From assembly GCA_947561715.1 (NCBI GenBank), contig OX387204.1, positions 17,055,001 to 17,119,000 on the forward strand: a stretch of DNA of 64,000 bases. The letters run 5' to 3'. Both the position numbers and the translations under genes were made by a program. This stretch comes from Ascidia mentula (taxonomy: Eukaryota > Chordata > Ascidiacea > Phlebobranchia > Ascidiidae). This document shows, in pieces, positions 1 to 64,000 of this stretch; the first letter of the stretch is position 1, and every line of letters begins with the position of its first letter. The notes under the pieces were generated by a model, which saw nothing but the letters and a program-made list of their open reading frames with translations, was not told the origin of the DNA and made no database searches.

Positions 1-580
1 TTTGGAAACGTTGCTGACATAGTTTTGATGTCAAACAAGTATTAATTTTTAGGCCCAATGATCAGTCGTATCTCGTTTGTGAGGGCCGCTGTGACCCAAA
101 CAAACCACCCACACAACAACTACTCCCACGGCAAAAGGCAACCTGAACAATGGCATATTTGCATTGCAAGGTATTTTAAGCCTTGCATTGTGAATATTTT
201 GGAACAATCCATACAGCAGGTAAACTTAAAGTTGCTATGTCGAAATATATCTCTTCATATGCATAAGGAATGGTTCTTATCCCTTTCTTAGAAAATCCGT
301 GTGCAAATACCTTTTTTTTTGAAGCTGTAGCCAGTGATTTTTCTGTTGCTTTACGCACTCACGTTTATTTGGTATCATTAACTCGGGTAACTTTAACAGT
401 GAAGGATTACTTTCTTTGCATTCGCATGAAAGTTGTCCTCTTTGAAAACATGTTCCTTTTTTGAACAATGTGTTGACATCTTTTTGTGAGCACCAATGAC
501 AGGAGCAGTATTTTGTTAATTTCAGCGGATTTCAAGAAAATTTAAACATTAATGTCTTAGAATTTAGCATTCAAATAAAG
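1..580 (+). promoter_or_regulatory. 5' flank of copy 1
   Basis: This is the upstream region of copy 1 and recurs before copies 2, 3 and 8. It holds a 77-codon open frame at 58-291 that is present in copies 1 and 3, shortened in copy 2, extended by read-through before copy 8 and broken before copies 6 and 7, so I do not call it a gene. A good 3' splice acceptor (gttaatttcag) ends at 525, 55 nt before the ATG. It could accept an upstream 5' UTR exon or, if this is a Ciona-like tunicate, a trans-spliced leader. No clear TATA box was seen. Confidence 0.45.
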
Positions 581-3500
581 ATGTCAGAAGCAGTAAACAG
601 TTGTGTGATGATCTGGACGTGTATTATGTTGATATCGCAAAAGTTTGGCTGTAAGTGTTTTATTTGACTATTTTGATTCAAGAAATGTACAAGTTCATTG
701 TGAGCAAGGCAGTTATCGTTCCATTGTAGGTTCCTCATCGAAACCATGCACATATCGTTTCTTTTCAATGTCCAATGACAAACGAACTTGGCAGGATGCG
801 AAGGAACGATGTATTGAGCTTGGTGGAAACCTTGCGAGAATTCTTGATACCGAAACACAAAACAGACTTGTTCGTCTCGCAAACAACAATAATAGAATGT
901 GTAAAAAAAACATTTGTACTAATTTAAATCTGTTTGGATATTTTTTCCAATAAAAATTATCACGTCATTCAGAAACAGAAAGCAATTTTTTTTCTTGTTT
1001 TCCAGCTTGCTTTTTAGGTGGTAGACGTTTTGGAGACAAATTTACGTGGCCGGACGGAGTTGTTTTTTACAAGTGGAAAGGAACAGGTTTTCGTTTCGTA
1101 AATCTTCCTTCATGAATTTATGACTAACCCATATCAAGTATCATGATTAAAGTTTGAATTTAAATAAAAAATATAATTCAAAAATTTTATCCCGCATTTT
1201 CAATTCAAGTGGGCAAAGAAGAGATAGATAACAATCATATCTATATTAGTCAAAAATATCCTAGGAAAACATGTCGTTTGTTTGTTACGATTCAAGGTTA
1301 TGGTATGGAGGGTTCGCCAATAATGTCATTGACCGGTAAAGAATATACAGCCTGGTTATTTAACCCAAATCCCGGACCTGGTGAATGTGTTCTGCTTGAA
1401 AATTCAATAAATTGGGGTTGGTATGCTAGTGATTGCAACAAAAAATTCAACTATATTTGTGAATTTAAAGGTGGGTTTATTAATATTTTGTTATTTAAAC
1501 GGCTCACATGGTGCTGTTTGCAGATCAACCACGAAAAATCGTATTTTCACAAACAAGTTACTCCGCATTTGTCGGTGATACAATCATTATCAAAGGAAAA
1601 ATTACCGAACCTTATGTAGAAGCGCTAACTATCAGAGCAATTTACAACCTAAACAGACGGGTAACTTTAGCAACCAACTACAGAGGTGTGGACTTCAGTT
1701 ATTATATCCAGGATGTTAGTCCTTCTCATTTTGGTAACATTACAATTGAAGCCATTGGAGTCGAATCGAAATGCAAAATTTCCAAGAGCACTTTTTTGAC
1801 TGAAGGTAACCATAACAATTTTGGATAATGAAGGTCGGGTTCCAGTACTGTAACATTCATTCACATGTACGCAGCAAAGATTGAGATTGACAGAAATAAA
1901 ATAGTTGCGAAAAACTATGGAAATTATGAATCTGTGAGTTGCTCTTTACCAGAAAATAATCCCACCCTACTTACATGGATAAGGTATAATGTATTTGTTG
2001 ATACCCGTGATTACAACAGTGGAAAAAAGTTTTTTACACCGCACTACCATATAAATAATGTTTTCTTCTGAACTCCACTAGGTTTAAGTATCGTTTGTCA
2101 TTGTTGTGTTTAGATTGTTTTTCACACTGCAATTAGAAATATTTGCTATCCGATTTACATGTAGCCCATTTGGGTAAACCAGTCCCTAATCGTCACTACT
2201 CATATGTATAATCCTAAAAAGTTATCATTGTCATCAGAATGTTTGTCCAGAAAAACTAAGACGTTTCAAATGTATTGCAATTAGTCAAATTTTAGCAAGG
2301 AAATGTGATAACATGTCATATTTTTCGCGCAGAAATGACGCAATGGTTACCAACAATAGTAGTTCCAACGTTTATCAATCTGCCAGCTCCACCCGCAGAT
2401 CATCCACTCTTCACATAACTGCGACTGATGTGAGTGAATCGGGGAATTACACTTGCATGGGAACAAATATGGTTGGATCTAAACTGGAAAGGAAAACTTT
2501 ACAAGTGTTCGGTTAGTCAAAATTTTTGTTTCAAAATTTTTGAATCTTAACGCAATAATGACGATCTCAATCGCATACAGACGTGTAGATAGCCATGCAC
2601 GTGACAGACATAGAACGCTAGTGAACAACAAAAATCAATATTAAACAACCCTTTAGTCTGCCACTGTATTAATTTTTTTCAGTGTTATGAAATATTCTAA
2701 TGGGTGCGATCGTCCCTGCTTGGTTCTGCCGCTGCCTTTCACAGCTAAATTCATTTTTTGCAGTTGCTCCAAATATATCTTTGAGCAACACAATAATTGT
2801 TGCTGAATACGGCCAACAAATCATCGTTGATTGTATTTCGTTTGGATTTCCCAAACCAACCTTATCGTGGTCAAGGTTCGTACACTGTTTTAGTCGCTCT
2901 TTTGTAACGTTACGCAATTTAGACAAATAAATCAATTGATGCCAATTGAAACTTTAAAATGAATTTTTTTCAATTTCTACTAACTTTTTGGTAAACTTAT
3001 GGAATTGTGAAACTTGTGCAGAAGCGGAAAAATTATTGGAGCATCATCGATTTTCCAAATTACAGAAAACAATGGGAAATATAAGAGTCAAGTTGGTTTG
3101 TTGCTTAGTAGAAGTGACATCATGCAATCTGGAAATTATAAATGTGTTGCAGAAAATATGTACAGAAAAGTCACTGAAAAGTTAACTATATATGGTAAGA
3201 TTAACATATATGTATTTAAAATACACAGTCTTTTGCTTTTATTGCTCTCATTTAACCAATTCATCTACAGTACCAGCAAATATATCGGTTGCTCAAACCA
3301 GCAAAGTTGTTAGAATTCCAGAAACGTTTACAATTGGTTGTGAATCCTGTGGTTTTCCATTGCCGACAACATATTGGATTCGGTAAAGCGATTGGCAAAA
3401 TGAAAACTTTGTTTCGCGCTACTCCGTATATTCATGAAAAAAAATACGTTGTGTCCATAGAAATGATCATGTAGCAAACTGTACTACTAACACCTCCTCG

Positions 3501-6500
3501 GTTTGCCAAAATCGTACAACCGTCGGCGAATTCAAATCCATATCCTGGTTAAACTTCAATATCACCAATATAGAAGATGCTGGAAGTTATCACTGCAAAG
3601 CCTCTAATATTCCTGGTTTGAAAATGACCTCAGAAACCTTTACTCTTCTTGGTGAGTTTTTGAGTTCTTCTGTTATTTGTTTTTGAGGAAAATAAAAACT
3701 TGTACTTTTAGTCACACCCAACATTTCCTTGTCATCAAGTTACGTCACAATAGCAGAGGGCGAATCTGCAAACGTAACCTGTACTTCATTCGGATATTAC
3801 AACCCAATAGTGTACTGGACACGGTGAGGGATTCGTGTTACGCGGTTTCTCAATTTCGCAGAAAGCATGTTATGTAAAGTAAAACTTTCTCGTTTTCAGT
3901 TTCCCCAAAAACATATCGACTAATTCGTCGAATCGAATAAATTTTAAAACTACGAGTTTCGGTGAATTTAAGGCGGAAAGTACACTTAATATTCAAACTT
4001 CCGATGTCGGTGATTCTGGTACTTTTGTTTGCCACGCTGGATCTAGTTACGAAAATTTCAACTTTTCCGTTTTGTCCCCACAACAGACACAAGGTATGAC
4101 GGAATTATTTTGCTGTTTGGCAAATGATTTTTCACGCTTTACTTTTTATTATCATTCCAGTTTCTTTGAATAATGACACCGTATGTTAATTAGTAAAAAC
4201 AAAAGCGACATTTGATCCACAAAGCGATGCTATTCGGCCCTTTGTTCAATAATTTCATGATATTTATACGTTTGCTCGTTTTTGGTAATGCTATTTGTTT
4301 TTAACATACTATTTGACTCCATTTTTTCTGTATATATTAGTTATTTTTCTAGGTTTATCTACACCACAATGGTTGCTACCAGCTGTTATCGGATTGTCAT
4401 TTTTATTCATATCGGTCATAATTGCTGTGCTAGTGTTGGTGAAGTTGAGGTAAATGACCTTTAATTATAACACGTAAACCGCAAGCAAAGCTATTACTAA
4501 GTTAAATATTTTAGGGTTCGTGCGCAAAACAGAAAGAAACCCGAAATAAACCTTGAAACTGTCAACCCAGGTAAAAAAATATACAGCCTGTTAATGCGTT
4601 TTGTCGAATTGTCAAGTAAGAATGTTGACAATAATGTTAAAAAAAATTCGACCACTGGTATTTCAGATTCCTCAGACTCTTCAGTTGAAGCAAAACCTCG
4701 TCCAGACTGGACTACGACGAGAATTTTCAAGTTTTATTTATGTGATCTTTATGTGGAGAGCACCAAGCACGGACATCAAGCATTGAAAGCTCAACATGAG
4801 GTGCGTTGTAAAGTTAACGTTTTGTCAACCTAAGTTTTTCTGCATAATTTATTCAGGACCGGGTGATATGCAAATACACGGTATACGCAGTGGGCCCCAT
4901 ATTCATACTTTTAAAAAGAGATTTAGAAACTGCTCCTGTGAAACATTTATATTTCGTGTGGTTTGTTTTGACAGAAAATAAGAACACAATCAAGAAGTCT
5001 TCTCAGTGTTGAAAGTGCTGAAAAAAACCCAAGTCGAAATCGTTACAAGAATATTTTACCATGTATGACTTTAAGTTTTTTTATTCATAAACATATGTTT
5101 TTAAATATCGTGTACATATAGATGAAAACAACAGAGTGATTCTTCGCGGATTAAAAAGCAACGAAAATGATTACATTAACGCATCATATGTTGAGGTTTG
5201 TCACTGCAGCAATGATTTCCTGGAAATTTTACATTGTTGGTAATATCTCTCAGGGTTTTAAACAACCGAACAAGTGGATTGCAACCCAAGGCCCCATCGA
5301 TACAACTGTGAATGATTTCTGGGCGATGGTTTGGGAACAAAATGTCAGAGTAATTGTAATGCTTACCAATATAAATGAGAGGGGAAAGGTATTGCAATTA
5401 AACTTTACGATTATTTTGCAAACCGTTATCATGTCAAAAGAAATTTTAAAGTCAAAGTGCGCCGTCTACTGGCCTGAACACATCGGTCACTCCCAAAACC
5501 ACAAACAGGTGCAAGTCCACTTAACTGATGTCATGGTTAAAGGAAGTTACGTCATCAGAAAGATGAATATCAAAGAAGGGAACACCGCATATGTATCGGT
5601 AGTTCATACATTGGGTTTACACCAAATTCATATAACACCTGTTTCTTCAGTTGCAGGAACAACGCACTGTGACGCAATATCACTTCACTGCTTGGCCCGA
5701 CCACGGAGTTCCACAAACTACCACTGGTTTGCTCAGATTTGTGGAAGAAGTTTTTATCCATATGGAGCACTGGAAGACATCTTTGAACATAGATATTTCC
5801 ACTATTGTTCACTGCAGGTTCGATTAATGTTGTACGGCGATATGCAATTCACTGGTGTATTTTCCACGTAGACTATGATGTTCATATATTGACTCAAATG
5901 TTGATGTCTTAGTGCCGGCATTGGACGAACTGGAACTTTTATTGCTTTTGATTATTTAATGAAGGAGTTAAACCAAACTGGTTCAGTTGATATTTTCAAG
6001 GCAGTTTGTCGTTTGAGAGAGCAAAGAATGGAAATGGTGCAAACTTCCGTGAGTTAACAGAGAGTACGTTTAGGAAACTATTTATTGAAATCCGTCTTTT
6101 GTGCTGCAGGAACAATATGTTTTGCTTCACCGACTTCTTTACGAGTCTTTAAACTTTATGGAAACGAATTTGGATGTTAAACAGTTTAACCAAAGATTAG
6201 AACAACAAAAAAGGCAAGAAAACGTGCATTTTTGATGTGTGTCGATTTTGCAAACGTTTGCTTGTGATTTAGGCTGCCGTATTCTAACAGCATAAAAAAG
6301 GAATTTGAGGATTTAAGTAAGATCGTTAATGTCCTACAAATAAACTGCATGGAGGGGACAGGCGGTAAACTTAATAATGACACATAATAGTTTAAGCACT
6401 ATTAAACCTTATTTTGTTATGATTAGATCATTCATCCGAACAAAAAACGAAGCAAATTGAATACTACGAATTGGAGGTGAAGTTTTCTTTGAAAAACAAT

Positions 6501-7385
6501 AATGTTATAATAGTTTATACATATGTGCTGATCCTTTAATTTTTCAGTCGTATCATGGCACGAATCGTCTGACAATTGGGAAAGAACCTAAATCTGATCA
6601 AGTGGAACAATTTTTCAGAATTTTGTTTCAGAAGAGCTACGGAATCGTTTTGTTTCTTGGGAAGTCGGAAGTTTTCGTAAGACGCAACATTTCTTTGCTT
6701 AAACTACTTTTTCAACTCATGTGCTTAGGAGAATATTTCCTCGCAATTGAACACAAATTTGATTTTGGGTGATCTTTGTGTGGAATGTGTTGAACAAACC
6801 AATCGTGGAAGTGCAAAAGTAAGGGATCTTTTGATTAAGGATCGAAACGCACAAGTAAGGGTTTCAACTATTCTGCGATCTACATTTCCATGAAACTTGG
6901 CTATTTTTAGAAAAATACAACATGGGTTGAATTCAACTTCTTTCCTGAGAAGGAGAGACCAGAACACGGCAAAGACTTCATAAATTTCATTTCGTTTCTC
7001 AACACTAATATTGCCAAGGAAGATAAAAATAACATGTTATTGATGTCCAGGTAAGAGTGTTAATGTTTAGTAGGTCAGAAGATAATGCTTTTGGGAAGTA
7101 TTTTAATTTTTATTTAATTGTTTTCCTGTAGAGAATTTTCAAAGTCCGTGATGTTCTGTGTTGTCTGGAATCTCATCTCTCGTTACGATGTCGAAAAATT
7201 AGTGGATGTGTTCAAAACGGTCAAAGATATCAGTGAGTCTATGTGTGATCTGCATCTCTCATTGGTAGTAATAAAAACAATATTTTCCTTGAAACCCTGC
7301 AGTAAATTTGTTGCAATTATTAAAGGAAGAATACAAGGCTTGTTATTCTCTGATCAAGTTGTACCTTGACCACGAGGGAAAGTGA
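581..7385 (+). CDS. copy 1: CTLD-Ig receptor tyrosine phosphatase, type A
   Basis: Single-pass membrane phosphatase read as about 30 exons. Exon 1 (581-650) encodes a signal peptide starting [12 protein letters not shown]. Then: CTLD (694-900, 1006-about 1086, about 1203-1470), Ig a (1524-1805), Ig b (1875-1983, 2333-2511), Ig c (2764-2875, 3022-3194), Ig f (3271-3382, 3461-3651), Ig g (3712-3823, 3900-4093), transmembrane exon (4353-4449), juxtamembrane exons (4515-4570, 4667-4800), PTP D1 (4975-6213) and D2 (6273-7364), stop 7383-7385. All exons I followed are open and the introns have GT-AG ends, except one GC-AG intron after 6213. Ig modules d and e of copy 3 are absent. Known of the family: RPTPs dephosphorylate phosphotyrosine at the inner membrane face under control of their ectodomains. 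The ligand is unknown. The limits of CTLD exons 3 and 4 are the least certain. Confidence 0.85.
694..1470 (+). other. CTLD of copy 1 (three exons)
   Basis: C-type lectin-like domain. Exon 2 carries the first cysteine region ([15 protein letters not shown]) and the helix with [13 protein letters not shown]. Exon 3 (from 1006) carries [14 protein letters not shown]. Exon 4 carries [14 protein letters not shown] and the closing YICEF. No EPN or QPD sugar/calcium motif is visible, so binding of carbohydrate cannot be assumed. The domain opens the mature protein directly after the signal peptide. Intron 1 (651-693) is only 43 nt. Confidence 0.8.
1524..4093 (+). other. Ig-like array of copy 1 (modules a, b, c, f, g)
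   Basis: Five Ig-like modules. Module a is one exon and is the least canonical. The others use two exons each: the first half ends in a TW-R, SWSR, YWIR or YWTR strand (the Trp of the Ig core), the second half holds D-G-Y-C motifs such as [33 protein letters not shown] and [11 protein letters not shown]. Introns between modules are phase 1 and those inside modules phase 2, so modules can be lost or gained without a frameshift. The intron between 3194 and 3271 joins the start of the intron after module c to the end of the intron before module f, which marks where modules d and e were lost. Confidence 0.8.
4353..4800 (+). other. transmembrane and juxtamembrane exons of copy 1
   Basis: The exon 4353-4449 encodes a hydrophobic helix ([16 protein letters not shown] and on to VLVLVKLR) with a basic stop-transfer end. 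Exon 4515-4570 adds a basic [17 protein letters not shown] stretch. Exon 4667-4800 starts with an acidic-serine run ([11 protein letters not shown]) and continues with a helix ([20 protein letters not shown]) like the wedge that precedes RPTP D1 domains. The order fixes the Ig array outside and the PTP inside the cell. Confidence 0.75.
4975..6213 (+). other. PTP D1 of copy 1, all catalytic motifs present
   Basis: Seven exons (4975-5062, 5122-5195, 5254-5388, 5452-5598, 5657-5817, 5913-6048, 6110-6213) encode the classical PTP motifs in order: [58 protein letters not shown] (general acid Asp), [11 protein letters not shown] (nucleophile Cys and P-loop Arg, split by the intron 5818-5912) and [15 protein letters not shown] (Q-loop). 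By family knowledge this should be an active phosphatase. The last exon ends at a GC donor. Confidence 0.85.
6273..7385 (+). other. PTP D2 of copy 1, cysteine-less pseudophosphatase
   Basis: Exons 6273-6364, 6427-6476, 6548-6676, 6729-6854, 6911-7050, 7132-7232 and 7303-7385 form a second, degenerate PTP domain ending in [20 protein letters not shown]. The WPD region reads [16 protein letters not shown], and the stretch matching the HCSxGxGRTG loop reads [12 protein letters not shown]: the catalytic Cys and the P-loop are gone, while the following helix ([13 protein letters not shown]) is kept. RPTP D2 domains are often inactive and regulatory. Here the loss is complete rather than a one-residue change, and copy 3 shares it. 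Confidence 0.75.
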
Positions 7386-7736
7386 CTGGAACTTTATGAC
7401 GTCATCGTTCAGTGGAAAGCATGTTTTGTACATTTATTGTATTTGTCATGTGGGATACTGATACAACAAACATATGTATGTAGTGAGTTTGAGTGTTGAT
7501 GGAATGTCCGAACACTTTCTCTACATCCTAATAAGACATTTGTTTTTGCATAAATTTACATCGCAGTCGTATTCGGCCACAATGACAATAGTAGATAACA
7601 TAAAGTTGATCACCCGAGCGCTCTGTGTTTACTTGGCTGTGTATCGTTTGTGTTCGCACCAACCGATGTAAAAAAAACTTTTTTTATAATATTTGAACCG
7701 CATACATCTATTTGAACGAGGTTGATGTAAATAAAT
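7386..7736 (+). other. 3' flank of copy 1
   Basis: Starts with the palindrome atgacgtcat 11 bases after the stop. An open frame at 7474-7671 recurs at 30010-30207 (-), in the other 3' flanks of type A genes, but no domain is seen and I read it as chance. Candidate polyadenylation signal aataaa lies near 7731. The same block follows copy 3 on the minus strand and ends the mirrored relic block at about 30310. Confidence 0.5.
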
Positions 7737-7979
7737 TTATTGCATTAATGTAGAAATGATTTTATTCTGCCGCCAAAATATTTTTAAATATGAAATACAA
7801 ATGTGAGGAATATGTTTAACAAGATCAACAAGATTATTTTGTGTTTCGGCATCAGATATACTAGCAAGGTTTCTACTAAGCTCAGAATATTTTCTCCTCG
7901 CATCTTCCCACGTTCGTCTGTCACCAGACAAGGATAAGATACTTTTTTTACATTTGTTTGATGACGAATTGAAACGCAA
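7737..7979 (-). pseudogene. isolated CTLD exon of a third subfamily
   Basis: The minus strand reads NSSSNKCKKSILSLSGDRRTW and then ARRKYSELSRNLASISDAET, which aligns with CTLD exon 2 of the main family ([15 protein letters not shown] / [18 protein letters not shown]) at low identity. It has no signal peptide, no partner CTLD exons on the same strand nearby and no downstream gene, so it is an orphan exon. Homologous exons lie at 17935-18110 (+) and 29700-29880 (+); both have one extra A in the A-run that shifts the frame. The copy here is the only one with an open frame. Confidence 0.55.
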
Positions 7980-8735
7980 CCATAGTTGCCACCCTGCTTA
8001 CATGGATGTTTTGAATTAAAAAGTTTTTAGATTATGGCTTATAAACAAACACAAAAACAATTAGGTTGAAAATCACAAATGCGTTGTTCATGTATCGGCT
8101 TATATTCTGTAATTGCTGTCAGAGTATTCTTAGTTTTGAAAAGGTTTTAGGATTAATTACACGCGCTCAAAATTGTCCCTGCCACTGGGTTTATAAGAGA
8201 ATCTAAACTAGTGTCAAAGGAAGGCTGTTAGTTTCTAATGTGCATTTGCTCATACAAATACAAAGAAAGTACTTCGTCACTGTAAGCCTCAAGTTAGATT
8301 CGAGCTCACATTAAACCATTGTATACGACCTAAAATATCTGATAATGCAGATTGGTCATTGTCTTACAACTCTCTTTAGCACGGATCAGCATATCGACCT
8401 TTGGAGTGTTTAGTTTTGGGCAATCATGCTTTATCGAACGTTTGCATTCATTACAAAGCTTGCGCATTGACGAAGTCATTAACCTATTGTAACAACGATT
8501 TTTTGCATAAAATTTTTATTATTAAAATGGGTGTAGCCTACACACAGTACACGTAAAAACTGATAAATAAAAATTATACTGGACAAAATGTCAGCACTTT
8601 GCAAACGTGATTGCAGTGTATCAGCCTGTACATGCCATGGCGCATAGAAGAAACAAAAACAACTACTTTGCACACCGTTTCGCACCTTAACGAGGTCATG
8701 CCCGACGTTTATTTCAACGTCCAACAACAGGAGTC
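7980..8735. other. non-coding spacer shared with 28985-29700 in reverse
   Basis: No gene supported. The segment is repeated in inverted orientation at about 28985-29700. Homology between the two blocks stops at 8735, inside caacaacaggagtc, where the two copies continue into different DNA. Confidence 0.5.
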
Positions 8736-8900
8736 TGACCCCTTCCCACCCTGTTGATGGCTGCCCTGCTTACGACAATAATTGTGCTTGGAGTTTTGTA
8801 ATCCCGACCAACACAGAATGTGTTATACAAAAGATAGACACATCAGAAATATATTTACAAAACTTTGCTCTTAATACAGTGTACGGGAACGTTACCTTGG
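8736..8900 (+). other. possible orphan exon, cysteine-rich, CUB-like
   Basis: An open segment reads CPAYDNNCAWSFVIPTNTEC and continues with IYLQNFALNTVYGNVTL up to a plausible donor (ttg/gtatga). The C-x(n)-C-W-x-F/I spacing and the following Ile/Leu/Phe pattern recall the start of a CUB domain, but it is too short to be sure. It is absent from the mirrored block at 27300-30310. No neighbouring exon of the same gene was found, so it is either a stray exon or a chance open stretch. Confidence 0.25.
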
Positions 8901-9120
8901 TATGATTTCTTTATTGTGGGTTTGTTTGTCGTAATAAACATATATGTTACTTGAAATCAACATTTGTTTCAAATTGTGCTGAGATTGTATTGAAATTATT
9001 GAAATTATATTAATACCAAAAACTTCAAAAGTAATTTTCTTTGTAATAAATTAAAATCACAATGTTTTGAAAAAAAAGCGTTAACAAAGTTACCAATAGA
9101 TTACATTGATTTATTTTCTT
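8901..9120. other. AT-rich spacer, nothing recognised
   Basis: AT-rich sequence with short direct repeats (ttgaaattat twice near 8990-9010). No coding or RNA signal seen. Confidence 0.4.
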
Positions 9121-9215
9121 AAGATTGGTATTTGGGTGGTAGAAGAGTTGAAAATAAGTTTGTTTGGCCACCGGTGGAATATATATATTGGAAACGTATT
9201 AGGAAGTTTTCTGCA
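9121..9215 (+). pseudogene. relic CTLD middle exon
   Basis: Reads YLGGRRVENKFVWPPVEYIY, matching CTLD exon 3 of the main genes ([19 protein letters not shown]) with diverged residues. It runs without an intron into the phosphatase relic at 9221, so it is a rearranged leftover, not a working exon. Confidence 0.5.
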
Positions 9216-9220
9216 TGATA

Positions 9221-9560
9221 ATCTTGTCAAAAACACATGACATTTACACCAATTATGTCCGTAGACGATTACAACAGAGTGCACCTTCGTGGACTTGAGG
9301 GCGACGAAAACGACTACATTACGGTGCTGAATGGAGTGGCAAATAAACGTTTCTAATTAGGGTTTTAAACAACCCCAAGTTACTTTAACTTGTGTTAACT
9401 TTATTTGTTGCATTTATCTAGGAGCAATACATATTCTTGCACACCTTGATTGCACAAAGTGTTGAATGTTGCGAAACCCAAACAAATATATTTCTGGACT
9501 GAAGGAAAACGTTGAGCAACTGGAATGGTTTGTGACCTGCATACAAAAAACTGATTAGCA
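9221..9560 (+). pseudogene. collapsed relic of a type B phosphatase 3' end
   Basis: Holds a piece of the type B exon DYNRVHLRGLEGDENDYI, then only the first bases of the next exon (gggttttaaacaacc) joined directly to the last intron and last exon (EQYIFLH-LIAQSVECCETQ). The catalytic exons between are deleted. The same deletion junction (aacaacc/ccaagtta) is found on the minus strand at about 27790, so the relic was already collapsed when the block was duplicated and inverted. Confidence 0.7.
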
Positions 9561-11225
9561 TAAAATGTAAATCATGCACTCGCAGTTCACCTTCTTCAAG
9601 TGACGTCATCAACGAGATATACAGCTCGGTTAAGTTGTCTGATTACGTCATTGCTTCAGCAAAGCCGAGAAAGAATTAAATTCCTAAATATTCGGATTGC
9701 TTTTCCACGTTGGGATTTTCGGTGTTCAAATTCGCGGTCGGGCCAATTGCCCAAATGTCACAATAGCTGAAGAATCTGAAGAATAATTAACAATTCGTAA
9801 TTGTGACACCTGTGACTCGACGAGACGCCGTTAGATATGTTTTAAAATTTGTGTCTCAAAATTGTCAAGCTTGTTGACGTAAATCTGCCTGGGAGTGTAC
9901 TTTTGAAAAATATTATAATTTAATGACGTGAACCACTTATTTTATGTCATGACAATCATCCTTTTGTGTTTCGTCAATGACTTCAATGAGTTTAGCATCT
10001 TGGCTGCGTTGCTATACATGTGTTTATCTTCATGATTACATTTCTTCATGTAAACCGAAGTTAAAAATATTTATTAGGACTTGTTCTATTACTATTTGAA
10101 GTCTAAACAACGATCATACAAACAGCTCGGTTAAAGTTGTTCCCAAAACTACGTACAAATATTAAAATGCAAAACCTATGAAGACCAGTTCTATTGTTAT
10201 TAGATTTGCGTATTTACATTGTTGCCCATAAAGACATAAATTCGATATGTTGTGCCTCTATACACACTGACTAACAGCTAATGTCACGGTTGATAACAAT
10301 GGAAAGTTTAGTAGCTGATCTAGCTTGGGGCCAGTATAGGCGGCCCCTAAAGTTCACGAAACGGTTTTGGGAGGACGCTTTAAGCCTCAGGTCTTTGTGA
10401 GATTGTAACGTAATATTGCATATGTAGGTTTATTGAGTCGTGTTGTACCATCGCAGAGTCATGTTAATTTATTCCAACAAGGCATACGAAAGGCGATCGT
10501 TCGCATACAATCTTTTTAGAGCATTAGTCCTAACTGGGACAGCAAGTGGGAAAAATTTCTGACCACTACGATTCAAAGTTTAAGTACCACTCTCACATTC
10601 AACAACTACATCTGTGAATATTGAAACCAAACCGGACATGATGTGGAAACGTTCCTGACATAGTTTTGATGTCGAACAAGTATTAATTTTTAGGCCTAAT
10701 GTAGTCGTATCTCGTTTGTGAGGGCCGCCGCAACCCAAACAAACCACCCACGCAACAACTATTCCCACGGAAAAAGGCAACCTGAACATTGGCATATTTG
10801 CATTGCAAGGTATTTTAAGCCTTGCATTATGAATATTTTGGAACAATCCACACAGCAGGTTAACTTAAAATTGCTATGTCGAAATATATCTCTTCATATG
10901 AATAAGGAATGGTTCGTATCCCTTTCTTAGGAAATCCGTGTGCAAATACCTTTTTTTTAAAGCTGTAGCCCGTGATTTTTCTGTTACTTTACGCACACAC
11001 GTTTATTTGGTATCATTAACTCGGGTAACTTTGACAGTGAAGGGTTACTTTTTTTGCATTCGCATGAAAGTTGTCCTCTTTGAAAACATGTTCCTTTTTT
11101 GAATAATGTGTTGACATCGTTTTGTGAGCACCAATGACAGGAGCAGTATGTTGTTAATTTCAGCAGATCTCACCTTTCAAGAAAATTTAAACATTAATGT
11201 CTTAGAATTTAGCATTCAAGTAAAG
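9561..11225 (+). other. 3' flank of the relic and 5' flank of copy 2
   Basis: No gene supported. Contains one of the conserved paired cAMP-response-type sites (TGACGTCA at 9601-9608, variant ttacgtca at 9643-9650). From about 10250 the sequence is the shared upstream block of the family (ctaacagctaatgtcacgg, gcttggggccagtatag). From about 10640 it is the near-promoter block also found at 1-580, with a 3' splice acceptor ending at 11163. Confidence 0.5.
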
Positions 11226-14200
11226 ATGTCAAGAGCAGTAAACAGTTGTGTGATGATCTGGACGTGTGTTTTGTTGATTTCTCAAGAGTTTGGCTGTAAG
11301 TGTTTTATTCAACTATTTTTTTTCAAGAAATATACAAGTTCATTGTGAGCAAGGCAGTTATCGTTCCATTGTAGGTTCCTCGTCGAAACCATGCACATAT
11401 CGTTTCTTTTCAATGTCCAATGACAAACGAACTTGGCAGGATGCAAAGGAACGATGTATTGAGCTCGGTGGAAACCTTGCGAGAATTCCTGATGCCGAAA
11501 CACAAAACAGACTTATTCGTCTTGCAAACAACAAAAATAGAATGCGTAAAAAAACATTTGTACCAATTCAAAACTGTTTGGATATTTTTTCCAATAAAAA
11601 CTATCACGTCATTCAGAAACAGAAAGCAATTTTTTTTTCTTGTTTTCCAGCTTGTTTTGTAGGTGGTAGACGTTTTGGAGACAAATTTAAGTGGCCGGAC
11701 GGAGTTGTTTTTTACCAGAGGAGCACAACAGGTTTCCGTTTTGTAAATCTTCTTTCATGAATTTATGACTAACCCATATCAAGTATCATGATTAAAGTTG
11801 GAATGTAAATAAAAAATATAATTCAAAAACTTTATCTTATATTTTCAGTTCAAGTGGGCAAAGAACGAATAGATAACAATCATAACTATATTAGTCATAG
11901 GAAAACATGTGGTTTGTTTGTTACGATTCAAGGTTATAGCATGGTGGGTCCGCCAATAAAGTCTTGGACCGGTAAAGAATATACAGCCTGGTTAAGTAAC
12001 CCACATCCCGGAACTGGTGAATGTGTTCTGCTTGTAAAACATTTCAGTTGGTATGCTGGTGATTGCAACCTAAAATTTTACTATATTTGTGAGTTCAAAG
12101 GTGGGTTTAATAATATTTTGTTATTTAAACGACTCACATGGTGCTGTTTGCAGATCAACCACGAAAAATCGTATTTTCTCAAACAAGTTACTCTGCAATT
12201 GTCGGTGAAAAAATCAACATTAAGGGAAAAATTACCGAACCTTATATAGAAGCGCTAAGTATCAGAGCAATTTACAACCTAAACCAACGGGTAACTCTAG
12301 TAACCAACTACACGGGTGTGGACTTCAGTTATTCCATCCAGGATGTTAGTCCTTCCCATTTTGGTAACATTACAATTGAAGCCATTGGAGTCGAATCTAA
12401 ATGCAAAATTTCCAAGAGCACTTTTTTGAATGAAGGTAACCATGACTAGTTTGGATAATGAAGGTCGGGTTCCAGTACTTTAACATTCATTTACATGTAC
12501 GCAGTAAAGATTGAGATTGACAGAAATAAAATAGTTGCAAAAAATTATGGAAATTATGAATCTGTGAGTTGCTCTTTATCAGAAAATAATCCCACCCCAA
12601 TAACATGGATAAGGTATAAAGTATTTGTTGATACCCGGGATTGCAACAGTGGAAAAAAGTTTTTTACGCCGCATTGCCATATAAATAATGTTTTCTTTTG
12701 CACTCCACTACATTTTATTTACGTTTGTCATTGTTGTGTTTAGATTGTTTTTCACACTGCAATTCGAAATATTTGCTACTAAATCCGATTTACATGTAGC
12801 CTATTTGGGTAAACCAGTCCCTAATCGTCACTACTCATATGTATAATCCTTAAAAGTTATCATAGTCATCAGAATGTTTATCCAGATAAACTAAGACGTT
12901 TTAAATGTATTGCAATTAGTCAAATTTTAGTCAGGAAATGTGATAACAAGTCACATTTATCGCGCAGAAATGACGCAATCGTTTCCAAAAAAAGTAGTTC
13001 CAACGTTTATCAATCTGTCAGCTCCTCCCGCAGTTCATCCACTCTTCACATAACAGTGAATGATGTGAGTGAATCGGGGAATTATACTTGCATGGGAACA
13101 AATAGGATTGGATCCAAACTGGAAATGAAGTATTTGCAAGTGTTTGGTAAGTCAACATTTTTTCTTCAAAATTCTTTAAAATGTAACGTAATAATGACGA
13201 TTCCGGTCGCATACAGACGTGTAGATAGCCATGCATGTGCCAGACAAAGCACACTAGTGAACAACAAAAATCAATATTAAGACAATCCTTTTGTCTTTCA
13301 CTGCAGTGATTTTGCCAGTGTTATGACATGTGTTACAGGGGACCATCGTCTCTTTTTGATTCCGCCCCTGCCTTACACAGCAAAATTCCTTCTTTTTTGC
13401 AGTTGCTCCAAATATATCTTTGAGCAACACAACAGTTGTTGCTGAATACGGTCGACAAATCCACGTTGATTGTGTTTCGTTTGGATTTCCCGAACCAACT
13501 GTATCGTGGACGAGGTTCGTGCACTTTTTTAATCGCTCTGTGTAACGTTACGCATTATAGACAATTAAATCAATTGATGCTAAGCAAGGACCTGCGCAGT
13601 AGAGCGATGCTGCCAATCATGCCATTGCATGAAATCCTACTACCTTGATGCTTCTCACTTTTGGTCAACTTTTGGTTATGTGAAAACTTGTGCAGAAGCG
13701 GAAAAACTATGGGAGCATCATCGATTTTCCAAACTACAGAAAACAATGGGAAATATAAGAGTCAAGTTGGTTTGTTGCTTAGTAGAAGTGACGTCATGCA
13801 ATCCGGAAATTATGAATGTGTTGCAAAAAATATGTATGGAAACGTCACTGGAAAGTTAACTATATATGGTAAGATTAACATAAAATACATTTTTAAATTA
13901 CAGTAAAAATCACCTTGTTTTAGTTAAAGTAAACATCACATTATCCCGAAGAAATTTGGATATGGAACAATGGGAAAATGTAACGGTTGATTGCACTTCG
14001 TATGCAAATCCCAGGCCTGTGGTTAACTGGTACAGGTAAGATTGTAACATTTTATTTATAACAGGAAATGCTTATAGGTAAGATGCAAAACGCGACGGAA
14101 AGGTTTCTGCATTACAACCTAATATTTGTAAAGCTAATATCTTCCTCTTTATTGTTTTTAGGGGAGAAAATTTGATAACAAGCTTTGCATATTCGGTCTC

Positions 14201-14585
14201 GGTTTCCCAGCAAATATTGTCGCAAGGTCGATACCACGTAACGAAACGCCTTCACTTAACAAAAGTGGACGCAGCTTATGGCGGAGTTTACCAATGTTGG
14301 GCAGAAAACCGCAAGGACACAAAACTTCTGTCTCAAACCAGAAAAGAAATCACTCTGAAAGGTAGTAGTGACCATAAACTGTTCAAGTCTCAGTTAAACT
14401 GTTAGTTGTTTTTAGTTCGTCCAAACATAACACTTTCTGCATCAGAAATTATTGCGGAAAAGTTTCATCAGCAATACGTTGATTGTGTCTCCTATGGGTT
14501 CCCAAGACCCAACGTTACATGGAAAAGGTAAACACATGATTTAGCATCAGTTCAACTAATCCGTAACTTTGGATTTAAATTTTAG

Positions 14586-15029
14586 AAATAAATCTGTTAA
14601 CGGAGCTACAACTTCTAATATCTCCACGAGTATTGTAAATAACACGAAGTATTCGCAAACAGCACGATTGATTTTTATGATTGACAATGTTGCGGATTCA
14701 GGAACTTACGTTTGTCAGTCAACAAACAATCATATTGACAAGGTGGAAAAGGCGTTTGTAATTAGAGGTATCCTTACTTTTTTTAACTGCCGAACTACAT
14801 CACATACCAAGAGTTTACGTATTGTTGTTACAACCACACGACAGGTTGCCTTTGTAGCTGGTATGTATGCTTGTCTTGTGAGCAATGTTACTCACACATG
14901 CAAATATTCATTCCTATTTATTGGGTTAGGTGTCAACGTATTTGTGTCAAAATGGTTCATTCCCACAGTTATTGGATTGTCTGTTTTGATTATTTTACTC
15001 GTATCTGTGGGTGTGGTAATCAAGTGGAG
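14586..15029 (+). other. fused Ig e / transmembrane exon of copy 2
   Basis: The second half of Ig e ([20 protein letters not shown]) runs through the former donor (attagag/gtatcc) straight into the end of the Ig g exon (NCRTTSHTKSLRIVV) and on through the membrane segment (WFIPTVIGLSVLIILLVSVG), with no stop over 444 nt. Compared with copy 7, about 790 bp holding Ig f and most of Ig g are missing. Both edges share GGTAT, which suggests a microhomology deletion. The result is a shorter ectodomain kept in frame. Confidence 0.75.
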
Positions 15030-15500
15030 GTAAATCTTCTTTTCTTTGTTAAAATAAAAAATGTTGGCCTTTTGGTAATATTCAATGTTTAGGAAACAAA
15101 TATGTGCAACTATTTCCACACGAGAAAGAAACGCATCAGAAACTTCGTCAGAATTTAAATTGAACAAAAGAGTGATCTGGAAGTACTCCCCAGGTATTCA
15201 CAAGATAAGGTTTTTAAGAATTTAATCCGTTTTAAAAAATGTTTACTTTTCAATTTCAATCATTAGAGGACGGATCTGAAGACAACTATAACACACAGAT
15301 ACGTAAGATTTACTTGAGTGAATTTTACACGAAGAGCGCAGATAATTCACACAAAGCAATCAAATCACAGTATCAGGTACGTGTATAACTTCTGCTATTT
15401 CTGTTCGCAAAATATCTATTTAGTATTTTTTGCTTTGTGCACATAGACAGATTCATAGATTGTTGACGCAAAAGTTATGTGATATATAAATGCCTTGCAG

Positions 15501-17193
15501 AAAATAAAAAGACAATCAAGAAATACTTTCAGCATTGAAACAGCAATGAACAATCCAAGTCGAAATCGTTGCAAGAATATTTTACCATGTAAGTTGTTGT
15601 TCATTGCACAACACAAGGTTAGTTGACAGATTCACAAACAATTTCTTGTCAAAGGAACACTACTAACGGATTTACTCATGTTTTAGAATATGACATGTTT
15701 TATTTATTCAAGACGTATCTGCAAAAACTTATGCCATCATCAGTTGAAAGGGGAGTGGTTAGTCTTTCTCCATAGTGATACAAAGCTGACCTGACTGATG
15801 CCAGACTGACGATGATGGCATAAGTTTTAGCAATAATTTCTTGAACAAATAAAACATGTGAATGCTTGTAGCACTATTGGGAACTCTGTTTATTCTCAGA
15901 GTTACTTGTTGGAAAAACAAATGGTTTCCTTCCTCACATTCAATACTTTTTAATTTTTTTAACATTTTGTTGAATAAATTAACTTATATGCAAACGGTAC
16001 GAGGTAAATTGCCCCGGAAGTGTATAAAAAATTTTCTCCATGATAATCTTGTCAAAAACACATAACATTTACACCAATTATGTCCGTAGACGATTACAAC
16101 AGAGTGCTCCTTCGTGGACTTGAGGGCGATGAAAACGACTACATTAACGCTTCATATGTGGAGGTTCGTAACCGTGCTGAATGCAGTGGAAAATAAACTG
16201 ATAACGTTTCTAATTAGGGTTTTAAACAACCAAACAAGTGGATTGCAACACAAGGCCCCATCGATACAACTGTAAATGATTTCTGGACGATGGTTTGGCT
16301 ACAAAAAGTCAGAGTAATTGTAATGCTCACAAATCCAGACCAAATAAAAAAGTGAGTGTTTTATTATTAATTTAGATGCGTATTGTTCATTGTTCAACGC
16401 TTTTCACTGTTTAGTCAAGGTGTGCTCTTTACTGGCCCCAGAGCTTCGCCCCCTTTAAACTGTACGGTCGTGTTAACGTGAAAATGCTTGAAGTCCTAAA
16501 CAAACATGGTTTCATTGTTAGGAAAATGGCAATCGAAGAAGCAAACACCTTATATGTTTCGGTATACTAGGATTAAATAGAAGCTCTTTGTTGCTGATGT
16601 TGTTATTACATCGCTTTGAATCCAGGAACAGCGAGTTGTGACTCACTACCAATTTATTGCTTGGCCCGGTTGTGGAGTTCCACAAACAACAACTGACTTT
16701 CTCACATTCACAAACCAAGTTCAGAAGGAAATGGATCGGGTAAAGCCAACTTTGCGAACTCAGGTTCCCACTGTGGTCCATTGTAGGTAAAAATAGTGAT
16801 TGTATACCTTGGTAAACTCAGTGACTGCGAAATAACCTTCAAGTATATTTATCAAGCGGAGGTGCCGGCAGAACTGGGACTTTTATTGGTTTTGTTTATT
16901 TGTTGGAGGAATTAAATCAAACTGTCTCAGTTGATGCTTTCAAGGCCGTTTTCCACCTGAGAGAGCAAAGAATGGAAATGGTTCAAAATGCGGTAAATGC
17001 GTTTATTTTCCCCGAGTTATTTTTACTTGTGTTAACTTTATTTGTTACATGTATCTAGGAGTAATACATATTCATGCACCACTTGATTGCACAAAGTGTT
17101 GAATGTTGCGAAACCCAAACAAATATTTCTGGACTGAACGAAAATGTTGAGCAACGTAAATGGTTTGTGACCTGCATACAAAAAACTGATTAG
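15501..17193 (+). other. type B PTP region of copy 2
   Basis: Exons 15501-15588, 16090-16163, 16218-about 16349, 16415-16561, 16626-16786, 16857-16992 and 17059-17193. Motifs: NRCKNILPY (Tyr of NRYKN changed to Cys), [32 protein letters not shown] (Asp of WPD replaced by Gly), VHCSGGAGRTG, then a short tail ending FVTCIQKTD. The one-base loss and the early stop given for copy 2 lie in this region. Confidence 0.75.
15693..15859. mobile_element. MITE-like inverted-repeat element in an intron of copy 2
   Basis: About 167 bp with long imperfect terminal inverted repeats: it starts acatgttttatttattcaag and ends cttgaacaaataaaacatgt, with inner arms aaacttatgccatcatc and gatgatggcataagttt. No coding capacity and no clear target-site duplication. 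It lies in the intron between NRYKN and DYINASY exons in copies 2, 4, 5 and 7, so it entered before those copies duplicated. Whether it is a described Ciona MITE needs a comparison. Confidence 0.65.
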
Positions 17194-17931
17194 CATAAAA
17201 TGTAAATCATGCACTCACAGTTCACCTTCTTCGAGTGACGTCATTAACGAGATATACAGCTCGGTTAAGTTGTCTAGTGACGTCATAGCTTCAACAAAGC
17301 CGGCAAAAAGTTCAACTCTTTAAATATGCGGGATGTTCTTCTACGTTGAGATTTCGATTTTTCATACGCGTTCGGGCCAATTGCCTAAATGTCACAATAT
17401 TCGAAGAATCAGCTTAAAATTAACAATTCGCAATTGTGACACATGCGACTCGACGAGACGCCGTTAGATATGTTTTAAAATGTGGGTCTCAAAATTGTCA
17501 AGCTTGTTGACGTAAATCTGCTTGGAATTGTACTTTTGAAAAATATTATAAGTTAATGACGTAAACCACTTATTTCATGTCATGACAATCATCCTTTTGC
17601 GTTTAGTGTTTCTTCAATGACTTCAATGTTTTTAGCATCTTGTCTGCGCTGCTACATGTGTACTTATGTTCAAGAATACATTTTTCATATAAACCGAAAT
17701 TAAAAATATTTATTAGAACTTATTCTGTTACTATTTGAAGTCTAAACAACGATCATACAAACAGCTCGGTTGAAGTCGTTCCCACAACTACGTGCAAAAA
17801 TTAAAATGTAAAACCTATGGCGACTATTTCTATTATTATTTGATTTGCGTTTTCGCATTGTATCCCATAAAGACATAAATTCCATATGTTGTGCCTCTAT
17901 ACACACCGACTAACAGCTAATGTCGATAATA
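17194..17931 (+). other. 3' flank of copy 2 up to the inversion junction
   Basis: Type B downstream block, also found after copies 4 to 7, with two TGACGTCA sites at 17236-17243 and 17278-17285. No coding signal. The block is cut at 17931-17935, where it switches to the mirrored relic block. Confidence 0.55.
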
Positions 17932-18110
17932 ATGGTTGCGTTTAGATTCGTCATCAAACAAATGTAAAAAAAAGTTTCTTCTCCTTGTCTGGTGACAGAC
18001 GAACTCGGGAAGATGCGAGGAGAAAATGTTCTGAGCTTAGTGGAAACCTTGCTAGTATATCTGATGCCGAAACGCAAAATAATCTTGTTAATCTTGTTAA
18101 ACATATTCCT
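17932..18110 (+). pseudogene. orphan CTLD exon, third subfamily, frameshifted
   Basis: Same exon type as 7737-7979 but on the plus strand; ARRKCSELSGNLASISDAET is readable. An extra A in the run after NKCKK shifts the frame against the first part. It sits at the junction between the copy 2 flank and the reversed flank of copy 3. Confidence 0.5.
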
Positions 18111-18513
18111 AACGATTGTATTTTATATTTTCAATGCCAACTTTCGTGACAGTATAGAGTAATGCAATAAATTTACATCAACCTCGTTCAAATTGACGCA
18201 TGCGGTTCAAATATTATGGAAAAACGTAATTTTAACATCGGTTGGTGCGAACACAAACGATACACAGCCAAGTAAACACAGAGCGCTCGGGTGACCAACC
18301 TAATTTTATCTACTATTTGTGGCCGAATACGACCGCGATGTAAATTTATGCAAAAACAAATGTCTTATTAGGATGTAGAGAAAGTGTTCGGACATTCCAT
18401 CAACACTCAAACTCACTACACACATATGTTTGTTGTATCAGTATCCCACATGACAAATACAATAAATGTACAAAACATGCTTTCCACCGAACGATGACGT
18501 CATAAAGTTCCAG
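18111..18513 (-). other. 3' flank of copy 3
   Basis: Reverse complement of the flank behind copy 1, including the atgacgtcat palindrome next to the stop codon. No gene supported. Confidence 0.5.
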
Positions 18514-19626
18514 TCACTTTCTCTCGTGGTCAATGTACAACTTGATCAGAGAATAACAAGCCTTGTATTCTTCCTTCAAACGTTGCAACAAAATTACTGC
18601 AGGGTTTCAAGGAAAATATTGTTTTAATTCCTACCAATGAGAGATGCAGATCACGCATAGACTCACTGATATCTTTGACCGTTTTGAACACATCCACTAA
18701 TTTCTCGACATCGAAACGAGAGATGAGATTCCAGACAACACAGAACACTACGGACTTTGAAAATTCTCTACAGGAAAACAATTAAACAAAAATTAAAATA
18801 ATTCCCAAAAGCATTATCTCCTGGCCTACTAAACATTAACATTCTTACCTGGACATCAATAACATGCCATTTTTATCTGCCCCACCAATATCAGCCTTGA
18901 GAAACGAAATGAAATTAATGAAGTCTTTGCTGTGTTCTGGTCTCACATTCGCAGGAAAAAAGTCGAATTCAACCCATGTTGTATTTTTCTAAAAATAGCC
19001 GTTTTTCATGGAAAAGTAGATCGCAGAATAGTTGAAACCCTTACTTGTGCGTTTCGATCCTTAATCAAAAGATCCGTTACTTTTGCACTTCCACGATTGG
19101 TTTGTTCAACACATTCCACACAAAGATCACCCAAAATCAAATTTGTGTTCAATTGCGAGGAAATATTCTCCTAAGCACATGAGTTGAGAAAGTAGTTTAA
19201 GCAAAGAAATGTTGCTTCTTACGAAAACCGCCGACTTCCCAAGAAACAAAACGATTCCGTAGCTCTTCTGAAACAAAACTCTGAAAAATTGTTCCACTTG
19301 ATCAGATTTAGGTTCTTTCCCAATTGTCAGACGATTCGTGCCATGATACGACTGAAAAATTACAGGATCAGCAGATATGTATAAACTATAATAACATTAT
19401 TGTTTTTCAAAGAAAACTTCACCTTTAATTCGTAGTATTCAATTTGCTTCGTTTTTTGTTCGGCTGAATGATCTAATCATAACAAAATAAGGTTAAATAG
19501 TGTTTGAAATATTATGTGTCATTATTAGATTTACCACCCGTTGTCTCTATGCAGTTTATTTGTAGGACATTAACGATCTTAGTTAAATCTTCAAATTCCT
19601 TTTTTATGCTGTTAGAATACGGCAGC
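18514..19626 (-). other. PTP D2 of copy 3, cysteine-less
   Basis: Exons 19626-19535, 19472-19423, 19351-19223, 19170-19045, 18988-18849, 18767-18667 and 18596-18514. As in copy 1 the P-loop is replaced by [12 protein letters not shown] and the WPD area is [15 protein letters not shown]. The protein ends KLYIDHERK. Confidence 0.75.
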
Positions 19627-22600
19627 CTAAATCACAAACAAACGTTTGTAAAATCGACACACATCAAAAATGCACGTTTTCTTGCCGTTTTTGTTGTTCT
19701 AATCTTTGGTTAAACTGTTTGACATCCAAATTCGTTTCCATAAAGTTTAAAGACTCGTAAAGAAGTCTGTGAAGCAAAACATATTGTTCCTGCAGCACAA
19801 AAGACGGATTATAATAAATAGTTTCATAAACGTACTCTCTGTTAACTCACGGAAGTTTGCACCATTTCCATTCTTTGCTCTCTCAAACGACAAACTGCCT
19901 TGAAAATATCAAGTGAACCAGTTTGGTTTAACTCCTTCATTGAATAATCAAAAGCAATAAAAGTTCCAGTTCGTCCAATGCCGGCACTAAGACATCAACA
20001 TTTGAGTCAATATATGAACATCATAGTCTACGTGGAAAATACACCAGTGAATTGCATATCGCGGCACAACATTATTCGCACCTGCAGTGAACAATAGTGG
20101 GAATGTCTATATTTAAAGATGTATTCCAGTGCTCCATATTGATAAAAACTTCTTCCACAAATCTGAGCAAACCAGTGGTAGTTTGTGGAACTCCGTGGTC
20201 GGGCCAAGCAGTGAAGTGATATTGCGTCACAGTGCGTTGTTCCTGCAACTGAAGAAACAGGTGTTATATGAATTTGGTGTAAACCCAATGTATGGAATAC
20301 CGATACATATGCGGTGTTCCCTTCTTCGATATTCATCTTTCTGATGACGTAACTCCCTTTAACGATGATGTCAGTTAAGTGGACTTGCACTTGTTTGTGG
20401 TTTTGGGAGTGGCCGGTGTGTTCAGGCCAGTAGACGGCGCACTTTGACTTTAAAATTTCTTTTGACATGATAACGGTTTGCAAAATAATCATAAAGTGTT
20501 TTATTACAATACCTTGCCCATCTCACATATATTGGTAAGCATTACAATTACTCTGACATTTTGTTCCCAAACCATCGCCCAGAAATCATTCACAGTTGTA
20601 TCGATTGGGCCTTGGGTTGCAATCCACTTGTTTGGTTGTTTAAAACCCTGTGAAATATTACCAACAATGTAAAATTTCCAGGAAATCATTGCTGCAGTGA
20701 CAAACCTCAACATATGATGCGTTAATGTAATCATTTTCGTTGCTTTTTAATCCGCGAAGAATCACTCTGTTGTGTTCATCTGTATGTACACGATATTTGA
20801 AAAGATATGTTTATGAATAAAAAAACTTAAAGTCATACATGGCAAAATATTCTTGTAACGATTTCGACTTGGGTTTTTTTCAGCAGTTTCAACACTGAGA
20901 AGACTTCTTGATTGTGTTCTTATTTTCTGTCAAAACAAAACCACACGAAATATAAATGTTTCCCATTAGCAGTTTCTAAATCTGTTTTTAAAAGAATGAA
21001 TGAGCCGCCCACTGCGTATACCGTGTATTTACATATCACCCGGTCCTGAATATACTATGCAGAAAAACTTAGGTTGACAAAACGTTAACTTTACAACGCA
21101 CCTCATGTTGAGCTTTCAATGCTTGATGTCCGTGCTTGGCGCTCTCCACATAAAGATCACATAAATAAAACTTAAAAATTCTCGTCGCAGTCGAGTCTGG
21201 ACGAGGTTTTGCTTCAACTGGAGAGTCTGAGGAATCCGTGATAACAATTGTTTGTTTTTTCATTTTGCATTTTGCCAGTGGTGGAATTTTTTTTAACATT
21301 ATTGTCAGCAGTCCTACTTGACAATTCGACAAATCGCATTAATAGGATGTAAATTTTTTTGAATACCAGCTATTTACCTGGGTTGAGAGTTTCAAGGTTT
21401 ATTTCGGGTTTCTTTCTGTTGTGTGCACGAACCCTAAAATATTTAAATTCGATTTAACTTAGCAATAACTTTGCTTGCGGTTTACGTGTTATAATTAAAG
21501 GTCATTTACCTCAACTTCACCAACACTAGCACAGCAATTATGACCGATAAAAATAAAAATGACAATCCGATAATTGCTGGTAGCAACCATTGTGGTGTAG
21601 ATAAACCTAGAAAAATAATTAATATATACAGGAAAAATGGAGTCAAATAGTATGTTAAAAACAATTAGCATCACTAAAAACGAGCAAACGTGAGTAAAGC
21701 GTGGAAAATCATTTGCCAAACAGCAAAATAATTCCGTCATACCTTGTGTCTGTTGTGGGGACAAAACGGAAAAGTTGAAACTTTCGTAACTAGATCCAGC
21801 GTGGCAAACAAAATTACCAGAATCACTGACATCGGAAGTTTGAATATTAAGTGTACTTTCCGTTTTAAATTCACCAACACTTGTAGTTTTAAAATTTATT
21901 CGATTCGACGAATTAGTCGATAAGTTTTTGTAGAAACTGAAAACGAGAAAGTATTATTTTACGTAACATGCTTTCCGCGAAAATGAGAAACCGTATAACA
22001 CGAATCCCTCACCGTGTCCAGTACACTATTGGGTTGTAGTATCCGAATGAAGTACAAGTTACGTTTGCAGATTCGCCCTCTGCTACTGTGACGTGACTTG
22101 ATGACAAGGAAATGTTGGGTGTGACTGGAAGTACAAGATTTCATTTTCCCCAAAAACAAATAACAAATAACAGAAGAACTCAAAAACTCACCAAGAAGAG
22201 TAAAAGTTTCTGAGGTCATTTTTGAATCCGGAATATTAGAGGCATTGCAGTGATAACTTCCAGCATCTTCTATGTTGGTGATATTGAAGTTTAACCAGGA
22301 TATGGATTTGAATTCGCCGACGGTTGTACGTTTTTGGCAAACCGAGGAGGTGTTAGTAGTGCAGTTTGCTACATGATCATTTCTATGGACACAACGTAAT
22401 GTTGATTTCATGAATATACAGAAAAGTGCGAAACAAAGTTTTCATTTTGCCAATCGCGTTACCGAATCCAATATGTTGTCGGCAATGGAAAACCATAGGA
22501 TTCACAACCAATTTTAAACGTTTCTGGAACACTAACGACTTTGCTGGTTTGAGTAACAGATATATTTGCTGGTACTGTAGATGCATTGGTTAAATGAGAG

Positions 22601-25600
22601 CAATAAAAGCAAATCATTACGATTGGATACCTCTAATTATAAACGCCTTTTCCACCTTGTCAATATGATTGTTTGTTGACTGACAAACGTAAGTTCCTGA
22701 ATCCGCAACATTATCAATCATAAAAATCAATCGAACTGTTTGCAAATACTCTGTGTTATGTACAATACTCGTGGAGATATTAGAAGTTGTAGCTCCGATG
22801 ACAGATTTGTTTCTAAAATTTAAAACCAAAGTTACGAATTTGTTGAACTGATGCTAAATCATGTGTTTACCTTTCCCATGTTACGTTAGGCTTCGGAAAC
22901 CCATAAGAGACACAATCAACGTATTGCCGATGAAAGTTTTCCGCAATAATTCCTGATGCAGAAAGTGTCATGTTTGGACGAACTAAATACATCTAACAGT
23001 TTAACTGGGACTTAAACAGTTTATGGTCACTACTATACCTTTCAGAGTGACTTGTCTTCTGGTTTCAGACAGCAGGTTTGTGTCCTTGCGGTTTTCGGCC
23101 CAACATTCGTAAGCCCCGCCATAAGTTGCGTCAACTTTTTTTAAGTGAAGGCGTTTCGTTACGTGGTATCGACCTTGCGATAATTTTTGTTGGGAAACCG
23201 AGACCGAATATGCAAAGCTTGTTATCAAATTTTCTCGCCTAAAAACAATAAAGAGGAAGATATTAGCTTTACAAATATTAGGGTGTAACGCAAAAACCCT
23301 TCTGTCAAGTTTTACATCTTATAAGCAATTCCTGTTAAAATGTTACAATCTTACCTGTACCAGTTAACCGCAGGCCTGGGATTTCCATACGAAGTGCAAT
23401 CAACCGTTACATTCTCCCATTGTTCCAAGTCCAAATTTCTTCGGGATAATGTGATGTTTACTTTAACTAAAACAAGGTGATTTTTCCTGTAATTTAAAAA
23501 TGTATTTTATGTTAATCTTACCATATATAGTTAACTTTCCAGTGACTTTTCCATACACATTTTCTGCAACACATTCATAATTTCCGGATTGCATGACGTC
23601 ACTTCTACTAAGCAACAAACCAACTTGACTCTTATATTTCCCATTGTTTTCTGTAGTTTGGAAAATCGATGATGCTCCAATAATTTTTCCGCTTCTGCAC
23701 AAATTTTCACGTAACCAAAAGTTGACCAAAAGTGAGAAGCATTAAGGCAGTAGGATTTCATGCAATGGCATGATTGACAGCATCGCTCTACTGCGCAGGT
23801 CCTTGCTTGGCATCAATTGATTTAATTGCCTATAATACGTAACGTTACACAGAGGGATTAAAACGGAGAACAAACCTCGTCCACGATACAGTTGGTTTGG
23901 GAAATCCAAACGAAATACAATCAACGTGGATTTGTTGGCCGTATTCAGCAACAATTGTTGTGTTGCTCAAAGATATATTTGGAGCAACTGCAAAAAAGAA
24001 GGAATTTTGCTGTGTAAGGCAGGGGCGGTACCAAGCAGGGACGATCGCACCAATTAGAATATTTCATAACACTGAAATCAATACAGTGGCAGACTAAAGG
24101 GTTGTTTTAATATTGATTTTTGTTGTTCACTAGCGTTCTATGTCTGCCACATGCACGGCTATCTACACGTCTGTATGCGATTGAAATCGTCATTATTGCG
24201 TTAAGATTTAAAGAATTTGGAAGGAAAAATTTTGACTAACCAAACACTTGTAAAGTTTTCCTTTCCAGTTTGGATCCAATAGTATTTGTTCCCATGCAAG
24301 TGTAATTCCCCGATTCACTCACATCATTCACTGTTATGTGAAAAGTGGATGAACTGCGGGAGGAGTTGACAGATTGATAAACGTTGGAACTACTATTGTT
24401 GGTAACCATTGCGTCATTTCTGCGCGATAAATGAGACATGTTATCACATTTCCTGACTAAAATTTGACTAATCACAATTCATTTGAAACGTCTTAGTTTT
24501 TCTGGACAAACATTCTGATGAATATGATAACTTTTTAGGATTATACATATGAGTAGTGACGATTAGGGACTGGTTTACCCAAATGGGCTACAAGTAAATA
24601 GGATTTAGTAGCAAATATTTCGAATTGCAGTGTGAAAAACAATCTAAACACAACAATGACAAACGATACTAAAATATAGAGGAGGCAGAAGAAAACATTA
24701 TTTATATGGCAGTGCGGTGTAAAAAACTTTTTTCCACTGTTGTAATCACGGGTATCAACAAATACTTTATACCTTATCCATGTAAGTAGGGTGGGATTAT
24801 TTTCTGGTGAAGAGCAACTCACAGATTCATAATTTCCATAATTTTTCGCAACTATTTTATTTCTGTCAATCTCGATCTTTACTGCGTACATGTAAATAAA
24901 TGTTAAAGTATTGGAACCCGACCTTCATTATCCAAACTTGTCATGGTTACCTTCATTCAAAAAAGTGCTCTTGGAAATTTTACATTTAGATTCGACTCCA
25001 ATGGCTTCAATTTTAACTTTACCAAAATGAGAAGGACTAACATTCTGGATATAATAATTGAAGATAGCACCCGAATAGTTGGTTAATAAAGTTTCCGATT
25101 GGTTTAGGTTGTAAATTGCTCTGATACTTAGCGCTTCTATATAAGGTTCGGTAATTTTTCCTTTGATAATGATTGTTTCACCGACAATTGCAGAGTAACT
25201 TGTTTGTGAAAATACAATTTTTCGCGGTTGATCTGCAAACAGCACCATGTCAGACGTTTACATATTAAAATATTATTAAACCCACCTTTGAATTCACAAA
25301 TATAGTTGATTTTTAGGTTGCAATTCCCAGCGTACCACCCCCGATTAAGAGGAGTTTCAATTCGAACACATTTGCCAGGTCCGGGATTTGGGTCAAATAA
25401 CCAGGCTGTATATTCTTTACCGCTCCATGACATTATTGGCGAACCCATCATACCATAACCTTGAATCGTAACAAACAAACCACATGTTTTCCTAGGATAT
25501 TTTTGACTAATATAGTTCTGATTGTCATCTATTCGTTCTTTGTCCACTTGAATTCAAAATATGAGATAAAGTTTTTGAATTATATTTTTTATTTAAAGTC

Positions 25601-26175
25601 CAACTTTAATCATGATAATTGATATCGGTTAGTCATAAGTTCATGAAAGAAGATTTACAAAACGAAAACCTGTTATGTTCCTCTGGTAAAAAACAACTCC
25701 GCCCGGCCACGTAAATTTGTTTCCAAAACGTCTACCACCTAAAAAACAAGCTGGAAAACAAGAAAAATAATTTGCTTTCTGTTTCTGAATGACGTCATAA
25801 TGTTTATTGGAAAAAAATATCCAAACAGTTTTAAATTATTGCAAATGTTTTTTACGTATTCTATTTGTGTTGTTTGCAAGACGAGTAAGTCTGTTTTGTG
25901 TTTCGGCATCAAGAATTCTCGCAAGATTTCCACCAAGCTCAATACATCGTTCCTTCGCATCTTTCCAAGTTCGTTTGTCATTGGACATCGAAAAGAAACG
26001 ATATGTGCATGGTTTCGATGAGGAACCTACAATGGAACGATAACTGCCTTGCTCACAATGAACTTGTACATTTCTTGAATCAAAATAGTTGAATAAAACA
26101 CTTACAGACGAACTCTTGAGATATCAACATAACACACGTCCAGATCATCATACAACTGTTTACTGCTTCTGACAT
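18514..26175 (-). CDS. copy 3: complete CTLD-Ig receptor tyrosine phosphatase, type A
   Basis: The fullest gene in the window, 34 exons on the minus strand, all open. Exon 1 26175-26106 (signal peptide, [12 protein letters not shown]), CTLD 26062-25856, 25750-about 25660, about 25549-25286, seven Ig modules (25232-21743), transmembrane exon 21606-21510, juxtamembrane exons 21433-21378 and 21226-21102, D1 20926-19686, D2 19626-18514, stop 18516-18514. The PTP keeps WPDHG and [11 protein letters not shown]. Exon lengths equal those of copy 1 almost throughout, except juxtamembrane exon 21226-21102, which is 9 nt shorter because the usual acceptor is lost and the next in-frame one (cctcag) must be used. 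It is inverted with respect to copies 1 and 2. By family knowledge it is an active membrane phosphatase; its ligand is unknown. Confidence 0.87.
19686..20926 (-). other. PTP D1 of copy 3
   Basis: Exons 20926-20839, 20779-20706, 20647-20513, 20447-20301, 20242-20082, 19986-19851 and 19789-19686. Motifs: [54 protein letters not shown]. The last exon ends at a GC donor, as in copy 1. Confidence 0.85.
21743..25232 (-). other. seven-module Ig array of copy 3 (a to g)
   Basis: Reference set for the family. a 25232-24951; b 24881-24773 and 24419-24241; c 23987-23876 and 23694-23522; d 23466-23355 and 23238-23039; e 22982-22871 and 22812-22631; f 22574-22463 and 22382-22192; g 22124-22013 and 21936-21743. 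First half-exons b excepted are all 112 nt. Each two-exon module has the core Trp at the end of its first exon (WIR, WYR, WER, WTR) and a Y-x-C in its second ([42 protein letters not shown]). Linkers starting PNISLS or ANISVT are potential N-glycosylation sites. Confidence 0.82.
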
Positions 26176-27300
26176 CTTTATTTGATCGCTAAATTCTAAG
26201 ACATTAATAGTTAAATTATCTTGAAAGGTGAGATCTGCTGAAATTAACAAAATACTGCTCCTGTCATTGGTGCTCACAAAAAGATGTCAACACATTATTC
26301 AAGAAAGAACATGTTTTCAAAGAGGACAACTTTTATGCGAATGCAAAGAAAGTAATCCTTCACTGTCAAAGTTACCCGAGTTAATGATACCAAATAAACG
26401 TGAGTGCGTAAAGTAACAGAAAAATCACTGGCTACAGCTTTAAAAAAGGTATTTGCACACGGATTTTCTAAGAAAGGGATAAGAACCATTCCTTATGCAT
26501 ATGAAGAGATATATTTCGACTTAGCAACTTTAAGTTTACCTGCTGGATGAATTGTTCCAAAATATTCACAATACAAGGCTTAAAATACCTTGCAATGCAA
26601 ATATGCCATTGTTCAGGTTGCCTTTTGCCGTGGGAGTAGTTGTTGCGTGGGTGGTTTGTTTGGGTCACAGCGGCCCTCACAAACGAGATACGACTGATCA
26701 TTAGGCCTAAAAATTAATACTTGTTCGACATCAAAACTATTTCAGCAACGTTTCCAAATCATGTCTGGTTTGGTTTCAATATTCACAGATATAGTTGTTG
26801 AATGTGAGAGTGGTACTTAAACTTTGAATCTTAGCAGTCCGAAATTTTTCTGCCTGTACTGGCCCCAAGCTAGATCAGCTACTAAACTTTCCATTGTTAT
26901 CAACCGTGACATTAGCTGTTAGTCAGTGTGTAGTGTGGCACAACATATAGATGTTATGTTTTTAAGGGGGAAAATGTGAAAACGCAAATATAATAATAAT
27001 AGAACTGGTCTTCATGGGTTTCGCATTTCAATCTTTGCACGTAGTTGTGGGAACGACTTCAACTGAGCTGTCTGTATGATCGTTGTTTAGACTTCACATG
27101 GGAATAGAACAAGTCCTAAAAAGTATTTTTAATTTCGGTTCACATGAAGAAATGTAATCATGAAGATAAGTACATGTATAGCAACGCAGCCAAGATGCTA
27201 AACTCATTGAAGAACACAAAACGCAAAAGGATGATTGTCATGACATGAAATAAGTGGTTTACGTCATTAACTTAAAACATTTTTCAAAAGTACAATCCCA
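26176..27300 (-). promoter_or_regulatory. 5' flank of copy 3
   Basis: Reverse complement of the upstream block of copies 1 and 2, including the shared open frame at 26468-26701 (-) and the block beginning gcttggggccagtac near 26860-26880. No gene supported. Confidence 0.45.
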
Positions 27301-28100
27301 AGCAGATTTACGTCAACAACCTTGACAATTTTTAGACACAAATTTTAAAACGTATCTAACGGCGTCGAGTCACAGGTGTCACAATTACGAATTGTTAATT
27401 TTAAGCTGATTCTTCGAATATTGTGACATTTGGGCAATTGTCCCGACCGCGGATTTGAACACCGAAAATTCCAACGTGGAAAACCAATCCGAATATTTAG
27501 GAATTTAATTCTTTGTCGGCTTTGCTGAGGCAAAGACGTCATCAGACAACTTCACCGTTGATGACGTCACTTGAAGAAGGTAAACTGTGAGTGCATGATT
27601 TACATTTTATGCTAATCAGTTTTTTGTATGCAGCTCACAAACCATTTAAGTTGCTCAACGTTTTCGTTCAGTCCAGAAACATTTGTTTGGGTTTCGCAAC
27701 ATTTAACACTTTGTGCCATCAAGTGATGCAATAATATGTATTGCTCCTAGATAAATGTAACAAATAAAGTTAACACAAGTTAAAATAACTTGGGGTTGTT
27801 TAAAACCCTAATTAGAAACGTTTATTTGCCACTCCATTAAGCACCGTTACGAACCTCCACATATGATGTAGTCGTTTTCATCACCCTCAAGTCCACGAAG
27901 GACCACTCTGTTGTAATCGTCTACGGACATAGTTGGTGTAAATGTTATGTATTTTTGACAAGATTGTCATGCAGAAAACTTCCTAATACGTTTCCAAATT
28001 CAATTTACCTCGTACTGATTGCATATAAGTTAATTTATTCAATAAAATAATTACAAAAAGTAGTGTATATATGGAAAGGAAAAAAAGGAATTTTTTTTCC
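27301..28100 (-). pseudogene. collapsed type B phosphatase relic, mirrored copy
   Basis: Minus-strand counterpart of 9221-9900: PTP exon DYNRVVLRGLEGDENDYI (about 27928-27860), start of the next exon, then the last exon (about 27754-27620) with the catalytic exons deleted at the same junction. It is followed by the type B 3' flank with a TGACGTCA site at 27562-27569. Confidence 0.65.
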
Positions 28101-28149
28101 AGCAGTTGACCAATGAGGATAAACAAACTGGCGCATAGTCCTAAAAGCA

Positions 28150-28309
28150 GTTATTCAATGCATTTCCGCAAAAAATCATGCCATCACCAGTCTGACGTCA
28201 GTTAGGTCAGCTTTATATCACTATGGAGAAAGACCAACCACTCCCCTTTAAACTGATAATAGCATAGGTTTTAGGTTTTGCCGGAACGTCTTGAATAAAT
28301 AAAACATGT
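28150..28309. mobile_element. MITE-like element, diverged copy
   Basis: Same element as at 15693-15859, in reverse, more diverged at its left end. The right end cttgaataaataaaacatgt is intact. It lies next to the relic phosphatase exon, as expected if the relic came from a type B gene that already had the element in its intron. Confidence 0.5.
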
Positions 28310-28329
28310 CAAATTATATCAAATAAATC

Positions 28330-28620
28330 ATTTTTAAACTCACTTTTGTATTCTCAAATATAATTGATTTCTTCGTTGCAATCACCAGCATTCCCTTTCC
28401 AAGATATCTTATGCACAAGACGAAAACTTTTACCAAGCAGGTTCTTGGTCATAAGCAATCTGTAAATTCTAAGGCGTGCCATGAATAAACTGGATATCCA
28501 TAAGCAACATAGCCTTCCATGAAAACAAAATGCACATTTACATTTGGATGCATCACTGTTTGATGGAAAAACATTTGGTTTGTTGTTGGATTGACACTTG
28601 GGCCAAAAAAGTTTGTTTTA
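28330..28620 (-). pseudogene. relic last CTLD exon of the third subfamily
   Basis: The minus strand reads HFVFMEGYVAYGYPVYSWHA, then after internal stops NAGDCNEEINYI, aligning with CTLD exon 4 ([18 protein letters not shown] ... [16 protein letters not shown]). The closing YIC cysteine codon is TGA. It belongs to a gene lost except for these scraps. Confidence 0.5.
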
Positions 28621-29690
28621 TCTAGTTTGGTGAATTGCGCATCTCAATATGATAAATGATATGTGACTCGTAGGATATTTTGCCTCAAAGACGATTTTTG
28701 AAGACGCACATACGCCTCAGAAAGCAATCATATGAAATATTGCTGACCAATTAATTTTATATTGAAGTTAACCTTTACATTTTCTTAATTTTGCATAAAC
28801 AACTGAAATAACTAAAATACTTAAGTCCCAATGAAGCAAACAGCAGAGAATAACAAAAAAATGATTTTCCCTGCAACTTTGGCCAAATGTAAATTTTTCA
28901 TTGTGATAAGAGCTAATAATATGACAAACCTGATATATTCGACCGGTAAAAAACAGTTTGGACTCCTGTTGTTGGAGGATGAAATAAACGTCGGCCATGA
29001 CCTCGTTAAGGTGCGAAACGGTGTGCAAATTGGTTGTTTTTGTTTCTTCTATGCGCCATGGCATGTACAGGCTGATACACTGCAATCACGTTTGCAAAGT
29101 GCTGACATTTTGTCCAGTAAAATTTTTATTTATCAGTTTTTGCGTGTACTGTGTGTACACCCATTTTAATAATAAAAATTTTATGCAAAAAATCATTGTT
29201 ACAATAGGTTAATGACTGCGTCAATGTGCAAGCATTGTAATGAATGCAAACGTTCGCTAAGTCATGATCGCACAACTAAACACTCCAAAGGTCGATATGC
29301 TGATCCGTGCTAAAGAAAGTTGTAGGACAATGACCAATCTGCATTATCAGATATTTAGGTCGTATACAATGGTTTTAATGTGAGCTCGAATCTAAGTTGA
29401 GGCTTACAGTGACGAAATGCTTTCTTTGTATTTGTATGAGCAAATGCAGATTAGAAACTAACAGCCTTCCTTTGACACTGGTTTAGATTTTCTTATAAAC
29501 CCAGTGGCAGCGACAATTTTGAGCGCGTGTAATTAATTCTAAAACCTTTCAAAACCAAGAATTCTCTGATAGCAATTACAAAATAAAAACCGATACATGA
29601 ACAACGCATTTGTGATTTTCAACCTAATTGTTTTTGTGTTTGTTTATAAGCCATGATCTAAAAACTTCTTAATTCAAAACATCCATGTAA
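28621..29690. other. non-coding spacer, mirrored copy of 7980-8735
   Basis: Contains two overlapping open frames (28831-29169 +, 28768-29085 -) that are shadows of a duplicated non-coding stretch: the counterpart at 8479-8727 is shortened and no domain is seen. No gene supported. Confidence 0.45.
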
Positions 29691-29699
29691 GCAGGGTGT

Positions 29700-29880
29700 C
29701 AACTATGGTTGCGTTTCACTTCGTCATCAAACAAATGTAAAAAAAAGTTTCTTATCCTTGTCTGGTAACAGACGAACGTGGGAAGATGCGAGGAGAAAAT
29801 GTTCTGAGCTTAGTGGAAACCTTGCTAGTATATCTGATGTCGAAACGCAAAATAATCTTGTTAATCTTGTTGAACATATT
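29700..29880 (+). pseudogene. orphan CTLD exon, third subfamily
   Basis: Third copy of the exon described at 7737-7979; SLSGNRRTW and ARRKCSELSGNLASISDVET are readable, with one extra A upstream shifting the frame. It points against the strand of the last CTLD exon at 28330-28620, so the relic gene was internally inverted. Confidence 0.5.
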
Positions 29881-30310
29881 CCTCACGATTGTATTTTATA
29901 TTTTCAATGCCAACTTTCGTGACAGTATACAGTAATGCAATAAATTTATTTACATCTTCTTCGTTCAAATTGACGTATGCGGTTCAAATATTATGGAAAA
30001 ACGTAATTTTTACATCGGTTGGTGCGAACACAAACGATACACAGCCAAGTAAACACAGAGCGCTCGGGTGATCAACTTTATGTTATCTACTATTGTCATT
30101 GTGGCCGAATGCGACTGCGATGTAAATTCATGCAAAAACAAATGTCTCATTAGGATGTAGAGAAAGTGTTCGGACATTCCATCGACACTCAAACTCACTA
30201 CACACATATGTTTGTTGTATCAGTATCCCACATGACAAATAAAATAAATGTACTAAACATGTTTTCCACAGAACTATGACGTCATAAGGTTCCAGTCACT
30301 TTATCTCATG
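29881..30310 (-). other. flank of a lost type A gene
   Basis: Matches the DNA directly behind the type A stop codons of copies 1 and 3 and ends at about 30310, at the position corresponding to that stop. The gene itself is absent; low-complexity repeats take its place. Confidence 0.5.
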
Positions 30311-30319
30311 GGTAAAGTC

Positions 30320-30654
30320 ATAATACATTTTTTGCCTTTGTTCCGAAATTTCGTTACAAAACCGTTCCGAGAAACGAAATTTCGTTCCCAAATGAGAAAA
30401 ACCGTTTCGGGAACATTATTTTTACGCAAAATTTCGTTACAGGAACATAGTTTGGTTTTTGAATTGTGTTTCCAAAATCACAATTTGGGTAATATCACAC
30501 TAAAAATTGCGTTCCGAAAATCGACCAAGCTAAAAATCACCACTAGATGTCGACAAAGAGACGAAGAAAACGTGGTTTTGCTCATGAGTATAAGGTTGAT
30601 TTTATTACGAATAGATGTTTCCAAACGTAGACAGTTACGGGAAGATGAAAATAT
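30320..30654 (+). repeat. degenerate edge of the minisatellite
   Basis: Scattered units such as gaaatttcgtt and cgttacaggaac precede the regular array. An open frame of 119 codons here is a by-product of the repeat and has no recognisable domain. Confidence 0.45.
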
Positions 30655-31045
30655 GATTGGAACATAATTTTCGTTCCAGGAACAGAATTTGCGTTCCTGG
30701 AACAGAATTTACGTTCCTGGAACAGAATTTTTATTCTGGGAACGGAATTTTTGTTACAGGAACAGAATTTTCGTTACGGGAACGGAATTTTCGTTACGGG
30801 AACAGAATTTTCGTTATTGGAACAAAATTATCGTACCAGAAGAACAATTACATTTCCATTGAGGTTACTTTTCGATCCTGGAACATAATTTTCGTTCCAG
30901 GAACAGAATTTGCGTTCCTGGAACAGAATTTTTATTCTGGGAACGGAATTTTTGTTACTGGGAACAGAATTTTCGTTACGGGAACGGAATTTTCGTTACG
31001 GGAACAGAATTTTCGTTACTGGAACAAAATTATCGTACCAGAAGA
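30655..31045 (+). repeat. 20-bp minisatellite in two higher-order blocks
   Basis: Units of about 20 bp (type ggaacagaattttcgttacg) repeat in tandem. Two blocks, about 30657-30850 and 30883-31045, have the same order of unit variants and both end ggaacaaaattatcgtacca, so the array grew by duplication of a multi-unit block. The phase leaves an open frame of 141 codons on the plus strand, which I do not call a gene. Confidence 0.8.
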
Positions 31046-31130
31046 AAAATTACATAGCACCCTACTTACGTGGAAGTTTTGAATTAAAAAGTTTTTAAAT
31101 ATTGGCTTATAAACAAACACGAAAAAAAAG

Positions 31131-31455
31131 GCCGTTTGCCACCTGAGAGAGCAAAGAATGGAAATGGTGCAAACCGCGGTAAATGTTTTTCTTTGTCCCC
31201 AAGTTCTATTAGCTTATGTTAACTTCATTTGTTACATTTATCTAGGAGCAATACATATTCATGCATCACTTGATTGCACAAAGTGGTGCATGTTGCGAAA
31301 CCCAAACAAATATTTCTGGACTAAATGAAAACATAGGGCAACTTAAAGAATCAGACAACCAAGCAAATTTAGACTATCATGAGCATGCCTGCAAACTGCA
31401 TTTCCGGAATGATTCTACGAATTCCGACAGGAAAACACAGATGTTCTTGAACAGG
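31131..31455 (+). pseudogene. orphan type B phosphatase 3' end with a longer tail
   Basis: The end of the P-loop exon ([16 protein letters not shown], donor gcg/gtaaat) and the last exon (EQYIFMHHLIAQSGACCETQ) are recognisable. After LNENIGQL the frame differs from all other type B copies: instead of KWFVTCIQKTD it continues with KESDNQANLDYHEHACKLHF and more, to a stop at about 31458. Everything upstream is missing, so it is a fragment. Confidence 0.65.
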
Positions 31456-31459
31456 TAGA

Positions 31460-32520
31460 ACAAGAACCACTCTTACTAATGACATTTAAAGTTGGTCTCC
31501 CAAACACAGTTAACTACACGTTAATAACAGGACAACCCGGTCATGTGACCCAATCACTACTGGCAAAACTACAACCCAATATATACCTGTTCGCCACGCT
31601 TAGCTAAAAGAGATGTTGCCACAGGACACAGTTTGGTTAAACATAAAAAGGATCTGTCGCCGCGTTGTCCCAAACGCACTGCTGGTGCTTTAAACAGCGC
31701 GGAATATTCAAACACGGCCGCTCCGCAGGTTGAGAGTCGGATTGTAGGAAATTATCATTTCCATAGGTAAATGTTGCACAGTTGCAAGTTGTTTTTCGTG
31801 ATAATGAATTATAACTTTCCTTGAATGGTCACAGTATTCAAACTGTCAACGCAGAGCCGCAAACCAAAACTGTTAGCAGTTTTTGTTGTAATGAATAGGC
31901 ATGCAGCAAACGCAGAAAAGCGAAGCATAATGTAAATCATTACATTCAAAACATTTTGTGATAGTAATCTAGTGTAAATAACCACAAGTTTTAGTTTCAA
32001 AACCATTATACAAATTTTTGTGTTAGATTTGAACAGGCTGTTGGGGTGAATTAAAAACAAATATTTTCATTTGCTGAAATTCAATAGAGCAAATAGAAAA
32101 TCCACTTATTGTGAAAATTATTTACATGTGTAGGGACCGGTGAGATCAATAACGCAGACCAGCGGTCAAGAACATTACAGTGTAAAACTTCAGTAGGTCG
32201 TTAATGGCACAACTGATTACAATGTTTAATTAGTGATTAACATTGTATTGACAAACCACAAGTTGTTCGTATTGTGCATATTGGCAAAACTTGATTTCTG
32301 TACATGATGTTCACAAATGCACGAAACCACAATATTACTACATAATACAAAAACAGACGTTATAGTGTTAGCACCTTCAAATACATTTTCGGATACAAAC
32401 GAACCGAGTGGATTAGAAAACATAGCTTTCGTATATTGGCTGACAAACATTTCTGGACAAAGACCGAACCAGTATGAGTTTGAAAGTATTCGGTCGTCTA
32501 TTTTTGTTTTATTTCAGAGG
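31460..32520. other. spacer, nothing recognised
   Basis: No family homology, RNA gene or convincing reading frame seen. Two open frames (31809-32060 - and 32317-32556 +) show no domain. Confidence 0.4.
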
Positions 32521-32523
32521 ATT

Positions 32524-33466
32524 TTATCTTTTGTGAATTCGAATGTGATGTGCTAAATCTTTAGCGTGCCTATAGGTTTTATGAGAAGAGGTGCATTTGT
32601 AAGGCTTTACTCCAGTATGAATTCTTCTCTGTACAAGGAAATTTGACCTACTAGAAAAACATTTTTTGCAAATGTCACAATTAAATGGCTTCTCACCGGG
32701 TATGGAATCGTTTGTGTTGATTCAAACTTGAACTGGCTGCAAACGATTTTTCACATATTTCACATCTGAAAGGCTTTTCTCCAGTATGTGTTCTTATGTG
32801 TATTTGTAGATTACTTTTGTTGCTGAAAGCTTTGATACAAAAGCTGCACTTGAAGGGTTTCTCTCCAGTGTGAGTTCTTATGTGTGTTTTTAGATAACCT
32901 TTTCGACTGAAAGATTTGTCACAATATTTGCACTTGTAAGGTTTCTCCCCAGTGTGAGTTCGAATGTGTGCTTGTTGAGTACCACTTTCGCTAAAAGATT
33001 TGTCGCAAAAGTTGCACTTGTAAGGTTTCTCACCAGTATGAGCTCGAATGTGGGTTTTCAGATTACCTTTATGGCTGAAAGACTTTTCGCAATATTTGCA
33101 CTTGTAAGGTTTCTCCCCAGTGTGAGTTGGAATGTGTGCTTTTTGAGCACCACTTGCGCTAAAAGACTTGTCGCAATAGTTGCACTTGTAAGGTTTCTCT
33201 CCAGTATGAGCTCGAATGTGGGTTTTCAGATTACCTTTAATACTGAAAGACTTTTCGCAATATTTGCACTTGTAAGGTTTCTTGCCAGTATGAATTCGAA
33301 TGTGGGTTTTCAGTTTGCTTTCAGATTTAAATAATTTTTCGCAGAAGTTGCAGCGAAATGAATTTCTTTCTTTTGGACCTTCCATATGTGCTTGGCAATT
33401 TATCACAACTTTTCTGCAGGATTTTCTCGTGCCACTGCGAAACAGAAATGAACACATAGATTCCAA
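32524..33466 (-). CDS. C2H2 zinc-finger protein, 8 fingers then a frameshift
   Basis: Minus-strand frame 33466-32693 encodes eight tandem C2H2 fingers of the form YKCxYCxKSFSxxGxLKxHIRxH, joined by TGEKPY/F linkers, as in DNA-binding poly-finger proteins. The first Met in good context may be 33385 (MEGPKERN); a tttcgcag acceptor near 33436 and a cggcag/gtaagt donor near 33491 suggest a short intron and a 5' exon. The frame stops right after RFHTR because of one extra C in ccggg (32696-32700). One base fewer would continue with [15 protein letters not shown] and a tenth, imperfect finger to TAA at 32526-32524. Alternating near-identical fingers point to internal duplication. It is unrelated to the receptor genes; the frameshift may be real or a read error. 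Confidence 0.8.
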
Positions 33467-33499
33467 GTGATATATTTTTTCAAAACTTACCTGCCGACT

Positions 33500-34700
33500 G
33501 ACCTAGATGATCAATTGCGCACAAGGATTTTTCGGGCAAATCCCAATATCTACTATTTCCTCAATATAAAAGTATGCCTTAGCCTACAAGTGAACGCACA
33601 ATGCAGAACGCTTCACCTTAATCGAATTCAGAAAAACAATTTAATTTGCCTCCGGGCGTAACATCTCATTAACTTTCAAACTTTTATTTTGCGCAAGCCT
33701 CGGGCCGCCATGCTTCATTGACAAGACAAAAACATTTTTTCACATACATTAAAATTGGAGTCCGTTGGTCGTTTTATTGAATATTCTATGTTCATCCTAA
33801 AATGATTAGACGTTGCACAGTTCCTCAAAGGGCGCCTGGTCAGTTTACCGGGCTTTTAACCAATACAACTGCCATGTTTCCCTGATGTTTAATTAACTGG
33901 TAAGGAACGGAAAACCCCCAAAATTAAGTGATTTTTAGCACGCATATCGGCATGGACCAACTACCCCACTTATAAGAATTCAAGGTGGAGAAATGGTTAT
34001 TTTACCGGGTAGTCAGGAACGTTGATCACCTTTTCAATTATAATTTGTAGCTGATTTTTATGTGCTAACGCTTCACCAAAGTAAAATGGAAGCTCAAAAA
34101 GAAAACACCAGTGAAAGAAATTTAAATGTTATGCACGGTTAACTTTAGACGGATCGTCTGACATAAAAGACACGGCAATTTTTTCTCCTAAATGATATCA
34201 GTTGGTTTTATCGGAAACAAATTTAAACGACTTATTACTTTTGGCGAATTTTCTTGGACGCATTTACTATATGTATTTTTATTTGCACCTCACAGTTTTA
34301 TTTACGTTTACTTTGCACATTTTTATTTTGTTTCATTCGTTTCAGTCAGCTTTCCACGCTTATTTCAAACGCCTGAGTAGTTTTAGCTACGAGGCAATGG
34401 CATAACACGGGGATTGGTCTGGATGCTGAAATGCGAAATGATGAACAGCAAACCCGGCAGTTCTTGGATGTTGGGTTTGGCGACCCTACTCGAAATCGCA
34501 GTCCGGTAAACTGTTGGTTTGGACCTACGATATAGTATCTCACCCAATGAACGTTGAATTGCAGGGTTGCCGCACTAATTTCGGTTACATAAAGATTAAT
34601 TATTGTGTTTGAACATATATTGTTTACTATAATATGTTTCTTTAACAATCAATGCAACGTGACGATTTCTTTCGATCTACCTGTCATGGCGAATAAATAT
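33500..34700. other. spacer upstream of the zinc-finger gene
   Basis: Presumably holds the zinc-finger 5' exon and promoter. No other feature recognised. Confidence 0.35.
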
Positions 34701-34709
34701 TACAGTTAT

Positions 34710-34830
34710 TCATGCATAACTACAATTTTTGGTGTTAGCACCTTTCCGGCGTATTACGTTTTACTTCGAAGAATTCTTGCTTTAGTGAATTCGAAAGTGA
34801 GATGTTAGGTCCCTTGCCTTGAGTGATTGT
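34710..34830 (-). pseudogene. possible fragment of a zinc-finger 3' end
   Basis: The stretch around agtgaattcgaaagtgagatg resembles the 3' end of the zinc-finger gene (tgtgaattcgaatgtgatgtg near 32532), including the upstream gtgttagcacctt seen near 32368. Short and diverged. Confidence 0.3.
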
Positions 34831-36130
34831 GGGCTTGGTGGCAAAAGAAGCTCCTCATTAACAGCATATTGGCCTTTCTACCCTTGACGCTGAAACAATA
34901 AGGACGGTCGAAAATATCATGGAAAAGATTCCAAGCAAAAAGTATAACTGGGAAGTGATCCAAGTCACCTGCGAATTCAAATGCTCATTGAGCAGGTCGT
35001 ACGTAAACAAAATACACCAGTTAATTTACATGGTATGTCAATGTATGGGAAACTGAAAACGGGATGGGAACTGAAAACGGAAAGCACAATCCAGAGGAGA
35101 GAAATAGAACTAATGCTATACAAGGTATAAGTTGTGCTGATGTGGTTTGTCATGTCTAACCACAACATTGTTTTGTGCTATATACCGCCCTACGATATTC
35201 CCTTTAAACTGAAAGCAAATAAACTGAAGTTATAAAAAAAAATATACAATCTTTTATTTTACTTAGCACAAGCACAGCATGATATAAAACTGCTCAAGAA
35301 AATTATGTTGCAGTATTTGTATTTTGTTTTTAGGGTGTTTGATTTCCTGGTTTTGAGTAGTCCGCTATGGCGGAAACACTGAGGTACTTACGCCTCCAGT
35401 CAACTGACGAAAATTAATACAAAAGCAAACCTTTTATATAACGATTGTTTTGTTCTCATGAGATAACGTTGTAATTTGATATAACATGGCTACTGAACGA
35501 GCAGCAAAGTACCTACGAGTTTTTGATTGTAAGCGCCCACTCCCACTGCGTAATACGACGATGGAAGGTGTTATGACACGTCTACACAGCAGCACCATTG
35601 TTTTTTTGTCACTGTGGACACGACTGTATTGAATCAAACATGTTTTACAACTGAAAAACTTTTCTCCGGCAATGAGATCGCAAGTTAAAGCCGTGGCAAA
35701 ACAGCCAGAATGATTTTAATCGCCATCCCCATTACCATGCACTTGTTAACCTAATTTTTTGAAATAAACTGTACTAGTCATTACCAGCAAGTGGAACATT
35801 AGGTAGATTTAAGATCTGACTAGAAAATTATATGTAGTAACAGTTAGATTTTGAGGTTGCAGAATTATCGCATTTTTGCACATTGTTCTGTATGGCCAGA
35901 TATACAATATATTATAGGCTACATTCAAGCCCACTTCATGCTTTTCCCAATAAAACATTCAGAAACAAATACAAACTGCTGACAAGTGTTCACGAGTAAC
36001 ACGAAGTTTATCTCCACATGAAGCACATTCCTCCAGTGCCCAGATCGGTCACGCACGGATGGTCGCACGGGCGAAAATATTGCACAAATTTTGAAGAATG
36101 TCCTTCATCATTTTTTCAAGTAAACGTTTT
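34831..36130. other. spacer, nothing firm recognised
   Basis: A short run near 35650-35675 (ctgaaaaacttttctccggc) looks like a finger linker read from the other strand. Otherwise nothing was seen. Confidence 0.3.
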
Positions 36131-36595
36131 CAATGATCTATAAGGTGGAAAAGGTTTTGTCGCGGAAGTTGCATTTGTAAGGCTTCACACCAGTATGGAT
36201 TGGTTTGTGTTGAAGCAAAACTGTGCTGCTAGATAATGGATTCGATTGTTGTGTCAATGATAATTGTATGCAGGGTATATGAATGAGTATGTGCGAGACA
36301 TAGTAGGTTAAGGTTAGCTGACAACCCTAAACAAGCACAGTTATATTGTTCGGCCTAACTTCAGTAACAAGGATGTGCCAAACAAGAGCTACATCTTCGG
36401 CCATCGGTGGTAGTTTTTCTTTGTCGAACTTTTACCAGAGATATACTTCTGGCTAAGGTTCGACATCTATCTGTCAAGCTAACCAAAGAAAAGCAGTTGA
36501 GGCCCGGGCGAAATTTTTTGATTGGGCAATAGATGCACTTGTAAGGTTTCTCCCCAGTGTGTGTTCGAATGTGAATTACTGTGCACATTTATCTT
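36130..36595 (-). pseudogene. broken C2H2 zinc-finger fragments
   Basis: Two minus-strand remnants: about 36595-36535 reads [16 protein letters not shown], and about 36240-36140 reads [20 protein letters not shown] (second Cys of the finger changed to Arg). Between them lie some 290 bp without finger homology. They are probably the remains of a relative of the gene at 32524-33466. Confidence 0.6.
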
Positions 36596-36599
36596 AGGT

Positions 36600-37146
36600 A
36601 ATCGAAATTTCGTTGCATCCCTCTTTGTGCAAGTATTTGGAAAATCGCTTTGTTAATACTAGAAAGAATCTCGTGCTGCTGTTGCTACCGGACATTTACA
36701 ACACAACTGATCTTCTGGCAATAAATTAAAGTAGTTTATTTCTCCGACGTTTTTTTGCCATTCAGTAAGACTTCATCTGGGTTGCAGCTTTGCAGGGCAA
36801 TTTAAACAGAATACCAAGCAATATTCAAAAGCGCCAAAAAGAAAAAGGGCAGTTCAGCGCCGCTTGTCAAGTCACGTTATGGAAAAAATACAAAAAAAGC
36901 AGCGGGAGGCGAAACAAAACTATTTTCTATTGCGTTACATCACAAACCCAGAGTAAGAGCTTTTTATGTGAGAAAATTCACTGCATTTTAACGTCTTGTT
37001 GAAGGTGTATTGTGCTAGTGACTGTCGAGTTTGCAAGTGCACTCACATTTCGCAAGTTTTTTAAAAAAAATTCAACCTGAACTCCCAAACCCGAATCGAA
37101 AAGGCCGTCACGACTTACTGTGTCAACGTCTGATTGAAATAGGATG
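36600..37146. other. spacer, nothing recognised
   Basis: An open frame at 36790-37002 (+) is basic and has no recognisable domain. No gene supported. Confidence 0.35.
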
Positions 37147-37154
37147 GCATAACG

Positions 37155-37370
37155 CAGTGGTTCCCAACCTTTTTTGTCCTGTGCACCCTTTCGATATTTA
37201 AACTAATTCCCACCTTCAAATTTTTTTTCAGCTCATATATGGCAAGTGCAGCAATAACACATAGCACAGACAACCAGCAAGAGATTAATATTGTGACAAA
37301 AAATCCCCCCTCCCTTACAAATTACAAAATTCCCCCCTTGTGGGGAATTCTACCTGGTTGGGAACCACTG
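37155..37370. mobile_element. hAT-type MITE
   Basis: 216-bp non-coding element with terminal inverted repeats cagtggttcccaacct and aggttgggaaccactg (the right arm has one extra base in a ctggttggg context), flanked on both sides by the 8-bp direct repeat gcataacg (37147-37154 and 37371-37378). The terminal sequence and 8-bp target duplication are typical of hAT non-autonomous elements. The intact duplication suggests a fairly recent insertion. Confidence 0.85.
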
Positions 37371-37379
37371 GCATAACGT

Positions 37380-38316
37380 AACGCGACAACCCAAAATGTT
37401 GAAAAAGCTATAATTTTAAAATGAAATCTGTTCAGAACATTGATTCTCAGCAAGAAAATGGTAAAGGGGAGTAACTAAACCAAACACTTTTTTAAAACCA
37501 AACTCCTCACTGACTTCTAAATAACTAATGCATTTAATTTTCTGGTGGAAATGCATGATACTGTTTCAAAAGTCGAAACAAAAATCAATAACCACCTCAA
37601 TAATTATTGTCATATGTAGTGTTTTTCGTTTTCGTACATGCCCACGTATACCAATTGATCCTTGAAAAATGTGTTTGCCAACTTTGTTAAGAAGGCTCGG
37701 CGCTTGACTACGGTGTCACACTGTGTAAGTAGGTCTACACTGGAGGTTGTCTGATTATTGATCACAACAGCTTGCAATGTAGCTCAGTTTATGTACAACA
37801 ATTTCCTTGTCTTAATTAGAACAATATAACAGCGTGAGACATAAGCATTTTATCTAGGATTAATTTCAGAATTTGCTAAAGGGTTAAATCGTTGTCAAGC
37901 AGAGAAGTGCTGTGAGAAAATTGATATTATATTTTGTAAACTCTAGCATCTTTGGGGTGTGAAATTTGCAACACAAATATGGTAAATTTGATTCTGATTG
38001 TAGGCCTGACCATTTTAAGACCAAAATTTTGAAACACTTTTAACGGCGTCTTGTCGAATCGCGAGTGTCACAATTACGACAGTTTTTAAGCTGATTCTTG
38101 GGATATTGTTTATAATGACATTTAGGCAATTGCCCTGAGCACGGATTTAAAACCGAAAACCCAACATAGAAGAAAAACCCGCAAATTTAAAGAGTTGAAC
38201 TCTTTGTCGGCTTTGGTAAGGCAGTGACATCATCAGACAACTTAACAGAGCTGTACATCTCGTTGATGACGTCACATGAAGAAGGTGAACTGTGAGTGCA
38301 TGATTTACATTTTATG
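37380..38316 (-). other. spacer and 3' flank of copy 4
   Basis: 37380-37990 shows nothing recognisable. From about 37990 the reverse complement of the type B downstream block begins, with the paired sites tgacatca (38225-38232) and TGACGTCA (38267-38274). Confidence 0.45.
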
Positions 38317-39986
38317 CTAATCAGTTTTTTGTATGCAGGTCACAAACCATTTAAGTTGCTCAACATTTTCATTCAGTCCAGTAATATTTGTTTGGGTTTC
38401 GCAACATTCAACACTTTGTGCAATCAAGTGGTGCAAGAATATGTATTGCTCCTATAAATGGAACAAATGCAGATAAGATAAGTTAAAATATGTCGGGGAA
38501 AAGAAAAACATTTACCGTATTTTGCACCATTTCCATTCTTTGCTCTCTCAGGTGGCAAACGGCCTTGAAAGCATCAACTGAGCCAGTTTGATTTAATTCC
38601 TCCAACAAATAAGCAAAACCAATGAAAGTCCCAGTTCTGCCGGCACCTCCGCTTGATAAACATACTTGAAGGTTATTTCGCAGTCACTGAGTTTACCAAG
38701 GTATATAATCACTATTTTTACCTACAATGAACCACAGTGGGAACCTGAGTTCGCAAAGTTCGATTTACCCGATCCATTTCCTTCTGAACTTGGTTTGTGA
38801 ATGTGAGAAAGTCAGTTGTTGTTTGTGGAACTCCATGACCGGGCCAAGCAATAAATTGGTAGTGAGTCACAACTCGCTGTTCCTGGATTCAAAGCGATGT
38901 GACAAAACAACGATAGGGTTGTATTTAAGCCAAGTATACCGAAACATATAAGGTGTTCGCTTCTTCGATTGCCATTTTCCTGACAATGAAACCATGTTTG
39001 TTCAGGACTTTCAGGAGTTTCACGTTAACACAACCGTACAATTTAAAGGGGGCGAAACTCTGGGGCCAGTAAAGAGCACACCTTGACTAAACAGTAAAAA
39101 TCGTTGAAAAATATCAGATCAAAATTCATTTAAACACTCACTTTTTTGTTTTGGTCTGGATTTGAGAGCATTACAATTACTCTGACTTTTTGTAGCCAAA
39201 CCATCGTCCAGAAATCATTTACAGTTGTATCGATGGGGCCTTGTGTTGCAATCCACTTGTTTGGTTGTTTAAAACCCTAATTAAAAACGTCAACAGTTTA
39301 ATTTTCACTGCATTCAGCACGGTTACGAACCTCCACATATGAAGCGTTAATGTAGTCGTTTTCGTCACCCTGAAGTCCACGAAGGACCACTCTGTTGTAA
39401 TCGTCTACGGACACATTAGGTGTAAATGTTACATATTTTTGACAAGATTATCATGCGGGAAAACCTCTTAGTACCCTAGCAAATCAATTCACCTCGTACT
39501 GATTGCATAAAATTTAAATTATTCAGCAAAATATGAAAAATGAAGTATTGAATTCAAGGAAACAAAGCATTTGTTTTTCAATAAGTAACCCTGAGAATAA
39601 ACAGAGTTCCCCATAGTGCTAAAAGCATTCACATGTTTTATTTGTTCAAGAAATTGCGTCAAAACTTATGCTATCATCATCAGTCTGGCATCAGCCAGGT
39701 CAGCTTTATACCACTATGGAGAAAGACCAATCACTCCCTTTCAACTGATGAAGGGACAAGTTTTTGCAAGTACGTCTTGAATAAATAGAACATGCCAATG
39801 TCTAAAACATGAGTATATCGTTATTAGTGCTCCCATGAGATCAAATTGTGTTGGAATCTGTCAACCAACCTTAAGTTGTGCAAAGAGCAACAACTTACAT
39901 GGTAAAATATTCTTGTAACGATTTCGACTTGGGTTGTCCTTTGCCTTTGCAATGCTGAAAGCATTCCTTGATTGTCCTTTGATTTT
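38317..39986 (-). other. type B PTP of copy 4
   Basis: [43 protein letters not shown] and the short end FVTCIQKTD are all in frame. It differs from copies 2, 5 and 7 (WPGCG) and 6 (WPGFG) at the residue after Gly and keeps the His of the canonical WPDHG, so the Asp to Gly change came first. Confidence 0.75.
39631..39794. mobile_element. MITE-like element in an intron of copy 4
   Basis: Same family and same intron as 15693-15859, in reverse with the gene. The start acatgttttatttgttcaag is well kept. Confidence 0.6.
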
Positions 39987-42600
39987 CTGCAAGGCATTTA
40001 TATACCACATAACTTTTGTGTCAATAATCTATGAATATATGTGTACAAACCAACAAATACTAAATAGATATTTTTGGAGCTGAAATTGTAGAAGTTATAC
40101 ACGTACCTGATATTGTGATTTGATTGCTTTATGTGAATTATCTGCGCTCTTGGTGTAAAATTCACTCAAGTAAAACTTACGTATCCGTGTGTGATACATG
40201 TCATCAGGCCCATCCTCTAATGATTGAAATTGAAAAGTAAACTTTTTTTAAAACGGATTGAATTCCTAAGAGTCTTATCTTCCGAATACCTGGGGAGTAC
40301 TTCCAGCTCACTCTTTTATTCATTTTAAATTCTGACGAGGTTTCTGATGCGTTTTTTTCCCGTTTGTAAATAGTTGCACATACTTTTTCCCTAAACATTG
40401 AATATTAGCAACAAGCAAACTTTTTTTAAAATTAATTTGGGTAAGAAATGTTTACCTCCACTTGATTACCACACCTACAGATATGAACAAAATAATCAAA
40501 ACAGACAATCCAATAACTGTGGGAATGAACCATTTTGACACAAATACGTTGACACCTAACCCAATAAATAGGAATGAATATTTGCATGTTTGAGTAGCAT
40601 TGCTCACAAGACAAGCATACATACCAGCTGCAAAGGCAACCTGTTGTGTGGTTGTAACGACAATACGTAAACTCTTGTTATTTGATGTAGTTCGGCAGTT
40701 AAAAATACCAGAATCGTTAACATCGGCAACATTGATATTCAGTACACTTATCGTTTGGAATTTGTTCACGATAAATGTCTCATAATATATTCGTGTTGAC
40801 GATTTATTCGAAATATTTTCCAAAAACCTAAAAATAAAGTGTCAAAGAAAAGTTATATCTTAGCCGTTCTTGTAAATTATTTTTTACCTTGTCCAATAAA
40901 CAACATACGTGAAATATCCGAATGAAGTACAAGTCACGTTTGTAGATTCACCTTCCAGCAATCTGACGTAATTTGTAGTCAGAGAAATATTTGTCTCAAC
41001 TAAAAATGTTAAAATTACTAAATATTACTAAGATTCTTAGGACTAAAAACATGACAGTTTCACCAAGAAGAGTAAAGGTTTCTGAGACTATTTTTGAACC
41101 AAATATGTTGAAGGCTTTGCAGTGATAACTTCCAGCTTCTTCTATGCGGTTTATATTCATGATTAACCAAGATATGGATTTGAATTCGCCGACGGTTGTA
41201 CGAACTTGGCAAACCGAGGAGGTGTTAGTAGTGCAGTGTGCCACATGATCATTTCTATGGACACAGCGTATTGTTGATTTCATGAATATACGTAGTACGA
41301 AACAAATTTATCATTTTGCCAATCGCTTTACCGAATCCAATATGCTGTCGGCAATGGAAAACCATATGATTCACAACCAATTGTAAACGTTTCTGGAATA
41401 CTAACAACTTTGCTAGTTTGAGTAACCGATATATTTGCTGGTACTGTAGATGAATTGGTTAAATGTTAGCAGTAAAATCAATTAAGTTTTGTAACCTTTG
41501 ATTATAAACGCCTTTTCCTCCTTGTCAATATAATTATTTGTTGTCTGACAAACGTAAGTTCCTGAATCCGCAACATTATTAGTGATAAAAATCAATCGAG
41601 CTGTTTGCGAATACTTCGTGTTATTTACAATACTCGTGTAGATATTAGAAGTTGTAGCTCCGATGACAGATTTATTTCTAAAATTTAAAACCAAAGTTAC
41701 GGATTTGTTGAACTGATGCTAAATCATGTGTTTACCTTTTCCATGTAACGTTAGGTCTTGGAAATCCATGAGAGACACAATCAACGTATTGCTGATGAAA
41801 CTTTTTAGCAATAATTTCTGACTCAGAAAGTGTTATGTTTGGACGAACTAAATACATCTAACAGTTTAGCTGGGACTGCAACAGTTTACGGTCACTACTA
41901 CCTTTCAGTGTGACTTCTTTTCTGGTTAGAGACAGCAGGTTTGTGTCCTTGTGGTTTTCTGCCCAACATTCGTAAACCCCGCCATAAGCTGCATAAACTT
42001 TTGTTAAGTGAAGACGTTTTGTCACGTGATATCGACCTTGCGATAATATTTGCTGGGAAACCGACACCGAATATGAAACGTTGGGCATCAAATTTCCTCG
42101 TCTAATAAACAATGATAAGAAAGATATTACCTCGGATTTACAAATATTAGGATGGAATGCAGAAACACTTTCATTATATTTTGCATCTTACCTTTGCTTT
42201 CCCTGTTAAAAAGTTACAATACCTTACCTGTACCAGTTAACCACAGGCCTGGGTTTTCCATACGAAGTGCAATCAACCGTAACATTCGCCCATTGTTCCA
42301 TATACAAATTTCTTAGGGATAATGTGATGTTTACTTTAACTAAAAGAAGGTGATTTTTACTGAAAATGTATTTTGTTCTTGTGACTATTTCCGGAACTGT
42401 ATATTTTAAATACCTATACGTAAATCTTACCATAGTAGGTTAAATTTCCAGTGATTTTTCCATAAATATTTTTTCCTTTGCATTTATATATTCCAGATTC
42501 TATGGCGTCGCCTCCATTCAGCAACAAACCAACTTGACTCTTATATTGCCCATTGTTTTCTGTTTGGAAAATCGGCGATGCTCCAATAATTTTTCCGTTT

Positions 42601-42702
42601 CTGCACAAGGTTGCTCATTTTCAAAAAGCTTATCAATTAAGTGGAAATACGAGAACGTTCCTTTTTAAAAGAAACCATCGATTTTATTGTCAAAAAAATA
42701 CG
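42601..42702. other. head-to-head junction of copies 4 and 5
   Basis: About 100 bp between the acceptor of copy 4 and the first homologous base of copy 5. Apart from the acceptor at the left edge it matches neither gene. The flanking genes form an inverted repeat with arms of unequal length. Confidence 0.6.
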
Positions 42703-45162
42703 GACAAATTCCAAGCGATAAGTGTACTGAATATAAATGTTGCCGATATTAACGATTCTGGTAGTTTTATCTGCCGAACCACATCAAATAACAAGAGTTT
42801 ACGTATTATCGTTACAACCCCACAGCAGGTTGCCTTTGCAGCTGGTATGTATGCTTATCTTTTGAGCAATGTTACTCACACATGCAAATATTAATTCTTA
42901 TTTATTGGGTTAGGTGTCAACGTATTTGTGTCTAAATGGTTCATTCCCACAGTTATTGGATTGTCTGTTTTGATTATTTTACTCATATCTGTAGGTGTGG
43001 CAATCAAGTGGAGGTAAACTTTTCCTTTTTTTATTAAAATAAAAAATGTTGGCCTTTTGGTAATATTCAATGTTTAGGGAACAAATATGTGCAACTATTT
43101 CCACACGAGAAAGAAACGCCTCGGAAGAATTAAAATTGAATAAAAGAGTGAGCTGGAAGTACTCCCCAGGTTATCACAAGATAAGGTTTTCAGGAATTCA
43201 ATCCGTTTTAAAAAAAGTTTACTTTTCAATTTAAATTATTAGAGGATGGATCTGATGACAACTATAACACACGAATACGTGAGTTTTACTTGAGTAAATT
43301 TTACACAAAGAGCGCAGATAATTCACACAAAGCAATCAAATCACAATATCAGGTACGTGTATAACTTCTGCTATTTCTGTTCGCAAAATATCTATTTGGT
43401 ATTTTTTGCTTTGTGCACATGGATTCATAGATTGTTGACGCAAAAGTTATGAGATATATAAATGCCTTGCAGAAAATCAAAGGACAATCAAGGAATGCTT
43501 TCAGCATTGAAACAGCAATGAACAACCCAAGTCGAAATCGTTACAACAATATTTTGCCATGTAAGTTGTTGTTCATTGCACAACGCAAGGTTGGTTGACA
43601 GATTCACAAACAATTTCTTGTCATAGGAACACTAATAACAGATTTACTCATGTTTTAGACAATGACATGTTTTGTTTATTCAAGGCGTATCTGCAAAAAC
43701 TTATGCCATCATCAGTAAAAAGGGAAGTGGTTGGTCTTTCTCCATAGCGATATAAAGCTGACCTGACTGATGCCAGACTGATGATGATGGCATAAGTTTT
43801 AGCAACAATTTCTTGAACAAATAAAACATGTAAATGCTTATAGCACTATGGGGAACTCTGTTTATTCTCAGAGTTACTTGTTGGAAAAACAAATGGTTTC
43901 CTTCCTCACTTTCAATACTTCATTTTTTTATTTTTTTATTTTGAATATTTTGAACAAATTAACTTATATGCAAACCGTACGAGGTAAATTGTCCCGAAAG
44001 GGTATTAAAAAAATTTCTGCATGATAATCTTGTCAAAAATACATAACATTTACACCAATTATGTCCGTAGACGATTACAACAGAGTGCTCCTTCGTGGAC
44101 TTGAGGGCGATGAAAACGACTACATTAACGCATCATATGTAGAGGTTCGTCACCGTGCTGAATGGAGAAAATAAACTGTTAACGTTTCTAATTAGGGATT
44201 TAAACAACCAAACAAGTGGATTGCAACACAAGGCCCCATCGATACAACTGTAAATGATTTCTGGACGATGGTTTGGCTACAAAAAGTCAGAGTAATTGCA
44301 ATTCTCACAAATCCAGACCAAAATAAAAAAGTGAGTGTTTTTTATCATTAATTTAGATGCGTATTATTCAACGCTTTTTACTGTTTAGTCAAGGTGTGCT
44401 CTTTACTGGCCCCAGAGTTTCGCCCCCTTCAAACTGTACGGCCGTGTTAATGTGAAACTGCTTAAAGTCCTGAACAAACATGGTTTCATTGTCAGGAAAT
44501 TGGCAATCGAAGAAGCGAACACCTTATATGTTTCGGTATACTAGGATTAAATAACAGCCTATATCGTTGTTTAGTCATATCGCTTTGAATCCAGGAACAG
44601 CGAGTTGTGACTCACTACCAATTTATTGCTTGGCCCGGTTGTGGAGTTCCACAAAAAACAACTGACTTTCTCACATTCACGAACCAAGTTCAGAAGGAAA
44701 TGGATCGGGTAAAGCGAACTTTGCGAACTCAGGTTCCCACTGTTGTCCATTGTAGGTAAAAATAGTGGATATATACATTGGTAAACTCAGTGACTGCGAA
44801 ATAACCTTCAAGTATGTTAATCAAGCGGAGGTACCGGCAGAACTGGGACTTTCATTGGTTTTGTTTATTTGTTGGAGGAATTAAATCAAACTGGCTCAGT
44901 TGATGCAATCAAGGCCGTTTGCCACCTGAGAGAGCAAAGAATGGAAATGGTGCAAAATGCGGTAAATGTGTTTCTTTTCCCCGATATATTTTAACTTGTG
45001 TTAACTTCATTTGTTACATTCATCTAGGAGCAATACATATTCTTGCACCAATTGATTGCACAAAGTGTTGAATGTTGCGAAACCCAAACAAATATTTCTA
45101 GAATAAATGAAAACGTTGAGCAACTTAAATGGTTTGTGACCTGCATACAAAAAACTGATTAG
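42703..45162 (+). pseudogene. copy 5: 5'-truncated type B phosphatase
   Basis: Starts inside the last Ig g exon (FQAISVLNINVADINDSGSF) and continues through the membrane segment, tail and type B PTP exons to TAG 45160-45162. A stop (TAA 42892-42894, where others have TCA for Ser in CKYSFLF) lies just before the transmembrane segment. The PTP exons themselves look open ([25 protein letters not shown]) but there is no front end, so it is a pseudogene. Confidence 0.75.
43665..43831. mobile_element. MITE-like element in an intron of copy 5
   Basis: Same element and intron as in copy 2; both ends are recognisable (acatgttttg at left, aaataaaacatgt at right). Confidence 0.6.
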
Positions 45163-46778
45163 CATAAAATGTAAATCATGCACTCACAGTTCACCTTCTT
45201 CAAGTGACGTCATCAACGAGATATACAGCTCGGTTAAGTTGTCTGATGACGTCATTGCTTCAGCAAAGCCGACAAAGAATTGAACTCTTTAATATTCGGA
45301 TTGTTTTTCTACGTTGGGATTTTCGGTGTTCAAATCCGCGGTCGGGCAATTGCCCAAATGTCACAATATCCGAAGAATCAGCTTATAATTAACAACTCGT
45401 AATTGTGACACTCGCGACTCGACGAGACGCCGTTAGAAACGTTAGAAAAAAATTGTGTCTAAAAATTGTCAAGGTTGTTGACGTACATCTGCTTGGGATT
45501 GTACTATTTTATGTGATGACAATCATCCTTTTGCGTTTTGTGTTTCTTCAATAATTTCAATGAGTTTAGCATCTTGGCTGCGTTGCTATATATGTATTTA
45601 TCTTCATGATTACATTTCTTCATGTAAACCGAAATTAAAAATATTTATTAGAACTTGTTCTATTACTATGTGAAGTCTAAACAACGATCATACAAACAGC
45701 TCGGTTGAAGTCGTTCCCACAACTACGTGCAAAGGTTGAAATGCAAAACCTATAAAGACCAGTTCTATTATTATTAGATTTGCGTTTTTACATTTTATCC
45801 CTTAAAAACGTAACATATATATGTTGTGCCTCTATACACACTGACTAACAGCTAATGTCGATAATAATGGAAAAGTTTAGTAGCTGGTGTAGCTTGGGGC
45901 CAGTATAGCCAGCCCCTAAAGTAGGGTCCACGAAGCGGTTTTGGGAGGAAGTCTAAGGTCTTTGTGAGATTGTAACCTAACATTGCATATGTAGGTTTAT
46001 GTGCAATGTTACTTGAGTCGTTTTGTGCTATCACTGATTCATGTTAATTTACTCTAACAAGGCGTTAGGAAGGTAATCGTTCGCATACAATATTTTCAGA
46101 GCATTAGTCCTAACTGGGACAGCAAGTCGGATAAATTTCGGACTGCTACGATTCAAAGTTTAAGTACCACTGTTACATACAACAACTACATTTGTGATTG
46201 TTGAAACCAAACTAGCTATGCTTTGGAAGCAATTATTTTGGGTATTTGGTAACGTTATCTATATACTCTGCCGACATAGTTTTGATTTCACATAATTATG
46301 AATTTTTAGGCCCACAATATGTCTCGTTTTCGACCAATATTTGTGTTGAGTTGAACACGAAGGCCACTGTGACCCGAACAAACCACCTACGAAACAATTA
46401 TTGCGACGGCAAAAGGAAACTGAACAATCGCATACTTGCATTGAACTGTGCATATTTTGGAACTTTCCGTACACAAGGGTAACTTAAAGTTGATTTCGAA
46501 ATATTGCCTTTCAATTTGCATAGGGAATTGTTCTCATTCCTTTCTTAGAAAATCCGTGTGCATTTACTTTTTTATAAGCTGTAGTCAGTGATTTTTCTGT
46601 TACTTAACGCACTCACGTTTATTTGGTATCATTAACTCGGGTAACTCTGACAGTGAAGAATTTTTTCTGTGCATTCGCATGACAGTTGTCCTCAATGAAA
46701 ACATTTTTTTAATTAAGACGGTTCTGACCTTTCATTTTTTTTAAACCTAAGATGTCTTAACTTAGCGTTCAAGTAAAG
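45163..46778 (+). other. spacer between copies 5 and 6
   Basis: Type B downstream block with TGACGTCA at 45205-45212 and 45247-45254, then the upstream block of the family. The near-promoter part is diverged compared with copies 1 to 3 and 8 and lacks about 100 bp, including the acceptor before the ATG. No gene supported. Confidence 0.5.
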
Positions 46779-49700
46779 ATGTCAGAAGCAGTAAACAGTT
46801 GTGTGATGATCTGGACATTGGTTTTGTTGATATCTCAAGAGTTTGGCTGTAAGTGATTGATTCAACTATTTTGATTCAAGAAATGTACAAGTTCATTGTG
46901 AGCAAGGCAGTTATCGTTCCATTGTAGGTTCCTCGTCGAAACCATGCACATATCGTTTCTTTTCAATGTCCAATGACAAACGAACTTGGCAGGATGCGAA
47001 GGAACGATGTATTGAGCTTGGTGGAAACCTTGCGAGAATTCTTGATGCCGAAACACAAAACAGACTTATTCGTCTCGCAAACAACAAAAAGTCAATGCGT
47101 AAAAAACATTTGTACTTATTTAAAACTGTTTGGATATTTTTTCCAATAAAAATTATCACGTCATTCAGAAACAGAAAGCAACTAATTTTTTCTTGTTTTC
47201 TAGCTTATTATGTAGGTGGTAGACGTTTTGGAAACATATTTACGTGGCCAGATGGAGACGTTTTTTACCAACGGAAAAAAGGTTTTCGTTTCGTTATTGG
47301 CTAACCCATATTAATTACCATGATTAAAGGTAAAATTAAAATGCAAAATTTAAATCAAAAACTTTATCTCATATTTTCAATTCAAGTGAGCAAAGAATGG
47401 ATAGATAACAATCATAACTATATTAGTCAAAAATATCTTTAGAAAACATGTCGTTCGTTGCTTATGGTTTAAGGTTATGATTTCAATGGTTCGCCAAAAT
47501 TGTTATGGACCGGTAAAGAGTATACAGCCTGGTTATATAACCCACACCCCGGAACTGGTGAGTGTGTTTGGCTTGAAAAACATTTCAAATGGGGTTGGTA
47601 TGCTGGTGATTGCAACCTAAAAATACACTATATTTGTGAGTTCAAAGGTGGGTTTAATAATATTGTAATATTTAAACGACTGACATGGTGCTGTTTGCAG
47701 ATCAACCACGAAAAATCGTATTTTCTCAAACAAGTTACTCTGCAATTGTCGGTGAAACAATTATTATCACGGGAAAAATTGAAGGACCTTATGTAGAACC
47801 TATAAATATCAGAGCAATTTACAACCTAAACCAACGGGTAACTCTAGTAACCAACTATGCGGGTGCTATCTTCAGTTATTATATCCAGAATATTAGTCCT
47901 TCTCATTTTGGTAAAGTTACAATTGAAGCCATTGGATTCCAATATAAATGCAAATTTTCCAAGAGCACTTTTTTGAATGAAGGTAACCATGACAAGTTTG
48001 GTTTATAAAGGTCGGGTTCCAGTACTGTAACATTTATTTACATTTACGCAGTAAAGATCGAGATTGACAGAAACAAAATAGTTGCAAAAAACTATGGAAA
48101 TCATGAATCTGTTAGTTGCTTTTTGTCAGAAAACCATCCCACACCAATAACATGGATGAGGTATAAAATGTTTGTTGATATATGTGATTACAACTGTTGA
48201 AGCATGTTTTGTACACCGTCATATAAGTCATGCTTTTTTCTGCACTCCACTACATTTTATTTACGTTTGTCATTGCTGTGTTTAGATCCTTTTTTTCACA
48301 CTGCAACTAGAGATATTTGCTATTAAATCCGATATAAGTGCAGCCCATTTGTGTAATGTTAATCTTGTGGGTTAACCACCCCCTAATCGTCTCTACTCAC
48401 CTGTATATATGCCCCAAAAGTTCAAGGCCCCTAATCTTAGTGATCAGAATGTTTGTCCAGACAAACTAACACGTTTTAAAAGTAAATGCAAGAAGTCATA
48501 TTTTAGCAAGGAAATTTAATAACAAGTCACGTTTATCGCGCAGAAATGACGCAATCGTTTCCAAAAAAAATAGTTCCAACGTATATCAATCTGTCAGCTC
48601 CTCCCGCAGTTCATCCACTCTTTACATAACAGTGAATGATGTGAGTGAATCGGGGAATTACACTTGCATGGGAACAAATATGATTGGATCTAAACTGGCA
48701 AGGAAATTTTCACAAGTGTTTGGTAAGTCAAATGTTTTGTTTCAAAATTTGTAAATCTTAACGCAATAATGACGATTTCAATTGCATACAGACGTGTAGA
48801 TAGCCATGCACGTGACAGACGTATAGAACGCTAGCGAACAACAAACAAAATCAATATTAAAACAACCCTTTTGCCTGCTTCTGCATTGATTTTTTTCAGT
48901 GTTATGAAATATTCTAATGGGTGCGATCGTACCTGCTTGGTTCTGCCGCTGCCTTTCACAGCTAAATTCATTTTTTGCAGTTGCTCCAAATATATCTTTG
49001 AGCAACACAATAATTGTTGCTGAATACGGTCAACAAATCCACGTTGATTGCATTTCGTTTGGATTTCCCAAACCAACTGTATCGTGGACGAGGTTCGTGC
49101 ACTGTTTATATTGCTCTGTGTAACGTTACGCATTACAGGCAATTAAATCAATTGATGCCAAGCAAGAACCTGCGCAGTAGAGCGATGCTGCCAATCATGC
49201 CATTGCATCAAATCCTACTGTTTTGATGCTTCTCACTTTTGGTCAAATTTTGGTTACATGAACATTTGTGCAGAAGCGGAAAAATTATTGGAGCATCATC
49301 GATTTTCCAAACTACAGAAAACAATGTGAAATATAAGAGTCAAGTTGGTTTGTTGCTTAGAAGAAGTGACGTCATGCAATCTGGAAATTATGAATGTGTT
49401 GCAAAAAATATGTATGGAAACGTCACTGGAAAGTTAACTATATATGGTAAGATTAACATAAAATACATTTTTAAACTACAGTAAAAATCACCTTGTTTTA
49501 GTGAAAGTAAACATCACATTATCCCGAAGAAATTTTGACTTGGAACAATGGGAGAATGTAACGGTTGATTGCACTTCGTATGCAAATCCCAGGCCTGCGG
49601 TTAACTGGTACAGGTAAGATTGTAACTTTTGAACAGAAAATGCTAATAAGATGTAAAACTTGACAGAAGTGTTTTTGCGTTACACCCTAATATTTGTAAA

Positions 49701-52700
49701 GCTGAGGTAATATCTTCCTCTTTATTGTTTTTAGGCGAGAAAATTTGATAACGAGATTTGCATATTCGGTCTCGGTTTCCCAGCAAAAATTATCACAAGG
49801 TCGATACCACGTAACGAAACGCCTTCACTTAACAAAAGTTGACGCAACTTATGGCGGAGTTTACGAATGTTGGGCAGAAAACCGCAAGGACACAAAACTG
49901 CTGTCTAAAACCAGAAAAGAAGTCACTCTGAAAGGTGTAGTAGTGACCATAAACTGTTCGAGTCCCAGCTAAACTGTTAGTTGTATTTAGTTCGTCCAAA
50001 CATAACACTTTCTGCATCACAATTTATTGCGGAAAAGTTTCATGGGCAATACGTTGATTGTGTCTCTTATGGGTTTCCGAAGCCTAACGTAACATGGAAA
50101 AGGTAAACACATGATTTAGCATCAGTTCAACAAATCCGTAACTTTGGTTTTAAATTTTAGAAATAAATCTGTTATCGGAGCTACAACTTCTAATATCTCC
50201 ACGAGTATTGTAAATAACACGAAGTATTCGCTAACAGCTCGATTAAATTTTATCATTGATAATGTTGCGGATTCAGGAACTTACGTTTGTTAGTCAACAA
50301 ACAATCATATTGACAAGGTGGAAAAGGCGTTTCTAATTAGAGGTATCCAATCTTAAAGATTTGCTTTTATTGCTCTCATTTAACCAATGCATCTACAGTA
50401 CCAGCAAATATATCGGTTACTCAAACCAGCAAAGTTGTTAGTATTCCAGAAACGTTTACGATTGGTTGTGAATCCTATGGTTTTCCATTGCCGACAACAT
50501 ATTGGATTCGGTAAAGCGATTGGCAAAATGAAAACTTTGTTTCGTACTCCGTATATTCATGAAATCAACAATACGCTGTGTCCATAGAAATGATCATGTG
50601 GCAAACTGCACAACTAACACCTCCTCGGTTTGCCAAAATCGTACAACTGTCGGCGAATTCAAATCCATATCCTGGGTAAACTTCAATATTACCAACATAG
50701 AAGATGCTGGAAGTTATCACTGCAAAGCCTTTAATATTCCTGGTTTGAAAATGACCTCAGAAACCTTTACTCTTCTTGGTGAGTTTTTGAGTTCTTCTGT
50801 TATTTGTTTTGTTGAGGAAAATGAAAACTTGTACTTTTAGTCACACCCAACATTTCCTTGTCATCAAGTCACGCCACAATAGCAGAGTGCGAATCTGCAA
50901 ACGTAACTTGTACTTCATTCGGATATTACAACCCAATAGTGTATTGGACACGGTGAGGGATCAGTGTTATACGGTTTCTCATTTTCGCAGAAAGCATGTT
51001 ACGTGAAATAATACTTTCTCGTTTTCAGTATCTCCAAAAACTTATCGACTAACTCGTCGAATCGAATAAATTTTAAAACTACAAGTGTCGGTGAATTTAA
51101 GACAGAAAGTACACTTAATATTCAAACTTCCGATGTCAGTGATTCTGGTACTTTTGTTTGCCACGCTGGATCTAGTTACGAAAGTTTCAACTTTTCCGTT
51201 TTGTCCCCACAACAGACACAAGGTATGACGGAATTATTTTGCTGTTTGGCAAATGATTTTCCACGCTTTACTTTTTATTATCATTCCAGTTTCTTTAATG
51301 ACACTGTATGTTCAATGTTAATTAGTAAAAACAAAAGCAACATTTGACCCACAAAGCGATGCTATTCGGCCCTTTGTTCAATAATTTCGTGATATTTATA
51401 CGTTTGCTCGTTTTTGGTAATGCTAATTGTATTTAACATACTATTTCTCTCCATTTTTCCTGTATATATTAATTATTTTTATAGGTTTATCTACACCACA
51501 ATGGTTGCTACCAGCTGTTATCGGATTGTCACTTTTATTCATATCGGTCATAATTGCTGTGCTAGTGTTGGTGAAGTTGAGGTAAATGACCTTTAATTAT
51601 AACACGTAAACCGCAAGCAAAGCTATTACCAAGTTAAATCGTATTTAAATATTTTAGGGTTCGTGCGCAAAACAGAAAGAAACCCGAAATAAACGTTGAA
51701 ACTGTCAACCCAGGTAAAAAAATATACAGCCTATTAATGCGTTTTTTCGAATTGTCAAGTAAGACTGTTGACAATAATGATAAATAAAATTCGACCACTG
51801 GTATTTCAGATTCCTCAGATTGTCCAGTTGAAGCAAAACCTCGTCCAGACTCGACTGTGACGAGAATTTTTAAGTTTTGTTTATGTGATCTTTATGTGGA
51901 GAGCGCCAAGCACGGGCATCAAGCATTGAAAGCTCAACATGAGGTGCGTTGTAAAGTTAACGTTTCGTCGACCTAAGTTTTTCTGCATAATTTATTCAGG
52001 ACCGGGTGATATGAAAATACACGGTATACGCAGTGGGCGCCACATTCATACTTTTAAAAACAGATTTAGAAACTGCTCCTGTGAAACATTTATATTTCGT
52101 GTGGTTTGTTTTGACAGAAAATAAGAATACAATCAAGACGTCTTCTCAGTGTTGAAACTGCTGAAAAAAACCCAAGTCGAAATCGTTACAAGAATATTTT
52201 ACCATGTATGACAGTTTTTTCATTCATAAACATATATTTTTAAAAACCGTGTACATATAGATGAAAACCACAGAGTGATTCTTCGCGGATTAAAAAGCAA
52301 CGAAAATGATTACATTAACGCATCATATGTTGAGGTTTGTCACTGCAGCAATGATTTCCTGGAAATTTTACATTGTTGGTAATATTTCTCAGGGTTTTGA
52401 ACAACCGAACAAGTGGATTGCAACCCAAGGCCCCATCGATACAACTGTGAATGATTTCTGGGCAATGGTTTGGGAACAAAATGTCAGAGTAATTGTAATG
52501 CTCACAAATCCAGACCAAAATAAAAAAGTGAGTACTTTATTATCAATTTAGATGCGTATTACTCAACGCTTTTCACTGTTTAGTCAAGGTGTGCTCTTTA
52601 CTGGCCCCAGAGTTTCGCCCCCTTCAAACTGTACGGCCGTGTTAACGTGAAACTCCTGAAAGTCCTGAACAAACATGGTTTCATTATCAGGAAAATGGCA

Positions 52701-53363
52701 ATCGAAGAAGCAAACACCTTATATGTTTCGGTATACTAGGATTAAATAGAAGCTCTTCGTTGCTGTTGTTGTTGTTACATCGCTTTGAATCCAGGAACAA
52801 CGAGTTGTGACTCACTACCAATTTATTGCTTGGCCCGGTTTTGGAGTTCCACAAACAACAACTGACTTTCTCACATTCACAAACCAGTTTCAGAAGGAAA
52901 TGGATCGAGTAAATCGAACTTTGCGAACTCAGGTTCCCACTGTGGTCCATTGTAGGTAAAAATAGTGATTGTATACCTTAGTAAACTCAGTGACTGCGAA
53001 ATAACCTTCAAGTATGTTTATCAAGCGGAGGTGCCGGCAGAACTGGGACTTTCATTGGTTTTGTTTATTTGTTGGAGGAATTAAATCAAACTGGCTCAGT
53101 TGATGCTTTCAAGGCCGTTTGCCACCTGAGAGAGCAAAGAATGGAAATGGTTCAAAATGCGGTAAATGCTTTTTCTTTTCCCCGACATATATTAACTTGT
53201 GTTAACTTTATTTGTTACATTTATCTAGGAGCAATACATATTCATGCATCACTTGGTTGCACAAAGTGTTGAATGTTGCGAAACCCAAACAAATATTACT
53301 GGACTGAACGAAAATGTTGAGCAACTTAAATGGTTTGTGACCTGCATACAAAAAACTGATTAG
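46779..53363 (+). pseudogene. copy 6: type A front fused to type B phosphatase end
   Basis: Signal peptide 46779-46848, CTLD 46892-47098, 47204-about 47280, about 47390-47648, Ig a 47701-47982, b about 48052-48160 and 48545-48723, c 48981-49092 and 49275-49446, d 49501-49615 and 49735-49935, e 49991-50102 and 50161-50342, f 50399-50512 and 50592-50780, g 50842-50955 and 51030-51223, type A membrane exon 51485-51581, type A tail, PTP from 52118, TAG 53361-53363. Stops lie in the last CTLD exon (TAG 47440, TAA 47470, the latter shared with copies 7 and 8) and in Ig e (TAG 50291, CAG in other copies). The PTP starts as type A and ends as type B, in frame. The stop in Ig e has no obvious splicing escape except skipping, so I call it a pseudogene, though a young one. 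Confidence 0.7.
52118..53363 (+). other. chimeric A/B PTP domain of copy 6
   Basis: Up to [17 protein letters not shown] the exons are type A (also GFEQPNKW, with Glu for Lys/Lys-type GFKQ). From TNPDQNKK onward they are type B: CALYWPQ, AWPGFGVP, VHCSGGAGRTG and the type B last exon; D2 is absent. The switch lies in the 20 bp shared by both parents at 52482-52501. The frame is kept through the junction. Confidence 0.8.
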
Positions 53364-54959
53364 CATAAAATGTAAATCATGCACTCACAGTTCACCTTCT
53401 TCAAGTGACGTCATCAACGAGATATACAGCTCGGTTAAGTTGTCTGATGACGTCATAGCTTCAGCTAAGCCGACAAAGAATTGAACACTTTAATATTCGG
53501 ATTGTTTTCCTACGTTGGGATTTTTGGTGTTCAAATCCGCGGTCGGGACAATTGCCCAAATGTCACAATATCCCAAGAATCAGCTTAAAATTAAGTCTCA
53601 AAATTGTCAAGCTTGTTGACGTAAATCTGCCGGAATTGTGCTTTTGAAAAACATTATAAGTTAATGACGTAAACCGCTCATTCTATGTCATGCAAAACAT
53701 CCTTTTGCGTTTTGTGTTTCTTCAATGACTTCAATGAGTTTAGCATCTTGTCTGGCTGCTACACCTGTACTTATGTTCAAGAATACATTTTTTTATGTAA
53801 ACCGAAATTAAAAATATTTATTAGAACTTGTTCTATTACTATGTGAAGTTTAAACAACGATCATACAAACAGCTCAGTTGAGGTCGTTTTTGCAACTACG
53901 TGCAAAGGTTGAAAGGCAAAACCTATGAAGGCCAGTTCTATTTTGTTAGATTTGTGTTTTCGCATTTTATCCTTTAAAGACATAACTTCTATATGTTGTG
54001 CCTATATACACACCGACTAACAGCTAATGTCACGGTTGATAATAATGGAAAAGTTTAGTAGCTGATGTAGCTTGGGGCCAGTATAGCCAGCCCCTAAAGT
54101 AGGGTCCACGAAGCGGTTTTTGGAGGAAGTCTAAGGTCTTTGTGAGATTGTAACGTAATATTGCATATGTAGGTTTATGTGCAATGTTACTTGAGTCGTT
54201 TTGTGCTATCACTGAGTCATGTTAATTTACTCTAACAAGGCGTTAGGAAGGTAATCGTTCGCATACAATATTTTCAGAGCATTAGTCCTAACTGGGACAG
54301 CAAGTCGGAAAAATTTCGGACTGCTGCGATTCAAAGTTTAAGTACCACTGTTACATACAACAACTACATTTGTGATTGTTGAAACCAAACTAGCTATGCT
54401 TTGGAAGCAATTATTTTGGGTATTTGGTAACGTTATCTATATACTCTGCCGACATAGTTTTGATGTCACATAATTATGAATTTAGGCCCACAATATGTCT
54501 CGTTTTCGACCAATATTTGTGTTGAGTTGAACACGAAGGCCACTGTGACCCGAACAAACCACCTACGAAACAATTATTGCGACGGCCAAAGGTACACTGA
54601 ACAATGGCATACTTGCATTGAACTGTGCATATTTTGGAACTTTCCGTACACAAGGGTAACTTAAAGTTGATGTTGAAATATTGCCTCTCAATTTGCATAG
54701 GGAATTGTTCTCATCCCTTTCTTAGAAAATCCGTGTGCATTTACTTTTTTTATAAGCTGTAGCCAGTGATATTTCTGTTACTTTACGCACTCACGTTTAT
54801 TTGGTATCATTAACTCGGGTAACTCTGACAGTGAAGGAATTTTTTCTTTGCATTCGCATGACAGTTGTCCTCATTGAAAACATTTTTTTAATTAAGACGG
54901 TTCTGACCTTTCACGATTTTTTAACCTAAGATGTCTTAGAATTTAGCGTTCAAGTAAAG
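53364..54959 (+). other. spacer between copies 6 and 7
   Basis: Same content as 45163-46778: paired TGACGTCA at 53406-53413 and 53448-53455, then the family upstream block in the diverged version. No gene supported. Confidence 0.5.
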
Positions 54960-57900
54960 ATGTCAGAAGCAGTAAACAGTTGTGTGATGATCTGGACGTG
55001 TATTTTGTTGATTTCTCGCTGTAAGTGTTTTATTCAACCATTTTGATTCAAGAAATGTACAAGTTCATTGTGAGCAAGGCAGTTAAAGTTCCATTGTAGG
55101 TTCCACATCGAAACCATGCACATATCGTTTCTTTTCAATGTCCAATGACAAACGAACTTGGCAGGATGCGAAGGAACGATGTATTGAGCTTGGTGGAAAC
55201 CTTGCGAGAATTCCTGATGCCGAAACACAAAACAGACTTATTCGTCTTGCAAACAACAATAATAGAATACGTAAAAAAACATTTGTACCAATTTAAAACT
55301 GTTTGAATATTTTTTCCTATAAAAATTATCATGTCATTCAGAAACAGAAAGCAATTTTTTTTTCTTGTTTTCCAGCTTGTTTTTTTGGTGGTAGACGTTT
55401 TGGAGACAAATTTACGTGGCCGGACGGAGTTGTTTTTTGCCGGTGGAAAGGAACAGGTTTTCGTTTCGTAAATATTTTTCATGAATTATTGGCTAACCCA
55501 TATTAATTACCATGATTAAAGTTGGAATTTTAGGAAAAAAATTATTCAAAGACTTCTTCTTTATCCTATGTTATATGTTTAAACCAAGCGGACAAAGAAC
55601 GGATAGATAACAATCATAACTATATTAGTCAAAAATATCTTTAGAAAACATGTCGTTCGTTTCTTACGGTTTAAGGTTATGGTATGAATGGTATGCGACA
55701 AATGTCTTTGACCGGTAAAGAATATACAGCCTGGTTAAATAACATATATCCCGGAACTGGTGAATGTGTTCGACTTGAAAAACATTTCAAATGGGGGTGG
55801 TATGCTGGTGATTGCAACAGTAAAATTAACTATATTTGTGAGTTCAAAGGTGGGTTCATCAATATTGTAATATTTCAACGACTGACATGATGCTGTTTGC
55901 AGATCAACCACGAAAAATCGTATTTTCGCAAACAAGTTACTCTGCAATTGTCGGTGAAACAATCATTATCAAAGGAAAAATTACAGGACCTTATGTAGAA
56001 GATATAACTATCACAGCAATTTACAACCTAAACAGACGGGTAACTTTAGCAACCAACTACACGGGTGTGGACTTCAGTTATTATATCCAGGATGTTAGTC
56101 CATCTCATTTTGGTAACATTGCAATTGAAGCCATTGGAGTCGAATCGAAATGCAAATTTTCCAAGAGCACTTTTTTGAATGAAGGTAACAATAACAAGTT
56201 TGGTTAATGAAGGTGGGTTCCAGTACTGTAACATTCATTTACATTTACGCAGTAAAGATTGAGATTGACAGAAACATAATAGTTGCGGAAAACTATGAAA
56301 ATCATGAATCTGTTAGTTGCTTTTTATCAGAAAACCATCCCACCCCAATAACATGGATGAGGTATAAAACGTTTGTTGATATCTGTGATTACAACTGTTG
56401 AAAAAAGTTATTTTACCACGCACTGCCAAATCAAACACATTTTTAGATCTTATTTTTACACTGCAATTGGAAATATTTGTTGTTAAATCCGTTGTACATG
56501 CAGCCCATTTGAGTGATATTTATCTTGTGGGTTAACCACCCCCTAATCGTCTCTACACACATGTATATAATCCTCAAAAGTTTGGGGACCCTGATGTTAG
56601 TGAACAAAATATTTGTCCAGAAGAACTAATACGTTTCAAAGCAAATGCAAGAAGTCAATTTTAGTGAAGAAATGAGGAAATAACAAGTGACATTTATTCC
56701 GCAGAAACGATGCAACGGTTTCCAACAAAAATAGTTCCAACGTTTACCAATCTGTCAGCACCACCCACAGTTCATCCACTCTTCACATAACAGTGAATGA
56801 TGTGAGTGAATCGGGGAATTACACTTGCATGGGAACAAATAGGATTGGATCCAAACTGGAAATGAAGTATTTGCAAGTGTTTGGTAAGTCAACATTTTTT
56901 GTTTTTCAATTTTTTTTTTAAATTTTACGCAGTAATAACGATTTCGTTCGCATAGATAGTCATGCATGTGCCAGACAAAGCACACTAGTGAAAAACAAAA
57001 ACAAAAAAAATCAAATATTTTTAAGGGGGGCGATCTTCCCTTCTTCGTTCCGCCCCAGACGTACACAGCAAAATTCATGGATACATTTAAAGTAAAAATC
57101 ACCTTGTTTTAGTTAAAGTAAACATCACATTATCCACAAGAAATATGGACTTGGAACAATGGGAGAATGTAACGGTTGATTGCACTTCGTATGGAAATCC
57201 CAGGCCTGTGGTTAACTGGTACAGGTAAGATTGTAACATTTTAACAGGAATTGCTTATAAGATGTAAAACTTAACAGAAGGGTTTTTGCGTTACACCCTA
57301 ATATTTGTAAAACTAATATCTTCCTCTTTATTGTTTTTAGGGGAGAAAATTTCATAACAAGCTTTGCATATTCGGTGTCGGTTTCCCAGCAAAAATTATC
57401 GCAAGGTCGATACCACGTGACGAAACGTCTTCACTTAACAAAAGTTTATGCAACTTATGGCGGAGTTTACGAATGTTGGGCACAAAACCACAAGGACACA
57501 AAACTGCTGTCTCTAACCAGAAAAGAAGTCACTTTGAAAGGTAGTAGTGACCATAAACTGTTGCAATCCCAGCTAAACTGTTAGAGGTATTTAGTTCGTC
57601 CAAACATAACACTTTCTGAGTCAGAAATTATTGCTAAAAAGTTTCATCGGCAATACGTTGATTGTGTCTCCTATGGGTTTCCAAGACCTAACGTCACATG
57701 GAAAAGGTAAACACATGATTTAGCATCAGTTCAACAAATTCGTAATTTTGGTTTTAAATTTTAGAAATAAATCTGTCATCGGAGCTTCAAATTCTAATAT
57801 CTACACGAGTATTGTAAATAACACAAAGTATTCGCAAACAGCTCGATTAAATTTTATGATTGATAATGTTGCGGATTCAGGAAGTTACGTTTGTCAGTCA

Positions 57901-60900
57901 ACAAACAATCATATTGACAAGGAGGAAAAGGCGTTTGTAATTAGTGGTATCCAATCGTAATGATTTGCTTTTATTGCTCTCATTTAACCAATGCATCCAC
58001 AGTACCAGCAAATATATCGGTTACTCAAACCAGCAAAGTTGTTAGTATTCCAGAAACGTTTACGATTGGTTGTGAATCCTATGGTTTTCCATTGCCGACA
58101 ACATATTGGATTCGGTAAAGCGATTGGCAAAATGAAAAATTTGTTTCGTACTCCGTATATTCATGAAATCAAAAATACATTGTGTCCATAGAAATGATCA
58201 TGTGGCAAACTGCACTACTATCACCTCCTCGGTTTGCCAAGTTCGTACAACCGTCGGCGAATTCAAATCCATATCTTGGTTGAACTTAAAGATAAACCGC
58301 ATAGAAGAAGCTGGAAGTTATCACTGCAAAGCCTTCAATATATTTGGTTTAAAAATGGTCTCAGAAACTTTTACACTTCTTGGTGAAACTGTGATGTTTT
58401 TCGTCCTAAGAATCTTATTGATATTTAGTTATTTTAACATTTTTAGTTGAGACAAACATTTCTCTCACTACAAATTACGTCAGATTGCTGGAAGGTGAAT
58501 CTACAAACGTGACTTGTACTTCATTTGGATATTACACGCCTGTTGTTTATTGGACCAGGTAAAAAATAATTTTCGAAAAAAGCTAAGATTCAAACTTTTC
58601 TTTGACATTTTATTCTTAGATTTTTGGAAAATATATCGAATAAATCGTCAACACGAATATATTATGAAACATTTAACGTGGACAAATTTCAAACGTTAAG
58701 TGTGCTCAATATAAATGTTGCCGATGTTAACGATTCTGGTATTTTTATATGCCGAACTACATCAAATAACAAGAGTTTACGTATTATCGTTACAACCCCA
58801 CAGCAGGTTGCCTTTGCAGCTGGTATGTATGCTTGTCTTGTGAGCAATGTTAGTCACACATGCAAATATTCATTCCTATTTATTGGGTTAGGTGTCAACG
58901 TATTTGTGTCAAAATGGTTCATTCCCACAGTTATTGGATTGTCTGTTTTGATTATTTTGCTCACATCTGTAGGTGTGGTAACCAAGTGGAGGTAAACTTT
59001 TCCGACCTTAATAAATCAAAAAAATGTTGTCCCATTTTAATTATTTGATATTTAGGGAAAAAATATGTGCAAGTATTTCCACACGAGAAAAAAACGCATC
59101 AGAAACTTCGTCAGAATTCAAAATGAATAAAGGAGTGAGCTGGAAGTACTCCCCAGGTATTCGGAAGATAAGACTTTTTAGGAATCAATCCGTTTTAAAA
59201 AAAGTTTACATTATAACCATTAGAGGATGGGCCTGATGACACTTATAACACACGGATACGTAAATTTTACTTAAGTGAATTTTACGCAAAGAGCACAGAT
59301 AATTCACATAAAGCAATCAAATCACAATATCAGGTACGTGTATAACTTCTAACATTTAAGTTGCCAAAATATTCATTTAGTATTTGTTGGTTTGTGCACA
59401 TAGAGTCATAGATTGTTGATACACAATTTATGTGGTATTTGCCTTTCAGAAAATAAGAAGACAATCAAGAAATGCTTTCAGCATTGAAACAGCAAAGAAC
59501 AACCCATGTCGAAATCGTTACAAGAATATTTTACCATGTAAGTTGTTGTTCATTGCACAACGCAAGGTTGGTTGAAAGATTCACAAAACATTTAATGTCA
59601 TGGGAACACTTATAACGATTTACTCATGTTTTAGACATTGGCATGTTTCATTTATTCCAGACGTAAACTTATCCCTTGATCAGTTGAAAGGGGAGTGGTT
59701 AGTCTTTCTCCATAATGATATAAAGCTGACCTGACTGATGCCAGACTGGTGATGATGGCATAAGTTTTAGCAACAATTTCTTGAACAAATAAAACATGTG
59801 AATGCTTATAGCACTATGGGCTACTCTGTTTATTCTCAGAGTTACTGGTTGGAAAAACAAATGGTTTCCTTCCTCACATTCAATACTTCATTTTTAATAT
59901 TTTGTTGAATAAATTAACTTATATGCAAACAGTACGAGGTAAATTGTCCCGGAAGGGCATCACAAAATTTTCTGCATGATAATCTTTTCAAAAATACATA
60001 ACATTTACATCAATTATGTCCGTAGACGATTACAACAGAGTGCTCCTTCGTGGACTTGAGGGCGATGAAAACGACTACATTAACGCATCATATGTAGAGG
60101 TTCGTCACCGTGCTGAATGGAGTGGAAAATAAACTCTTAACGTTTCTAATTAGGGTTTTAAACAACCAAACAAGTGGATTGCAACCCAAGGCCCCATCGA
60201 TACAACTGTAAATGATTTCTGGACGATGGTTTGGCTACAAAAAGTCAGAGTAATTGTAATGCTTACAAATCCAGACCAAAATAAAAAAGTGAGTGTTTTA
60301 TTATTAATTTAGATGCGTAGAACTCAACGCTTTTCACTGTTTAGTCAAGGTGTGCTCTTTACTGGCCCCAGACTTTCGCCCCCTTCAAACTGTACGGCCG
60401 TGTTAACTTGAAACTGCTTAAAGTCCTGAACAAACATGGTTTCATTGTTAGGAAAATGGCAATCGAAGAAGCAAACACCATATATGTTTCGGTATACTAG
60501 GCCTAAAAAGAATCTCATCGTTGTTTTGTTATATCGCTTTGCATCCAGGAACAACGAGTTGTGACTCACTACCAATTTCTTGCTTGGCCCGGTTGTGGAG
60601 TTCCACAAACAACAACTGACTTTCTCACATTCACAAACCAGGTTCAGAAGGAAATGGATCGCGTAAATCGAACTTTGCGAACTCAGGTTCCCACTGTGGT
60701 CCATTGTAGGTAAAACTAGTGATTATATACATTGGTAAACTCAGTGACAGCGAAATAACCTTCAAGTATATTTATCAAGCGGAGGTATTGGCAGAACTGG
60801 GACTTTTATTGGTTTTGTTTATTTGTTGGAGGAATTGAATCAAACTGGCTCAGTTGATGCTTTCAAGGCCGTTTGCCACCTGAGAGAGCAAAGAATGGAA

Positions 60901-61117
60901 ATGGTGCAAAATGCGGTAAATGCTTTTTCTTTCCCCCGAGTTATTTTAACTTGTGTTAACTTCATTTGTTACATTTGTCTAGGAGCAATATATATTCTTG
61001 CACCACTTGATTGCACAAAGTGTTGAATGTTGCGAAACCCAAACAAATGTTTCTAGATTGAACGAAAACGTTGAGCAACTTAAATGGTTTGTGACCTGCA
61101 TACAAAAAACTGATTAG
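54960..61117 (+). CDS. copy 7: CTLD-Ig receptor phosphatase, type B
   Basis: Signal peptide 54960-55020 (three codons shorter than the others), CTLD 55064-55270, 55376-about 55460, last exon to 55849, Ig a 55902-56184, b 56251-56359 and 56703-56884, d 57113-57224 and 57341-57540, e 57595-57706 and 57765-57946, f 58003-58114 and 58192-58382, g plus transmembrane 58447-58558 and 58620-58991, tail 59057-59156 and 59224-59333, PTP 59450-61117. Ig c is absent. All exons after the CTLD are open. The last CTLD exon has TAG 55642 and TAA 55672 if spliced as in copy 1; an acceptor-like tttaag ends at 55675 in the right phase and would avoid both. So it is either a gene with a shortened CTLD or a recent pseudogene. 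The phosphatase lacks the WPD aspartate. Confidence 0.7.
55902..58991 (+). other. Ig array and membrane segment of copy 7 (a, b, d, e, f, g)
   Basis: Six modules. The intron 56885-57112 joins the region before Ig c (acacagcaaaattc) to the end of the intron before Ig d (aaatcaccttgttttag), so the two exons of Ig c and their introns were removed in one event without change of phase. The last exon carries WFIPTVIGLSVLIILL and a Lys-Trp-Arg end. Confidence 0.75.
59450..61117 (+). other. type B PTP of copy 7
   Basis: Exons 59450-59537, 60026-60099, 60154-60288, 60345-60491, 60549-60709, 60780-60915 and 60983-61117, all open. Motifs: [65 protein letters not shown], end FVTCIQKTD. The nucleophile and P-loop Arg are kept but the general acid Asp is Gly. 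By known PTP chemistry such a domain binds phosphotyrosine but turns it over poorly or not at all. Confidence 0.82.
59642..59799. mobile_element. MITE-like element in an intron of copy 7
   Basis: Same element and intron as in copies 2, 4 and 5, slightly shortened in the left arm. Confidence 0.6.
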
Positions 61118-62791
61118 CATAAAATGTAAATCATGCACTCACAGTTCACCTTCTTGAAGTGACGTCATCAACGAGATATACAGCTCGTTGAAGTTGTCTG
61201 ACGTCATAGCTTCAACAAAGCCGACAAAGAATTGAACTCTTTAATATTCAGATTTTTTTCTACGTTGGGATTTTCGGTGTTCAAATCCGCGTTCGGGACA
61301 ATTGCCCAAATGTCACAATCTCCCAAGAATCAGCTTAAAATTAACAATTCGTAATTGTGACACCTGTGACTCGACGAGACGCCGTTAGATATGTTTTAAA
61401 ATTTGTGTCTCAAAATTGTCAAGGTTGTTGACGTAAATCTGCCTGGGATTGTAGTTTTGAAAAACATTGTAAGTTAATTACGTGAACCACTTATTCTATG
61501 TCATGCAAAACATCCTTTTGCGTTTTATATTTCTTCAATGACTTCAATGAGTTTCTTATCTGTGCTGCTACACCTGTACTTATGTTCAAAAATACACTTT
61601 TTTTTATACCGAAATTAAAAATATTTATTAGAACTTGTTCTATTACTATGTGAAGTCTGAACAACGATCATACAAACAGCTCAGTTGAGGTCGTTCCCAC
61701 AACTACGTGCAAAGATTAAAATGCCAAACCTATGAAGACCAGTTTTATTATTATTAGATTTGCGTATTAACATTTTTCCCATAAAGACATAAATTCTACA
61801 TGTTGTGCCTCTCTACACACTGACTAACAGCTAATGTCACGGTTGATGATAATGGAAAAGTTTAGTAGCTGATCTAGCTTAGGGCCAGTATAGGCGGCCC
61901 CTAAAGTTCACGAAACGGTTTTGGGAGGACGCTTTAAGCCTCGGGTCTTTGTGAAATTGTAACGTAATATTGCATATGTAGGTTTATTTGCAATGTTGCT
62001 TGAGTCGTGTTGTATCATCGCAGAGTCATGTTAATTTATTAAAAACAAAGCATAAGAAACGTAATCGTTCTCATACAATCTTTTAAGAGCATTAGTCCTA
62101 ACTGGGACAGCAAGTGTGAAAAAATTCTGACTACTACGATTCAAAGTTTAAGTACCACTCTCACATTCAACAACTACATTTGTGAATATTGAAACCAAAC
62201 CAGACATGAATTGGAAACGTTGCTGACGTAGATTTGATGTCGAACAAGTATTAATTTTTAGGACTAATGATCAGTCGTATCTCGTTTGTGAGGGCCGCTG
62301 TGACCCAAACAAACCACCCACGCAACAACTATTCCCACGGCAAAAAGCAACCTGAACAATGGCATATTTGCATTGCAAGATATTTTAAGCCTTGCATTGT
62401 GAATATTTTGGATCAATCCAAACAGCAGGTTAACTTAAAGCTGCTATGTCGAAATATATCTCTTCATATACATAAGGAATGGTTCTTATCCCTTAGAAAA
62501 TCCGTGTGCAAATACCTTTTTTTTGAAGGTGTAGCCAGTGATTTTTCTGTTACATTACGCACTCACGTTTATTCGGTATCATTAACTCGGGTAACTTTGA
62601 CAGTGAAGGATTACTTTCTTTGCATTCGCATGAAAGTTGTCCTCTTTGAAAACATGTTCCTTTCTTGAATAATGTGTTGACATCTTTTTGTGAGCACCAA
62701 TGACAGGAGCAGTATTTTGTTATTTTCAACAGATCTCACCTTTCAAGAAAATTTAAACATTAATGTCTTAGTATTTAGCATTCAAGTAAAG
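61118..62791 (+). other. spacer between copies 7 and 8
   Basis: Type B downstream block with TGACGTCA at 61160-61167 and 61199-61206, followed by the upstream block in the version of copies 1 to 3 (shared open frame from 62267). No gene supported. Confidence 0.5.
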
Positions 62792-63555
62792 ATGTCAGAA
62801 GCAGCAGACAGTTGTGTGATGATCTGGACATTGTTTTTGTTGATTTCTCAAGAGTTTGGCTGTAAGTGTTTTATTTAACTATTTTGATTCAAGAAATGTA
62901 CAAGTTCATTGTGAGCAAGGCAGTTATCGTTCCATTGTAGGTTCCTCATCGAAACCATGCACATATCGTTTCTTTTCAATGTCCAATGACAAACGAACTT
63001 GGCAGGATGCGAAGGAACGATGTATTGAGCTTGGTGGAAACCTTGCGAGAATTCCTGATGCCGAAACACAAAACAGACTTATTCGTCTTGCAAACAACAA
63101 TAATACAATGCGTAAAAAAACATTTGTACTAACTTAAAACTGTTTGGATATTTTTTCCAATAAAATTGATCACGCCATTCAGAAACGGAAAGCAATTTTT
63201 TTTTCTTGTTTTCCAGCTTGTTTTTTAGGTGGTAGACGTTTTGGAGACAAATTTTCGTGGCCGGACGGAGTTGTTTTTTGCCAGTGGAAAGAAACAGGTT
63301 TTCGTTTCGTAAATATTTTTCATGAATTATTGGCTAACCCATATTAATTACCATGATTAAAGTTTTAATTTAAGTAAAAAATTATTCAAAAACTTCTTAT
63401 ATATCCTATCTTATATTTTTGAACCAAGTGGACAAAGAATGAATAGATAACAATCATGACTATATTAGTCAAAAATATCCTAAGAAAACATGTCGTTCGT
63501 TTCTTACGGTTTAAGGTTATGGTTTGACTGGTATGCCACAAATGTCTTGGACCGG
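62792..63555 (+). pseudogene. copy 8: start of another receptor gene, broken in the CTLD
   Basis: Signal peptide exon 62792-62861 (MSEAADSCVMIW), CTLD exons 62905-63111 and 63217-about 63300 (FGDKFSWPDGVVFCQWKE), then part of the last CTLD exon with a TAA at 63512 shared with copies 6 and 7. Homology ends at GACCGG (63555), where others continue TAAAGAATATACAGC. Either an element is inserted here and the gene resumes beyond the window, or the gene is cut by a rearrangement. Confidence 0.65.
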
Positions 63556-64000
63556 AGTAGTAAAGGGTGACAGAGTAGAGAACGGGGAGAACTTCCTTCC
63601 TGTCTCTCTGTTACTCTTTCCGGTTAGGGAGACAGGAAAGAGTACTCCTTCCGTTCTCTTTCGTATGCATTTCAAAGGGGGACATGTGTCAGGGAGATAC
63701 TCACAGTTACTCATGAGCCTTCCGGTCTTGATTGGGAGTAAAATTAGATTATCCTATTGTTTGTCTCTTTCCGGTGTCGCAATCGTGATTCTATTTTTAT
63801 CTTGAGCGTGTGAACTTTGTTTGAGATGTCCTCGCCAAGGAATTCGAGGTCACACGCAGTTCACTGTGTGGTCGTGTGGCGTTTGTGAAACTATCTGGTG
63901 AATGGTTTCCTGAATTGGACCGTTATTTCTAATGACGTTGTGATGACATGATTGATGACGTGGTCGACAAACGATCTTGTCAATCACTTGTGAATTGCTC
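63556..64000. other. unrelated GC-richer DNA at the window end
   Basis: Composition differs sharply from the rest. It contains an imperfect hairpin (cttcctgtctctctgttact against gggagacaggaaag, about 63593-63640). The open frame 63524-63805 has no recognisable domain. No element end can be seen because the window stops. Confidence 0.4.

What the first reader, a model, noticed from the sequence alone, without database searches (positions are those of the whole stretch)
581..63555. A clustered family of CTLD-Ig receptor tyrosine phosphatases
Eight copies or pieces combine a C-type lectin-like domain, up to seven Ig modules, one membrane pass and a PTP. I know of no described RPTP family with this exact domain order. 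Together with tandem and inverted copies, chimeras and relics, this looks like a rapidly evolving recognition cluster, comparable in style to allorecognition or innate-immune receptor clusters. The architecture is read from the sequence; the immune role is inference.
Basis: partly seen in the sequence, partly recalled or inferred. Interest (0 to 1): 0.88.

Follow-up and report, generated by a model that had tools for sequence, protein, structure and literature searches.

The report
Sea squirt lectin-Ig phosphatase receptor cluster
A sea squirt chromosome carries a long row of genes that appear to join a lectin-like head and immunoglobulin domains to a protein-tyrosine-phosphatase tail, and the same kinds of head sit on two kinds of tail, one with a complete active site and one lacking a key catalytic residue, which looks like a fast-changing paired recognition system.

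Summary
Confirmed and extended. By lengths and mitochondrial code the window matches chromosome 8 of the solitary sea squirt Ascidia mentula. Spliced models give signal peptide, C-type lectin-like domain (CTLD), an Ig-like exon, six Pfam Ig domains, one membrane pass and a classical protein tyrosine phosphatase (PTP). Of 26 close CTLD exons in C72:16.90-17.20 Mb, 25 have a same-strand PTP exon 4.6-6.1 kb downstream; the exception is copy H, split by a Maverick-like insertion. Long ordered exon runs with fitting phases make one gene per unit far likelier than separate genes.

Type I: canonical D1 ([13 protein letters not shown]), with a degenerate D2 found after 7 of 8 copies. Type II: one PTP, catalytic Cys kept, WPD changed to WPG in 20 of 20 copies, pooled dN/dS 0.30. 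On the CTLD tree the tail label is as mixed as shuffled labels, as in paired receptors. CTLD exon E4 varies most.

Best reading: an exon-swapping family of recognition RPTPs with active and probably substrate-trapping members. Architecture is strong; splicing, ligand, immune role and expression are untested. Copies A and C show no defect in the exons tested; the other window copies are truncated or carry a stop.

The parts
581..7369 (+). Copy A: type I gene; signal peptide, CTLD, Ig1, Ig2, Ig3, Ig6, Ig7 (Ig4-5 absent), TM, PTP D1 with WPDHG and [10 protein letters not shown], degenerate D2. No defect flagged in the exons tested; ends are approximate.
11226..17323 (+). Copy B: type II gene lacking Ig6, Ig7a and most of Ig7b; one stop in E27; PTP with WPGCG and RNRC in place of RNRY
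18530..26175 (-). Copy C: type I gene, exons E2-E27 found with no flagged defect; CTLD, Ig1-7, TM, PTP D1 ([15 protein letters not shown]), degenerate D2
38199..42599 (-). Copy D: type II gene without CTLD and Ig1 to Ig3a; Ig3b-Ig7, TM, PTP with WPGHG
42682..45283 (+). Copy E: type II fragment, part of Ig7, TM, PTP with WPGCG, tail
46779..53484 (+). Copy F: chimera, type I Ig7, TM and PTP exons to E22, type II PTP exons from E23 (WPGFG); one stop in Ig5b (E13)
54960..61235 (+). Copy G: type II gene without Ig3; PTP with WPGCG; with the later exon starts the only flagged stop is in the tail exon E28
62907..63555 (+). Copy H: CTLD exons of a further gene, cut inside exon E4 by an inserted element; the rest resumes beyond the window at C72:17133968
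20082..20242 (-). Exon E25 of copy C: WPD loop and VHC of the active site
52795..52955 (+). Exon E25 of copy F: WPG in place of WPD, VHC kept
24952..25230 (-). Exon E5 of copy C: Ig-like module 1 without Pfam match, first row of the alignment given to AlphaFold
18530..19626 (-). Degenerate second PTP domain (D2) exons of copy C
9129..9676 (+). Relic downstream of copy A: CTLD exon piece (52% to E3) and type II exons E22, E27, E28
27508..28529 (-). Relic: CTLD exon pieces (43% to E4) and type II exons E22, E27, E28

Best explanation
The window is part of a tandem array of single-gene receptor tyrosine phosphatases. The outer part (CTLD on a stalk of up to seven Ig-like domains) binds a surface or soluble ligand through the variable half of the CTLD; binding changes clustering or position of the receptor and so the phosphotyrosine level of nearby signalling proteins. 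Type I receptors would remove phosphate (complete D1, D2 as a regulator). Type II receptors keep the phosphotyrosine pocket and nucleophile but lack the general acid, so they would bind and shield substrates rather than dephosphorylate them well, opposing type I. Exchange of outer exons between the two tails keeps both kinds supplied with the same heads. Shown: exon order, domains, two tails, WPG in every type II copy examined, low dN/dS in both PTPs, mixing of CTLDs between tails, chimeras. Inferred: splicing into one mRNA, surface display, ligand binding, trapping, opposition, recognition role.
For: 25 of 26 close CTLD exons with a same-strand PTP exon 4,631-6,146 bases downstream (from the lists). 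29 exon runs of 12-27 exons with expected splice sites and open frames in most exons. Pfam domains. Best PDB hits of D1 are RPTP alpha, sigma, epsilon and LAR. WPD in 8 of 8 type I, WPG in 20 of 20 type II, VHC in 28 of 28; type is given by the better matching reference exon, and the E26 motif agrees (AGIGRTG 8 of 8; GG-x-GRTG 18 of 20 type II, one GRTV, one partial). RNRY in 17 of 19 type II E21 exons, RNRC in 2. Pooled dN/dS 0.43 PTP I, 0.30 PTP II, 0.42 Ig1-6, 0.80 CTLD E3-4. Tail label changes 7 times on the tree of CTLD exons E2+E4 (24 units), shuffled mean 6.9-7.0; well-supported branches force at least 4. Adjacent type II 17140624 and type I 17147703 share 98.8% of CTLD E2+E4 bases. Precedent: PTPRU lacks activity yet binds substrates of related phosphatases (PMC7320164, abstract and passages).
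Against: No transcript was examined. No pooled group has dN/dS above 1; E3-4 near 0.8 could be relaxed constraint. Of 29 runs, 7 span CTLD to PTP with no flagged defect, and 5 of those 7 lack one or two whole Ig domains. One type I unit (17166313) shows no D2 in the 6 kb fetched after it, and 3 of 7 D2b matches carry a stop. Only the acid is changed in type II, so residual activity is possible. Gene conversion confounds dN/dS and trees. Only 5 of 20 inner branches of the CTLD tree are well supported; the Ig tree has only 4 type I rows.
Confidence: 0.58

Rival explanations
1. An ordinary tandem-duplicated RPTP array, with adhesion or developmental roles, in which unequal crossing-over and gene conversion alone make copies, chimeras and relics; type II tails are enzymes on their way to loss.
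For: Many units with a missing exon or flagged defect; no pooled dN/dS above 1; a duplication spaced about 18.6 kb with 98.3% identity over 14.4 kb shows recent exchange.
Against: WPG in 20 of 20 type II copies with pooled PTP dN/dS 0.30 is not what decay gives; non-synonymous variation is highest in CTLD exon E4 (pN 0.149); heads are mixed between tails.
Confidence: 0.25
2. CTLD-Ig exons and PTP exons are separate or alternatively ended genes; the main product is a soluble CTLD-Ig lectin.
For: No transcripts seen; a protein with one Ig and one CTLD is reported from crayfish (PMC4944128, start of abstract in a search listing).
Against: TM exons, fitting phases and long exon runs; narrow spacing in 25 of 26.
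Confidence: 0.07
3. A gamete self/non-self (self-sterility) receptor array rather than an immune one.
For: The matched species is solitary (PMC11109543); ascidian self-sterility through polymorphic receptors is recalled, not looked up here.
Against: No expression data; copy number and phosphatase tails are not a feature of the systems I recall.
Confidence: 0.08

Closest known systems
Receptor PTPs of type R2A (LAR, PTPRS, PTPRD) and R2B (PTPRM, K, T, U)
   Same: Ig domains outside, one TM, D1-D2 in type I (domain layouts recalled); LAR and PTPRS are among the best PDB hits of D1
   Different: CTLD at the front; no fibronectin III or MAM match in the spliced copy C pieces; single-PTP type II; large tandem array
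PTPRU, catalytically inert RPTP
   Same: RPTP with an altered WPD motif that may act as a substrate decoy (PMC7320164, abstract and passages)
   Different: PTPRU has WPE and changed pTyr and PTP loops; most type II copies here keep RNRY and HC(X)5R and change D to G
Vertebrate paired receptors (recalled; FcR-like families also in PMC2413239, start of abstract in a search listing)
   Same: Clustered genes, closely related heads on opposing tails, exon exchange
   Different: Those tails carry or recruit ITIM/ITAM signals (recalled); here the enzyme itself is the tail
Botryllus fuhc-linked receptors
   Same: Tunicate, clustered, polymorphic recognition genes (PMC12065747, passages)
   Different: No CTLD mention in that text (0 occurrences); colonial species; CD45-like RPTPs appear there as signalling partners
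Proteins with CTLD plus Ig in crayfish (PcLec3) and snails (CREPs, recalled)
   Same: CTLD and Ig in one protein (PMC4944128, start of abstract in a search listing)
   Different: PcLec3 has 252 residues with one Ig and one CTLD, no room for a PTP

Membership tests
Classical receptor PTP | PTP domain with HC(X)5R | tested here: met
   Y_phosphatase 1.2e-81 (C), 5.8e-76 (F); VHC in 28 of 28 E25 exons; GRTG in 8 of 8 type I and 18 of 20 type II E26 exons. Cys and Arg lie on different exons, joined here by model.
Classical receptor PTP | One membrane-spanning segment between outer domains and PTP | tested here: met
   Hydrophobic exon E18 between Ig7 and PTP, read from the sequence; no TM predictor was run
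Classical receptor PTP | WPD general acid | tested here: inconclusive
   Met in type I 8 of 8, not met in type II 20 of 20
R2A or R2B RPTP | Fibronectin III repeats (and MAM for R2B; recalled) | tested here: not met
   No fn3 or MAM match at E 1 or better in spliced copy C pieces
C-type lectin-like domain proteins | Pfam Lectin_C above cut-off | tested here: met
   40.5, 47.5, 41.6 bits for C, A, G and 49.3 for a diverged relative; cut-off 22.6
Ca-dependent sugar-binding C-type lectins | EPN or QPD and WND motifs (recalled) | tested here: not met
   EPN/QPD in 0 of 24 and WND in 0 of 24 E4 exons; the second reads WYA, WYT or WHA
Paired receptors | Closely related heads on different tails in one cluster | tested here: met
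   CTLD tree mixes tails, 7 changes, shuffled mean 6.9-7.0
Paired receptors | Opposite signalling shown by experiment | not testable with these tools
   needs assays
Allorecognition or immune receptors | Polymorphism between individuals and expression in relevant cells | not testable with these tools
   only one assembly could be searched

The most novel reading that the evidence does not exclude
A paired receptor system in which the opposing signals are made by the receptor's own tail: one set of CTLD-Ig heads sits on working phosphatases and on naturally substrate-trapping ones (WPG), and the array swaps heads between them, giving an invertebrate chordate a recognition repertoire built on phosphatases rather than on ITIM/ITAM motifs.
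Probability: 0.35. Interest if true: 0.86.

Novelty: new variant of a known kind. Interest (0 to 1): 0.68.

Why it matters
Humans have 21 receptor PTPs (PMC7320164, passage). Here one genome holds at least 131 places that match one PTP exon (P3) at E 1e-6 or better (exon places, not proven genes), many in arrays, and in this array with a lectin-type head. If the two tails act in opposition, this would be a recognition system that uses enzyme and trap directly, in a relative of the vertebrates, and a natural test of what acid-less RPTPs do.

Tried and rejected
Separate-gene reading: rejected on exon runs, spacing and phases. First exon model with long E2, E4 and E7: dropped. A diverged relative (L035) shows shorter E2 and E4 (its E4 starts even later than mine); the later start of E7 rests on an acceptor seen and on the pattern of the other Ig exons. 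The long model had made F, G and many type II copies look broken, so the shorter one was chosen with those stops in view. Lectin_C scores do not decide it: 40.6 bits with E3 and 41.3 without for the long model of C, 40.5 for the short model of C. Positive selection: not shown; all pooled groups are below 1. Single exon E21 type I gives 1.47 on few changes, E22 type I has no synonymous difference, E9 gives 0.95. Rfam at the gathering threshold: nothing in the window. E5 as a Pfam domain: no match. A fuller list of the other arrays could not be fetched. A CUB guess for an ORF near 8.7k was not borne out (no Pfam match). Scripts ended with a division error after printing part of their tables; completed them.

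Full report
Source. The window is C72:17055001-17119000 of a 195.8 Mb genome in 79 contigs. Its mitochondrial contig (19,461 bases) needs the ascidian code: AGR falls at positions that read well as glycine. A published assembly of Ascidia mentula has 197.0 Mb, chromosome 8 of 19.66 Mb and a 19.46 kb mitochondrial genome (PMC11109543, abstract and passages); C72 is 19,661,885 bases. I take the window to be A. mentula chromosome 8; this is a match of lengths and code, not of names, and the held genome is about 1 Mb shorter.

Gene structure. Self-BLAST finds the copies and their direct and inverted relations. Hand models give: signal peptide exon; CTLD in three exons E2-E4; Ig-like exon E5; six Ig domains each in two exons (phases 1-2 and 2-1); TM exon E18; juxtamembrane exons; PTP exons E21-E27; a short tail E28 in type II. 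Outer domain boundaries are phase 1, as in exon-shuffled proteins. Pfam supports CTLD, six Ig and PTP. Copies C and A show no defect in any tested exon (E1, the type I E20 acceptor, the type I E27 donor, the end of E28 and the D2 exons were not in that test; an AG or GT was accepted at the expected place or 3 or 6 bases off).

Two tails. A and C carry WPDHG and [10 protein letters not shown] and then a second, degenerate PTP: for copy C Pfam 1.3e-5 over part of the domain, with FPA where WPD would be and no Cys or Arg at the active site as I align it by eye. D2 matches follow 7 of 8 type I units; unit 17166313 has none in the 6 kb fetched after it, and 3 of 7 D2b matches hold a stop. B, D, E, F and G carry one PTP in which WPD reads WPG. 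Over the 28 runs with a countable exon E25 in the 299 kb examined (279 kb around the window plus L034 and L035), 8 of 8 type I read WPD, 20 of 20 type II read WPG and all 28 end in VHC. One further short fragment (16977262) also reads WPG. RNRY is kept in 17 of 19 type II E21 exons (RNRC in two, copy B among them), and GRTG in 18 of 20 type II E26 exons (copy B). Two diverged relatives in L035, near 17.245 and 17.250 Mb, read WPDHG, which suggests that WPG is derived. Pooled dN/dS of the PTP exons is 0.43 (type I) and 0.30 (type II), so type II looks constrained as a protein. Asp to Glu at this place cuts PTP1B activity by several orders of magnitude and PTPRK activity about 115-fold (PMC7320164, passage); Asp to Ala is the classic trapping change (recalled). 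Trapping by WPG is a reasonable but untested inference.

Array. One search gave 51 ascending exon runs, 29 with 8 or more exons (in fact 12-27): 25 have both E2 and E25; four lack E2 (copies D and E, a piece at 16968256, and the far part of H). Seven span CTLD to PTP with no flagged defect: 16910775, 16961451, 16988195, 17029328 (all four without Ig3), 17044270, A (without Ig4-5) and C. Genome-wide, the CTLD exon E2 probe finds 67 places, with close copies also on C1:9.55-9.57 (3), C73:4.46-4.49 (4) and C2:15.82 Mb (1). The P3 probe finds 131 places at E 1e-6 or better, a lower bound. At C72:5.516-5.522 Mb a Lectin_C, an Ig and PTP exons lie in the same order on one strand, so the architecture may recur in a second array; I could not fetch it.

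Shuffling. F is type I up to E22 and type II from E23; a unit at 17007131 switches between E20 and E21. On the tree of CTLD exons E2 and E4 (24 units: 16 type II, 8 type I) the tail label needs 7 changes against a shuffled mean of 6.9-7.0, and well-supported branches force at least 4; only 5 of 20 inner branches are well supported. The Ig tree (21 units, 4 of them type I) needs 4 changes against 3.8 and says little. Adjacent type II 17140624 and type I 17147703 share 98.8% of CTLD bases. E4 has the highest pN of the exon sets (0.149), E2 is conserved (0.028); for E3-E4 together dN/dS is 0.80, with pS also raised (0.169). Variable columns of E4 fall in the loop before KEYTAW, at the place of EPN/QPD, and before WGW, by my reading the ligand-facing part. 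EPN/QPD and WND occur in 0 of 24 E4 exons, so classical Ca-dependent sugar binding is unlikely; a Ciona CD94-like protein is also described as lacking carbohydrate binding (PMC5465252, passage).

What is not shown. No transcript, protein, ligand, individual variation or activity. The first Ig-like exon is only weakly Ig-like. Literature: open-access PMC full text only; searches listed no paper that I recognise as describing a CTLD-Ig RPTP, but I read listings, not those papers; most subscription papers are not held. I saw passages of PMC12065747, PMC5465252, PMC2638020, PMC7320164, PMC11109543 and PMC6040629, and only listings with abstract beginnings of the others.

Recounting mended these: exon counts per run (12-27), bases examined (299 kb), D2 in 7 of 8 rather than all type I units, RNRY and GRTG not universal, 3 close copies on C1. 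None of these moves the odds enough to change them.

Verdict. It is a new variant of a known kind (RPTP) with an unusual head, arrayed, with active-looking and acid-less tails.

Noticed in passing
window 63556-64000 and L028: Copy H is split inside CTLD exon E4 by about 15.4 kb; separate ORFs in L028 look like packaging ATPase, integrase, capsid, protease and PolB pieces of a Maverick/Polinton-like element (my reading; no family search was run).
   Followed up: partly
window 7809-7919 (-), 17997-18107 (+), 29770-29880 (+): A CTLD exon on the strand opposite to the type I gene lies 1-2 kb beyond its D2 in 7 of 8 type I units; an eighth such exon at 29.77k lies by a relic.
   Followed up: partly
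window 32693-33502 (-): Open C2H2 zinc-finger array of 84-base units between the receptor copies.
   Followed up: no
window 30659-31055: Tandem repeat of about 20 bases, open on one strand.
   Followed up: no
C2:4.18-4.34 and C2:5.98-6.32 Mb: Two other groups of PTP exons; outer domains unknown.
   Followed up: no
C1:22.4-27.6 Mb: Most of the 150 scored Lectin_C places of the genome lie here, a CTLD-rich region.
   Followed up: no
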